Part shown: one piece after another, positions 1 to 64,000 of the stretch
How the letters are laid out: the number at the start of each line of letters is the position of its first letter
Numbering within the stretch: the stretch's first letter is position 1
Source: Amia ocellicauda
Taxonomy: Eukaryota > Chordata > Actinopteri > Amiiformes > Amiidae
DNA: 64,000 nt
NCBI RefSeq assembly: GCF_036373705.1
Contig: NC_089869.1
Span: 4,029,676 to 4,093,675 of the forward strand
Reading direction: 5' to 3'
Program-made: the position numbers and the translations under genes
Notes under the pieces: generated by a model
What the model was told of the DNA's origin: nothing
Database searches by the model: none
What the model saw: the letters and a program-made list of their open reading frames with translations, nothing else

Positions 1-410
1 CAACTAAGCCATGGCGCCAAGGCACAACTCTGTACTACTGTAAAAGCAAATGCTAGACCTCTGTCATTCGGACCCAGGTCTTTCCTAGGATGGATCCATC
101 AAGCCATCCTCCCTTTGATATTTATGTCTGTCTATCACTAACGGTCATTCGTTTACATTCTACGATGCAGAGAAGGCGTGTATGCATCAGAAACTGGCAA
201 ACGTCAGTGGTAACACGCAACGTGGTGGACCCCAGTGCTTTGACCAACTAAGCCATGGCGCCAAGGCGCAACTCTGTACTACTGTAAAAGCAAATGGTGG
301 ACCTCTGTCATTCGGACCCAGGTCTTTCCAAGAATGGATCCATCCAGCCATCCATCATCCCTTTGATTATTTATGTCTGTCTATCACTAACGGTCATTCG
401 TTTACACTAT

Positions 411-659
411 ACGATGCAGAGAAGGCGTGCTTGCAACAGAAACTGGCAAACGTCAGCGGAAACACGCAACATGGTGGACCCCAGTGCTTTGACCAACTAA
501 GCCATGGCGCCAAGACACAACTCTGTACTACTGTAAAAGCATATGGTGGACCTCTGTCTTTCGGACCCAGGTCTTTCCAAGAATGGATCCATCCAGCCAT
601 CCATCCTCCCTTTGATTATTTATGTCTGTCTATCAATAACGGTCATTCGTTTACTCTCT
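411..659 (-). repeat. Representative long (249-bp) monomer
   Basis: Reference copy of the long form, counted from ACGATGCAG to the next ACGATGCAG. It differs from the short form by an extra ATCC step (CCATCCATCCTCCC) and by GATTATTT in place of GATATTT, together 5 bp. Because 249 is a multiple of three, runs of long monomers keep reading frames open; the 244-bp form breaks them. Confidence 0.93.
484..511 (-). pseudogene. tRNA-Thr(AGT) 5' half inside the satellite monomer
   Basis: Read on the minus strand, these 28 nt are identical to the first 28 nt of the consensus tRNA-Thr(AGT) genes in this window: 5' acceptor strand GGCGCCA, D arm, and the first bases of the anticodon stem. The pol III A box TGGCTTAGTTGG is intact. 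The rest of the tRNA is absent; downstream the sequence passes straight into CTGGGGTCCACC. About 190 such halves occur in the window. Whether any is transcribed is unknown. Confidence 0.9.
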
Positions 660-903
660 ACGATGCAGAGAAGGCGTGCTTACAACAGAAACTGGCAAAC
701 TGCAGCGGTAACACGCAACGTAGTGGACCCCAGTGCTTTGACCAACTAAGCCATGGCGCCAAGGCACAACTCTGTTCTACTGTAAAAGCAAATGCTAGAC
801 CTCTGTCATTCGGACCCAGGTCTTTCATAGGATGGATCCTTCAAGCCATCATCCCTTTGATATTTATGTCTGTCTATCAATAACGGTCATTCGTTAACAC
901 TCT

Positions 904-1147
904 ACGATGCAGAGAAGGCGTGCTTGCAACAGAAACAGGCAAACTGCAGCGGTAACGCGCAACGTGGTGGACCCCAGTGCTTTGACCTACTAAGCCATGG
1001 CGCCAAGGCGTAACTCTGTACTACTGTAAAAGCAAATGGTGGACCTCTGTCTTTCGGACCCAGGTCTTTCCAAGAATTGATCCATCCAGCCATCCTCCCT
1101 TTGATATTTATGTCTGTCTATCAATAACGGTCATTCGTTTACACTCT
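904..1147 (-). repeat. Representative short (244-bp) monomer
   Basis: Reference copy of the short form. Reading + strand: ACGATGCAG head, variable CAACAGAAACAGG region, CGCGCAACG segment, minus-strand tRNA-Thr half at 977-1004, TGTAAAAGC (altered relative to the TTTAAA upstream of the intact genes), a CGGACCCAGG element resembling a T arm, GGATCC, and an ATTTATGTCTGTC tail. I count 11 CpG in the unit, so it is not strongly CpG-depleted. Confidence 0.93.
977..1004 (-). pseudogene. tRNA-Thr 5' half, common variant
   Basis: Same 28-nt tRNA-Thr half as in the long monomer, but with CTACTAAGCC instead of CAACTAAGCC on the + strand. This changes one D-loop base while still fitting the A-box consensus (TGGCTTAGTAGG). 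The variant marks a large monomer subfamily across the window. Confidence 0.88.
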
Positions 1148-1736
1148 ACGATGCAGAGAAGGCGTGCTTGCAACAGAAACAGGCAAACTGCAGCGGTATC
1201 GCGCAACGTGGTGGACCCCAGTGCTTTGACCTACTAAGCCATGGCGCCAAGGCGTAACTCTGTACGACTGTAAAAGCAAATGGTGGACCTCTGTCTTTCG
1301 TACCCAGGTCTTTCCAAGAATGGATCCATCCAGCCATCCATCCTCCCTTTGATTATTTATGTCTGTCTATCACTAACGGTCATTCGTATACACTCTACGA
1401 TGCAGAGAAGGGGTGTATGCATCAGAAACTGGCAAACGTCAGTGGTAACACGCAACGTGGTGGACCCCAGTGCTTTGACCAACTAAGCCATGGCGCCAAG
1501 GCGCAACTCTGTACTACTGTAAAAGCAAATGGTGGACCTCTGTCATTCGGACCCAGGTCTTTCCAAGAATGGATCCATCCAGCCATCCATCATCCCTTTG
1601 ATTATTTATGTCTGTCTATCACTAACGGTCATTCGTTTACACTATACGATGCAGAGAAGGCGTGCTTGCAACAGAAACTGGCAAACGTCAGCGGAAACAC
1701 GCAAAATGGTGGACCCCAGTCACAACTGCTGCGCCT

Positions 1737-1810
1737 GTCTCTGTGGCGCAATCGGATAGCGCGTTCGGCTGTTAACCGATAGGTTGGTGGTTCGAGCCCA
1801 CCCAGGGACT
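1737..1810 (+). tRNA. tRNA-Asn(GTT), block B1
   Basis: Full 74-nt cloverleaf with anticodon loop CTGTTAA (GTT), acceptor GTCTCTG/CAGGGAC, A box at 1744-1755 and B box GGTTCGAGCCC at 1789-1799; no encoded CCA. It would carry asparagine to AAC/AAU codons in cytosolic translation. Variants: A43 to T faces T27 at the base of the anticodon stem, and the discriminator is T instead of G, so function may be reduced. It converges on the Thr(CGT) gene 170 bp away. No run of four T follows it for over 400 bp. Confidence 0.9.
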
Positions 1811-1923
1811 TCCGTCTACTTCTTACCTCATTGCTTCCATTCGTGGTGTGATACCTGGACCTCTGCTTTATAATCTCCTGTCCAAGAAACATCGCCTCAT
1901 GCAGTAACAATGGCTACGCTGCC

Positions 1924-1928
1924 AAAAA
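1924..1928 (-). terminator. Pol III T-run terminator of tRNA-Thr(CGT)
   Basis: AAAAA on the + strand is TTTTT in the minus-strand transcript, 52 nt past the Thr(CGT) 3' end. The same T5 lies 53-57 bp left of every Thr(CGT) copy in the window (for example 10,480-10,484). A run of four or more T is the usual pol III stop. Confidence 0.6.
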
Positions 1929-1980
1929 TTTAAACTTGCCCCACAGTCTTGCTGTACATAGCCTCTGCCTCCTTCAGGCC

Positions 1981-2054
1981 AGGCACCGCTGGGATTTGAA
2001 CCCAGGATTTCCTGTTTACGAGACAGGCGCTTTCACCAGCTAAGCCACGGCGCC
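1981..2054 (-). tRNA. tRNA-Thr(CGT), block B1
   Basis: Full 74-nt tRNA: acceptor GGCGCCG/CGGTGCC, anticodon loop CTCGTAA (CGT), T loop TTCAAAT, discriminator T. It reads ACG threonine codons. A box TGGCTTAGCTGG and B box GGTTCAAATCC are intact. This copy equals the window consensus for the gene. Its spacing to the Asn gene (starts 244 bp apart) is the same in all blocks. Confidence 0.95.
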
Positions 2055-2608
2055 AGAGCTTGCTGCACTCACCCTCTCCTAGTTTCATACCAATTGAGTG
2101 GCTGCTACCGTTTACCTACTATATGTTCCACGCATCCATCCAACCAACTATCCACCCACCCATCCATCCATCTATCTATCTATCTATCCTTCTATCTATC
2201 TGTCTGTCTATCTACCTACCTCTCTGTTTTTCTACAGCTAGCACTCACTTGCTTACGCTTGCGGACAAAGCAAGAAGTGTGCGTTCAACAGGATCTGACA
2301 GCGGAAAAAGATTTACAGGAAGATGTAGACAGCACTGACAAGTGCAACAAACATTGGGCGGTGTCCGTCTCTGTGCGGCAATGGCATTTTGGCCATCGGA
2401 CCTAAAGCCAAAGGTGGCCGCGCGAAGCCTACACAGGGAAGTCTTTGTCGTCCTGACCCTATTCTTTAAATACAAGGTTCTGGGAAGATGACTTTCTGCT
2501 TTACTCTCTCAGTGGAAGGGATATATCATTCCGGCCCGTGACGAGAGGCAATCTTGCAAAATCCTGGAAGGGGAGTCCTTAGCATGTACCCTAACATGAA
2601 CAAAGCTG
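2055..2608. repeat. Spacer B1 with compound microsatellite
   Basis: The 554 bp between the two Thr genes hold an ATCC, then ATCT, then GTCT/CTAC compound microsatellite at about 2131-2226. A non-coding stretch follows to the Thr(AGT) 3' flank. Short open frames rich in Ile-Tyr-Leu-Ser are translations of the microsatellite. On the minus strand AAAA at 2558-2561 gives TTTT 48 nt past the Thr(AGT) gene, a minimal pol III stop. This copy has TTTTT on the + strand at 2227-2231. No other gene is visible. Confidence 0.9.
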
Positions 2609-2682
2609 AGGCACCACTGGGATTTGAACCCAGGATCTCCTGTTTACTAGACAGGTGCTTTGACCAACTAAGCCATGGCACC
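2609..2682 (-). tRNA. tRNA-Thr(AGT), block B1
   Basis: Full 74-nt tRNA with anticodon loop CTAGTAA (AGT, read as inosine at position 34 after editing in eukaryotes), T loop TTCAAAT and discriminator T. It decodes ACU/ACC/ACA. A box at 2664-2675 and B box at 2620-2630 are intact. C3 to T leaves a T-G wobble in the acceptor stem. Its first 28 nt are the source of the half-tRNA in every satellite monomer. Confidence 0.94.
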
Positions 2683-5600
2683 AAGGCACAACTCTGTACT
2701 ACTTTAAAAGCAAATGCTGGACCTCTGTCATTCGGACCCAGGTCTTTCCTAGAATGGATCCAGCCAGCCAGCCATCCATCCTCCCTTTGATATTTATGTC
2801 TGTCTATTACTAACGGTCATTCGTTTACACTCTACGATGCAGAAAAAGCGTGCATGCATCAGAAACTGGCAAATGTCAGCGGTAACATGCAACGTGGTGG
2901 ACCCCAGTGCTTTGACCAACTAAGCCATGGCGCCAAGGCGCAACTCTGTACTACTGCAGAAGCAAATGGTGGACCTCTGTCATTCGGACCCAGGTCTTTC
3001 CTAGAATGGATCTATCCAGCAAACCTCCCTTTGATATTTATGTCTGTCTATCACTAACGGTCATTCGGTTACACTCTACGATGCAGAGAAGGCGTGCTTG
3101 CAACAGAAACTGGCAATCTGCAGCGGTAACGCGCAACGTGGTGGACCCCAGTGCTCTGACCTACTAAGCCACGGCGCCAAGGCGTAACTCTGTACTACTG
3201 TAAAAGCAAATGGTGGACCTCTGTCTTTTGGACCTAGGTCTTCCAAGAATGGATCCATCCAGCCATCCTCCCTTTGATATTTATGTCTGTCTATCACTAA
3301 CGGTCATTCGTTTACACTCTACGATGCAGAGAAGGCGTGCTTGCAACAGAAACAGGCAAACTGCAGCGGTAACGCGCAACGTGGTGGACCCCAGTGCTTT
3401 GACCTACTAAGCCATGGCGCCAAGGCGCAACTCTGTACTACTGTAAAAGCAAATGGTGGACCTCTGTCTTTCGTACCCAGGTCTTTCCAAGAATGGATCC
3501 ATCCAGCCATCCATCCTCCCTTTGATTATTTATGTCTGTCTATCACTAACGGTCATTCGTATACACACTACGATGCAGAGAAAGCGCGCATGCATAAGAA
3601 ACTGGCAAACGTCAGCGTTAACGCGCAACGTGGTGGACCCCAGTGCTTTGACCAACTAAGCCATGGTGCCAAGGCTCAACTCTGTACTACTGTAAAAGCA
3701 AACGCTAGACCTCTGTCATTCGGACCCAGGTCTTTCCAAGAATGGATCCATCCAGCCATCCTCCCTTTGATATTTATGTCTGTCTATCACTAATGGTCAT
3801 TCGTTTACACTCTACGATGCAGAGAAGGCGTGCTTGCAACAGAAACAGGCAAACTGCAGCGGTAACGCGCAACGTGGTGGACCCCAGTGCTTTGACCAAC
3901 TAAGCCATGGTGCCAAGGCGCAACTCTGAACTACTGTAAAAGCAAATGGTGGAACTCTGTCATTCGGACCCAGGTCTTTCCAAGAATGGATCCATCCAGC
4001 CATCTTCCCTTTGATATTTATGTCTGTCTATCAATAACGGTCATTCGTTTACACTCTACGATGCAGAGAAGGCGTGCTTGCAACAGAAACAGGCAAACTG
4101 CAGCGGTAACGCGCAACGTGGTGGACCCCAGTGCTTTGACCAACTAAGCCATGGTGCCAAGGCGCAACTCTGTACTACTGTAAAAGCAAATTGTGGAACT
4201 CTGTCATTCGGACCCAGGTCTTTCCAAGAATGGATCCATCCAGCCATCCTCCCTTTGATATTTATTTCTGTCTATCAATAACGGTCATTCGTTTACACTC
4301 TACGATGCAGAGAAGGCGTGCTTGCAACAGAAACAGGCAAACTGCAGCGGTAACGCGCAACGTGGTGGACCCCAGTGCTTTGACCAACTAAGCCATGGTG
4401 CCAAGGCGCAACTCTGTACTACTGTAAAAGCAAATGCTAGACCTCTGTCATTCGGACCCAGGTCTTTCCTAGGATGGATCCATCATGCCATCCTCGCTTT
4501 GATATTTATGTCTGTCTATCACTAACGGTCATTCGTTTACACTCTACGATGCAGAGAAGGCGTGCTTGCAACAGAAACAGGCAAACTGCAGCGGTAACGC
4601 GCAACGTGGTGGGCCCCAGTGCATTGACCTACTAAGCCATGGCGCCAAGGCACAACTCTGTACTACTGCAGAAGCAAATGGTGGACCTCTGTCATTCGGA
4701 CCCAGGTATTTCCAAGAATGGATCCATCCAGCCATCCATCCTCCCTTTGATTATTTATGTCTGTCTATCACTAACTGTCATTCGTATACACTCTACGATG
4801 CAGAGAAAGCGTGCTTGCAATAGAAACTGGCAAACTGCAGCGGTAACACGCAATGTAGTGGACCCCAGTGCTTTGACCAACTAAGCCATGGCGCCAAGGC
4901 ACAACTCTGTACTACTGTAAAAGCAAATGCTAGACCTCTGTCATTCGGACCCAGGTCTTTCCTAGGATGGATCCATCAAGCTATCCTCCCTTTGATATTT
5001 ATGTCTGTCTATCACTAACGGTCATTCGTTTACACTCTACGATGCAGAGAAGGCGTGTATCAATCAGAAACTGGCAAACGTCAGTGGTAACACGCAACGT
5101 AGTGGACCCCAGTGCTTTGACCTACTAAGCCATGGCGCCAAGGCACAACTCTGTACTACTTTAAAAGCAAATGCTGGACCTCTGTCATTCGGACCCAGGT
5201 CTTTCCTAGAATGGATCCATCCAGGCAGCCATCCATCATCCCTTTGATTATTTATGTCTGTCTATTACTAACGGTCATTCGTTTACACTCTACGATGCAG
5301 AGAAAGCGTGCATGCATCAGAAACTGGCAAACGTCAGCGGTAACACGCAACGTGGTGGACCCCAGTGCTTTGAGCAACTAAGCCATGGCGCCAAGGCGCA
5401 ACTCTGTACTACTGCAGAAGCAAATGGTGGACCTCTGTCATTCGGACCCAGGTCTTTCCTAGAATGGATCCATCCAGCAAACCTCCCTTTGATATTTATG
5501 TCTGTCTATCACTAACGGTCATTCGGTTACACTCTACGATGCAGAGAAGGCGTGCTTGCAACAGAAACTGGCAATCTGCAGCGGTAACGCGCAACGTGGT

Positions 5601-8600
5601 GGACCCCAGTGCTTTGACCTACTAAGCCATGGCGCCAAGGCGTAACTCTGTACAACTGTAAAAGCAAATGGTGGACCTCTGTCTTTCGGACCCAGGTCTT
5701 TCCAAGAATGGATCCATCCAGCCATCCTCCCTTTGATATTTATGTCTGTCTATCAATAACGGTCATTCGTTTATACTCTACGATGCAGAGAAGGCGTGCT
5801 TGCAACAGAAACTGGCAAACTGCAGCGGTAACGCGCAACGTGGTGGACCCAAGTGCTTTGACCTACTAAGCCATGGCGCCAAGGCACAACTCTGTACTAC
5901 TGCAGAAGCAAATGGTGGACCTCTGTCATTCGGACCCAGGTATTTCCAAGAATGGATCCATCCAGCCATCCATCCTCCCTTTAATTATTTATGTCTGTCT
6001 ATGACTAACGGTCATTCGCATACACTCTACGATGCAGAGAAAGCGTGCTGGCAATAGAAACTGGCAAACGTCAGCGGTAACACGCAACGTGGTGGACCCC
6101 AGTGCTTTGACCAACTAAGCCATGGCGCCAAGGCGCAACTCTGTACTACTGCAGAAGCAAATGGTGGACCTCTGTCAATCGGACCCAGGTCTTTCCTAGA
6201 ATGGATCCATCCAGCCATCCTCCCTTTGATATTTATGTCTGTCTATCAATAACGGTCATTCGTTTACACTCTACGATGCAGAGAAGGCGTGCTTGCAACA
6301 GAAACAGGCAAACTGCAGCAGTAACGCGCAACGTGGTGGACCCCAGTGCTTTGACCAACTAAGCCATGGTGCCAAGGCGCAACTCTGAACTACTGTAAAA
6401 GCAAATGGTGGAACTCTGTCATTCGGACCCAGGTCTTTCCAAGAATGGATTCATCCAGCCATCCTCCCTTTGATATTTATGTCTGTCTATCAATAACGGT
6501 CATTCGTTTACTCTCTACGATGCAGAGAAGGCGTGCTTACAACAGAAACTGGCAAACTGCAGCGGTAACACGCAATGTAGTGGACCCCAGTGCTTTGACC
6601 AACTAAGCCATGGCGCCAAGGCACAACTCTGTTCTACTGTAAAAGCAAATGCTAGACCTCTGTCATTCGGACCCAGGTCTTTCATAGGATGGATCCATCA
6701 AGCCATCATCCCTTTGATATTTATGTCTGTCTATCAATAACGGTCATTCGTTAACACTCTACGATGCAGAGAAGGCGTGCTTGCAACAGAAACAGGCAAA
6801 CTGCAGCGGTAACGCGCAACGTGGTGGACCCCAGTGCTTTGACCTACTAAGCCATGGCGCCAAGGCGTAACTCTGTACTACTGTAAAAGCAAATGGTGGA
6901 CCTCTGTCTTTCGGACCCAGGTCTTGCCAAGAATTGATCCATCCAGCCATCCTCCCTTTGATATTTATGTCTGTCTATCAATAACGGTCATTCGTTTACA
7001 CTCTACGATGCAGAGAAGGCGTGCTTGCAACAGAAACAGGCAAACTGCAGCGGTATCGCGCAACGTGGTGGACCCCAGTGCTTTGACCTACTAAGCCATG
7101 GCGCCAAGGCGTAACTCTGTACTACTGTAAAAGCAAATGGTGGACCTCTGTCTTTCGGACCAAGGTCTTTCCAAGAATGGATCCATCCAGCCATCCTCCC
7201 TTTGATATTTATGTCTGTCTATCAATAACGGTCATTCGTTTACTCTCTACGATGCAGAGAAGGCGTGCTTACAACAGAAACTGGCAAACTGCAGCGGTAA
7301 CACGCAATGTAGTGGACCCCAGTGCTTTGACCAACTAAGCCATGGCGCCAAGGCACAACTCTGTTCTACTGTAAAAGCAAATGCTAGACCTCTGTCATTC
7401 GGACCCAGGTCTTTCATAGGATGGATCCATCAAGCCATCATCCCTTTGATATTTATGTCTGTCTATCAATAACGGTCATTCGTTAACACTCTACTATGCA
7501 GAGAAGGCGTGCTTGCAACAGAAACAGGCAAACTGCAGCGGTAACGCGCAACGTGGTGGACCCCAGTGCTTTGACCTACTAAGCCATGGCGCCAAGGCGT
7601 AACTCTGTACTACTGTAAAAGCAAATGGTGGACCTCTGTCTTTCGGACCCAGGTCTTTCCAAGAATTGATCCATCCAGCCATCCTCCCTTTGATATTTAT
7701 GTCTGTCTATCAATAACGGTCATTCGTTTACACTCTACGATGCAGAGAAGGCGTGCTTGCAACAGAAACAGGCAAACTGCAGCGGTATCGCGCAACGTGG
7801 TGGACCCCAGTGCTTTGACCTACTAAGCCATGGCGCCAAGGCGTAACTCTGTACTACTGTAAAAGCAAATGGTGGACCTCTGTCTTTCGGACCCAGGTCT
7901 TTCCAAGAATGGATCCATCCAGCCATCCATCCTCCCTTTGATTATTTATGTCTGTCTATCAATAACGGTCATTCGTTTACACTCTACGATGCAGAGAAGG
8001 CGTGCTTGCAACAGAAACAGGCAAACTGCAGCGGTATCGCGCAACGTGGTGGACCCCAGTGCTTTGACCTACTAAGCCATGGCGCCAAGGCGTAACTCTG
8101 TACTACTGTAAAAGCAAATGGTGGACCTCTGTCTTTCGGACCCAGGTCTTTCCAAGAATGGATCCATCCAGCCATCCATCCTCCCTTTGATTATTTATGT
8201 CTGTCTATCACTAACGGTCATTCTTATACACTCTACGATGCAGAGAAAGCGTGCATGCATAAGAAACAGGCAAACTGCAGCGGTAACGCGCAACGTGGTG
8301 GACCCCAGTGCTTTGACCAACTAAGCCATGGTGCCAAGGCGCAACTCTGAACTACTGTAAAAGCAAATGGTGGAACTCTGTCATTCGGACCCAGTTCTTT
8401 CATTGGATGGATCCATCAAGCCATCATCCCTTTGATATTTATGTCTGTCTATCAATAACGGTCATTCGTTAACACTCTACGATGCAGAGAAGGCGTGCTT
8501 GCAACAGAAACAGGCAAACTGCAGCGGTAACACGCAACGTAGTGGACCCCAGTGCTTTGACCAACTAAGCCATGGCGCCAAGGCACAACTCTGTTCTACT

Positions 8601-10292
8601 GTAAAAGCAAATGCTAGACCTCTGTCATTCGGACCCAGGTCTTTCATTGGATGGATCCATCAAGCCATCATCCCTTTGATATTTATGTCTGTCTATCAAT
8701 AACGGTCATTCGTTAACACTCTACGATGCAGAGAAGGCGTGCTTGCAACAGAAACAGGCAAACTGCAGCGGTAACGCGCAACGTGGTGGACCCCAGTGCT
8801 TTGACCTACTAAGCCATGGCGCCAAGGCGTAACTCTGTACTACTGAAAAAGCAAATGGTGGACCTCTGTCTTTCGGACCCAGGTCTTTCCAAGAATTGAT
8901 CCATCCAGCCATCCTCCCTTTGATATTTATGTCTGTCTATCAATAACGGTCATTCGTTTACACTCTACGATGCAGAGAAGGCGTTCTTGCAACAGAAACA
9001 GGCAAACTGCAGCGGTATCGCGCAACGTGGTGGACCCCAGTGCTTCGACCTACTAAGCCATGGCGCCAAGGCGTTACTCTGTACTACTGTAAAAGCAAAT
9101 GGTGGACCTCTGTCTTTCGGACCCAGGTCTTTCCAAGAATGGATCCATCCAGCCATCCATCCTCCCTTTGATTATTTATGTCTGTCTATCACTAACGGTC
9201 ATTCTTATACACTCTACGATGCAGAGAAGGCGTGCTTGCAACAGAAACAGGCAAACTGCAGCGGTAACGCGCAACGTGGTGGACCCCAGTGCTTTGACCT
9301 ACTAAGCCATGGCGCCAAGGCGTAACTCTGTACTACTGTAAAAGCAAATGGTGGACCTCTGTCTTTCGGACCCAGGTCTTTCCAAGAATTGATCCATCCA
9401 GCCATCCTCCCTTTGATATTTATGTCTGTCTATCAATAACGGTCATTCGTTTACACTCTACGATGCAGAGAAGGCGTTCTTGCAACAGAAACAGGCAAAC
9501 TGCAGCGGTATCGCGCAACGTGGTGGACCCCAGTGCTTCGACCTACTAAGCCATGGCGCCAAGGCGTTACTCTGTACTACTGTAAAAGCAAATGGTGGAC
9601 CTCTGTCTTTCGGACCCAGGTCTTTCCAAGAATGGATCCATCCAGCCATCCATCCTCCCTTTGATTATTTATGTCTGTCTATCACTAACGGTCATTCTTA
9701 TACACTCTACGATGCAGAGAAAGCGTGCTTGCAACAGAAACAGGCAAACTGCAGCGGTAACGCGCAACGTGGTGGACCCCAGTGCTTTGACAAACTAAGC
9801 CATGGCGCCAAGGCGCAACTCTGTACTACTGTAAAAGCAAATGGTGGACCTCTGTCATTCGGACCCAGGTCTTTCCTAGGATGGATCCATCAAGCCATCC
9901 TCCCTTTGATATTTATGTCTGTCTATCACTAACGGTCATTCGTTTACACTCTACGATGCAGAGAAGGCGTGTATGCATCAGAAAGTGGCAAACGTCAGTG
10001 GTAACACGCAACGTGGTGGACCCCAGTGCTTTGACCAACTAAGCCATGGCACCAAGGCGCAACTCTGTACTACTGTAAAAGCAAATGGTGGACCTCTGTC
10101 ATTCGGACCCAGGTCTTTCCAAGAATGGATCCATCCAGCCATCCATCATCCCTTTGATTATTTATGTCTGTCTATCACTAACGGTCATTCGTTTACACTA
10201 TACGATGCAGAGAAGGCGTGCTTGCAACAGAAACTGGCAAACGTCAGCGGAAACACGCAACATGGTGGACCCCAGTCACAACTGCTGCGCCT
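2683..10292. repeat. Satellite array A2, about 31 monomers
   Basis: Longest array in the window. It mixes 244- and 249-bp units. A rare monomer at about 3168-3178 carries CCACGGCGCC, the Thr(CGT)-type base at tRNA position 7. A monomer near 5100-5170 keeps the gene-type flank TTTAAAAGC. The run at 6.5-9.7 kb repeats 2-3-unit blocks with CATAGGATGG and TATCGCGCAACG variants. The array recurs from 26,897 to 33,764 minus three monomers. Confidence 0.95.
2703..2708 (-). promoter_or_regulatory. TATA-like TTTAAA upstream of tRNA-Thr(AGT)
   Basis: TTTAAA lies 21-26 bp upstream of the tRNA 5' end, where a TATA-like element can help place TFIIIB. The same position carries TTTAAA in 12 of the 16 full Thr(AGT) copies, TTGAAA in B10 and B13, and TGTAAA in B15 and B17. 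Most satellite monomers have TGTAAA here. The role is inferred from position only. Confidence 0.45.
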
Positions 10293-10312
10293 GTCTCTGT
10301 GGCGCAATCGGA

Positions 10313-10359
<47 letters not shown>

Positions 10360-10366
10360 AGGGACG
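10293..10366 (+). tRNA. tRNA-Asn(GTT), block B2
   Basis: Full length with intact stems. The only change from consensus is G57 to A in the T loop (TTCAAGC), which is tolerated in many tRNAs and keeps a B box of GGTTCAAGCCC. Confidence 0.95.
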
Positions 10367-10536
10367 TCCGTCTATTTCTTACCTCATTGCTTCCATTCGT
10401 GGTGTGAGACCTGGACCTCTGCTTTATAATCTCCTGTCCAAGAAACATGGCCTCATGCAGTAACAATGGCTACGCTGCCAAAAACTTAAACTTGCCCCAC
10501 AGTCTTGCTGTACATAGCCTCTGCCTCCTTCAGGCC

Positions 10537-10610
10537 AGGCACCGCTGGGATTTGAACCCAGGATTTCCTGTTTACGAGACAGGCGCTTTCACCAGCTAAG
10601 CCACGGCGCC
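10537..10610 (-). tRNA. tRNA-Thr(CGT), block B2
   Basis: Identical to the consensus Thr(CGT) gene of B1, with T5 terminator at 10,480-10,484. Confidence 0.95.
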
Positions 10611-11164
10611 AGAGCTTGCTGCACCCACCCTTTCCTAGTTTCATACCAATTCAGTGGCTGCTACCGTTTACCTACTATATGTTCCACGCATCCATCCAAC
10701 CAACTATCAACCCACCCATCCATCCATCTATCTATCTATCTATCCTTCTATCTATCTGTCTGTCTATCTACCTACCTCTCTGTCTTTCTACAGCTAGCAC
10801 TCACTTGCTTACGCTTGCGGACAAAGCAAGAAGTGTGCGTTCAACAGGATCTGACAGCGGAAAAAGATTTGCAGGAAGATGTAGACAGCACTGACAAGTG
10901 CAACAAACATTGGGCGGTGTCCGTCTCTGTGCGGCAATGGCATTTTCGCCATCGGACCTAAAGCCAAAGGTGGCCGCGCGAAGCCTACACAGGGAAGTCT
11001 TTGTCGTCCTGACCCTATTCTTTAAATACAGGGTTCTGGGAAGATGACTTTCTGCTTTACTCTCTCAGTGGAAGGGATATATCATTCCGGCCCGTGACGA
11101 GAGGCAATCTTGCAAAATCCTGGAAGGGGAGTCCTTAGCATGTACCCTAACATGAACAAAGCTG
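10611..11164. repeat. Spacer B2 with compound microsatellite
   Basis: 554 bp. It differs from B1 in a few bases: TATCAACCC within the microsatellite, CATTTTCGCC in place of CATTTTGGCC, and TTTGCAGG in place of TTTACAGG. These variants mark a subfamily shared with B3, B4, B8, B9, B11 and B12. Confidence 0.88.
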
Positions 11165-11238
11165 AGGCACCACTGGGATTTGAACCCAGGATCTCCTGTT
11201 TACTAGACAGGTGCTTTGACCAACTAAGCCATGGCGCC
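11165..11238 (-). tRNA. tRNA-Thr(AGT), block B2
   Basis: Consensus Thr(AGT) sequence with a fully paired acceptor stem apart from the usual G4-T69 wobble. TTTAAA lies at 11,259-11,264 upstream. Confidence 0.95.
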
Positions 11239-11974
11239 AAGGCACATGTCTGTACTACTTTAAAAACAAATGCTGGACCTCTGTCATTCGGACCCAGGTC
11301 TTTCCTAGAATGGATCCATCCAGCCAGCCATCCATCATCCCTTTGATTATTTATGTCTGTCTATTACTAACGGTCATTCGTTTACACTCTACGATGCAGA
11401 GAAAGCGTGCATGCATCAGAAACAGGCAAACGTCAGCGGTAACACGCAACGTGGTGGACCCCAGTGCTTTGAGCAACTAAGCCATGGCGCCAAGGCGCAA
11501 CTCTGTACTACTGCAGAAGCAAATGGTGGACCTCTGTCATTCGGACCCAGGTCTTTCCTAGAATGGATCCATCTAGCAAACCTCCCTTTGATATTTATGT
11601 CTGTCTATCACTAACGGTCATTCGGTTACACTCTACGATGCAGAGAAGGCGTGCTTGCAACAGAAACTGGCAATCTGCAGCGGTAACGCGCAACGTGGTG
11701 GACCCCAGTGCTTTGACCTACTAAGCCATGGCGCCAAGGCGTAACTCTGTTCAACTGTAAAAGCAAATGGTGGACCTCTGTCTTTCGGACCCAGGTCTTT
11801 CCAAGAATGGATCCATCCAGCCATCCATCATCCCTTTGATTATTTATGTCTGTCTATCACTAACGGTCATTCGTTTACACTATACGATGCAGAGAAGGCG
11901 TGCTTGCAACAGAAACTGGCAAACGTCAGCGGAAACACGCAACATGGTGGACCCCAGTCACAACTGCTGCGCCT
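11239..11974. repeat. Satellite array A3, 3 monomers
   Basis: 736 bp. With the tRNA block it forms the 1,682-bp higher-order repeat seen again in B8-B9, B10-B11, B11-B12, B13-B14 and B16-B17. Confidence 0.94.
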
Positions 11975-12048
11975 GTCTCTGTGGCGCAATCGGATAGCGC
12001 GTTCGGCTGTTAACTTAAAGGTTGGTGGTTCAAGCCCACCCAGGGACG
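11975..12048 (+). tRNA. tRNA-Asn(GTT), block B3, damaged anticodon stem
   Basis: Full length, but the 3' side of the anticodon stem reads CTTAA instead of CCGAA, leaving one mismatch and one G-T pair in five. Anticodon GTT and both promoter boxes remain. It is probably a weak gene or pseudogene. The near-identical block B9 does not share this change, so it is recent. Confidence 0.8.
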
Positions 12049-12218
12049 TCCGTCTATTTCTTACCTCATTGCTTCCATTCGTGGTGTGAGACCTGGACCT
12101 CTGCTTTATAATCTCCTGTCCAAGAAACATCGCCTCATGCAGTAACAAAGGCTACGCTGCCAAAAACTTAAACTTGCCCCACAGTCTTGCTGTACATAGC
12201 CTCTGCCTCCTTCAGGCC

Positions 12219-12292
12219 TGGCACCGCTGGGATTTGAACCCAGGATTTCCTGTTTACGAGACAGGCGCTTTCACCAGCTAAGCCACGGCGCC
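12219..12292 (-). tRNA. tRNA-Thr(CGT), block B3
   Basis: Consensus body; discriminator base is A instead of T (flank CCTGGCACC). This marker is shared with B4, B9, B12 and B15. Confidence 0.93.
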
Positions 12293-12846
12293 AGAGCTTG
12301 CTGCACCCACCCTTTCCTAGTTTCATACCAATTCAGTGGCTGCTACCGTTTACCTACTATATGTTCCACGCATCCATCCAACCAACTATCAACCCACCCA
12401 TCCATCCATCTATCTATCTATCTATCCTTCTATCTATCTGTCTGTCTATCTACCTACCTCTCTGTCTTTCTACAGCTAGCACTCACTTGCTTACGCTTGC
12501 GGACAAAGCAAGAAGTGTGCGTTCAACAGGATCTGACAGCGGAAAAAGATTTGCAGGAAGATGTAGACAGCACTGACAAGTGCAACAAACATTGGGCGGT
12601 GTCCGTCTCTGTGCGGCAATGGCATTTTCGCCATCGGACCTAAAGCCAAAGGTGGCCGCGCGAAGCCTACACAGGGAAGTCTTTGTCGTCCTGACCCTAT
12701 TCTTTAAATACAGGGTTCTGGGAAGATGACTTTCTGCTTTACTCTCTCAGTGGAAGGGATATATCATTCCGGCCCGTGACGAGAGGCAATCTTGCAAAAT
12801 CCTGGAAGGGGAGTCCTTAGCATGTACCCTAACATGAACAAAGCTG
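12293..12846. repeat. Spacer B3 with compound microsatellite
   Basis: 554 bp of the B2 subfamily (TATCAACCC, CATTTTCGCC). Nothing else is recognised. Confidence 0.87.
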
Positions 12847-12920
12847 AGGCACCACTGGGATTTGAACCCAGGATCTCCTGTTTACTAGACAGGTGCTTTG
12901 ACCAACTAAGCCATGGCGCC
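12847..12920 (-). tRNA. tRNA-Thr(AGT), block B3
   Basis: Consensus sequence, with upstream TTTAAA present. Confidence 0.95.
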
Positions 12921-13412
12921 AAGGCACATGTCTGTACTACTTTAAAAACAAATGCTGGACCTCTGTCATTCGGACCCAGGTCTTTCCTAGAATGGATCCA
13001 TCCAGCCAGCCATCCATCATCCCTTTGATTATTTATGTCTGTCTATTACTAACGGTCATTCGTTTACACTCTACGATGCAGAGAAAGCGTGCATGCATCA
13101 GAAACAGGCAAACGTCAGCGGTAACACGCAACGTGGTGGACCCCAGTGCTTTGACCTACTAAGCCATGGCGCCAAGGCGTAACTCTGTTCAACTGTAAAA
13201 GCAAATGGTGGACCTCTGTCTTTCGGACCCAGGTCTTTCCAAGAATGGATCCATCCAGCCATCCATCATCCCTTTGATTATTTATGTCTGTCTATCACTA
13301 ACGGTCATTCGTTTACACTATACGATGCAGAGAAGGCGTGCTTGCAACAGAAACTGGCAAACGTCAGCGGAAACACGCAACATGGTGGACCCCAGTCACA
13401 ACTGCTGCGCCT
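12921..13412. repeat. Satellite array A4, 2 monomers
   Basis: 492 bp, one 244-bp unit fewer than A3, so B3 to B4 is 1,438 bp instead of 1,682. The near-identity with the 36-kb copy ends inside this array at about 13,007. Confidence 0.93.
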
Positions 13413-13432
13413 GTCTCTGTGGCGCAATCGGA

Positions 13433-13479
<47 letters not shown>

Positions 13480-13486
13480 AGGGACG
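13413..13486 (+). tRNA. tRNA-Asn(GTT), block B4
   Basis: Intact; T loop TTCAAGC as in B2. Confidence 0.95.
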
Positions 13487-13656
13487 TCCGTCTATTTCTT
13501 ACCTCATTGCTTCCATTCGTGGTGTGAGACCTGGACCTCTGCTTTATAATCTCCTGTCCAAGAAACATCGCCTCATGCAGTAACAATGGCTACGCTGCCA
13601 AAAACTTAAACTTGCCCCACAGTCTTGCTGTACATAGCCTCTGCCTCCTTCAGGCC

Positions 13657-13730
13657 TGGCACCGCTGGGATTTGAACCCAGGATTTCCTGTTTACGAGAC
13701 AGGCGCTTTCACCAGCTAAGCCACGGCGCC
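13657..13730 (-). tRNA. tRNA-Thr(CGT), block B4
   Basis: Consensus body with discriminator A. Confidence 0.93.
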
Positions 13731-14284
13731 AGAGCTTGCTGCACCCACCCTTTCCTAGTTTCATACCAATTCAGTGGCTGCTACCGTTTACCTACTATAT
13801 GTTCCACGCATCCATCCAACCAACTATCAACCCACCCATCCATCCATCTATCTATCTATCTATCCTTCTATCTATCTGTCTGTCTATCTACCTACCTCTC
13901 TGTCTTTCTACAGCTAGCACTCACTTGCTTACGCTTGCGGACAAAGCAAGAAGTGTGCGTTCAACAGGATCTGACAGCGGAAAAAGATTTGCAGGAAGAT
14001 GTAGACAGCACTGACAAGTGCAACAAACATTGGGCGGTGTCCGTCTCTGTGCGGCAATGGCATTTTCGCCATCGGACCTAAAGCCAAAGGTGGCCGCGCG
14101 AAGCCTACACAGGGAAGTCTTTGTCGTCCTGACCCTATTCTTTAAATACAGGGTTCTGGGAAGATGACTTTCTGCTTTACTCTCTCAGTGGAAGGGATAT
14201 ATCATTCCGGCCCGTGACGAGAGGCAATCTTGCAAAATCCTGGAAGGGGAGTCCTTAGCATGTACCCTAACATGAACAAAGCTG
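13731..14284. repeat. Spacer B4 with compound microsatellite
   Basis: 554 bp, B2 subfamily. It precedes the only Thr(AGT) copy that is cut in the D arm. Confidence 0.87.
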
Positions 14285-14340
14285 AGGCACCACTGGGATT
14301 TGAACCCAGGATCTCCTGTTTACTAGACAGGTGCTATGAC
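14285..14340 (-). pseudogene. tRNA-Thr(AGT) lacking its 5' end, block B4
   Basis: The 3' 56 nt (T arm, variable loop, anticodon arm with AGT, part of the D arm) are retained. The 5' acceptor strand and A box are gone. The sequence jumps at GCTATGAC to GATGGTCATTCGGTCATTTG, the tail of a monomer with part of its GGTCATT motif repeated. It looks like an unequal-exchange or deletion junction. Confidence 0.88.
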
Positions 14341-15695
14341 GATGGTCATTCGGTCATTTGTTTACACTCTACGATGCAGAGAAGGCGTGCTTGCAAAAGA
14401 AGCTGGCAAACTGCAGCGGTAACACGCAACGTAGTGGACCCCAGTGCGTTGACCAAATAAGCCATGGCGCCAAGGCACAACTCTGTACTACTTTAAAAGC
14501 AAATGCTGGACCTCTGTCATTCGGACCCAGGTCTTTCCTAGAATGGATCCATCCAGCCAGCCATCCATCCTCCCTTTGATTATTTATGTCTGTCTATTAC
14601 TAACGGTCATTCGTTTACACTCTACGATGCAGAGAAAGCGTGCATGCATCAGAAACTGGCAAACGTCAGCGGTAACACGCAACGTGGTGGACCCCAGTGC
14701 TTTGACCAACTAAGCCATGGCGCCAAGGCGCAACTCTGTACTACTGCAGAAGCAAATGGTGGACCTCTGTCATTCGGACCCAGGTCTTTCCTAGGATGGA
14801 TCCATCAAGCCATCCTCCCTTTGATATTTATGTCTGTCTATCACTAACGGTCATTCGTTTACACTCTATGATGCAGAGAAGGCGTGTATGCATCAGAAAC
14901 TGGCAAACTTCAGTGGTAACACGCAACGTGGTGGACCCCAGTGCTTTGACCGACTAAGCCATGGTGCCAAGGCGCAACTCTGTACAACTGTAAAAGCAAA
15001 TGGTGGACCTCTGTCATTCGGACCCAGGTCTTTCCAAGAATGGATCCATCCAGCCATCCATCATCCCTTTGATTATTTATGTCTGTCTATCACTAACGGT
15101 CATTCGTTTACACTCTACGATGCAGAGAAGGCGTGCTTGCAACAGAAACAGGCAAACTGCAGCGGTAACGCGCAACGTGGTGGACCCCAGTGCTTTGACC
15201 AACTAAGCCATGGTGCCAAGGCGCAACTCTGTACTACTGTAAAAGCAAATGGTGGAACTCTGTCATTCGTACCCAGGTCTTTCCAAGAATGGATCCATCC
15301 AGCCATCCTCCCTTTGATATTTATGTCTGTCTATCAATAACGGACATTCGTTTACACTCTACGATGCAGAGAAGGCGTGCTTGCAACAGAAACTGGCAAA
15401 CTGCAGCGGTAACAAGCAACGTAGTGGACCCCAGTGCTTTGACCAACTAAGCCATGGCGCCAAGGCACAACTCTGTACTACTGTAAAAGCAAATGCTAGA
15501 CCTCTGTCATTTGGACCCAGGTCTTTCCTAGGATGGATCCATCCAGCCATCCTCCCTTTGATATTTATGTCTGTCTATCAATAACGGTCATTCGTTTACA
15601 CTATACGATGCAGAGAAGGCGTGCTTGCAACAGAAACTGGCAAACGTCAGCGGAAACACGCAACATGGTGGACCCCAGTCACAACTGCTGCGCCT
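14341..15695. repeat. Satellite array A5, about 5.5 monomers
   Basis: Starts at the truncation junction of Thr(AGT) B4. The first monomer has AAAAGAAGCTGG and GCGTTGACCAAATAAGCC, a degraded tRNA half. Later units are of ordinary type. Confidence 0.93.
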
Positions 15696-15715
15696 GTCTC
15701 TGTGGCGCAATCGGA

Positions 15716-15752
<37 letters not shown>

Positions 15753-15769
15753 GAGCCCACCCAGGGACG
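15696..15769 (+). tRNA. tRNA-Asn(GTT), block B5, consensus copy
   Basis: One of two copies (with B18) that show no change from the window consensus: TTCGG/CCGAA anticodon stem, TTCGAGC T loop, discriminator G. It is among the best candidates for a functional tRNA-Asn here. Confidence 0.96.
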
Positions 15770-15939
15770 TCCGTCTACTTCTTACCTCATTGCTTCCATT
15801 CGTGGTGTGAGACCTGGACCTCTGCTTTATAATCTCCTTTCCAAGAAACATCGCCTCATGCAGTAACAATGGCTACGCTGCCAAAAACTTAAACTTACCC
15901 CACAGTCTTGCTGTACATAGCCTCTGCCTCCTTCAGGCC

Positions 15940-16013
15940 AGGCACCGCTGGGATTTGAACCCAGGATTTCCTGTTTACGAGACAGGCGCTTTCACCAGCT
16001 AAGCCACGGCGCC
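15940..16013 (-). tRNA. tRNA-Thr(CGT), block B5
   Basis: Consensus copy, all stems paired. Confidence 0.95.
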
Positions 16014-16563
16014 AGAGCTTGCTGCACCCACCCTTTCCTAGTTTCATACCAATTGAGTGGCTGCTACCGTTTACCTACTATATGTTCCACGCATCCATCC
16101 AACCAACTATCCACCCATCCATCCATCTATCTATCTATCTATCCTTCTATCTATCTGTCTGTCTATCTACCTACCTCTCTGTCTTTCTACAGCTAGCACT
16201 CACTTGCTTACGCTTGCGGACAAAGCAAGAAGTGTGCGTTCAACAGGATCTGACAGCGGAAAAAGATTTACAGGAAGATGTAGACAGCACTGACAAGTGC
16301 AACAAACATTGGGCGGTGTCCGTCTCTGTGCGGCAATGGCATTTTGGCCATCGGACCTAAAGCCAAAGGTGGCCGCGCGAAGCCTACACAGGGAAGTCTT
16401 TGTCGTCCTGACCCTATTCTTTAAATACAGGGTTCTGGGAAGATGACTTTCTGCTTTACTCTCTCAGTGGAAGGGATATATCATTCCGGCCCGTGACGAG
16501 AGGCAATCTTGCAAAATCCTGGAAGAGGAGTCCTTAGCATGAACCCTAACATGAACAAAGCTG
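16014..16563. repeat. Spacer B5 with shortened microsatellite
   Basis: 550 bp, one 4-bp ACCC/ATCC step shorter than the other spacers, which moves the open frames through it. It carries CATTTTGGCC as in B1. Confidence 0.87.
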
Positions 16564-16637
16564 AGGCACCACTGGGATTTGAACCCAGGATCTCCTGTTT
16601 ACTAGACAAGTGCTTTGACCAACTAAGCCATGGTGCC
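16564..16637 (-). tRNA. tRNA-Thr(AGT), block B5
   Basis: Full length. C28 to T gives a T-G wobble in the anticodon stem. G4 to A restores a Watson-Crick pair with T69 in the acceptor stem. Upstream TTTAAA present. Confidence 0.93.
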
Positions 16638-19600
16638 AATGCACAACTCTGTACTACTTTAAAAGCAAATGCTGGACCTCTGTCATTCGGACCCAGGTCT
16701 TTCCTAGAATGGATCCATCCAGCCAGCCATCCATCCTCCCTTTGATTATTTATGTCTGTCTATTACTAACGGTCATTCGTTTACACTCTACGATGCAGAG
16801 AAAGCGTGCATGCATCAGAAACTGGCAAACGTCAGCGGTAACACGCAACGTGGTGGACCCCAGTGCTTTAAACAACTAAGCCATGGCGCCAAGGCGCAAC
16901 TCTGTACTACTGTAAAAGCAAATGGTGGACCTCTGTCATTCGGACCCAGGTCTTTCCAAGAATGGATCCATCCAGCTATCCTATCCTCCAATTGATTATT
17001 ATGTCTGTATATCAATAACGGTCATTCGTTTACACTCTACGATGCAGAGAAGGCGTGCTTGCAACAGAAACAGGCAAACTGCAGCGGTAACGCGCTACGT
17101 GGTGGACCCCAGTGCTTTGACCTACTAAGCCATGGCGCCAAGGCGTAACTCTGTACTACTGTAAAAGCAAATGGTGGACCTCTGTCTTTCGGACCCAGGT
17201 CTTTCCAGGAATGGATCCATCCAGCCATCCTCCCTTTGATATTTATGTCTGTCTATCAATAACGGTCATTCGTTTACACTCTATGATGCAGAGCAGGCGT
17301 GCATGCATAAGAAACAGGCAAACTGCAGCGGTAACGCGCAACGTGGTGGACCCCAGTGCTTTGACCTACTAAGCCATGGCGCCAAGGCGCAACTCTGTAC
17401 TACTGTAAAAGCAAATGGTGGACCTCTGTCATTCGGACCCAGGTCTTTCCAAGAATGGATCCATCCAGCCATCCTCCCATTGATTATTATGTCTGTATAT
17501 CAATAACGGTCATTCGTTTACACTCTACGATGCAGAGAAGGCGTGCTTGCAACAGAAACAGGCAAATTGCAGCGGTAACACACAACGTAGTGGACCCCAG
17601 TGCTTTGACCAACTTAGCCATGGAGCCAAGGCACAACTCTTTACTACTGTAAAAGCAAATGCTATACCTCTGTCATTCGAACCCAGGTCTTTCCTAGGAT
17701 GGTTCCATCAAGCCATCCTCCCTTTGATATTTATGTCTGTCTATCAATAACGGTCATTCGTTTACACTCTACGATGCAGAGAAGGCGTGCTTGCAACAGA
17801 AACAGGCAAACTGCAGCGGTAACGCGCAACGTGGTGGACCCCAGTGCTTTGACCTACTAAGCCATGGCGCCAAGGCGTAACTCTGTACTACTGTAAAAGC
17901 AAATGGTGGACCTCTGTCATTCGGACCCAGGTCTTTCCTAGAATGGATCCATCCAGCCAGCCTTCCATCCTCCCTTTGATTATTTATGTCTGTCTATTAC
18001 TAACGGTCATTCGTTTACACTCTACGATGCAGAGAAAGCGTGCATGCATCAGAAACTGGCAAACGTCAGCGGTAACACGCAACGTGGTGGACCCCAGTGC
18101 TTTGACCAACTAAGCCATGGCGCTAAGGCGCAACTCTGTACTACTGCAGAAGCAAATGGTGGACCTCTGTCAATCGGACCCAGGTCTTTCCTAAAATGGA
18201 TCCATCCAGCCATCCTCCCTTTGATATTTATGTCTGTCTATCAATAACGGTCATTCGTTTACACTCTACGATGCAGAGAAGGCGTGCTTGCAACAGAAAC
18301 TGGCAAACTGCAGCGGTAACACGCAACGTAGTGGACCCCAGTGCTTTGACCAACTAAGCCATGGCGCCAAGGCACAACTCTGTACTACTGTAAAAGCAAA
18401 TGCTAGACCTCTGTCATTCGGACCCAGGTCTTTCCTAGGATGGATCCATCCAGCCATCATCCCTTTGATATTTATGTCTGTCTATCAATAACGGTCATTC
18501 GTTTACACTCTACGATGCAGAGAAGGCGTGCTTGCAACAGAAACAGGCAAATTGCAGCGGTAACACACAACGTAGTGGACCCCAGTGCTTTGACCAACTT
18601 AGCCATGGAGCCAAGGCACAACTCTGTACTACTGTAAAAGCAAATGCTATACCTCTGTCATTCGAACCCAGGTCTTTCCTAGGATGGTTCCATCAAGCCA
18701 TCCTCCCTTTGATATTTATGTCTGTCTATCAATAACGGTCATTCGTTTACACTCTACGATGCAGAGAAGGCGTGCTTGCAACAGAAACAGGCAAACTGCA
18801 GCGGTAACGCGCAACGTGGTGGACCCCAGTGCTTTGACCTACTAAGCCATGGCGCCAAGGCGTAACTCTGTACTACTGTAAAAGCAAATGGTGGACCTCT
18901 GTCATTCGGACCCAGGTCTTTCCTAGAATGGATCCATCCAGCCAGCCATCCATCCTCCCTTTGATTATTTATGTCTGTCTATTACTAACGGTCATTCGTT
19001 TACACTCTACGATGCAGAGAAAGCGTGCATGCATCAGAAACTGGCAAACGTCAGCGGTAACACGCAACGTGGTGGACCCCAGTGCTTTGACCAACTAAGC
19101 CATGGCGCTAAGGCGCAACTCTGTACTACTGCAGAAGCAAATGGTGGACCTCTGTCAATCGGACCCAGGTCTTTCCTAAAATGGATCCATCCAGCCATCC
19201 TCCCTTTGATATTTATGTCTGTCTATCAATAACGGTCATTCGTTTACACTCTACGATGCAGAGAAGGCGTGCTTGCAACAGAAACTGGCAAACTGCAGCG
19301 GTAACACACAACGTAGTGGACCCCAGTGCTTTGACCAACTAAGCCATGGCGCCAAGGCACAACTCTGTACTACTGTAAAAGCAAATGCTAGACCTCTGTC
19401 AATCGGACCCAGGTCTTTCCTAGGATGGATCCATCCAGCCATCATCCCTTTGATATTTATGTCTGTCTATCAATAACGATCATTCGTTTACACTGTACGA
19501 TGCAGAGAAGGCGTGCTTGCAACAGAAACAGGCAAACTGCAGCGGTAACGCGCAACGTGGTGGACCCCAGTGCTCTGACCTACTAAGCCATGGCGCCAAG

Positions 19601-20324
19601 GCGTAACTCTGTACTGCTGTAAAAGCAAATGGTGGACCTCTGTCTTTCGGACCCAGGTCTTTCCAAGAATGGATCCATCCAGCCATCATCCCTTTGATAT
19701 TTATGTCTGTCTATCACTAACGGTCATTCGTATACACTCTACGATGCAGAGAAAGCATGCATGCATAAGAAACAGGCAAACTGCAGCGGTAACGCGCAAC
19801 GTGGTGGACCCCAGTGCTTTGACCTACTAAGCCATGGCGCCAAGGCGTAACTCTGTACTGCTGTAAAAGCAAATGGTGGACCTCTGTCTTTCGGACCCAG
19901 GTCTTTCCAAGAATGGATCCATCCAGCCATCCTCCCTTTGATATTTATGTCTGTCTATCAATAACGGTCATTCGTTTACACTCTACGATGCAGAGAAGGC
20001 GTGCTTGCAACAGAAACAGGCAAACTGCAGCGGTAACGCGCAACGTGGTGGACACCAGTGCTTTGACCTACTAAGCCATGGCGCCAAGGCGTAACTCTGT
20101 ACTACTGTAAAAGCAAATGGTGGACCTCTGTCTTTCGGACCCAGGTCTTTCAAAGAATGGATCCATCCAGCCATCCATCCTCCCTTTGATTATTTATGTC
20201 TGTCTATCACTAACGGTCATTCATTTACACTATACGATGCAGAGAAGGCGTGCTTGCAACAGAAACTGGCAAACGTCAGCGGAAACACGCAACATGGTGG
20301 ACCCCAGTCACAACTGCTGCGCCT
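16638..20324. repeat. Satellite array A6, about 15 monomers
   Basis: Contains a 4-monomer tandem duplication with a 985-bp period (about 17.5-18.5 and 18.5-19.5 kb). It also holds a subfamily with CTTAGCCATGGAGCC, in which the tRNA half is altered. A unit at about 16,980 has CTATCCTATCCTCCAATTG in place of the usual tail. The segment 17,281-17,957 recurs at 58,796-59,472, sharing the rare GAGCAGG variant. Confidence 0.94.
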
Positions 20325-20344
20325 GTCTCTGTGGCGCAATCGTA

Positions 20345-20381
<37 letters not shown>

Positions 20382-20398
20382 GAGCCCACCCAGGGACG
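20325..20398 (+). tRNA. tRNA-Asn(GTT), block B6
   Basis: Full length with consensus stems. G19 in the D loop is T (CGTATA), which removes the usual G19-C56 tertiary pair and changes one A-box base. Possibly weakened. Confidence 0.87.
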
Positions 20399-20568
20399 TC
20401 TGTCTACTTCTTACCTCATTGCTTCCATTCGTGGTGTGAGACCTGGACCTCTGCTTTATAATCTCCTGCCCAAGAAACATCGCCTCATGCAGTAACAATG
20501 GCTACGCTGCCAAAAACTTAAACTTGCCCCACAGTCTTGCTGTACATAGCCTCTGCCTCCTTCAGGCC

Positions 20569-20642
20569 AGGCACCGCTGGGATTTGAACCCAGGATTTCC
20601 TGTTTACGAGACAGGCGCTTTCACCAGCTGAGCCACGGCGCC
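20569..20642 (-). tRNA. tRNA-Thr(CGT), block B6
   Basis: Full length. T13 to C (GGCTCAGCTGG) breaks the last D-stem pair but matches an A-box form common in other tRNAs. Confidence 0.92.
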
Positions 20643-21196
20643 AGAGCTTGCTGCACCCACCCTTTCCTAGTTTCATACCAATTCAGTGGCTGCTACCGTT
20701 TACCTACTATATGTTCCACGCATCCATCCAACCAACTATCCACCCACCCATCCATCCATCTATCTATCTATCTATCCTTCTATCTATCTGTCTTTCTATC
20801 TACCTACCTCTCTGTCTTTCTACAGCTAGCACTCACTTGCTTACGCTTGCGGACAAAGCAATAAGTGTGCTTTCAACAGGATCTGACAGCGGAAAAAGAT
20901 TTACAGGAAGATGTAGACAGCACTGACAAGTGCAACAAACATTGGGCGGTGTCCGTCTCTGTGCGGCAATGGCATTTTCGCCATCGGACCTAAAGCCAAA
21001 GGTGGCCGCGCGAAGCCTACACAGGGAAGTCTTTGTCGTCCTGACCCTATTCTTTAAATACAGGGTTCTGGGAAGATGACTTTCTGCTTTACTCTCTCAG
21101 TGGAAGGGATATATCATTCCGGCCCGTGACGAGAGGCAATCTTGCAAAATCCTGGAAGGGGAGTCCTTAGCATGTACCCTAACATGAACAAAGCTG
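20643..21196. repeat. Spacer B6 with compound microsatellite
   Basis: 554 bp with TATCCACCC and CATTTTCGCC. Private changes include CTGTCTTTCTATC in the microsatellite and GCAATAAGTGTGC after it. Confidence 0.87.
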
Positions 21197-21270
21197 AGGC
21201 ACCACTGGGATTTGAACCCAGGATCTCCTGTTTACTAGACAAGTGCTTTGACCAACTAAGCCATGGCGCC
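21197..21270 (-). tRNA. tRNA-Thr(AGT), block B6
   Basis: Full length; T28-G42 wobble in the anticodon stem (CTTGT), otherwise consensus. Upstream TTTAAA present. Confidence 0.94.
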
Positions 21271-24200
21271 AAGGCACAACTCTGTACTACTTTAAAAGCA
21301 AATGCTGGACCTCTGTCATTCGGACCCAGGTCTTTCCTAGAATGGATCCATCCAGCCAGCCATCCATCCTCCCTTTGATTATTTATGTCTGTCTATCAAT
21401 AACGGTCATTCATTTACACTCTACGATGCAGAGAAGGCGTGCTTGCAACAGAAACAGGCAAACGTCAGCGGTAACACGCAACGTGGTGGACCCCAGTGCT
21501 TTAAACAACTAAGCCATGGCGCCAAGGCGCAACTCTGTACTACTGCAGAAGCAAATGGTGGACCTCTGTAAATCGGACCCAGGTCTTTCCTAGAATGGAT
21601 CCATCCAGCCATCCTCCCTTTGATATTTATGTCTGTCTATCAATAACGGTCATTCGTTTACACTCTACGATGCAGAGAAGGCGTGCTTGCAACAGAAACA
21701 GGCAAACTGCAGCGGTAACACGCAACGTAGTGGACCCCAGTGCTTTGACCAACTAAGCCATGGTGCCAAGGCGCAACTCTGTACTACTGTAAAAGCAAAT
21801 GCTAGACCTCTGTCATTCGGACCCAGGTCTTTCATAGGATGGATCCATCAAGCCATCATCCCTTTGATATTTATGTCTGTCTATCAATAACGGTCATTCG
21901 TTAACACTCTACGATGCAGAGAAGGCGTGCTTGCAACAGAAACAGGCAAACTGCAGCGGTAACGCGCAACGTGGTGGACCCCAGTGCTTTGACCTACTAA
22001 GCCATGGCGCCAAGGCGTAACTCTGTACTACTGTAAAAGCAAATGGTGGACCTCTGTCTTTCGGACCCAGGTCTTTCCAAGAATGGATCCATCCAGCCAT
22101 CCATCCTCCCTTTGATTATTTATGTCTGTCTATCACTAACGGTCATTCTTATACACTCTACGATGCAGAGAAAGCGTGCATGCATAAGAAACAGGCAAAC
22201 TGCAGCGGTAACGCGCAACGTGGTGGACCCCAGTGCGTTGACCAACTAAGCCATGGCGCCAAGGCACAACTCTGTACTACTGTAAAAGCAAATGCTAGAC
22301 CTCTGTCATTTGGACCCAGGTCTTTCCTAGGATGGATCCTTCAAGCCATCCTCCCTTTGATATTTATGTCTGTCTATCACTAACGGTCATTCGTTTACAC
22401 TCTACGATGCAGAGAAGGCATGTATGCATCAGAAACTGGCAAACGTCAGGGGTAACACGCAACGTGGTGGACCCCAGTGCTTTGACCAACTAAGCCATGG
22501 TGCCAAGGCGCAACTCTGTACTACTGTAAAAGCAAATGGTGGACCTCTGTCATTCGGACCCAGGTCTTTCCAAGAATGGATCCATCCAGCCATCCATCAT
22601 CCCTTTGATTATTTATGTCTGTCTATCACTAACGGTCATTTGTTTACACTATACGATGCAGAGAAGGCGTGCTTGCAACAGAAACTGGCAAACGTCAGCG
22701 GAAACACGCAACATGGTGGACCCCAGTGCTTTGACCAACTAAGCCATGGCGCCAAGACACAACTCTGTACTACTGTAAAAGCATATGGTGGACCTCTGTC
22801 TTTCGGACCCAGGTCTTTCCAAGAATGGATCCATCCAGCCATCCATCCTCCCTTTGATTATTTATGTCTGTCTATCAATAACGGTCATTCGTTTACTCTC
22901 TACGATGCAGAGAAGGCGTGCTTACAACAGAAACTGGCAAACTGCAGCGGTAACACGCAACGTAGTGGACCCCAGTGCTTTGACCAACTAAGCCATGGCG
23001 CCAAGGCACAACTCTGTTCTACTGTAAAAGCAAATGCTAGACCTCTGTCATTCGGACCCAGGTCTTTCATAGGATGGATCCTTCAAGCCATCATCCCTTT
23101 GATATTTATGTCTGTCTATCAATAACGGTCATTCGTTAACACTCTACGATGCAGAGAAGGCGTGCTTGCAACAGAAACAGGCAAACTGCAGCGGTAACGC
23201 GCAACGTGGTGGACCCCAGTGCTTTGACCTACTAAGCCATGGCGCCAAGGCGTAACTCTGTACTACTGTAAAAGCAAATGGTGGACCTCTGTCTTTCGGA
23301 CCCAGGTCTTTCCAAGAATTGATCCATCCAGCCATCCTCCCTTTGATATTTATGTCTGTCTATCAATAACGGTCATTCGTTTACACTCTACGATGCAGAG
23401 AAGGCGTGCTTGCAACAGAAACAGGCAAACTGCAGCGGTATCGCGCAACGTGGTGGACCCCAGTGCTTTGACCTACTAAGCCATGGCGCCAAGGCGTAAC
23501 TCTGTACTACTGTAAAAGCAAATGGTGGACCTCTGTCTTTCGTACCCAGGTCTTTCCAAGAATGGATCCATCCAGCCATCCATCCTCCCTTTGATTATTT
23601 ATGTCTGTCTATCACTAACGGTCATTCGTATACACTCTACGATGCAGAGAAGGGGTGCTTGCAACAGAAACAGGCAAACTGCAGCGGTATCGCGCAACGT
23701 GGTGGACCCCAGTGCTTTGACCTACTAAGCCATGGCGCCAAGGCGTAACTCTGTACTACTGTAAAAGCAAATGGTGGACCTCTGTCTTTCGTACCCAGGT
23801 CTTTCCAAGAATGGATCCATCCAGCCATCCATCCTCCCTTTGATTATTTATGTCTGTCTATCACTAACGGTCATTCGTATACACTCTACGATGCAGAGAA
23901 AGCGCGCATGCATAAGAAACTGGCAAACGTCAGCGTTAACGCGCAACGTGGTGGACCCCAGTGCTTTGACCAACTAAGCCATGGTGCCAAGGCTCAACTC
24001 TGTACTACTGTAAAAGCAAACGCTAGACCTCTGTCATTCGGACCCAGGTCTTTCCAAGAATGGATCCATCCAGCCATCCTCCCTTTGATATTTATGTCTG
24101 TCTATCACTAACGGTCATTCTTATACACTCTACGATGCAGAGAAAGCGTGCATGCATAAGAAACAGGCAAACTGCAGCGGTAACGCGCAACGTGGTGGAC

Positions 24201-25950
24201 CCCAGTGCTTTGACCAACTAAGCCATGGCGCCAAGGCACAACTCTGTACTACTGTAAAAGCAAATGCTAGACCTCTGTCATTCGGACCCAGGTCTTTCCT
24301 AGGATGGATCCATCAAGCCATCCTCCCTTTGATATTTATGTCTGTCTATCACTAACGGTCATTCGTTTACATTCTACGATGCAGAGAAGGCGTGTATGCA
24401 TCAGAAACTGGCAAACGTCAGTGGTAACACGCAACGTGGTGGACCCCAGTGCTTTGACCAACTAAGCCATGGCGCCAAGGCGCAACTCTGTACTACTGTA
24501 AAAGCAAATGGTGGACCTCTGTCATTCGGACCCAGGTCTTTCCAAGAATGGATCCATCCAGCCATCCATCATCCCTTTGATTATTTATGTCTGTCTATCA
24601 CTAACGGTCATTCGTTTACACTATACGATGCAGAGAAGGCGTGCTTGCAACAGAAACTGGCAAACGTCAGCGGAAACACGCAACATGGTGGACCCCAGTG
24701 CTTTGACCAACTAAGCCATGGCGCCAAGACACAACTCTGTACTACTGTAAAAGCATATGGTGGACCTCTGTCTTTCGGACCCAGGTCTTTCCAAGAATGG
24801 ATCCATCCAGCCATCCATCCTCCCTTTGATTATTTATGTCTGTCTATCAATAACGGTCATTCGTTTACTCTCTACGATGCAGAGAAGGCGTGCTTACAAC
24901 AGAAACTGGCAAACTGCAGCGGTAACACGCAACGTAGTGGACCCCAGTGCTTTGACCAACTAAGCCATGGCGCCAAGGCACAACTCTGTTCTACTGTAAA
25001 AGCAAATGCTAGACCTCTGTCATTCGGACCCAGGTCTTTCATAGGATGGATCCTTCAAGCCATCATCCCTTTGATATTTATGTCTGTCTATCAATAACGG
25101 TCATTCGTTAACACTCTACGATGCAGAGAAGGCGTGCTTGCAACAGAAACAGGCAAACTGCAGCGGTAACGCGCAACGTGGTGGACCCCAGTGCTTTGAC
25201 CTACTAAGCCATGGCGCCAAGGCGTAACTCTGTACTACTGTAAAAGCAAATGGTGGACCTCTGTCTTTCGGACCCAGGTCTTTCCAAGAATTGATCCATC
25301 CAGCCATCCTCCCTTTGATATTTATGTCTGTCTATCAATAACGGTCATTCGTTTACACTCTACGATGCAGAGAAGGCGTGCTTGCAACAGAAACAGGCAA
25401 ACTGCAGCGGTATCGCGCAACGTGGTGGACCCCAGTGCTTTGACCTACTAAGCCATGGCGCCAAGGCGTAACTCTGTACGACTGTAAAAGCAAATGGTGG
25501 ACCTCTGTCTTTCGTACCCAGGTCTTTCCAAGAATGGATCCATCCAGCCATCCATCCTCCCTTTGATTATTTATGTCTGTCTATCACTAACGGTCATTCG
25601 TATACACTCTACGATGCAGAGAAGGGGTGTATGCATCAGAAACTGGCAAACGTCAGTGGTAACACGCAACGTGGTGGACCCCAGTGCTTTGACCAACTAA
25701 GCCATGGCGCCAAGGCGCAACTCTGTACTACTGTAAAAGCAAATGGTGGACCTCTGTCATTCGGACCCAGGTCTTTCCAAGAATGGATCCATCCAGCCAT
25801 CCATCATCCCTTTGATTATTTATGTCTGTCTATCACTAACGGTCATTCGTTTACACTATACGATGCAGAGAAGGCGTGCTTGCAACAGAAACTGGCAAAC
25901 GTCAGCGGAAACACGCAAAATGGTGGACCCCAGTCACAACTGCTGCGCCT
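21271..25950. repeat. Satellite array A7, about 19 monomers
   Basis: Holds two near-identical 8-monomer segments with a 1,972-bp period (four 244-bp plus four 249-bp units), at 22,243-24,214 and from 24,215. Their first 1.4 kb also match window bases 1-1415. The second segment begins the copy of the left end of the window. Confidence 0.94.
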
Positions 25951-26024
25951 GTCTCTGTGGCGCAATCGGATAGCGCGTTCGGCTGTTAACCGATAGGTTG
26001 GTGGTTCGAGCCCACCCAGGGACT
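25951..26024 (+). tRNA. tRNA-Asn(GTT), block B7
   Basis: Same two changes as B1 (T43 opposite T27, discriminator T), as expected for its duplicate 24,214 bp away. Confidence 0.9.
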
Positions 26025-26194
26025 TCCATCTACTTCTTACCTCATTGCTTCCATTCGTGGTGTGATACCTGGACCTCTGCTTTATAATCTCCTGTCCAAG
26101 AAACATCGCCTCATGCAGTAACAATGGCTACGCTGCCAAAAATTTAAACTTGCCCCACAGTCTTGCTGTACATAGCCTCTGCCTCCTTCAGGCC

Positions 26195-26268
26195 AGGCAC
26201 CGCTGGGATTTGAACCCAGGATTTCCTGTTTACGAGACAGGCGCTTTCACCAGCTAAGCCACGGCGCC
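26195..26268 (-). tRNA. tRNA-Thr(CGT), block B7
   Basis: Consensus copy, duplicate of B1. Confidence 0.95.
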
Positions 26269-26822
26269 AGAGCTTGCTGCACTCACCCTCTCCTAGTTTC
26301 ATACCAATTGAGTGGCTGCTACCGTTTACCTACTATATGTTCCACGCATCCATCCAACCAACTATCCACCCACCCATCCATCCATCTATCTATCTATCTA
26401 TCCTTCTATCTATCTGTCTGTCTATCTACCTACCTCTCTGTTTTTCTACAGCTAGCACTCACTTGCTTACGCTTGCGGACAAAGCAAGAAGTGTGCGTTC
26501 AACAGGATCTGACAGCGGAAAAAGATTTACAGGAAGATGTAGACAGCACTGACAAGTGCAACAAACATTGGGCGGTGTCCGTCTCTGTGCGGCAATGGCA
26601 TTTTGGCCATCGGACCTAAAGCCAAAGGTGGCCGCGCGAAGCCTACACAGGGAAGTCTTTGTCGTCCTGACCCTATTCTTTAAATACAAGGTTCTGGGAA
26701 GATGACTTTCTGCTTTACTCTCTCAGTGGAAGGGATATATCATTCCGGCCCGTGACGAGAGGCAATCTTGCAAAATCCTGGAAGGGGAGTCCTTAGCATG
26801 TACCCTAACATGAACAAAGCTG
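26269..26822. repeat. Spacer B7 with compound microsatellite
   Basis: 554 bp, same variant set as B1 including TCTGTTTTTCTAC and AATACAAGG. Confidence 0.88.
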
Positions 26823-26896
26823 AGGCACCACTGGGATTTGAACCCAGGATCTCCTGTTTACTAGACAGGTGCTTTGACCAACTAAGCCATGGCACC
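26823..26896 (-). tRNA. tRNA-Thr(AGT), block B7
   Basis: Same C3 to T wobble as B1; otherwise consensus. Confidence 0.94.
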
Positions 26897-29800
26897 AAGG
26901 CACAACTCTGTACTACTTTAAAAGCAAATGCTGGACCTCTGTCATTCGGACCCAGGTCTTTCCTAGAATGGATCCAGCCAGCCAGCCATCCATCCTCCCT
27001 TTGATATTTATGTCTGTCTATTACTAACGGTCATTCGTTTACACTCTACGATGCAGAAAAAGCGTGCATGCATCAGAAACTGGCAAATGTCAGCGGTAAC
27101 ATGCAACGTGGTGGACCCCAGTGCTTTGACCAACTAAGCCATGGCGCCAAGGCGCAACTCTGTACTACTGCAGAAGCAAATGGTGGACCTCTGTCATTCG
27201 GACCCAGGTCTTTCCTAGAATGGATCTATCCAGCAAACCTCCCTTTGATATTTATGTCTGTCTATCACTAACGGTCATTCGGTTACACTCTACGATGCAG
27301 AGAAGGCGTGCTTGCAACAGAAACTGGCAATCTGCAGCGGTAACGCGCAACGTGGTGGACCCCAGTGCTCTGACCTACTAAGCCACGGCGCCAAGGCGTA
27401 ACTCTGTACTACTGTAAAAGCAAATGGTGGACCTCTGTCTTTTGGACCTAGGTCTTCCAAGAATGGATCCATCCAGCCATCCTCCCTTTGATATTTATGT
27501 CTGTCTATCACTAACGGTCATTCGTTTACACTCTACGATGCAGAGAAGGCGTGCTTGCAACAGAAACAGGCAAACTGCAGCGGTAACGCGCAACGTGGTG
27601 GACCCCAGTGCTTTGACCTACTAAGCCATGGCGCCAAGGCGCAACTCTGTACTACTGTAAAAGCAAATGGTGGACCTCTGTCTTTCGTACCCAGGTCTTT
27701 CCAAGAATGGATCCATCCAGCCATCCATCCTCCCTTTGATTATTTATGTCTGTCTATCACTAACGGTCATTCGTATACACACTACGATGCAGAGAAAGCG
27801 CGCATGCATAAGAAACTGGCAAACGTCAGCGTTAACGCGCAACGTGGTGGACCCCAGTGCTTTGACCAACTAAGCCATGGTGCCAAGGCTCAACTCTGTA
27901 CTACTGTAAAAGCAAACGCTAGACCTCTGTCATTCGGACCCAGGTCTTTCCAAGAATGGATCCATCCAGCCATCCTCCCTTTGATATTTATGTCTGTCTA
28001 TCACTAATGGTCATTCGTTTACACTCTACGATGCAGAGAAGGCGTGCTTGCAACAGAAACAGGCAAACTGCAGCGGTAACGCGCAACGTGGTGGACCCCA
28101 GTGCTTTGACCAACTAAGCCATGGTGCCAAGGCGCAACTCTGAACTACTGTAAAAGCAAATGGTGGAACTCTGTCATTCGGACCCAGGTCTTTCCAAGAA
28201 TGGATCCATCCAGCCATCTTCCCTTTGATATTTATGTCTGTCTATCAATAACGGTCATTCGTTTACACTCTACGATGCAGAGAAGGCGTGCTTGCAACAG
28301 AAACAGGCAAACTGCAGCGGTAACGCGCAACGTGGTGGACCCCAGTGCTTTGACCAACTAAGCCATGGTGCCAAGGCGCAACTCTGTACTACTGTAAAAG
28401 CAAATTGTGGAACTCTGTCATTCGGACCCAGGTCTTTCCAAGAATGGATCCATCCAGCCATCCTCCCTTTGATATTTATTTCTGTCTATCAATAACGGTC
28501 ATTCGTTTACACTCTACGATGCAGAGAAGGCGTGCTTGCAACAGAAACAGGCAAACTGCAGCGGTAACGCGCAACGTGGTGGACCCCAGTGCTTTGACCA
28601 ACTAAGCCATGGTGCCAAGGCGCAACTCTGTACTACTGTAAAAGCAAATGCTAGACCTCTGTCATTCGGACCCAGGTCTTTCCTAGGATGGATCCATCAT
28701 GCCATCCTCGCTTTGATATTTATGTCTGTCTATCACTAACGGTCATTCGTTTACACTCTACGATGCAGAGAAGGCGTGCTTGCAACAGAAACAGGCAAAC
28801 TGCAGCGGTAACGCGCAACGTGGTGGGCCCCAGTGCATTGACCTACTAAGCCATGGCGCCAAGGCACAACTCTGTACTACTGCAGAAGCAAATGGTGGAC
28901 CTCTGTCATTCGGACCCAGGTATTTCCAAGAATGGATCCATCCAGCCATCCATCCTCCCTTTGATTATTTATGTCTGTCTATCACTAACTGTCATTCGTA
29001 TACACTCTACGATGCAGAGAAAGCGTGCTTGCAATAGAAACTGGCAAACTGCAGCGGTAACACGCAATGTAGTGGACCCCAATGCTTTGACCAACTAAGC
29101 CATGGCGCCAAGGCACAACTCTGTACTACTGTAAAAGCAAATGCTAGACCTCTGTCATTCGGACCCAGGTCTTTCCTAGGATGGATCCATCAAGCTATCC
29201 TCCCTTTGATATTTATGTCTGTCTATCACTAACGGTCATTCGTTTACACTCTACGATGCAGAGAAGGCGTGTATCAATCAGAAACTGGCAAACGTCAGTG
29301 GTAACACGCAACGTAGTGGACCCCAGTGCTTTGACCTACTAAGCCATGGCGCCAAGGCACAACTCTGTACTACTTTAAAAGCAAATGCTGGACCTCTGTC
29401 ATTCGGACCCAGGTCTTTCCTAGAATGGATCCATCCAGGCAGCCATCCATCATCCCTTTGATTATTTATGTCTGTCTATTAGTAACGGTCATTCGTTTAC
29501 ACTCTACGATGCAGAGAAAGCGTGCATGCATCAGAAACTGGCAAACGTCAGCGGTAACACGCAACGTGGTGGACCCCAGTGCTTTGAGCAACTAAGCCAT
29601 GGCGCCAAGGCGCAACTCTGTACTACTGCAGAAGCAAATGGTGGACCTCTGTCATTCGGACCCAGGTCTTTCCTAGAATGGATCCATCCAGCAAACCTCC
29701 CTTTGATATTTATGTCTGTCTATCACTAACGGTCATTCGGTTACACTCTACGATGCAGAGAAGGCGTGCTTGCAACAGAAACTGGCAATCTGCAGCGGTA

Positions 29801-32800
29801 ACGCGCAACGTGGTGGACCCCAGTGCTTTGACCTACTAAGCCATGGCGCCAAGGCGTAACTCTGTACTACTGCAGAAGCAAATGGTGGACCTCTGTCATT
29901 CGGACCCAGGTATTTCCAAGAATGGATCCATCCAGCCATCCATCCTCCCTTTGATTATTTATGTCTGTCTATGACTAACGGTCATTCGCATACACTCTAC
30001 GATGCAGAGAAAGCGTGCTGGCAATAGAAACTGGCAAACGTCAGCGGTAACACGCAACGTGGTGGACCCCAGTGCTTTGACCAACTAAGCCATGGCGCCA
30101 AGGCGCAACTCTGTACTACTGCAGAAGCAAATGGTGGACCTCTGTCAATCGGACCCAGGTCTTTCCTAGAATGGATCCATCCAGCCATCCTCCCTTTGAT
30201 ATTTATGTCTGTCTATCAATAACGGTCATTCGTTTACACTCTACGATGCAGAGAAGGCGTGCTTGCAACAGAAACAGGCAAACTGCAGCAGTAACGCGCA
30301 ACGTGGTGGACCCCAGTGCTTTGACCAACTAAGCCATGGTGCCAAGGCGCAACTCTGAACTACTGTAAAAGCAAATGGTGGAACTCTGTCATTCGGACCC
30401 AGGTCTTTCCAAGAATGGATTCATCCAGCCATCCTCCCTTTGATATTTATGTCTGTCTATCAATAACGGTCATTCGTTTACTCTCTACGATGCAGAGAAG
30501 GCGTGCTTACAACAGAAACTGGCAAACTGCAGCGGTAACACGCAATGTAGTGGACCCCAGTGCTTTGACCAACTAAGCCATGGCGCCAAGGCACAACTCT
30601 GTTCTACTGTAAAAGCAAATGCTAGACCTCTGTCATTCGGACCCAGGTCTTTCATAGGATGGATCCATCAAGCCATCATCCCTTTGATATTTATGTCTGT
30701 CTATCAATAACGGTCATTCGTTAACACTCTACGATGCAGAGAAGGCGTGCTTGCAACAGAAACAGGCAAACTGCAGCGGTAACGCGCAACGTGGTGGACC
30801 CCAGTGCTTTGACCTACTAAGCCATGGCGCCAAGGCGTAACTCTGTACTACTGTAAAAGCAAATGGTGGACCTCTGTCTTTCGGACCCAGGTCTTGCCAA
30901 GAATTGATCCATCCAGCCATCCTCCCTTTGATATTTATGTCTGTCTATCAATAACGGTCATTCGTTTACACTCTACGATGCAGAGAAGGCGTGCTTGCAA
31001 CAGAAACAGGCAAACTGCAGCGGTATCGCGCAACGTGGTGGACCCCAGTGCTTTTACCTACTAAGCCATGGCGCCAAGGCGTAACTCTGTACTACTGTAA
31101 AAGCAAATGGTGGACCTCTGTCTTTCGGACCAAGGTCTTTCCAAGAATGGATCCATCCAGCCATCCTCCCTTTGATATTTATGTCTGTCTATCAATAACG
31201 GTCATTCGTTTACTCTCTACGATGCAGAGAAGGCGTACTTACAACAGAAACTGGCAAACTGCAGCGGTAACACGCAATGTAGTGGACCCCAGTGCTTTGA
31301 CCAACTAAGCCATGGCGCCAAGGCACAACTCTGTTCTACTGTAAAAGCAAATGCTAGACCTCTGTCATTCGGACCCAGGTCTTTCATAGGATGGATCCAT
31401 CAAGCCATCATCCCTTTGATATTTATGTCTGTCTATCAATAACGGTCATTCGTTAACACTCTACTATGCAGAGAAGGCGTGCTTGCAACAGAAACAGGCA
31501 AACTGCAGCGGTAACGCGCAACGTGGTGGACCCCAGTGCTTTGACCTACTAAGCCATGGCGCCAAGGCGTAACTCTGTACTACTGTAAAAGCAAATGGTG
31601 GACCTCTGTCTTTCGGACCCAGGTCTTTCCAAGAATTGATCCATCCAGCCATCCTCCCTTTGATATTTATGTCTGTCTATCAATAACGGTCATTCGTTTA
31701 CACTCTACGATGCAGAGAAAGCGTGCATGCATAAGAAACAGGCAAACTGCAGCGGTAACGCGCAACGTGGTGGACCCCAGTGCTTTGACCTACTAAGCCA
31801 TGGTGCCAAGGCGCAACTCTGAACTACTGTAAAAGCAAATGGTGGAACTCTGTCATTCGGACCCAGTTCTTTCATTGGATGGATCCATCAAGCCATCATC
31901 CCTTTGATATTTATGTCTGTCTATCAATAACGGTCATTCGTTAACACTCTACGATGCAGAGAAGGCGTGCTTGCAACAGAAACAGGCAAACTGCAGCGGT
32001 AACACGCAACGTAGTGGACCCCAGTGCTTTGACCAACTAAGCCATGGCGCCAAGGCACAACTCTGTTCTACTGTAAAAGCAAATGCTAGACCTCTGTCAT
32101 TCGGACCCAGGTCTTTCATTGGATGGATCCATCAAGCCATCATCCCTTTGATATTTATGTCTGTCTATCAATAACGGTCATTCGTTAACACTCTACGATG
32201 CAGAGAAGGCGTGCTTGCAACAGAAACAGGCAAACTGCAGCGGTAACGCGCAACGTGGTGGACCCCAGTGCTTTGACCTACTAAGCCATGGCGCCAAGGC
32301 GTAACTCTGTACTACTGAAAAAGCAAATGGTGGACCTCTGTCTTTCGGACCCAGGTCTTTCCAAGAATTGATCCATCCAGCCATCCTCCCTTTGATATTT
32401 ATGTCTGTCTATCAATAACGGTCATTCGTTTACACTCTACGATGCAGAGAAGGCGTTCTTGCAACAGAAACAGGCAAACTGCAGCGGTATCGCGCAACGT
32501 GGTGGACCCCAGTGCTTCGACCTACTAAGCCATGGCGCCAAGGCGTTACTCTGTACTACTGTAAAAGCAAATGGTGGACCTCTGTCTTTCGGACCCAGGT
32601 CTTTCCAAGAATGGATCCATCCAGCCATCCATCCTCCCTTTGATTATTTATGTCTGTCTATCACTAACGGTCATTCTTATACACTCTACGATGCAGAGAA
32701 GGCGTGCTTGCAACAGAAACAGGCAAACTGCAGCGGTAACGCGCAACGTGGTGGACCCCAGTGCTTTGACCTACTAAGCCATGGCGCCAAGGCGTAACTC

Positions 32801-33764
32801 TGTACTACTGTAAAAGCAAATGGTGGACCTCTGTCTTTCGGACCCAGGTCTTTCCAAGAATTGATCCATCCAGCCATCCTCCCTTTGATATTTATGTCTG
32901 TCTATCAATAACGGTCATTCGTTTACACTCTACGATGCAGAGAAGGCGTTCTTGCAACAGAAACAGGCAAACTGCAGCGGTATCGCGCAACGTGGTGGAC
33001 CCCAGTGCTTCGACCTACTAAGCCATGGCGCCAAGGCGTTACTCTGTACTACTGTAAAAGCAAATGGTGGACCTCTGTCTTTCGGACCCAGGTCTTTCCA
33101 AGAATGGATCCATCCAGCCATCCATCCTCCCTTTGATTATTTATGTCTGTCTATCACTAACGGTCATTCTTATACACTCTACGATGCAGAGAAAGCGTGC
33201 ATGCATAAGAAACAGGCAAACTGCAGCGGTAACGCGCAACGTGGTGGACCCCAGTGCTTTGACAAACTAAGCCATGGCGCCAAGGCGCAACTCTGTACTA
33301 CTGTAAAAGCAAATGGTGGACCTCTGTCATTCGGACCCAGGTCTTTCCTAGGATGGATCCATCAAGCCATCCTCCCTTTGATATTTATGTCTGTCTATCA
33401 CTAACGGTCATTCGTTTACACTCTACGATGCAGAGAAGGCGTGTATGCATCAGAAAGTGGCAAACGTCAGTGGTAACACGCAACGTGGTGGACCCCAGTG
33501 CTTTGACCAACTAAGCCATGGCACCAAGGCGCAACTCTGTACTACTGTAAAAGCAAATGGTGGACCTCTGTCATTCGGACCCAGGTCTTTCCAAGAATGG
33601 ATCCATCCAGCCATCCATCATCCCTTTGATTATTTATGTCTGTCTATCACTAACGGTCATTCGTTTACACTATACGATGCAGAGAAGGCGTGCTTGCAAC
33701 AGAAACTGGCAAACGTCAGCGGAAACACGCAACATGGTGGACCCCAGTCACAACTGCTGCGCCT
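26897..33764. repeat. Satellite array A8, about 28 monomers
   Basis: Near-copy of array A2. It lacks one 244-bp unit (offset falls from 24,214 to 23,970 near 29.8 kb) and then two 249-bp units (offset falls to 23,472 near 31.7 kb). All indels are whole monomers, as expected from unequal exchange. Confidence 0.95.
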
Positions 33765-33838
33765 GTCTCTGTGGCGCAATCGGATAGCGCGTTCGGCTGT
33801 TAACCGAAAAGTTGGTGGTTCAAGCCCACCCAGGGACG
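33765..33838 (+). tRNA. tRNA-Asn(GTT), block B8
   Basis: Intact stems; G45 to A in the variable loop and TTCAAGC T loop. Duplicate of B2 apart from the variable-loop change. Confidence 0.94.
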
Positions 33839-34008
33839 TCCGTCTATTTCTTACCTCATTGCTTCCATTCGTGGTGTGAGACCTGGACCTCTGCTTTATA
33901 ATCTCCTGTCCAAGAAACATGGCCTCATGCAGTAACAATGGCTACGCTGCCAAAAACTTAAACTTGCCCCACAGTCTTGCTGTACATAGCCTCTGCCTCC
34001 TTCAGGCC

Positions 34009-34082
34009 AGGCACCGCTGGGATTTGAACCCAGGATTTCCTGTTTACGAGACAGGCGCTTTCACCAGCTAAGCCACGGCGCC
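34009..34082 (-). tRNA. tRNA-Thr(CGT), block B8
   Basis: Consensus copy. Confidence 0.95.
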
Positions 34083-34636
34083 AGAGCTTGCTGCACCCAC
34101 CCTTTCCTAGTTTCATACCAATTCAGTGGCTGCTACCGTTTACCTACTATATGTTCCACGCATCCATCCAACCAACTATCAACCCACCCATCCATCCATC
34201 TATCTATCTATCTATCCTTCTATCTATCTGTCTGTCTATCTACCTACCTCTCTGTCTTTCTACAGCTAGCACTCACTTGCTTACGCTTGCGGACAAAGCA
34301 AGAAGTGTGCGTTCAACAGGATCTGACAGCGGAAAAAGATTTGCAGGAAGATGTAGACAGCACTGACAAGTGCAACAAACATTGGGCGGTGTCCGTCTCT
34401 GTGCGGCAATGGCATTTTCGCCATCGGACCTAAAGCCAAAGGTGGCCGCGCGAAGCCTACACAGGGAAGTCTTTGTCGTCCTGACCCTATTCTTTAAATA
34501 CAGGGTTCTGGGAAGATGACTTTCTGCTTTACTCTCTCAGTGGAAGGGATATATCATTCCGGCCCGTGACGAGAGGCAATCTTGCAAAATCCTGGAAGGG
34601 GAGTCCTTAGCATGTACCCTAACATGAACAAAGCTG
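34083..34636. repeat. Spacer B8 with compound microsatellite
   Basis: 554 bp, B2 subfamily, duplicate of 10,611-11,164. Confidence 0.88.
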
Positions 34637-34710
34637 AGGCACCACTGGGATTTGAACCCAGGATCTCCTGTTTACTAGACAGGTGCTTTGACCAACTAAG
34701 CCATGGCGCC
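34637..34710 (-). tRNA. tRNA-Thr(AGT), block B8
   Basis: Consensus copy, upstream TTTAAA present. Confidence 0.95.
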
Positions 34711-35446
34711 AAGGCACATGTCTGTACTACTTTAAAAACAAATGCTGGACCTCTGTCATTCGGACCCAGGTCTTTCCTAGAATGGATCCATCCAGCCAGC
34801 CATCCATCATCCCTTTGATTATTTATGTCTGTCTATTACTAACGGTCATTCGTTTACACTCTACGATGCAGAGAAAGCGTGCATGCATCAGAAACAGGCA
34901 AACGTCAGCGGTAACACGCAACGTGGTGGACCCCAGTGCTTTGAGCAACTAAGCCATGGCGCCAAGGCGCAACTCTGTACTACTGCAGAAGCAAATGGTG
35001 GACCTCTGTCATTCGGACCCAGGTCTTTCCTAGAATGGATCCATCTAGCAAACCTCCCTTTGATATTTATGTCTGTCTATCACTAACGGTCATTCGGTTA
35101 CACTCTACGATGCAGAGAAGGCGTGCTTGCAACAGAAACTGGCAATCTGCAGCGGTAACGCGCAACGTGGTGGACCCCAGTGCTTTGACCTACTAAGCCA
35201 TGGCGCCAAGGCGTAACTCTGTTCAACTGTAAAAGCAAATGGTGGACCTCTGTCTTTCGGACCCAGGTCTTTCCAAGAATGGATCCATCCAGCCATCCAT
35301 CATCCCTTTGATTATTTATGTCTGTCTATCACTAACGGTCATTCGTTTACACTATACGATGCAGAGAAGGCGTGCTTGCAACAGAAACTGGCAAACGTCA
35401 GCGGAAACACGCAACATGGTGGACCCCAGTCACAACTGCTGCGCCT
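34711..35446. repeat. Satellite array A9, 3 monomers
   Basis: 736 bp, copy of A3, completing a 1,682-bp higher-order repeat. The first full monomer has the TTTGAGCAACTAAGCC half variant. Confidence 0.94.
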
Positions 35447-35466
35447 GTCTCTGTGGCGCAATCGGA

Positions 35467-35513
<47 letters not shown>

Positions 35514-35520
35514 AGGGACG
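35447..35520 (+). tRNA. tRNA-Asn(GTT), block B9
   Basis: Intact stems, TTCAAGC T loop. It lacks the anticodon-stem damage of its duplicate B3. Confidence 0.95.
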
Positions 35521-35690
35521 TCCGTCTATTTCTTACCTCATTGCTTCCATTCGTGGTGTGAGACCTGGACCTCTGCTTTATAATCTCCTGTCCAAGAAAC
35601 ATCGCCTCATGCAGTAACAAAGGCTACGCTGCCAAAAACTTAAACTTGCCCCACAGTCTTGCTGTACATAGCCTCTGCCTCCTTCAGGCC

Positions 35691-35764
35691 TGGCACCGCT
35701 GGGATTTGAACCCAGGATTTCCTGTTTACGAGACAGGCGCTTTCACCAGCTAAGCCACGGCGCC
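35691..35764 (-). tRNA. tRNA-Thr(CGT), block B9
   Basis: Consensus body with discriminator A. Confidence 0.93.
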
Positions 35765-36318
35765 AGAGCTTGCTGCACCCACCCTTTCCTAGTTTCATAC
35801 CAATTCAGTGGCTGCTACCGTTTACCTACTATATGTTCCACGCATCCATCCAACCAACTATCAACCCACCCATCCATCCATCTATCTATCTATCTATCCT
35901 TCTATCTATCTGTCTGTCTATCTACCTACCTCTCTGTCTTTCTACAGCTAGCACTCACTTGCTTACGCTTGCGGACAAAGCAAGAAGTGTGCGTTCAACA
36001 GGATCTGACAGCGGAAAAAGATTTGCAGGAAGATGTAGACAGCACTGACAAGTGCAACAAACATTGGGCGGTGTCCGTCTCTATGCGGCAATGGCATTTT
36101 CGCCATCGGACCTAAAGCCAAAGGTGGCCGCGCGAAGCCTACACAGGGAAGTCTTTGTCGTCCTGACCCTATTCTTTAAATACAGGGTTCTGGGAAGATG
36201 ACTTTCTGCTTTACTCTCTCAGTGGAAGGGATATATCATTCCGGCCCGTGACGAGAGGCAATCTTGCAAAATCCTGGAAGGGGAGTCCTTAGCATGTACC
36301 CTAACATGAACAAAGCTG
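35765..36318. repeat. Spacer B9 with compound microsatellite
   Basis: 554 bp, B2 subfamily with a private CTCTATGCGGC change. Confidence 0.87.
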
Positions 36319-36392
36319 AGGCACCACTGGGATTTGAACCCAGGATCTCCTGTTTACTAGACAGGTGCTTTGACCAACTAAGCCATGGCGCC
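36319..36392 (-). tRNA. tRNA-Thr(AGT), block B9
   Basis: Consensus copy, upstream TTTAAA present. Confidence 0.95.
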
Positions 36393-37119
36393 AAGGCACA
36401 TCTCTGTACTACTTTAAAAACAAATGCTGGACCTCTGTCATTCGGACCCAGGTCTTTCCTAGAATGGATCCATCCAGCCATCCATCCTCTCTTTGATTAT
36501 TTATGTCTGTCTATCACTAACGGTCATTCGTATACACTCTACGATGCAGAGAAAGCGTGCATGCATAAGAAACAGGCAAACTGCAGCGGTAACGCGCAAC
36601 GTGGTGGACCCCAGTGCTTTGACCTACTAAGCCATGGCGCCAAGGCGTAACTCTGTACTACTGTAAAAGCAAATGGTGGACCTCTGTCTTTCGGACCCAG
36701 GTCTTTCCAAGAATGGATCCATCCAGCCATCCTCCCTTTGATATTTATGTCTGTCTATCAATAACGGTCATTCGTTTACACTCTACGATGCAGAGAAAGC
36801 GTGCATGCATAAGAAACAGGCAAACTGCAGCGGAAACACGCAACATGGTGGACCCCAGTGCTTTGACCTACTAAGCCATGGCGCCAAGGCGTAACTCTGT
36901 ACTACTGTAAAAGCAAATGGTGGACCTCTGTCTTTCGGACCCAGGTCTTTCCAAGAATGGATCCATCCAGCCATCCTCCCTTTGATATTTATGTCTGTCT
37001 ATCAATAACGGTCATTCGTTTACACTCTACGATGCAGAGAAAGCGTGCATGCATAAGAAACAGGCAAACTGCAGCGGAAACACGCAACATGGTGGACCCC
37101 AGTCACAACTGCTGCGCCT
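36393..37119. repeat. Satellite array A10, 3 monomers
   Basis: 727 bp. The long duplication of the window's left end stops here at about 36,479, and the 6,271-bp-offset duplication starts at about 36,462. Two units carry GCGGAAACACGCAACATGG, a sequence otherwise found just upstream of tRNA-Asn, on a CATAAGAAACAGG background, suggesting conversion between the two contexts. Confidence 0.93.
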
Positions 37120-37193
37120 GTCTCTGTGGCGCAATCGGATAGCGCGTTCGGTTGTTAACCGAAAGGTTGGTGGTTCGAGCCCACCCAGGGACG
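37120..37193 (+). tRNA. tRNA-Asn(GTT), block B10
   Basis: Full length; C32 to T in the anticodon loop (TTGTTAA), otherwise consensus. Confidence 0.93.
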
Positions 37194-37363
37194 TCCGTCT
37201 ACTTCTTACCTCATTGCTTCCATTCGTGGTGTGAGACCTGGACCTCTGCTTTATAATCTCCTGTCCAAGAAACATCGCCTCATGCAGTAACAATGGCTTC
37301 GCTGCCAAAAACTTAAACTTGCCCCACAGTCTTGCTGTACATAGCCTCTGCCTCCTTCAGGCC

Positions 37364-37437
37364 AGGCACCGCTGGGATTTGAACCCAGGATTTCCTGTTT
37401 AAGAGACAGGCGCTTTCACCAGCTAAGCCATGGCGCC
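37364..37437 (-). tRNA. Thr-type tRNA with anticodon CTT, block B10
   Basis: Thr(CGT) body, but the anticodon loop is CTCTTAA, so the anticodon at 37,401-37,403 is CTT, which pairs with the lysine codon AAG. G7 to A mismatches C66 and matches the Thr(AGT)/monomer base at this position. All other stems are intact. Whether it is made, and what amino acid it would carry, is unknown. A duplicate lies at 43,635-43,708. Confidence 0.85.
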
Positions 37438-37991
37438 AGAGCTTGCTGCACCCACCCTTTCCTAGTTTCATACCAATTCAGTGGCTGCTACCGTTTACCT
37501 ACTATATGTTCCACGCATCCATCCAACCAACTATCCACCCACCCATCCATCCATCTATCTATCTATCTATCCTTCTATCTATCTGTCTGTCTATCTACCT
37601 ACCTCTCTGTCTTTCTACAGCTAGCACTCACTTGCTTACGCTTGCGGACAAAGCAAGAAGTGTGCGTTCAACAGGATCTGACAGCGGAAAAAGATTTACA
37701 GGAAGATGTAGACAGCACTGACAAGTGCAACAAACATTGGGCGGTGTCCGTCTCTGTGCGGCAATGGCATTTTGGCCATCGGACCTAAAGCCAAAGGTGG
37801 CCGCGCGAAGCCTACACAGGGAAGTCTTTGTCGTCCTGACCCTATTCTTTAAATACAGGGTTCTGGGACGATGACTTTCTGCTTTACTCTCTCAGTGGAA
37901 GGGATATATAATTCCGGCCCGTGACGAGAGGCAATCTTGCAAAATCCTGGAAGGGTAGTCCTTAGCATGTACCCTAACATGAACAAAGCTG
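37438..37991. repeat. Spacer B10 with compound microsatellite
   Basis: 554 bp with CATTTTGGCC. Private marks shared with B13 are GGGACGATGAC, ATATATAATTCC and GAAGGGTAGTCC. Confidence 0.87.
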
Positions 37992-38065
37992 AGGCACCAC
38001 TGGGATTTGAACCCAGGATCTCCTGTTTACTAGACAAGTGCTTTGACCAACTAAGCCATGGCGCC
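37992..38065 (-). tRNA. tRNA-Thr(AGT), block B10
   Basis: Full length; T28-G42 wobble. The upstream TATA-like element is TTGAAA on the + strand, one base off TTTAAA. Confidence 0.93.
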
Positions 38066-38801
38066 AAGGCACAACTCTGTACTACTTGAAAAGCAAATGC
38101 TGGACCTCTGTCATTCGGACCCAGGTCATTCCTAGAATGGATCCATCCAGCCAGCCATCCATCCTCCCTTTGATTATTTATGTCTGTCTATTACTAACGG
38201 TCATTCGTTTACACTCTACGATGCAGAGAAAGCGTGCATGCATCAGAAACTGGCAAACGTCAGCGGTAACACGCAACGTGGTGGACCCCAGTGCTTTAAA
38301 CAACTAAGCCATGGCGCCAAGGCGCATCTCTGTACTACTGTAAAAGCAAAAGGTGGACCTCTGTCATTCGGACCCAGGTCCTTCCAAGAATGGATCCATC
38401 CAGCCATCCTCCAATTGATTATTATGTCTGTATATAAATAACGGTCATTCGTTTACACTCTACGATGCAGAGAAGGCGTGTATGCATCAGAAACTGGCAA
38501 ACGTCAGTGGTAACACGCAACGTGGTGGACCACAGTGCTTTGACCAACTAAGCCATGGCGCCAAGGCGCAACTCTGTACTACTGTAAAAGCAAATGGTGG
38601 ACCTCTGTCATTCGGACCCAGGTCTTTCCAAGAATGGATCCATCCAGCCATCCATCATCCCTTTGATTATTTATGTCTGTCTATCACTAACGGTCATTCG
38701 TTTACACTATACGATGCAGAGAAGGCGTGCTTGCAACAGAAACTGGCAAACGTCAGCGGAAACACGCAACATGGTGGACCCCAGTCACAACTGCTGCGCA
38801 T
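38066..38801. repeat. Satellite array A11, 3 monomers
   Basis: 736 bp. One unit has TTTAAACAACTAAGCC in the tRNA half, and a tail of CCAATTGATTATTATG with GTATATAAATAACGG. Copied at 44,337-45,072. Confidence 0.93.
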
Positions 38802-38875
38802 GTCTCTTTGGCGCAATCGGATAGCGCGTTCGGCTGTTAACCGAAATGTTGGTGGTTCTAGCCCACCCAGGGACG
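38802..38875 (+). tRNA. tRNA-Asn(GTT), block B11, altered
   Basis: Full length; G7 to T mismatches C66 in the acceptor stem, G45 to T in the variable loop, and position 57 is T (TTCTAGC), which weakens the B box. The upstream flank has GCGCATGTC instead of GCGCCTGTC. Possibly a pseudogene. Duplicate in B14. Confidence 0.82.
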
Positions 38876-39045
38876 TCCGTCTACTTCTTACCTCATTGCT
38901 TCCATTCGTGGTGTGAGACCTGGACCTCTGCTTTATAATCTCCTGTCCAAGAAACATCGCCTCATGCAGTAACAATGGCTACGCTGCCAAAAACTTAAAC
39001 TTGCCCCACAGTCTTGCTGTACATAGCCTCTGCCTCCTTCAGGCC

Positions 39046-39119
39046 AGGCACCGCTGGGATTTGAACCCAGGATTTCCTGTTTACGAGACAGGCGCTTTCA
39101 CCAGCTAAGCCACGGCGCC
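39046..39119 (-). tRNA. tRNA-Thr(CGT), block B11
   Basis: Consensus copy. It lies just past the right end of the 6,271-bp-offset duplication. Confidence 0.95.
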
Positions 39120-39673
39120 AGAGCTTGCTGCACCCACCCTTTCCTAGTTTCATACCAATTCAGTGGCTGCTACCGTTTACCTACTATATGTTCCACGCAT
39201 CCATCCAACCAACTATCAACCCACCCATCCATCCATCTATCTATCTATCTATCCTTCTATCTATCTGTCTGTCTATCTACCTACCTCTCTGTCTTTCTAC
39301 AGCTAGCACTCACTTGCTTACGCTTGCGGACAAAGCAAGAAGTGTGCGTTCAACAGGATCTGACAGCGGAAAAAGATTTGCAGGAAGATGTAGACAGCAC
39401 TGACAAGTGCAACAAACATTGGGCGGTGTCCGTCTCTGTGCGGCAATGGCATTTTCGCCATCGGACCTAAAGCCAAAGGTGGCCGCGCGAAGCCTACACA
39501 GGGAAGTCTTTGTCGTCCTGACCCTATTCTTTAAATACAGGGTTCTGGGAAGATGACTTTCTGCTTTACTCTCTCAGTGGAAGGGATATATCATTCCGGC
39601 CCGTGACGAGAGGCAATCTTGCAAAATCCTGGAAGGGGAGTCCTTAGCATGTACCCTAACATGAACAAAGCTG
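39120..39673. repeat. Spacer B11 with compound microsatellite
   Basis: 554 bp, B2 subfamily, matching 10,611-11,164 at an offset of 28,509. Confidence 0.87.
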
Positions 39674-39747
39674 AGGCACCACTGGGATTTGAACCCAGGA
39701 TCTCCTGTTTACTAGACAGGTGCTTTGACCAACTAAGCCATGGCGCC
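39674..39747 (-). tRNA. tRNA-Thr(AGT), block B11
   Basis: Consensus copy, upstream TTTAAA present. Confidence 0.95.
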
Positions 39748-40483
39748 AAGGCACATGTCTGTACTACTTTAAAAACAAATGCTGGACCTCTGTCATTCGG
39801 ACCCAGGTCTTTCCTAGAATGGATCCATCCAGCCAGCCATCCATCATCCCTTTGATTATTTATGTCTGTCTATTACTAACGGTCATTCGTTTACACTCTA
39901 CGATGCAGAGAAAGCGTGCATGCATCAGAAACAGGCAAACGTCAGCGGTAACACGCAACGTGGTGGACCCCAGTGCTTTGAGCAACTAAGCCATGGCGCC
40001 AAGGCGCAACTCTGTACTACTGCAGAAGCAAATGGTGGACCTCTGTCATTCGGACCCAGGTCTTTCCTAGAATGGATCCATCTAGCAAACCTCCCTTTGA
40101 TATTTATGTCTGTCTATCACTAACGGTCATTCGGTTACACTCTACGATGCAGAGAAGGCGTGCTTGCAACAGAAACTGGCAATCTGCAGCGGTAACGCGC
40201 AACGTGGTGGACCCCAGTGCTTTGACCTACTAAGCCATGGCGCCAAGGCGTAACTCTGTTCAACTGTAAAAGCAAATGGTGGACCTCTGTCTTTCGGACC
40301 CAGGTCTTTCCAAGAATGGATCCATCCAGCCATCCATCATCCCTTTGATTATTTATGTCTGTCTATCACTAACGGTCATTCGTTTACACTATACGATGCA
40401 GAGAAGGCGTGCTTGCAACAGAATCTGGCAAACGTCAGCGGAAACACGCAACATGGTGGACCCCAGTCACAACTGCTGCGCCT
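39748..40483. repeat. Satellite array A12, 3 monomers
   Basis: 736 bp, third copy of the A3/A9 type. Confidence 0.94.
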
Positions 40484-40503
40484 GTCTCTGTGGCGCAATC
40501 GGA

Positions 40504-40550
<47 letters not shown>

Positions 40551-40557
40551 AGGGACG
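40484..40557 (+). tRNA. tRNA-Asn(GTT), block B12
   Basis: Intact stems, TTCAAGC T loop. Confidence 0.95.
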
Positions 40558-40727
40558 TCCGTCTATTTCTTACCTCATTGCTTCCATTCGTGGTGTGAGA
40601 CCTGGACCTCTGCTTTATAATCTCCTGTCCAAGAAACATCGCCTCATGCAGTAACAAAGGCTACGCTGCCAAAAACTTAAACTTGCCCCACAGTCTTGCT
40701 GTACATAGCCTCTGCCTCCTTCAGGCC

Positions 40728-40801
40728 TGGCACCGCTGGGATTTGAACCCAGGATTTCCTGTTTACGAGACAGGCGCTTTCACCAGCTAAGCCACGGCGC
40801 C
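40728..40801 (-). tRNA. tRNA-Thr(CGT), block B12
   Basis: Consensus body with discriminator A. Confidence 0.93.
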
Positions 40802-41355
40802 AGAGCTTGCTGCACCCACCCTTTCCTAGTTTCATACCAATTCAGTGGCTGCTACCGTTTACCTACTATATGTTCCACGCATCCATCCAACCAACTATCA
40901 ACCCACCCATCCATCCATCTATCTATCTATCTATCCTTCTATCTATCTGTCTGTCTATCTACCTACCTCTCTGTCTTTCTACAGCTAGCACTCACTTGCT
41001 TACGCTTGCGGACAAAGCAAGAAGTGTGCGTTCAACAGGATCTGACAGCGGAAAAAGATTTGCAGGAAGATGTAGACAGCACTGACAAGTGCAACAAACA
41101 TTGGGCGGTGTCCGTCTCTGTGCGGCAATGGCATTTTCGCCATCGGACCTAAAGCCAAAGGTGGCCGCGCGAAGCCTACACAGGGAAGTCTTTGTCGTCC
41201 TGACCCTATTCTTTAAATACAGGGTTCTGGGAAGATGACTTTCTGCTTTACTCTCTCAGTGGAAGGGATATATCATTCCGGCCCGTGACGAGAGGCAATC
41301 TTGCAAAATCCTGGAAGGGGAGTCCTTAGCATGTACCCTAACATGAACAAAGCTG
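40802..41355. repeat. Spacer B12 with compound microsatellite
   Basis: 554 bp, B2 subfamily, no private change noted. Confidence 0.87.
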
Positions 41356-41429
41356 AGGCACCACTGGGATTTGAACCCAGGATCTCCTGTTTACTAGACA
41401 GGTGCTTTGACCAACTAAGCCATGGCGCC
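41356..41429 (-). tRNA. tRNA-Thr(AGT), block B12
   Basis: Consensus copy, upstream TTTAAA present. Confidence 0.95.
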
Positions 41430-43390
41430 AAGGCACATCTCTGTACTACTTTAAAAACAAATGCTGGACCTCTGTCATTCGGACCCAGGTCTTTCCTAGA
41501 ATGGATCCATCCAGCCAGCCATCCATCATCCCTTTGATTATTTATGTCTGTCTATTACTAACGGTCATTCGTTTACACTCTACGATGCAGAGAAAGCGTG
41601 CATGCATCAGAAACTGGCAAACGTCAGCGGTAACACGCAACGTGGTGGACCCCAGTGCTTTGAGCAACTAAGCCATGGCGCCAAGGCGCAACTCTGTACT
41701 ACTGCAGAAGCAAATGGTGGACCTCTGTCATTCGGACCCAGGTCTTTCCTAGAATGGATCCATCCAGCAAACCTCCCTTTGATATTTATGTCTGTCTATC
41801 ACTAACGGTCATTCGGTTACACTCTACGATGCAGAGAAGGCGTGCTTGCAACAGAAACTGGCAATCTGCAGCGGTAACGCGCAACGTGGTGGACCCCAGT
41901 GCTTTGACCTACTAAGCCATGGCGCCAAGGCGTAACTCTGTTCAACTGTAAAAGCAAATGGTGGACCTCTGTCTTTCGGACCCAGGTCTTTCCAAGAATG
42001 GATCCATCCAGCCATCCTCCCTTTGATATTTATGTCTGTCTATCAATAACGGTCATTCGTTTACACTCTACGATGCAGAGAAGGCGTGCTTGCAACAGAA
42101 ACAGGCAAACTGCAGCGGTAACGCGCAACGTGGTGGACCCCAATGCTTTGACTTACTAAGCCATGGCACCAAGGCGTAACTCTGTACTACTGTAAAAGCA
42201 AATGGTGGACCTCTGTATTTCGGACCCAGGTCTTTCCAAGAATGGATCCATCCAGCCATCCATCCTCCCTTTGATTATTTATGTCTGTCTATCACTAACG
42301 GTCATTCGTATACACTCTACGATGCAGAGAAAGCGTGCATGCATAAGAAACTGGCAAACGTCAGCGTTAACGCGCAACGTGGTGGACCCCAGTGCTTTGA
42401 CCAACTAAGCCATGGTGCCAAGGCGTAACTCTGTACTGCTGTAAAAGCAAATGGTGGACCTCTGTCTTTCGGACACTGGTCTTTCCAAGAATGGATCCAT
42501 CCAGCCTTCCTCCCTTTGATATTTATGTCTGTCTATCAATAATTGTCATTCGTTTACACTCTACGATGCAGAGAAGGCGTGCTTGCAACAGAAACAGGCA
42601 AACTGCAGCGGTAACGCGCAACGTGGTGGACCCCAGTGCTTTGAACTACTAAGCCATGGCGCCAAGGCGTAACTCTGTACTACTGTAAAAGCAAATGGTG
42701 GACCTCTGTCTTTCGGACCCAGGTCTTTCCAAGAATGGATCCATCCAGCCATCCATCCTCTCTTTGATTATTTATGTCTGTCTATCACTAACGGTCATTC
42801 GTATACACTCTACGATGCAGAGAAAGCGTGCATGCATAAGAAACAGGCAAACTGCAGCGGTAACGCGCAACGTGGTGGACCCCAGTGCTTTGACCTACTA
42901 AGCCATGGCGCCAAGGCGTAACTCTGTACTACTGTAAAAGCAAATGGTGGACCTCTGTCTTTCGGACCCAGGTCTTTCCAAGAATGGATCCATCCAGCCA
43001 TCCTCCCTTTGATATTTATGTCTGTCTATCAATAACGGTCATTCGTTTACACTCTACGATGCAGAGAAAGCGTGCATGCATAAGAAACAGGCAAACTGCA
43101 GCGGAAACACGCAACATGGTGGACCCCAGTGCTTTGACCTACTAAGCCATGGCGCCAAGGCGTAACTCTGTACTACTGTAAAAGCAAATGGTGGACCTCT
43201 GTCTTTCGGACCCAGGTCTTTCCAAGAATGGATCCATCCAGCCATCCTCCCTTTGATATTTATGTCTGTCTATCAATAACGGTCATTCGTTTACACTCTA
43301 CGATGCAGAGAAAGCGTGCATGCATAAGAAACAGGCAAACTGCAGCGGAAACACGCAACATGGTGGACCCCAGTCACAACTGCTGCGCCT
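41430..43390. repeat. Satellite array A13, about 8 monomers
   Basis: Longer gap in the run of 1,682-bp repeats. One monomer tail reads AATAATTGTCATTCG in place of AATAACGGTCATTCG. The last 650 bp duplicate 36,462-37,119. Confidence 0.93.
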
Positions 43391-43464
43391 GTCTCTGTGG
43401 CGCAATCGGATAGCGCGTTCGGTTGTTAACCGAAAGGTTGGTGGTTCGAGCCCACCCAGGGACG
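43391..43464 (+). tRNA. tRNA-Asn(GTT), block B13
   Basis: Same as B10 (C32 to T), its duplicate. Confidence 0.93.
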
Positions 43465-43634
43465 TCCGTCTACTTCTTACCTCATTGCTTCCATTCGTGG
43501 TGTGAGACCTGGACCTCTGCTTTATAATCTCCTGTCCAAGAAACATCGCCTCATGCAGTAACAATGGCTTCGCTGCCAAAAACTTAAACTTGCCCCACAG
43601 TCTTGCTGTACATAGCCTCTGCCTCCTTCAAGCC

Positions 43635-43708
43635 AGGCACCGCTGGGATTTGAACCCAGGATTTCCTGTTTAAGAGACAGGCGCTTTCACCAGCTAAGCC
43701 ATGGCGCC
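43635..43708 (-). tRNA. Thr-type tRNA with anticodon CTT, block B13
   Basis: Duplicate of the B10 gene: anticodon CTT at 43,672-43,674 and A7-C66 mismatch. The 3' flank has TCAAGCC in place of TCAGGCC. Confidence 0.85.
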
Positions 43709-44262
43709 AGAGCTTGCTGCACCTACCCTTTCCTAGTTTCATACCAATTCAGTGGCTGCTACCGTTTACCTACTATATGTTCCACGCATCCATCCAACCA
43801 ACTATCCACCCACCCATCCATCCATCTATCTATCTATCTATCCTTCTATCTATCTGTCTGTCTATCTACCTACCTCTCTGTCTTTCTACAGCTAGCACTC
43901 ACTTGCTTACGCTTGCGGACAAAGCAAGAAGTGTGCGTTCAACAGGATCTGACAGCGGAAAAAGATTTACAGGAAGATGTAGACAGCACTGACAAGTGCA
44001 ACAAACATTGGGCGGTGTCCGTCTCTGTGCGGCAATGGCATTTTGGCCATCGGACCTAAAGCCAAAGGTGGCCGCGCGAAGCCTACACAGGGAAGTCTTT
44101 GTCGTCCTGACCCTATTCTTTAAATACAGGGTTCTGGGACGATGACTTTCTGCTTTACTCTCTCAGTGGAAGGGATATATAATTCCGGCCCGTGACGAGA
44201 GGCAATCTTGCAAAATCCTGGAAGGGTAGTCCTTAGCATGTACCCTAACATGAACAAAGCTG
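43709..44262. repeat. Spacer B13 with compound microsatellite
   Basis: 554 bp, duplicate of spacer B10, with CACCTACCC at its start. Confidence 0.87.
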
Positions 44263-44336
44263 AGGCACCACTGGGATTTGAACCCAGGATCTCCTGTTTA
44301 CTAGACAAGTGCTTTGACCAACTAAGCCATGGCGCC
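44263..44336 (-). tRNA. tRNA-Thr(AGT), block B13
   Basis: Full length; T28-G42 wobble; upstream TTGAAA as in B10. Confidence 0.93.
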
Positions 44337-45072
44337 AAGGCACAACTCTGTACTACTTGAAAAGCAAATGCTGGACCTCTGTCATTCGGACCCAGGTCAT
44401 TCCTAGAATGGATCCATCCAGCCAGCCATCCATCCTCCCTTTGATTATTTATGTCTGTCTATTACTAACGGTCATTCGTTTACACTCTACGATGCAGAGA
44501 AAGCGTGCATGCATCAGAAACTGGCAAACGTCAGCGGTAACACGCAACGTGGTGGACCCCAGTGCTTTAAACAACTAAGCCATGGCGCCAAGGCGCATCT
44601 CTGTACTACTGTAAAAGCAAAAGGTGGACCTCTGTCATTCGGACCCAGGTCCTTCCAAGAATGGATCCATCCAGCCATCCTCCAATTGATTATTATGTCT
44701 GTATATAAATAACGGTCATTCGTTTACACTCTACGATGCAGAGAAGGCGTGTATGCATCAGAAACTGGCAAACGTCAGTGGTAACACGCAACGTGGTGGA
44801 CCACAGTGCTTTGACCAACTAAGCCATGGCGCCAAGGCGCAACTCTGTACTACTGTAAAAGCAAATGGTGGACCTCTGTCATTCGGACCCAGGTCTTTCC
44901 AAGAATGGATCCATCCAGCCATCCATCATCCCTTTGATTATTTATGTCTGTCTATCACTAACGGTCATTCGTTTACACTATACGATGCAGAGAAGGCGTG
45001 CTTGCAACAGAAACTGGCAAACGTCAGCGGAAACACGCAACATGGTGGACCCCAGTCACAACTGCTGCGCAT
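44337..45072. repeat. Satellite array A14, 3 monomers
   Basis: 736 bp, copy of A11 including the CCAATTGATTATTATG tail. Confidence 0.93.
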
Positions 45073-45146
45073 GTCTCTTTGGCGCAATCGGATAGCGCGT
45101 TCGGCTGTTAACCGAAATGTTGGTGGTTCTAGCCCACCCAGGGACG
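45073..45146 (+). tRNA. tRNA-Asn(GTT), block B14, altered
   Basis: Same G7, G45 and position-57 changes as B11, its duplicate. Confidence 0.82.
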
Positions 45147-45316
45147 TCCGTCTACTTCTTACCTCATTGCTTCCATTCGTGGTGTGAGACCTGGACCTCT
45201 GCTTTATAATCTCCTGTCCAAGAAACATCGCCTCATGCAGTAACAATGGCTTCGCTGCCAAAAACTTAAACTTGCCCCACAGTCTTGCTGTACATAGCCT
45301 CTGCCTCCTTCAGGCC

Positions 45317-45390
45317 AGGCACCGCTGGGATTTGAACCCAGGATTTCCTGTTTACGAGACTGGCGCTTTCACCAGCTAAGCCACGGTGCC
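45317..45390 (-). tRNA. tRNA-Thr(CGT), block B14, anticodon-stem mismatch
   Basis: Full length; T29 to A mismatches A41 in the anticodon stem. G4 to A pairs properly with T69. Anticodon CGT kept. Confidence 0.87.
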
Positions 45391-45944
45391 AGAGCTTGCT
45401 GCACCCACCCTTTCCTAGTTTCATACCAATTCAGTGGCTGCTACCGTTTACCTACTATATGTTCCACGCATCCATCCAACCAACTATCCACCCACCCATC
45501 CATCCATCTATCTATCTATCTATCCTTCTATCTATCTGTCTGTCTATCTACCTACCTCTCTGTCTTTCTACAGCTAGCACTCACTTGCTTACGCTTGCGG
45601 ACAAAGCAAGAAGTGTGCGTTCAACAGGATCTGACAGCGGAAAAAGATTTACAGGAAGATGTAGACAGCACTGACAAGTGCAACAAACATTGGGCGGTGT
45701 CCGTCTCTGTGCGGCAATGGCATTTTGGCCATCGGACCTAAAGCCAAAGGTGGCCGCGCGAAGCCTACACAGGGAAGTCTTTGTCGTCCTGACCCTATTC
45801 TTTAAATACAGGGTTCTGGGACGATGACTTTCTGCTTTACTCTCTCAGTGGAAGGGATATATCATTCCGGCCCGTGACGAGAGGCAATCTTGCAAAATCC
45901 TGGAAGGGTAGTCCTTAGCATGTACCCTAACATGAACAAAGCTG
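45391..45944. repeat. Spacer B14 with compound microsatellite
   Basis: 554 bp with CATTTTGGCC, GGGACGATGAC and GAAGGGTAGTCC, but ATATATCATTCC, a mosaic of the B10 and B1 types. Confidence 0.87.
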
Positions 45945-46018
45945 AGGCACCACTGGGATTTGAACCCAGGATCTCCTGTTTACTAGACAAGTGCTTTGAC
46001 CAACTAAGCCATGGCGCC
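45945..46018 (-). tRNA. tRNA-Thr(AGT), block B14
   Basis: Full length; T28-G42 wobble; upstream TTTAAA present. Confidence 0.94.
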
Positions 46019-49000
46019 AAGGCACAACTCTGTACTACTTTAAAAGCAAATGCTGGACCTCTGTCATTCGGACCCAGGTCATTCCTAGAATGGATCCATC
46101 CAGCCAGCCATCCATCCTCCCTTTGATTATTTATGTCTGTCTATTACTAACGGTCATTCGTTTACACTCTACGATGCAGAGAAAGCATGCATGCATCAGA
46201 AACTGGCAAACGTCAGCGGTAACACGCAACGTGGTGGACCCCAGTGCTTTAAACAACTAAGCCATGGCGCCAAGGCGCATCTCTGTACTACTGTAAAAGC
46301 AAAAGGTGGACCTCTGTCATTCGGACCCAGGTCCTTCCAAGAATGGATCCATCCAGCCATCCTCCAATTGATTATTATGTCTGTATATAAATAACGGTCA
46401 TTCGTTTACACTCTACGATGCAGAGAAGGCGTGCTTGCAACAGAAACAGGCAAACTGCAGCGGTAACACACAACGTAGTGGACCCCAGTGCTTTGACCAA
46501 CTTAGCCATGGAGCCAAGGCACAACTCTGTACTACTGTAAAAGCAAATGCTAGACCTCTGTCATTCGAACCCAGGTCTTTCCTAGGATGGTTCCATCAAG
46601 CCATCCTCCCTTTGATATTTATGTCTGTCTATCAATAACGGTCATTCGTTTACACTCTACGATGCAGAGAAGGCGTGCTTGCAACAGAAACAGGCAAACT
46701 GCAGCGGTAACGCGCAACGTGGTGGACCCCAGTGCTTTGACCTACTAAGCCATGGCGCCAAGGCGTAACTCTGTACTACTGCAGAAGCAAATGGTGGACC
46801 TCTGTCAATAGGATCCAGGTCTTTCCTAGAATGGATCCATCCAGCCATCCTCCCTTTGATATTTATGTCTGTCTATCAATAACGGTCATTCGTTTACACT
46901 CTACGATGCAGAGAAGGCGTGCTTGCAACAGAAACAGGCAAACTGCAGCGGTAACGCGCAACGTGGTGGACCCCAGTGCTTTGACCAACTAAGCCATGGT
47001 GCCAAGGCGCAACTCTGTACTACTGTAAAAGCAAATGGTGGAACTCTGTCATTCGGACCCAGGTCTTTCCAAGAATGGATCCAGCCAGCCATCCTCCCTT
47101 TGATATTTATGTCTGTCTATCAATAACGGACATTCGTTTACACTCTACGATGCAGAGAAGGCGTGCTTGCAACAGAAACTGGCAAACTGCAGCGGTAACA
47201 CGCAACGTAGTGGACCCCAGTGCTTTGACCAACTAAGCCATGGCGCCAAGGCACAACTCTGTACTACTGTAAAAGCAAATGCTAGACCTCTGTCATTCGG
47301 ACCCAGGTCTTTCCTAGGATGGATCCATCCAGCCATCCTCCCTTTGATATTTATGTCTGTCTATCACTAACGGTCATTCGTTTACACTCTACGATGCAGA
47401 GAAGGCGTGTATGCATCAGAAACTGGCAAACTGCAGCGTTAACACGCAACGTGGTGGACCCCAGTGCTTTGACCAACTAAGCCATGGTGCCAAGACGCAA
47501 CTCTGTACTACTGTAAAAGCAAATGCTAGACCTCTGTCATTCGGACCCAGGTCTTTCATAGGATGGATCCATCAAGCCATCCTCCCTTTGATATTCATGT
47601 CTGTCTATCAATAACGGTCATTCGTTTACACTCTACGATGCAGAGAAGGCGTGCTTGCAACAGAAACAGGCAAACTGCCGCGGTATCGCGCAACGTGGTG
47701 GACCCCAGTGCTTTGACCTACTAAGCCATGGCGCCAAGGCGTAACTCTGTACTACTGTAATAGCAAATGGTGGACCTCTGTCTTTCGGACCCAGGTCTAT
47801 CCAAGAATGGATCCATCCAGCCATCCATCCTCCCTTTGATTATTTATGTCTGTCTATCACTAACGGTCATTCGTATACACTCTACGATGCAGAGAAAGCG
47901 TGCATGCATAAGAAACTGGCAAACGTCAGCGTTAACGCGCAACGTGGTGGACCCCAGTGCTTTGACCAACTAAGCCATGGCACCAAGGCACAACTCTGTT
48001 CTACTGTAAAAGCAAATGCTAGACCTCTGTCATTCGGACCCAGGTCTTTCATAGGATGGATCCATCAAGCCATCATCCCTTTGATATTTATGTCTGTCTA
48101 TCAATAACGGTCATTCGTTAACACTCTACGATGCAGAGAAGGCGTGCTTGCAACAGAAACAGGCAAACTGCAGCGGTAACGCGCAACGTGGTGGACCCCA
48201 GTGCTTTGACCAACTAAGCCATGGCGCCAAGGCGTAACTCTGTACTACTGTAAAAGCAAATGGTGGACCTCTGTCTTTCGGACTTAGGTCTTTCCAAGAA
48301 TGGATCCATCCAGCCATCCTCCCTTTGATATTTATGTCTGTCTATCAATAACGGTCATTCGTTTACACTCTACGATGCAGAGAAGGCGTGCTTGCAACAG
48401 AAACAGGCAAACTGCAGCGGTAACGCGCAACGTGGTGGACCCCAGTGCTTTGACCTACTAAGCCATGGCACCAAGGCACAACTCTGTACTACTGCAGAAG
48501 CAAATGGTGGACCTCTGTCATTCGGACCCAGGTATTTCCAAGAATGGATCCATCCAGCCATCCATCCTCCCTTTGATTATTTATGTCTGTCTATCACTAA
48601 CGGTCATTCGTATACACTCTACGATGCAGAGAAAGCGTGCTGGCAATAGAAACTGGCAAACTGCAGCGGTAACGCGCAACGTGGTGGACCCAAGTGCTTT
48701 GACCAACTAAGCCATGGCGCCAAGACACAACTCTGTACTACTGTAAAAGCAAATGCTAGACCTCTGTCATTCGGACCCAGGTCTTTCCTAGGATGGATCC
48801 GTCAAGCTATCCTCCCTTTGATATTTATGTCTGTCTATCACTAACGGTCATTCGTTTACACTCTACGATGCAGAGAAGGCGTGTATCAATCAGAAACTGG
48901 CAAACATCAGTGGTAACACGCAACGTGGTGGACCCCAGTGCTTTGACCTACTAAGCCATGGCGCCAAGGCACAACTCTGTACTACTTTAAAAGCAAATGC

Positions 49001-52000
49001 TGGACCTCTGTCATTCGGACCCAGGTCTTTCCTAGAATGGATCCATCCAGCCAGCCATCCATCATCCCTTTGATTATTTATGTCTGTCTATTACTAACGG
49101 TCATTCGTTTACACTCTACGATGCAGAGAAAGCGTGCATGCATCAAAAACTGGCAAACGTCAGCAGTAACAAGCAACGTTGGTGGACCCCAGTGCTTTGA
49201 GCAACTAAGCCATGGCGCCAAGGCGCAACTCTGTACTACTGCAGAAGCAAATGGTGGACCTCTGTCATTCGGACCCAGGTCTTTCCTAGAATGGATCCAT
49301 CCAGCAAACCACCCTTTGATATTTATGTCTGTCTATCACTAACGGTCATTCGGTTACACTCTACGATGCAGAGAAGGCGTGCTTGCATCAGAAACTGGCA
49401 ATCTGCAGCGGTAACGCGCAACGTGGTGGACCCCAGTGCTTTGACCTACTAAGCCATGACGCCAAGGCGTAACTCTGTACTACTGTAAAAGCAAATGGTG
49501 GACCTCTGTCTTTCGGACCCAGGTCTTTCCAAGAATGGATCCATCCAGCCATCCTCCCTTTAATATTTATGTCTGTCTATCACTAACGGTCATTTGTTTA
49601 CACTCTACGATGCAGAGAAGGCGTGCTTGCAACAGAAACAGGCAAACTGCAGCGGTAACGCGCAACGTGGTGGACCCCAGTGCTTTGACCTACTAAGCCA
49701 TGGCGCCAAGGCGCAACTCTGTACTACTGCAGAAGCAAACGGTGGACCTCTTTCAATCGGACCCAGGTCTTTCCTAGAATGGATCCATCCAGCCATCCTC
49801 CCTTTGATATTTATGTCTGTCTATCAATAACGGTCATTCGTTTACACTCTACGATGCAGAGAAGGCGTGCTTGCAACAGAAACAGGCAAACGTCAGCGGT
49901 AACGCGCAACGTGGTGGACCCCAGTGCTTTGACCAACTAAGCCATGGTGCCAAGGCGCAACTCTGTACTACTGCAGAAGCAAACGGTGGACCTCTTTCAA
50001 TCGGACCCAGGTCTTTCCTAGAATGGATCCATCCAGCCATCCTCCCTTTGATATTTATGTCTGTCTATCAATAACGGTCTTTCGTTTACACTCTACGATG
50101 CAGAGAAAGCGTGCATGCATAAGAAACAGGCAAACTGCAGCGGTAACGCGCAACGTGGTGGACCCCAGTGCTTTGACCTACTAAGCCATGGCGCCAAGGC
50201 GTAACTCTGTACTACTGTAAAAGCAAATGGTGGACCTCTGTCTTTCGGACCCAGGTCTTTCCTAGAATGGATCCATCCAGCAAACCTCCCTTTGATATTT
50301 ATGTCTGTCTATCACTAACGGTCATTCGGTTACACTCTACGATGCAGAGAAGGCGTGCTTGCAACAGAAACTGGCAATCTGCAGCGGTAACGCGCAACGT
50401 GGTGGACCCCAGTGCTTTGACCAACTAAGCCATGGCGCCAAGGCGTAACTCTGTTCAACTGTAAAAGCAAATGGTGGACCTCTGTCTTTCGGACCCAGGT
50501 CTTTCCAAGAATGGATCCATTCAGCCATCCTCCCTTTGATATTTATGTCTGTCTATCAATAACGGTCATTCGTTTACACTCTACGATGCAGAGAAGGCGT
50601 GCTTGCAACAGAAACAGGCAAACTGCAGCGGTAATGCGCAACGTGGTGGACCCCAGTGCTTTGACTTACTAAGCCATGGCGCCAAGGCGTAACTCTGTAC
50701 TACTGTAAAAGCAAATGGTGGACCTCTGTCTTTCGGACCCAGGTCTTTCCAAGAATGGATCCATCCAGCCATCCATCCTCCCTTTGATTATTTATGTCTG
50801 TCTATCACTAACGGTCATTCGTATACACTCTACGATGCAGAGAAAGCGTGCATGCATAAGAAACTGGCAAACGTTAGCGTTAACGTGCAACGTGGTGGAC
50901 CCCAGTGCTTTGACCAACTAAGCCATGGTGCCAAGGCGCAACTCTGAACTACTGTAAAAGCAAATGGTGGAACTCTGTCATTCGGACCCAGGTCTTTCCA
51001 AGAATGGATCCATCCAGCCATCCTCCCTTTGATATTTATGTCTGTCTATCAATAACGGTCATTCGTTTACACTCTACGATGCAGAGAAAGCGTGCTTGCA
51101 ACAGAAACTGGCAAACTGCAGCGGTAACACGCAACGTAGTGGACCCCAGTGCTTTGACCAACTAAGCCATGGCGCCAAGGCACAACTCTGTACTACTGTA
51201 AAAGCAAATGCTAGACCTCTGTCATTCGGACCCAGGTCTTTCATAGGATGGATCCATCAAGCCATCCTCCCTTTGATATTTATGTCTGTCTATCAATAAT
51301 TGTCATTCGTTTACACTCTACGATGCAGAGAAGGCGTGCTTGCAACAGAAACAGGCAACCTGCAGCGGTAACGCGCAACGTGGTGGACCCCAGTGCTTTG
51401 ACCTACTAAGCCATGGCGCCAAGGCGCAACTCTGTACTACTGTAAAAGCAAATGGTGGACCTCTGTCTTTCGGACCCAGGTCTTTCCAAGAATGGATCCA
51501 TCCAGCCATCCATCCTCCCTTTGATTATTTATGTCTGTCTATCACTAACGGTCATTCGTATACACTCTACGATGCAGAGAAAGCGTGCATGCATAAGAAA
51601 CTGGCAAACGTCAGCGGTAACACGCAACGTGGTGGACCCTAGTGCTTTGACCAACTAAGCAATGGCGCCAAGGCGCAACTCTGTACTACTGCAGAAGCAA
51701 ACGATGGACCTCTTTCAATCGGACCCAGGTCTTTCCTAGAATGGATCCATCCAGCCATCCTCCCTTTGATATTTATGTCTGTCTATCAATAACGGTCATT
51801 CGTTTACACTCTACGATGCAGAGAAGGCGTGCTTGCAACAGAAACAGGCAAACGTCAGCGGTAACGCGCAACGTGGTGGACCCCAGTGCTTTGACCAACT
51901 AAGCCATGGTGCCAAGGCGCAACTCTGTACTACTGTAAAAGCAAATGCTAGACCTCTGTCATTCGGACCCAGGTCTTTCCTAGGATGGATCCATCAAGCC

Positions 52001-52391
52001 ATCCTCCCTTTGATATTTATGTCTGTCTATCACTAACGGTCATTCGTTTACACTCTACGATGCAGAGAAGGCGTGTGTGCATCAGAAACTGGCAAACGTC
52101 AGTGGTAACACGCAACGTGGTGGACCCCAGTGCTTTGACCAACTAATTCATGGTGCCAAGGCGCAACTCTGTACTACTGTAAAAGCAAATGCTAGACCTC
52201 TGTCATTCGGACCCAGGTCTTTCCTAGGATGGATCCATCAAGCCATCCTCCCTTTGATATTTATGTCTGTCTATCAATAACGGTCATTCGTTTACACTCT
52301 ACGATGCAGAGAAGGCGTGTATGCATCAGAAACTGGCAAACGTCAGCGGAAACACGCAACATGGTGGACCCCAGTCACAACTGCTGCGCCT
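46019..52391. repeat. Satellite array A15, about 26 monomers
   Basis: Mixed monomer subfamilies, including CTTAGCCATGGAGCC and TGTATCAATCAG types. A unit near 49,180 has CAACGTTGGTGG (one extra base), which shifts frame relative to its neighbours. A unit near 52,145 has CTAATTCATGG, disrupting the A box of its tRNA half. Confidence 0.94.
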
Positions 52392-52465
52392 GTCTCTGTG
52401 GCGCAATCGGATAGCGCGTTCGGCTGTTAACCGATAGGTTGGTGGTTCGAGCCCACCCAGGGACG
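52392..52465 (+). tRNA. tRNA-Asn(GTT), block B15
   Basis: Full length; T43 opposite T27 as in B1, but discriminator G is kept. Confidence 0.92.
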
Positions 52466-52635
52466 TCCGTCTACTTCTTACCTCATTGCTTCCATTCGTG
52501 GTGTGAGACCTGGACCTCTGCTTTATAATCTCCTGTCCAAGAAACATCGCCTCATGCAGTAACAATGGCTACGCTGCCAAAAACTTAAACTTGCCCCACA
52601 GTCTTGCTGTACATAGCCTCTGCCTCCTTCAGGCC

Positions 52636-52709
52636 TGGCACCGCTGGGATTTGAACCCAGGATTTCCTGTTTACGAGACAGGCGCTTTCACCAGCTAAGC
52701 CACGGCGCC
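52636..52709 (-). tRNA. tRNA-Thr(CGT), block B15
   Basis: Consensus body with discriminator A. Confidence 0.93.
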
Positions 52710-53263
52710 AGAGCTTGCTGCACCCACCCTTTCCTAGTTTCATACCAATTCAGTGGCTGCTACCGTTTACCTACTATATGTTCCACGCATCCATCCAACC
52801 AACTATCCACCCACCCATCCATCCATCTATCTATCTATCTATCCTTCTATCTATCTGTCTGTCTATCTACCTACCTCTCTGTGTTTCTACAGCTAGCACT
52901 CACTTGCTTACGCTTGCGGACAAAGCAAGAAGTGTGCGTTCAACAGGATCTGACAGCGGAAAAAGATTTACAGGAAGATGTAGATAGCACTGACAAGTGC
53001 AACAAACATTGGGCGGTGTCCGTCTCTGTGCGGCAATGGCATTTTCGCCATCGGACCTAAAGCCAAAGGTGGCCGCGCGAAGCCTACACAGGGAAGACTT
53101 TGTCGTCCTGACCCTATTCTTTAAATACAGGGTTCTGGGAAGATGACTTTCTGCTTTACTCTCTCAGAGGAAGGGATATATCATTCCGGCCCGTGACGAG
53201 AGGCAATCTTGCAAAATCCTGGAAGGGGAGTCCTTAGCATGTACCCTAACATGAACAAAGCTA
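52710..53263. repeat. Spacer B15 with compound microsatellite
   Basis: 554 bp; marks include CTGTGTTTCTAC, GTAGATAGCAC, CAGGGAAGACTT and CTCAGAGGAAGG, the last two shared with B17. Confidence 0.87.
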
Positions 53264-53337
53264 AGGCACCACTGGGATTTGAACCCAGGATCTCCTGTTT
53301 ACTAGACAGGTGCTTTGACCAACTAAGCCATGGTGCC
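53264..53337 (-). tRNA. tRNA-Thr(AGT), block B15
   Basis: Full length; G4 to A pairs with T69. The 5' flank is monomer-type (TGTAAA, AATGCTAGACC), so the gene has recombined with a monomer at its shared 5' half. Confidence 0.93.
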
Positions 53338-53833
53338 AAGGCACAACTCTGTACTACTGTAAAAGCAAATGCTAGACCTCTGTCATTTGGACCCAGGTCT
53401 TTCATAGGATGGATCCATCAAGCCATCCTCCCTAAGATATTTATATCTGTCTATCAATAATTGTCATTCGTTTACACTCTACGATGCAGAGAAGGCGTGC
53501 TTGCAACAGAAACAGGCAACCTGCAGCGGTAACGCGCAACGTGGTGGACCCCAGTGCTTTGACCAACTAAGCCATGGCGCCAAGGCACAACTCTGTACTA
53601 CTGTAAAAGCAAATGCTGGACCTCTGTCATTCGGACCCAGGTCTTTCCAAGAATGGATCCATCCAGCCATCCTCCCTTTGATATTTATGTCTGTCTATCA
53701 ATAACGGTCATTCGTTTACACTCTACGATGCAGAGAAAGCGTGCATGCATAAGAAACAGGCAAACTGCAGCGGTAACGCGCAACGTGGTGGACCCCAGTG
53801 CTTTGACCTACTAAGCCATGGCGTAAAGGCGTA
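53338..53833. repeat. Satellite array A16, 2 monomers
   Basis: Ends in a tRNA-Thr half (GCCATGGCGTAAAGG) fused straight into the D loop of a tRNA-Asn. CCCTAAGATATTTATATC replaces the usual tail in the first unit. Confidence 0.92.
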
Positions 53834-53894
53834 AATCGGATAGCGCGTACGGCTGTTAACCGAAAGGTTGGTGGTTCTAGCCCACCCAGGGACG
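53834..53894 (+). pseudogene. 5'-truncated tRNA-Asn, block B16
   Basis: The last 61 nt of tRNA-Asn from the D loop onward. The acceptor 5' strand, D-stem 5' side and most of the A box are replaced by monomer sequence. T28 to A breaks an anticodon-stem pair, and the T loop is TTCTAGC. It cannot fold as a standard tRNA. Neighbouring Thr genes of the block are present. Confidence 0.92.
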
Positions 53895-54064
53895 TCCGTC
53901 TACTTCTTACCTCATTGCTTCCATTCGTGGTGTGAGACCTGGACCTCTGCTTTATAATCTCCTGTCCAAGAAACATTGCCTCATGCAGTAACAATGGCTA
54001 CGCTGCCAAAAACTTAAACTTGCCCCACAGTCTTGCTGTACATAGCCTCTGCCTCCTTCAGGCC

Positions 54065-54138
54065 AGGCACCGCTGGGATTTGAACCCAGGATTTCATGTT
54101 TACGAGACAGGCGCTTTCACCAGCTAAGCCATGGCGCC
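54065..54138 (-). tRNA. tRNA-Thr(CGT), block B16, altered
   Basis: Full length; G42 to T mismatches C28 in the anticodon stem, and A7 mismatches C66. Anticodon CGT kept. Likely weakened. Confidence 0.84.
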
Positions 54139-54692
54139 AGAGCTTGCTGCACCCACCCTTTCCTAGTTTCATACCAATTCAGTGGCTGCTACCGTTTACC
54201 TACTATATGTTCCACGCATCCATCCAACCAACTATCCACCCACCCATCCATCCATCTATCTATCTATCTATCCTTCTATCTATCTGTCTGTCTATCTACC
54301 TACCTCTCTGTGTTTCTACAGCAAGCACTCACTTGCTTACGCTTGCGGACAAAGCAAGAAGTGTGCGTTCAACAGGATCTGACAGCGGAAAAAGATTTGC
54401 AGGAAGATGTAGACAGCACTGACAAGTGCAACAAACATTGGGCGGTGTCCGTCTCTGTGCGGCAATGGCATTTTCGCCATCGGACCTAAAGCCAAAGGTG
54501 GCCGCGCGAAGCCTACACAGGGAAGTCTTTGTCGTCCTGACCCTATTCTTTAAATACAGGGTTCTGGGAAGATGACTTTCTGCTTTACTCTCTCAGTGGA
54601 AGGGATATATCATTCTGGCCCGTGACGAGAGGCAATCTTGCAAAATCCTGGAAGGGGAGTCCTTAGCATGTACCCTAACATGAACAAAGCTG
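54139..54692. repeat. Spacer B16 with compound microsatellite
   Basis: 554 bp with CTGTGTTTCTACAGCAAGC and ATCATTCTGGCC private changes. Confidence 0.87.
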
Positions 54693-54766
54693 AGGCACCA
54701 CTGGGATTTGAACCCAGGATCTGCTGTTTACTAGACAGGTGCTTTGACCAACTAAGCCATGGCGCC
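54693..54766 (-). tRNA. tRNA-Thr(AGT), block B16
   Basis: Full length; G43 to C mismatches C27 at the base of the anticodon stem. Upstream TTTAAA present. Confidence 0.88.
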
Positions 54767-55515
54767 AAGGCACAACTCTGTACTACTTTAAAAACAAATG
54801 CTGGACCTCTGTCATTCGGACCCAGGTCTTTCCTAGAATGGATCCATCCAGCCAGCAATCCATCCTCCCTTTGATTATTTATGTCTGTCTATTACTAACG
54901 GTCATTCGTTTACACTCTACGATGCAGAGAAAGCGTGCATGCATCAGAAACAGGAAAACTGAAGCGGTAACGCGCAACGTGGTGGACCCCAGTGCTTTGA
55001 CCTACTAAGCCATGGCGCCAAGGCGTAACTCTGTACTACTGTAAAAGCAAATGGTGGACCTCTGTCATTCGGACCCAGGTCTTTCCAAGAATGGATACAT
55101 CCAGCCATCCTCCCTTTGATATTTATGTCTGTCTATCAATAACGGTCATTCGTTTACACTCTACGATGCAGAGAAAGCGTGCATGCATCAGAAACTGGCA
55201 AACGTCAGCCGTAACACGCAACGTGGTGGACCCCAGTGCTTTGACCAACTAAGCCATGGCGCCAAGGCACAACTCTGTACTACTGTAAAAGCAAATGCTG
55301 GACCTCTGTCATTCGGACCCAGGTCTTTCCAAGAATGGATCCATCCAGCCATCCTCCCTTTGATATTTATGTCTGTCTATCAATAACGGTCATTCGTTTA
55401 CACTCTACGATGCAGAGAAAGCGTGCATGCATAAGAAACAGGCAAACTGCAGCGGTAACGCGCAACGTGGTGGACCCCAGTGCTTTGACCTACTAAGCCA
55501 TGGCGTAAAGGCGTA
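54767..55515. repeat. Satellite array A17, 3 monomers
   Basis: Includes a unit with CAGGAAAACTGAAGCGG in place of CAGGCAAACTGCAGCGG, which breaks the PstI-like CTGCAG shared by most units. Ends with the same Thr-half/Asn fusion as A16, 1,682 bp on. Confidence 0.92.
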
Positions 55516-55576
55516 AATCGGATAGCGCGTACGGCTGTTAACCGAAAGGTTGGTGGTTCTAGCCCACCCAGGGACG
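55516..55576 (+). pseudogene. 5'-truncated tRNA-Asn, block B17
   Basis: Same 61-nt remnant, junction and internal changes as B16; a duplicate at 1,682 bp. Confidence 0.92.
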
Positions 55577-55746
55577 TCCGTCTACTTCTTACCTCATTGC
55601 TTCCATTCGTGGTGTGAGACCTGGACCTCTGCTTTATAATCTCCTGTCCAAGAAACATGGCCTCATGCAGTAACAATGGCTACGTTGCCAAAAACTTATA
55701 CTTGCCCCACAGTCTTGCTGTACATAGCCTCTGCCTCCTTCAGGCC

Positions 55747-55820
55747 AGGCACCGCTGGGATTTGAACCCAGGATTTCCTGTTTACGAGACAGGCGCTTTC
55801 ACCAGCTAAGCCACGGCGCC
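55747..55820 (-). tRNA. tRNA-Thr(CGT), block B17
   Basis: Consensus copy; all stems paired. Confidence 0.95.
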
Positions 55821-56374
55821 AGAGCTTGCTGCACCCACCCTCTCCTAGTTTCATACCAATTGAGTGGCTGCTACCGTTTACCTACTATATGTTCCACGCA
55901 TCCATCCAACCAACTATCCACCCACCCATCCATCCATCTATCTATCTATCTATCCTTCTATCTATCTGTCTGTCTATCTACCTACCTCTCTGTTTTTCTA
56001 CAGCTAGCACTCACTTGCTTACGCTTGCGGACAAAGCAAGAAGTGTGCGTTCAACAGGATCTGACAGCGGAAAAAGATTTACAGGAAGATGTAGACAGCA
56101 CTGACAAGTGCAACAAACATTGGGCGGTGTCCGTCTCTGTGCGGCAATGGCATTTTCGCCATCGGACCTAAAGCCAAAGGTGGCCGCGCGAAGCCTACAC
56201 AGGGAAGACTTTGTCGTCCTGACCCTATTCTTTAAATACAGGGTTCTGGGAAGATGACTTTCTGCTTTACTCTCTCAGAGGAAGGGATATATCATTCCGG
56301 CCCGTGACGAGAGGCAATCTTGCAAAATCCTGGAAGGGGAGTCCTTAGCATGTACCCTAACATGAACAAAGCTA
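55821..56374. repeat. Spacer B17 with compound microsatellite
   Basis: 554 bp mosaic: B1-like start (CACCCTCTCC, CTGTTTTTCTAC) and B15-like end (CAGGGAAGACTT, CTCAGAGGAAGG). Confidence 0.87.
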
Positions 56375-56448
56375 AGGCACCACTGGGATTTGAACCCAGG
56401 ATCTCCTGTTTACTAGACAGGTGCTTTGACCAACTAAGCCATGGCGCC
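56375..56448 (-). tRNA. tRNA-Thr(AGT), block B17
   Basis: Consensus tRNA, but the 5' flank is monomer-type (GGCGTAACTC, TGTAAA). Confidence 0.94.
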
Positions 56449-59400
56449 AAGGCGTAACTCTGTACTACTGTAAAAGCAAATGGTGGACCTCTGTCATTCG
56501 GACCCAGGTCTTTCCAAGAATGGATCCATCCAGCCATCCTCCCTTTGATATTTATGTCTGTCTATCAATAACGGTCATTCGTTTATACTCTACGATGCAG
56601 AGAAGGCGTGCTTGCAACAGAAACAGGAAAACTGAAGCGGTAACGCGCAACGTGGTGGACCCCAGTGCTTTGACCTACTAAGCCATGGCGCCAAGGCGTA
56701 ACTCTGTACTACTGTAAAAGCAAATGGTGGACCTCTGACATTCGGACCCAGGTATTTCCAAGAATGGATCCATCCAGCCATCCTCCCTTTGATATTTATG
56801 TCTGTCTATCAATAACGGTCATTCGTTTACACTCTACGATGCAGAGAAAGCGTGCATGCATCAGAAACTGGCAAACGTCAGCCATAACACGCAACGTGGT
56901 GGACCCCAGTGCTTTGACCAACTAAGCCATGGCGCCAAGGCACAACTCTGTACTACTGTGAAAGCAAATGCTAGACCTCTGTCATTCGGACCTAGGTCTT
57001 TCATAGGATGGATCCATCCAGCCATCCTCCCTTTGATATTTATGTCTGTCTATCACTAACGGTCATTCGTTTACACTCTACGATGCAGAGAAGGCGTGTA
57101 TGCATCAGAAACTGGCAATCTGCAGCGTTAACGCGCAACGTTGTGGACCCCAGTGCTTTGACCAACTAAGCCATGGTGCCAAGACGCAACTCTGTACTAC
57201 TGTAAAAGCAAATGCTAGACCTCTGTCATTCGGACCCAGGTCTTTCATAGGATGGATCCATCAAGCCATCCTCCCTTTGATATTCATGTCTGTCTATCAA
57301 TAACGGTCATTCGTTTACACTCTACGATGCAGAGAAGGCGTGCTTGCAACAGAAACAGGCAAACTGCAGCGGTATCGCGCAACGTGGTGGACCCCAGTGC
57401 TTTGACCTACTAAGCCATGGCGCCAAGGCGTAACTCTGTACTACTGTAAAAGCAAATGGTGGACCTCTGTCTTTCGGACCCACGTCTTTCCAAGAATGGA
57501 TCCATCCAGCCATCCATCCTCCCTTTGATTATTTATGTCTGTCTATCACTAACGGTCATTCGTATACACTCTACGATGCAGAGAAAGCGTGCATGCATAA
57601 GAAACAGGCAAACTGCAGCGGTAACGCGCAACCTGGTGGACCCCAGTGCTTTGACCAACTAAGCCATGGCGCCAAGGCGCAACTCTGTACTACAGTAAAA
57701 GCAAATGGTGGACCTCTGTCATTCGGACCCAGGTCTTTCCAAGAATGGATCCATCCAGCCATCCTCCAATTGATTATTATGTCTGTATATCAATAACGGT
57801 CATTCGTTTACACTCTACGATGCAGAGAAGGCGTGCTTGCAACAGAAACAGGCAAATTGCAGCGGTAACACACAACGTAGTGGACCCCAGTGCTTTGACC
57901 AACTTAGCCATGGAGCCAAGGCACAACTCTGTACTACTGTAAAAGCAAATGCTAGACCTCTGTCATTCGAACCCAGGTCTTTCCTAGGATGGTTCCATCA
58001 AGCCATCCTACCTTTGATATTTATGTCTGTCTATCAATAACGGTCATTCGTCTACACTCTACGATGCAGAGAAGGCGTGTATGCATCAGAAACTGGCAAA
58101 CGTCAGCCGTAACACGCAACGTGGTGGACCCCAGTGCTTTGACCAACTAAGCCATGGCGCCAAGGCACAACTCTATACTACTGTGAAAGCAAATGCTAGA
58201 CCTCTGTCATTCGAACCCAGGTCTTTCCTAGGATGGTTCCATCAAGCCATCCTCCCTTTGATATTTATGTCTGTCTATCAATAACGGTCATTCGTTTACA
58301 CTCTACGATGCAGAGAAGGCGTGCTTGCAACAGAAACAGGCAAACTGCAGCGGTAACGCGCAACGTGGTGGACCCCAGTGCTCTGACCTACTAAGCCATG
58401 GTGCCAAGGCGTAACTCTGTACTGCTGTAAAAGCAAATGGTGGACCTCTGTCTTTCGGACCCTGGTCTTTCCAAGAATGGATCCATCCAGCCATCCTCCC
58501 TTTGATATTTATGTCTGTCTATCAATAATTGTAATTCGTTTACACTCTACGATGCAGAGAAGGCGTGCTTGCAACAGAAACAGGCAAACTGCAGCGGTAA
58601 CGCGCAACGTGGTGGACCCCAGTGCTTTGAACTACTAAGCCATGGCGCCAAGGCGTAACTCTGTACTACTGTAAAAGCAAATGGTGGACCTCTGTCTTTC
58701 GGACCCAGGTCTTTCCAAGAATGGATCCATCCAGCCATCCATCCTCTCTTTGATTATTTATGTCTGTCTATCACTAACGGTCATTCGTATACACTCTACG
58801 ATGCAGAGCAGGCGTGCATGCATAAGAAACAGGCAAACTGCAGCGGTTAAGCGCAACGTGGTGGACCCCAGTGCTTTGACCTACTAAGCCATGGCGCCAA
58901 GGCGCAACTCTGTACTACTGTAAAAGCAAATGGTGGACCTCTGTCATTCGGACCCAGGTCTTTCCAAGAATGGATCCATCCAGCCATCCTCCCATTGATT
59001 ATTATGTCTGTATATCAATAACGGTCATTCGTTTACACTCTACGATGCAGAGAAGGCGTGCTTGCAACAGAAACAGGCAAATTGCAGCGGTAACACACAA
59101 CGTAGTGGACCCCAGTGCTTTGACCAACTTAGCCATGGAGCCAAGGCACAACTCTTTACTACTGTAAAAGCAAATGCTATACCTCTGTCATTCGAACCCA
59201 GGTCTTTCCTAGGATGGTTCCATCAAGCCATCCTCCCTTTGATATTTATGTCTGTCTATCAATAACGGTCATTCGTTTACACTCTACGATGCAGAGAAGG
59301 CGTGCTTGCAACAGAAACAGGCAAACTGCAGCGGTAACGCGCAACGTGGTGGACCCCAGTGCTTTGACCTACTAAGCCATGGCGCCAAGGCGTAACTCTG

Positions 59401-62013
59401 TACTAATGTAAAAGCAAATGGTGGACCTCTGTCATTCGGACCCAGGTCTTTCCTAGAATGGATCCATCCAGCCATCCATCCTCCCTTTGATTATTTATGT
59501 CTGTCTATCACTAACGGCCATTCATTTACACTATACGATGCAGAGAAGGCGTGCTTGCAAGAGAAACTGGCAAACGACAAATGCTGGACCTCTGTCATTC
59601 GGACCCAGGTCTTTCCAAGAATGGATCCATCCAGCCAGCCATCCATCATCCCTTTGATTATTTATGTCTGTCTATTACTAACGGTCATTCGTTTACACTC
59701 TACGATGCAGAGAAAGCGTGCATGCATCAGAAACTGGCAAACGTCAGCGGTAACACGCAACGTGGTGGACCCCAGTGCTTTGAGCAACTAAGCCATGGCG
59801 CCAAGGCGCAACTCTGTACTACTGCAGAAGCAAATGGTGGACCTCTGTCTTTCGGACCCAGGTCTTTCCAAGAATGGATCCATCCAGCCATCCTCCCTTT
59901 GATATTTATGTCTGTCTATCAATAACGGTCATTCGATTACACTCTACGATGCAGAGAAGGCGTGCTTGCAACAGAAACAGGCAAACTGCAGCGGTAACGC
60001 GCAACGTGGTGGACCCCAGTGCTTCGACCTACTAAGCCATGGCGCCAAGGCGTTACTCTGTACTACTGTAAAAGCAAATGGTGGACCTCTGTCTTTCGGA
60101 CCCAGGTCTTTCCAAGAATGGATCCATCCAGCCATCCATCCTCCCTTTGATTATTTATGTCTGTCTATCACTAACGGTCATTCTTATACACTCTACGATG
60201 CAGAGAAAGCGTGCATGCATTAGAAACAGGCAAACTGCAGCGGTAACGCGCAACGTGGTGGACCCCAGTGCTTTGACAAACTAAGCCATGGCGCCAAGGC
60301 GCAACTCTGTACTACTGTAAAAGCAAATGGTGGACCTCTGTCATTCGGACCCAGGTCTTTCCTAGGATGGATCCATCAAGCCATCCTCCCTTTGATATTT
60401 ATGTCTGTCTATCACTAACGGTCATTCGTTTACACTCTACGATGCAGAGAAGGCGTGTATGCATCAGAAACTGGCAAACGTCAGCGGTAACACGCAACGT
60501 GGTGGACCCCAGTGCTTTGAGCAACTAAGCCATGGCGCCAAGGCGCAACTCTGTACTACTGCAGAAGCAAATGGTGGACCTCTGTCATTCGGACCCAGGT
60601 CTTTCCTAGAATGGATCCATCCAGCAAACCTCCCTTTGATATTTATGTCTGTCTATCACTAACGGTCATTCGGTTACACTCTACGATGCAGAGAAGGCGT
60701 GCTTGCAACAGAAACTGGCAATCTGCAGCGGTAACGCGCAACGTGGTGGACCCCAGTGCTTTGACCAACTAAGCCATGGCGCCAAGGCGTAACTCTGTTC
60801 AACTGTAAAAGCAAATGGTGGACCTCTGTCTTTCGGACCCAGGTCTTTCCAAGAATGGATCCATCCAGCCATCCTCCCTTTGATATTTATGTCTGTCTAT
60901 CAATAACGGTCATTCGTTTACACTCTACGATGCAGAGAAGGCGTGCTTGCAACAGAAACAGGCAACCTGCAGCGGTAACGCGCAACGTGGTGGACCCCAG
61001 TGCTTTGACCTACTAAGCCATGGCGCCAAGGCGTAACTCTGTACTACTGTAAAAGCAAATGGTGGACCTCTGTCTTTCGGACCCAGGTCTTTCCAAGAAT
61101 GGATCCATCCAGCCATCCATCCTCCCTTTGATTATTTATGTCTGTCTATCACTAACGGTCATTCGTATACACTCTACGATGCAGAGAAAGCGTGCATGCA
61201 TAAGAAACTGGCAAACGTCAGCGGTAACACGCAACGTGGTGGACCCCAGTGCTTTGACCAACTAAGCCATGGCGCCAAGGCGCAACTCTGTACTACTGCA
61301 GAAGCAAATGGTGGACCTCTTTCAATCGGACCCAGGTCTTTCCTAGAATGGATCCATCCAGCCATCCTCCCTTTGATATTTATGTCTGTCTATCAATAAC
61401 GGTCATTCGTTTACACTCTACGATGCAGAGAAGGCGTGCTTGCAACAGAAACAGGCAAACGTCAGCGGTAACGCGCAACGTGGTGGACCCCAGTGCTTTG
61501 ACCAACTAAGCCATGGTGCCAAGGCGCAACTCTGTACTACTGTAAAAGCAAATGCTAGACCTCTGTCATTCGGACCCAGGTCTTTCCTAGGATGGATCCA
61601 TCAAGCCATCCTCCCTTTGATATTTATGTCTGTCTATCAATAACGGTCATTCGTTTACACTCTACGATGCAGAGAAGGCGTGTATGCATCAGAAACTGGC
61701 AAACGTCAGTGGTAACACGCAACGTGGTGGACCCCAGTGCTTTGACCAACTAAGCCATGGCGCCAAGGCGCAACTCTGTACTACTGTAAAAGCAAATGGT
61801 GGACCTCTGTCATTCGGACCCAGGTCTTTCCAAGAATGGATCCATCCAGCCATCCATCATCCCATTGATTATTTATGTCTGTCTATCACTAACGGTCATT
61901 CGTTTACACTATACGATGCAGAGAAGGCGTGCTTGCAACAGAAACTGGCAAACGTCAGCGGAAACACGCAACATGGTGGACCCCAGTCACAACTGCTGCG
62001 CCTGTCTCTGTGG
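56449..62013. repeat. Satellite array A18, about 22-23 monomers
   Basis: Mixed subfamilies. Near 59,570 one monomer is internally deleted: CTGGCAAACGAC joins directly to AAATGCTGGACC, removing its tRNA half. 58,796-59,472 copies 17,281-17,957. Confidence 0.93.
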
Positions 62014-62023
62014 CGCAATCGGA

Positions 62024-62060
<37 letters not shown>

Positions 62061-62087
62061 GAGCCCACCCAGGGACGTCCGTCTACT
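62014..62087 (+). tRNA. tRNA-Asn(GTT), block B18, consensus copy
   Basis: Identical to B5 and to the window consensus; all stems paired and discriminator G. Confidence 0.96.
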
Positions 62088-62247
62088 TCTTACCTCATTG
62101 CTTCCATTCGTGGTGTGAGACCTGGACCTCTGCTTTATAATCTCCTGTCCAAGAAACATGGCCTCATGCAGTAACAATGGCTACGCTGCCAAAAACTTAA
62201 ACTTGCTCCACAGTCTTGCTGTACATAGCCTCTGCCTCCTTCAGGCC

Positions 62248-62321
62248 AGGCACCGCTGGGATTTGAACCCAGGATTTCCTGTTTACAAGACAGGCGCTTT
62301 CACCAGCTAAGCCACAGCGCC
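62248..62321 (-). tRNA. tRNA-Thr with anticodon TGT, block B18
   Basis: Thr(CGT) body with C34 to T: loop CTTGTAA, anticodon TGT at 62,285-62,287, which reads ACA (and ACG by wobble), still threonine. C6 to T gives a T-G wobble with G67. It is the only TGT isoacceptor in the window. Confidence 0.9.
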
Positions 62322-62587
62322 AGAGCTTGCTGCACCCACCCTTTCCTAGTTTCATACCAATTCAGTGGCTGCTACCGTTTACCTATTATATGTTCCACGC
62401 ATCCATCCAACCAACTATCATCCCACCCATCCATCCATCTATCTATCTATCCTTCTATCTATCTGTCTGTCTATCTACCTACCTCTCTGTCTTTCTACAG
62501 CTAGCACTCACTTGCTTACGCTTGCGGACAAAGCAAGAAGTGTGCGTTCAACAGGATCTGACAGCGGAAAAAGATTTACAGGAAGAT
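62322..62587. repeat. Truncated spacer B18
   Basis: Only the first 266 bp of the spacer remain, with a microsatellite one ATCT step shorter. At about 62,587 it joins a monomer at CAGGTCATTCC, deleting the rest of the spacer and the entire Thr(AGT) gene. Confidence 0.9.
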
Positions 62588-63769
62588 TCAGGTCATTCCT
62601 AGAATGGATCCATCCAGCCAGCAATCCATCCTCCCTTTGATTATTTATGTCTGTCTATTACTAACGGTCTTTCGTTTACACTCTACGATGCAGAGAAAGC
62701 GTGCATGCATCAGAAACTGGCAATCGTCAGCGGTAACACGCAACGTGGTGGACCCCAGTGCTTTGACCAACTAAGCCATGGCGCCAAGGCGCAACTCTGT
62801 ACTACTGCAGAAGCAAATGTTGGACCTCTGTCAATCGGACCCAGGTCTTTCCTAGAATGGATCCATCCAGCCATCCTCCCTTTGATATTTATGTCTGTCT
62901 ATCAATAACGGTCATTCGTTTACACTCTACGATGCAGAGAAGGCGTGCTTGCAACAGAAACAGGCAAACTGCAGCGGTAACGCGCAACGTGGTGGACCCC
63001 AGTGCTTTGACCGACTAAGCCATGGCGCCAAGGCGTAACTCTGTACTACTGTAAAAGCAAATGGTGGACCTCTGTCTTTCGGACCCAGGTCTTTCCTAGA
63101 ATGGATCCATCCAGCAAACCTCCCTTTGATATTTATGTCTGTCTATCACTAACGGTCATTCGGTTACACTCTACGATGCAGAGAAGGCGTGCTTGCAACA
63201 GAAACTGGCAATCTGCAGCGGTAACGCGCAACGTGGTGGACCCCAGTGCTTTGACCTACTAAGCCATGGCGCCAAGGCGTAACTCTGTACTACTGTAAAA
63301 GCAAATGGTGGACCTCTGTCTTTCGGACCCAGGTCTTTCCAAGAATGGATCCATCCAGCAAACCTCCCTTTGATATTTATGTCTGTCTATCAATAACGGT
63401 CATTCGTTTACACTCTACGATGCAGAGAAGGCGTGCTTGCAACAGAAACAGGAAAACTGCAGCGGTAACGCGCAACGTGGTGGACCCCAGTGCTTTGACC
63501 TACTAAGCCATGGCGCCAAGGCGTAACTCTGTACTACTGTAAAAGCAAATGGTGGACCTCTGTCTTTCGGACCCAGGTCTTTCCAAGAATGGATCCATCC
63601 AGCCATCCTCCCTTTAATATTTATGTCTGTCTATCAATAACGGTCATTCGTTTACACTCTACGATGCAGAGAAAGCGTGCATGCATAAGAAACAGGCAAA
63701 CTGCAGCGGTAACGCGCAACGTGGTGGACCCCAGTGCTTTGACCTACTAAGCCATGGCGAAAAGGCGTA
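62588..63769. repeat. Satellite array A19, about 5 monomers
   Basis: Begins at the B18 deletion junction in the middle of a monomer and ends at the Asn fusion of B19 (GCCATGGCGAAAAGG). Confidence 0.92.
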
Positions 63770-63830
63770 AATCGGATAGCGCGTACGGCTGTTAACCGAA
63801 AGGTTGGTGGTTCGAGCCCACCCAGGGACG
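63770..63830 (+). pseudogene. 5'-truncated tRNA-Asn, block B19
   Basis: Third copy of the 61-nt remnant with T28 to A, but with the consensus TTCGAGC T loop. The window ends 170 bp later, before the Thr(CGT) gene of this block. Confidence 0.92.
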
Positions 63831-64000
63831 TCCGTCTACTTCTTACCTCATTGCTTCCATTCGTGGTGTGAGACCTGGACCTCTGCTTTCTAATCTCCTG
63901 TCCAAGAAACATCGCCTCATGCAGTAACAATGGCTACGCTGCCAAAAACTTAAACTTGCCCCACAGTCTTGCTGTACATAGCCTCTGACTCCTTCAGGCC

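Follow-up and report, generated by a model that had tools for sequence, protein, structure and literature searches.

The 64,000-nt stretch of DNA analysed here (the window) raises the question of how a tandem repeat that fills most of a tRNA gene cluster came to carry a piece of one of the cluster's genes in nearly every unit. The initial annotation had described the repeat as a satellite made from the 5' end of a tRNA-Thr(AGT) gene, and this observation is confirmed in the window. Repeat sequences cover 47,570 of the 64,000 bases (74.3%), in agreement with the earlier estimate of about 74%. The minus-strand 28-nt 5' part of tRNA-Thr(AGT) is present in 189 of 193 copies of the flank core, which upholds its reported occurrence throughout the monomers, although the internally deleted units are three and not one. 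Copies without it are located at position 155, where the unit is cut by the left window edge, at 14364, in a deletion affecting the block at 13.4-14.4 kb, at 59695, in an internally deleted unit of 416 bp, and at 62678, where there is a further deletion.

Allowing up to 8 mismatches in 28, the window contains 210 matches to the minus-strand 28-nt 5' end of tRNA-Thr (here called halves). Sorted by the letters preceding them, these are comprised of 176 satellite units, 18 Thr(CGT) positions and 16 Thr(AGT) genes. Spacing from half to half is most often 244 bp (115 cases), followed by 249 bp (36) and 253 bp (16), other values being rarer. The 11-mers in front of the 210 halves match either the repeat junction (GGTGGACCCCA, with near variants) or the tRNA anticodon loop, and nothing else is found among them. 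Every one of the 176 satellite halves in the window joins the spacer at the same point, and in the whole array 453 halves, plus two with an adjacent one-base deletion, were assigned to this junction. The retained piece consists of the acceptor 5' strand and the D arm, as an earlier description of a 5' half with its A box implied, but it amounts to only about one third of the gene (28 of 74 nt).

The genes form a tandem array of a repeated multi-tRNA unit, with 37 Thr-Thr blocks in the order Asn, Thr(CGT), pseudo-Asn, Thr(AGT). In a representative block, the first gene is tRNA-Asn(GTT) (1737-1810, plus strand; 16 in the window according to ARAGORN), and its 5' end is intact in 30 of the 37 blocks. 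The second is tRNA-Thr(CGT) (1981-2054, minus strand), at whose 18 positions in the window the anticodon is CGT in 15, CTT in two and TGT in one. Between the two Thr genes lies a degenerate tRNA-Asn pseudogene (2367-2441, plus strand; 17 copies in the window), which has no match in Rfam at a permissive E-value; its alignment with Asn scores 25, compared to a mean of -4.8 (sd 3.4) and a maximum of 7.5 in 2000 shuffles. The parent gene of the repeat, tRNA-Thr(AGT) (2608-2682, minus strand), is present in the window in 16 complete copies and one truncated copy (14288-14341). Its repeated 28-nt part (2655-2682, minus strand) includes the acceptor 5' strand, the D arm with the A box and two more nucleotides, and continues into the 5' flank of the gene (2683-2906), which forms the remainder of the gene-borne first unit. 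The Asn-proximal 16 bp of the spacer (1721-1736, plus strand) stay outside the repeat and would mark where the founding duplication proposed below ended on the Asn side.

Subrepeats are organized in 39 runs of 2-31 units (median 9) in the whole array, which spans ~174 kb on a single contig of a 988-Mb vertebrate assembly. Vertebrate origin is shown by the globins of the assembly, and globin cluster layout together with contig sizes suggests a ray-finned fish. The window opens with a run at 1-1720, followed by one of 31 units including the gene-borne one (2655-10276); the run of 28 units at 26869-33748 is a recent duplicate of the latter, which has three more units. There are 15 units at 16610-20308, 19 at 21243-25934, 26 at 45991-52375, eight at 41402-43374 and two at 12893-13396, while three-unit runs are found at 11211-11958 (in a 1682-bp block), 34683-35430, 36365-37103 (first unit mosaic), 38038-38785, 39720-40467 and 44309-45056. 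The run at 14288-15679 begins with the truncated Thr(AGT) gene, fused into it by deletion, and the one at 56421-61987 carries an internal-type flank (defined below) on its gene and holds the 416-bp deleted unit at 59359. Runs at 53310-53830, with a gene flank mainly of the internal type, and at 54739-55512 end in the same fusion of a Thr half with a 5'-truncated Asn gene. A third Thr-half/Asn fusion terminates the run at 62588-63766, which is deletion-joined to a Thr(TGT) block.

Similarity between flanks, proposed initially as the test of descent from the gene, proved to be far above chance. Gene-borne flanks and internal units share a mean identity of 90.6% (range 84.7-99.5% in 2704 pairs, gaps uncounted; from an alignment of 185 units that excludes six irregular ones and the last, cut one), and together with the single junction this bears out the claim that the tRNA piece is joined to its gene's own 5' flank. 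When the flank without tRNA letters was used as a query, the other copies listed had E-values between 2.7e-111 and 2.2e-79. This search gave 481 matches (40 of 43 candidates scored) and a 1-kb repeat query 144 (32 of 38 candidates scored), and in both cases all of the matches listed are in this array. The similarity of a solitary Thr(AGT) gene on contig C20 to the window is limited to the tRNA gene in the 1.2 kb examined, and therefore the repeat flank belongs to the locus of the window. No unamplified Thr(AGT)-Asn spacer was found, and a 24-base pattern gave no matches in viral contigs.

A regular unit comprises 28 nt of the Thr gene and the Thr(AGT)-to-Asn spacer, of which only the 16-18 bp adjacent to Asn are missing. 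This composition supports the suggestion that the satellite was born from the tRNA cluster and is still interleaved with its parent. The locus illustrates well how a gene neighbourhood becomes repetitive satellite DNA between tRNA genes that are still recognisable. The repeat has the structure of satellite DNA, with similar non-coding units that follow one another head to tail, and among the matches listed it occupies one locus of ~174 kb in the 988-Mb assembly. A monomer made of a gene part and its flank is shared with gene-derived satellites of the 5S type, except that it does not exist apart from the parent cluster, the matches listed being all in the tRNA array. The unit is a near-complete Thr(AGT)-Asn spacer with 28 nt from the Thr gene, and the term intergenic-spacer subrepeat array, within a tandem tRNA cluster, describes the repeat better than free satellite. 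Among the matches listed it is confined to the spacer of the tandem gene unit, the number of units is variable, and the subrepeat derives from the spacer and promoter of its own gene unit. Elsewhere, satellite origins are often guesswork from faded similarity, whereas at this locus the repeat and its junction lie next to the parent gene and the parent spacer, and exchange between gene-borne and internal units is readable both ways. The array is in this respect a clean model of a gene spacer turning into a satellite while the gene stays intact.

Arrays of rRNA genes contain intergenic-spacer subrepeats, including duplicated spacer promoters. The subrepeats studied here are likewise situated in the spacer of a tandem unit, vary in number and include a piece of the promoter region, but they belong to Pol III tRNA genes, and the duplicated piece is half of an internal promoter, with no evidence of activity. 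Gene-derived satellites are an already known kind, and the tRNA-spacer version is a variant of it. The judgement that the repeat is unusual holds only in part, 5S-gene satellites and fish tRNA-related satellites being already in print, while no satellite made of a tRNA spacer and a gene 5' part was named among the open-access PMC papers returned for the terms searched, and passages of PMC6309819 have nothing on tRNA-derived repeats.

According to the available parts of PMC11675491 and PMC12191414, the 5S rDNA-derived satellite PcP190 has a unit of ~190 bp, occurs in seven frog families and keeps a 120-bp region resembling transcribed 5S rDNA. It is similar to the tRNA-spacer repeat in its derivation from a Pol III gene and in unit size, but the latter, found at one locus, retains 28 of 74 nt of its gene. 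Entamoeba tRNA arrays also combine tandem multi-tRNA units with spacer repeats of variable number; these are, however, short and microsatellite-like, mostly 7-12 bp, and tRNA pieces within them are undescribed in the portion of the source available (PMC2652664). In the catfish Harttia, satellites with tRNA-gene-derived parts form complex mosaics with SINE and LINE parts, and satDNAs derived from tRNAs are named as well. These are fish satellites with tRNA-gene-derived parts, as is the present one, although the available text gives no in-situ parent cluster or single junction (PMC11955569). Zebrafish and stickleback resemble this locus in having many clustered tRNA genes and pseudogenes, but a spacer-derived satellite is undescribed in the corresponding portion of PMC2888827.

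Exchange between gene-borne and internal units was followed at 15 diagnostic alignment columns, corresponding to six single-base changes, two 4-bp insertions and one 1-bp insertion. Most gene-borne units (28 of 37) fall into the 252-253-bp class, which defines the gene type; eight are 244-bp units, of the internal type at at least 12 columns, and one is mosaic. Conversely, all 15 gene-type letters are present in 13 of 411 internal units, and from the fourth column on in eight more. The swapped flanks of the 13 internal and eight gene-borne units indicate that exchange in or just beside the tRNA piece can alter spacer length and leave the gene whole. Two of the first three diagnostic sites still have gene-type letters in four of the eight 244-bp gene-borne units. 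These two letters are also found in 28-29% of internal units, and the exchange therefore cannot be assigned with precision to the 28-nt piece. The first 60 bp of the gene's 5' flank show a non-CpG variation of 0.047, about three times the 0.013-0.019 of most of the gene block (30 of 37 blocks).

The number of subrepeats changes readily, as two adjacent duplicates of ~24 kb show. In each of them 84 of 87 pieces were matched, 65 of these 84 being identical, yet a difference of three subrepeats, at two places, separates them. In simple unequal-exchange models, units at array ends are expected to be more diverged. Extra divergence was not seen there, with values of 0.036 and 0.043 for only 14 and 2 end units, respectively, against 0.043-0.045 for internal ones. 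The array is a suitable place to measure subrepeat turnover.

We consider it very probable that the repeat arose by one tandem duplication of the tRNA intergenic spacer followed by unequal exchange, and that it most likely has no function of its own. A single ancestral duplication would have joined nucleotide 28 of tRNA-Thr to a point in the spacer 17-18 bp before Asn, leaving the 28-nt tRNA piece and its flank in at least two copies. The two end points have only GT in common, an overlap of 2 bp that is too short for the junction to prove a mechanism. Gene-borne and internal units, or internal units among themselves, would then have undergone unequal crossing-over or conversion, changing unit number while the other 46 nt of the gene stayed joined to a correct 5' end, and larger unequal exchanges may have multiplied or deleted whole blocks. 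This would have produced the present blocks, in which Asn, Thr(CGT), pseudo-Asn and Thr(AGT) are combined with a spacer 2-31 units long. The tRNA piece would have been retained because it was inside the duplicated segment and served as the exchange register, and not because of transcription driven by the A box.

The interleaving of satellite and gene blocks, together with flank exchange in both directions, could also be expected if a pre-existing satellite had captured tRNA genes or been invaded by them, with gene conversion subsequently equalising the satellite and the gene 5' end. This is distinctly improbable, as every regular unit has tRNA sequence at one end and Asn-adjacent spacer at the other, and the unit ends therefore correspond to the two gene borders of the cluster; moreover, the flank was not found outside the array among the matches listed. 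An array of tandem SINEs or retroposed tRNA pseudogenes would account for the many copies of tRNA-derived sequence, but we give it next to no credence. The units are head to tail and have the gene's own flank attached, they are found at one locus, with no dispersed retroposed copies among the matches listed, and the A box region is present without a B box above chance level.

With duplication and exchange as the preferred origin, the retained promoter part deserves separate consideration, and the array lends itself to studying what consequences, if any, such partial Pol III promoters have when they lie in repeats. The A box lies in the D arm, and a complete D arm is present in nearly every unit. 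Pol III transcription from this box, with selection for regulatory or tRNA-fragment-like RNAs beginning with the tRNA-Thr 5' part, is nevertheless very improbable. A T-arm-like stretch on the same strand of the flank has a local score of 13 (shuffles average 8.8, and 2.4% of them attain 13), but this is one of four uncorrected tests, the others (Asn on both strands, Thr on the plus strand) being at chance, and a second tRNA remnant in the flank was rejected. A cryptic B box is likewise at chance level, the best match (8 of 11) being reached by 56% of 500 shuffles. In 30 gene copies the half shows a non-CpG variation of 0.0026, with one of 26 sites variable, rising to 0.0193 when CpG sites are included. 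As the pseudo-Asn gene is equally uniform (0.0041, 2 of 62 sites), low variation by itself cannot be read here as pointing to function. In 169 internal units, the 28-nt part ranks 36 of 217 windows in mean conservation, without any excess. A functional A box was rejected on this ground, the uniform half in gene copies being given little weight; importance of the A box found no support in any test run, nor was any good sign of function found.

A long shot is that the tRNA 5' part acts as an exchange register through which gene 5' flanks are drawn from a satellite pool of several hundred variants; if true, the upstream region of a tRNA gene would be supplied by a pseudogene-like reservoir. In the strongest form, A boxes would recruit Pol III factors, and cluster expression would be altered or tRNA-half RNAs produced.

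Selection for tRNA dosage may keep blocks and genes, with subrepeats as tolerated passengers or transcription-aiding spacers, but we regard this as unlikely. Most tRNA copies do score well (51 Rfam matches, 31.6-73.4 bits), and in gene copies the non-CpG variation of the Thr(AGT) 5' half is low. On the other hand, several copies have anticodon changes or truncations, and array genes are without a near T-run terminator. The nearest T4 run is 48 nt downstream in all 37 Thr(AGT) genes and 53 nt downstream at 36 of 37 Thr(CGT) positions (47 nt in the remaining one), and of the 34 Asn genes 33 lack such a run in the next 250 nt, while the solitary C20 gene, a single control, ends with T5. Purifying selection on the bulk of array tRNA genes was not seen in the 30 blocks compared, seven without an intact Asn start being excluded: non-CpG variation is 0.0186 in Asn, 0.0153 in Thr(CGT) and 0.0180 in the Thr(AGT) 3' part, and 0.0128-0.0157 in spacers, so most tRNA parts vary to the same degree as spacers. 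With all 37 blocks, Asn variation is even higher (0.053). The Thr(CGT) 5' spacer may be a sister of the repeated spacer, with a local score of 21 compared to a maximum of 18 in 300 shuffles, but both hold CATC/ATCT-type tracts.

Regular blocks of the array follow a plus-strand order of Asn (+), Thr(CGT) (-), a degenerate Asn pseudogene (+) and Thr(AGT) (-), and a run of repeats spans from the Thr(AGT) gene to the Asn gene of the next block. ARAGORN detected 50 tRNA genes in the window: 16 Asn, 18 at the Thr(CGT) position and 16 Thr(AGT). The pseudogene aligns to Asn with a score of 25, compared to a mean of -4.8 (sd 3.4, maximum 7.5) in 2000 shuffles. A CATC/ATCT tract lies in the Thr-Thr spacer of every block (window 2111-2240 and equivalents), and the repeat unit holds a short related tract; both spacers possibly descend from a common one.

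The 28-nt 5' end of minus-strand tRNA-Thr has 210 matches in the window, comprised of 176 satellite units, 18 Thr(CGT) positions and 16 Thr(AGT) genes. As proposed in the initial annotation, monomers carry this half of tRNA-Thr(AGT) together with the 5' flank of the gene, the half being present in 189 of 193 flank copies of the window. The remaining four are three deletions and one unit cut by the window edge; the single internally deleted unit of the initial annotation should therefore be three. Coverage of 47,570 of 64,000 bases agrees with the suggested repeat share of about 74%. The assumed similarity of flanks was also borne out by alignment: mean identity between Thr(AGT)-gene flanks and internal units, i.e. 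those not attached to the gene, is 90.6% (2704 pairs), and internal units are 92.1% identical to one another (14,196 pairs), based on 185 aligned units with gaps uncounted, from which six irregular units and the truncated final one were excluded.

Runs usually end with a unit that reads on as GGACCCCAGT-CACAACTGCTGCGCCT-Asn, whereas inside the run the Thr half comes directly after GGACCCCA. The unit therefore consists of tRNA nucleotides 1-28 (acceptor 5' strand, D arm and two further nucleotides) and the Thr(AGT)-Asn spacer, from which the 16-18 bp adjoining Asn are missing. The junction point is identical in all 176 satellite halves of the window; over 14 bases, the letters are identical in 160 of them and show point differences in 16. 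No third sort of junction was found among the 210 halves, and at that point GT is all that the two parent sequences have in common. The simplest reading of the shared junction is a single founding tandem duplication. In addition, a satellite Thr half is fused to an Asn gene missing its first ~13 nt at window 53798-53830, 55480-55512 and 63734-63766, the two partners having a few letters (GGCGYAA) in common close to the fusion point. Another fusion, of different form, is located near the right array edge (L027 ~2805-2820).

In the 988-Mb assembly, the window occupies C26:4029676-4093675, and matches to its first 1000 bases span C26:3975562-4149196. These 144 matches (32 of 38 candidates scored), as well as 481 matches to the flank alone (40 of 43 scored), are all within the array among the matches listed. 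A piece of the Thr-Thr spacer is also found to the left (3966699-3967087). In total, the array contains 453 satellite halves and two more with a one-base deletion alongside; the start is intact in 34 of its Asn genes and truncated in five. Its 39 runs have 2-31 subrepeats (median 9). The right edge, at C26:4149196 (L027 ~4196), ends abruptly within a tRNA half.

Gene-borne units, the first in each run, form a subtype largely of their own: clustering places 14 of the window's 16 in one group, which also includes six internal units. Gene type and internal type are distinguished throughout the array by six single-base changes, two insertions of 4 bp and one of 1 bp, which together make up 15 alignment columns. 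The 252-253-bp class defining the gene type includes 28 of 37 gene-borne units, eight are 244 bp long and one is a mosaic. Among the eight, internal-type letters occupy all 15 columns in two, 14 in one (with one other letter), 13 in four and the first 12 only in one. Conversely, out of 411 internal units, 13 are gene-type at each of the 15 columns and eight further ones from the fourth column onward. Such mixed flank types are explained by two-way exchange in or beside the tRNA piece. This exchange also accounts for variation in the first 60 bp of the Thr(AGT) 5' flank, which is ~3 times that of most of the block (30 of 37 blocks).

A ~24-kb segment exists in two adjacent copies, with 84 of 87 pieces matched in each and 65 of the 84 identical; the copies differ by three subrepeats, at two places. 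The copies diverge at their far end, where the last two matched pieces are 5-6% different and one copy has three more pieces that the other lacks; we interpret this as the limit of the duplication. Window 1-13412 corresponds to the right part of one copy, followed directly by the next (13413 to ~36400). A retrovirus-like LTR element, in which Pfam identifies an aspartyl protease ORF, interrupts the array twice at the identical point of the repeat unit (C26:4009600-4018000 and 4138860-4146200), and at the left edge of the array, close to 3975540, its right end is located at the corresponding point. A common point is expected if the element was carried along by large unequal exchanges, and its copies were probably spread by exchange of array segments.

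Subrepeats are known in rDNA spacers, and these are among the kinds nearest to the tRNA-spacer repeat. Also among them are 5S-derived satellites such as PcP190, as presented in an excerpt of its description (PMC11675491). Excerpts of other sources report that tandem tRNA arrays of Entamoeba carry short repeats in their spacers (PMC2652664), mention that some fish satellites contain tRNA-derived parts and that tRNAs have given rise to satDNAs (PMC11955569), and describe clustered tRNA genes and pseudogenes as common in zebrafish and stickleback (PMC2888827). Within the literature searched, one combination appears new: a tRNA spacer amplified in situ along with a 5' part of the gene to which it belongs, and exchange products that are still readable.

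Concerning function, no special conservation of the half was detected among internal units, in which it ranks 36th of 217 windows. For a B box, the best match in the flank is no better than chance in shuffles. In 30 of 37 blocks, non-CpG variation is as high in Asn (0.0186), in the 3' part of Thr(AGT) (0.0180) and in Thr(CGT) (0.0153) as it is in spacers (0.0128-0.0157). The lower variation of the Thr(AGT) half in gene copies (0.0026, 26 sites) might reflect constraint, but caution is needed because of the equally low value in the pseudo-Asn (0.0041, 62 sites) and the few sites. The nearest T4 run is 47-53 nt downstream of Thr genes in the array, and such a run is missing from the 250 nt downstream of 33 of 34 Asn genes. 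A search with the Thr(AGT) 3' part revealed 39 copies in the array and one on another contig, C20; since 40 of 332 candidates were scored, there may be additional Thr(AGT) genes. Within the 1.2 kb examined, the C20 gene is the sole tRNA; it resembles the window only in the gene itself and ends with a T5 run. Distant or missing T-runs lower the likelihood that array genes are expressed without excluding it, given that non-canonical Pol III terminators exist and the C20 gene is the single control. We see the repeat as a likely passenger within the tRNA array, which itself may be largely dispensable.

Thr-bodied genes also vary in anticodon. The 18 genes at the Thr(CGT) position in the window include 15 with CGT, two with CTT and one with TGT. 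The CTT anticodon (read as Lys) is in genes of identical sequence in two blocks (window 37364-37437 and 43635-43708), and TGT is at window 62248-62321, in a block from which a deletion has removed the Thr(AGT) gene. A further Thr-bodied gene, with anticodon CGA (read as Ser), is located at L011:7053-7126.
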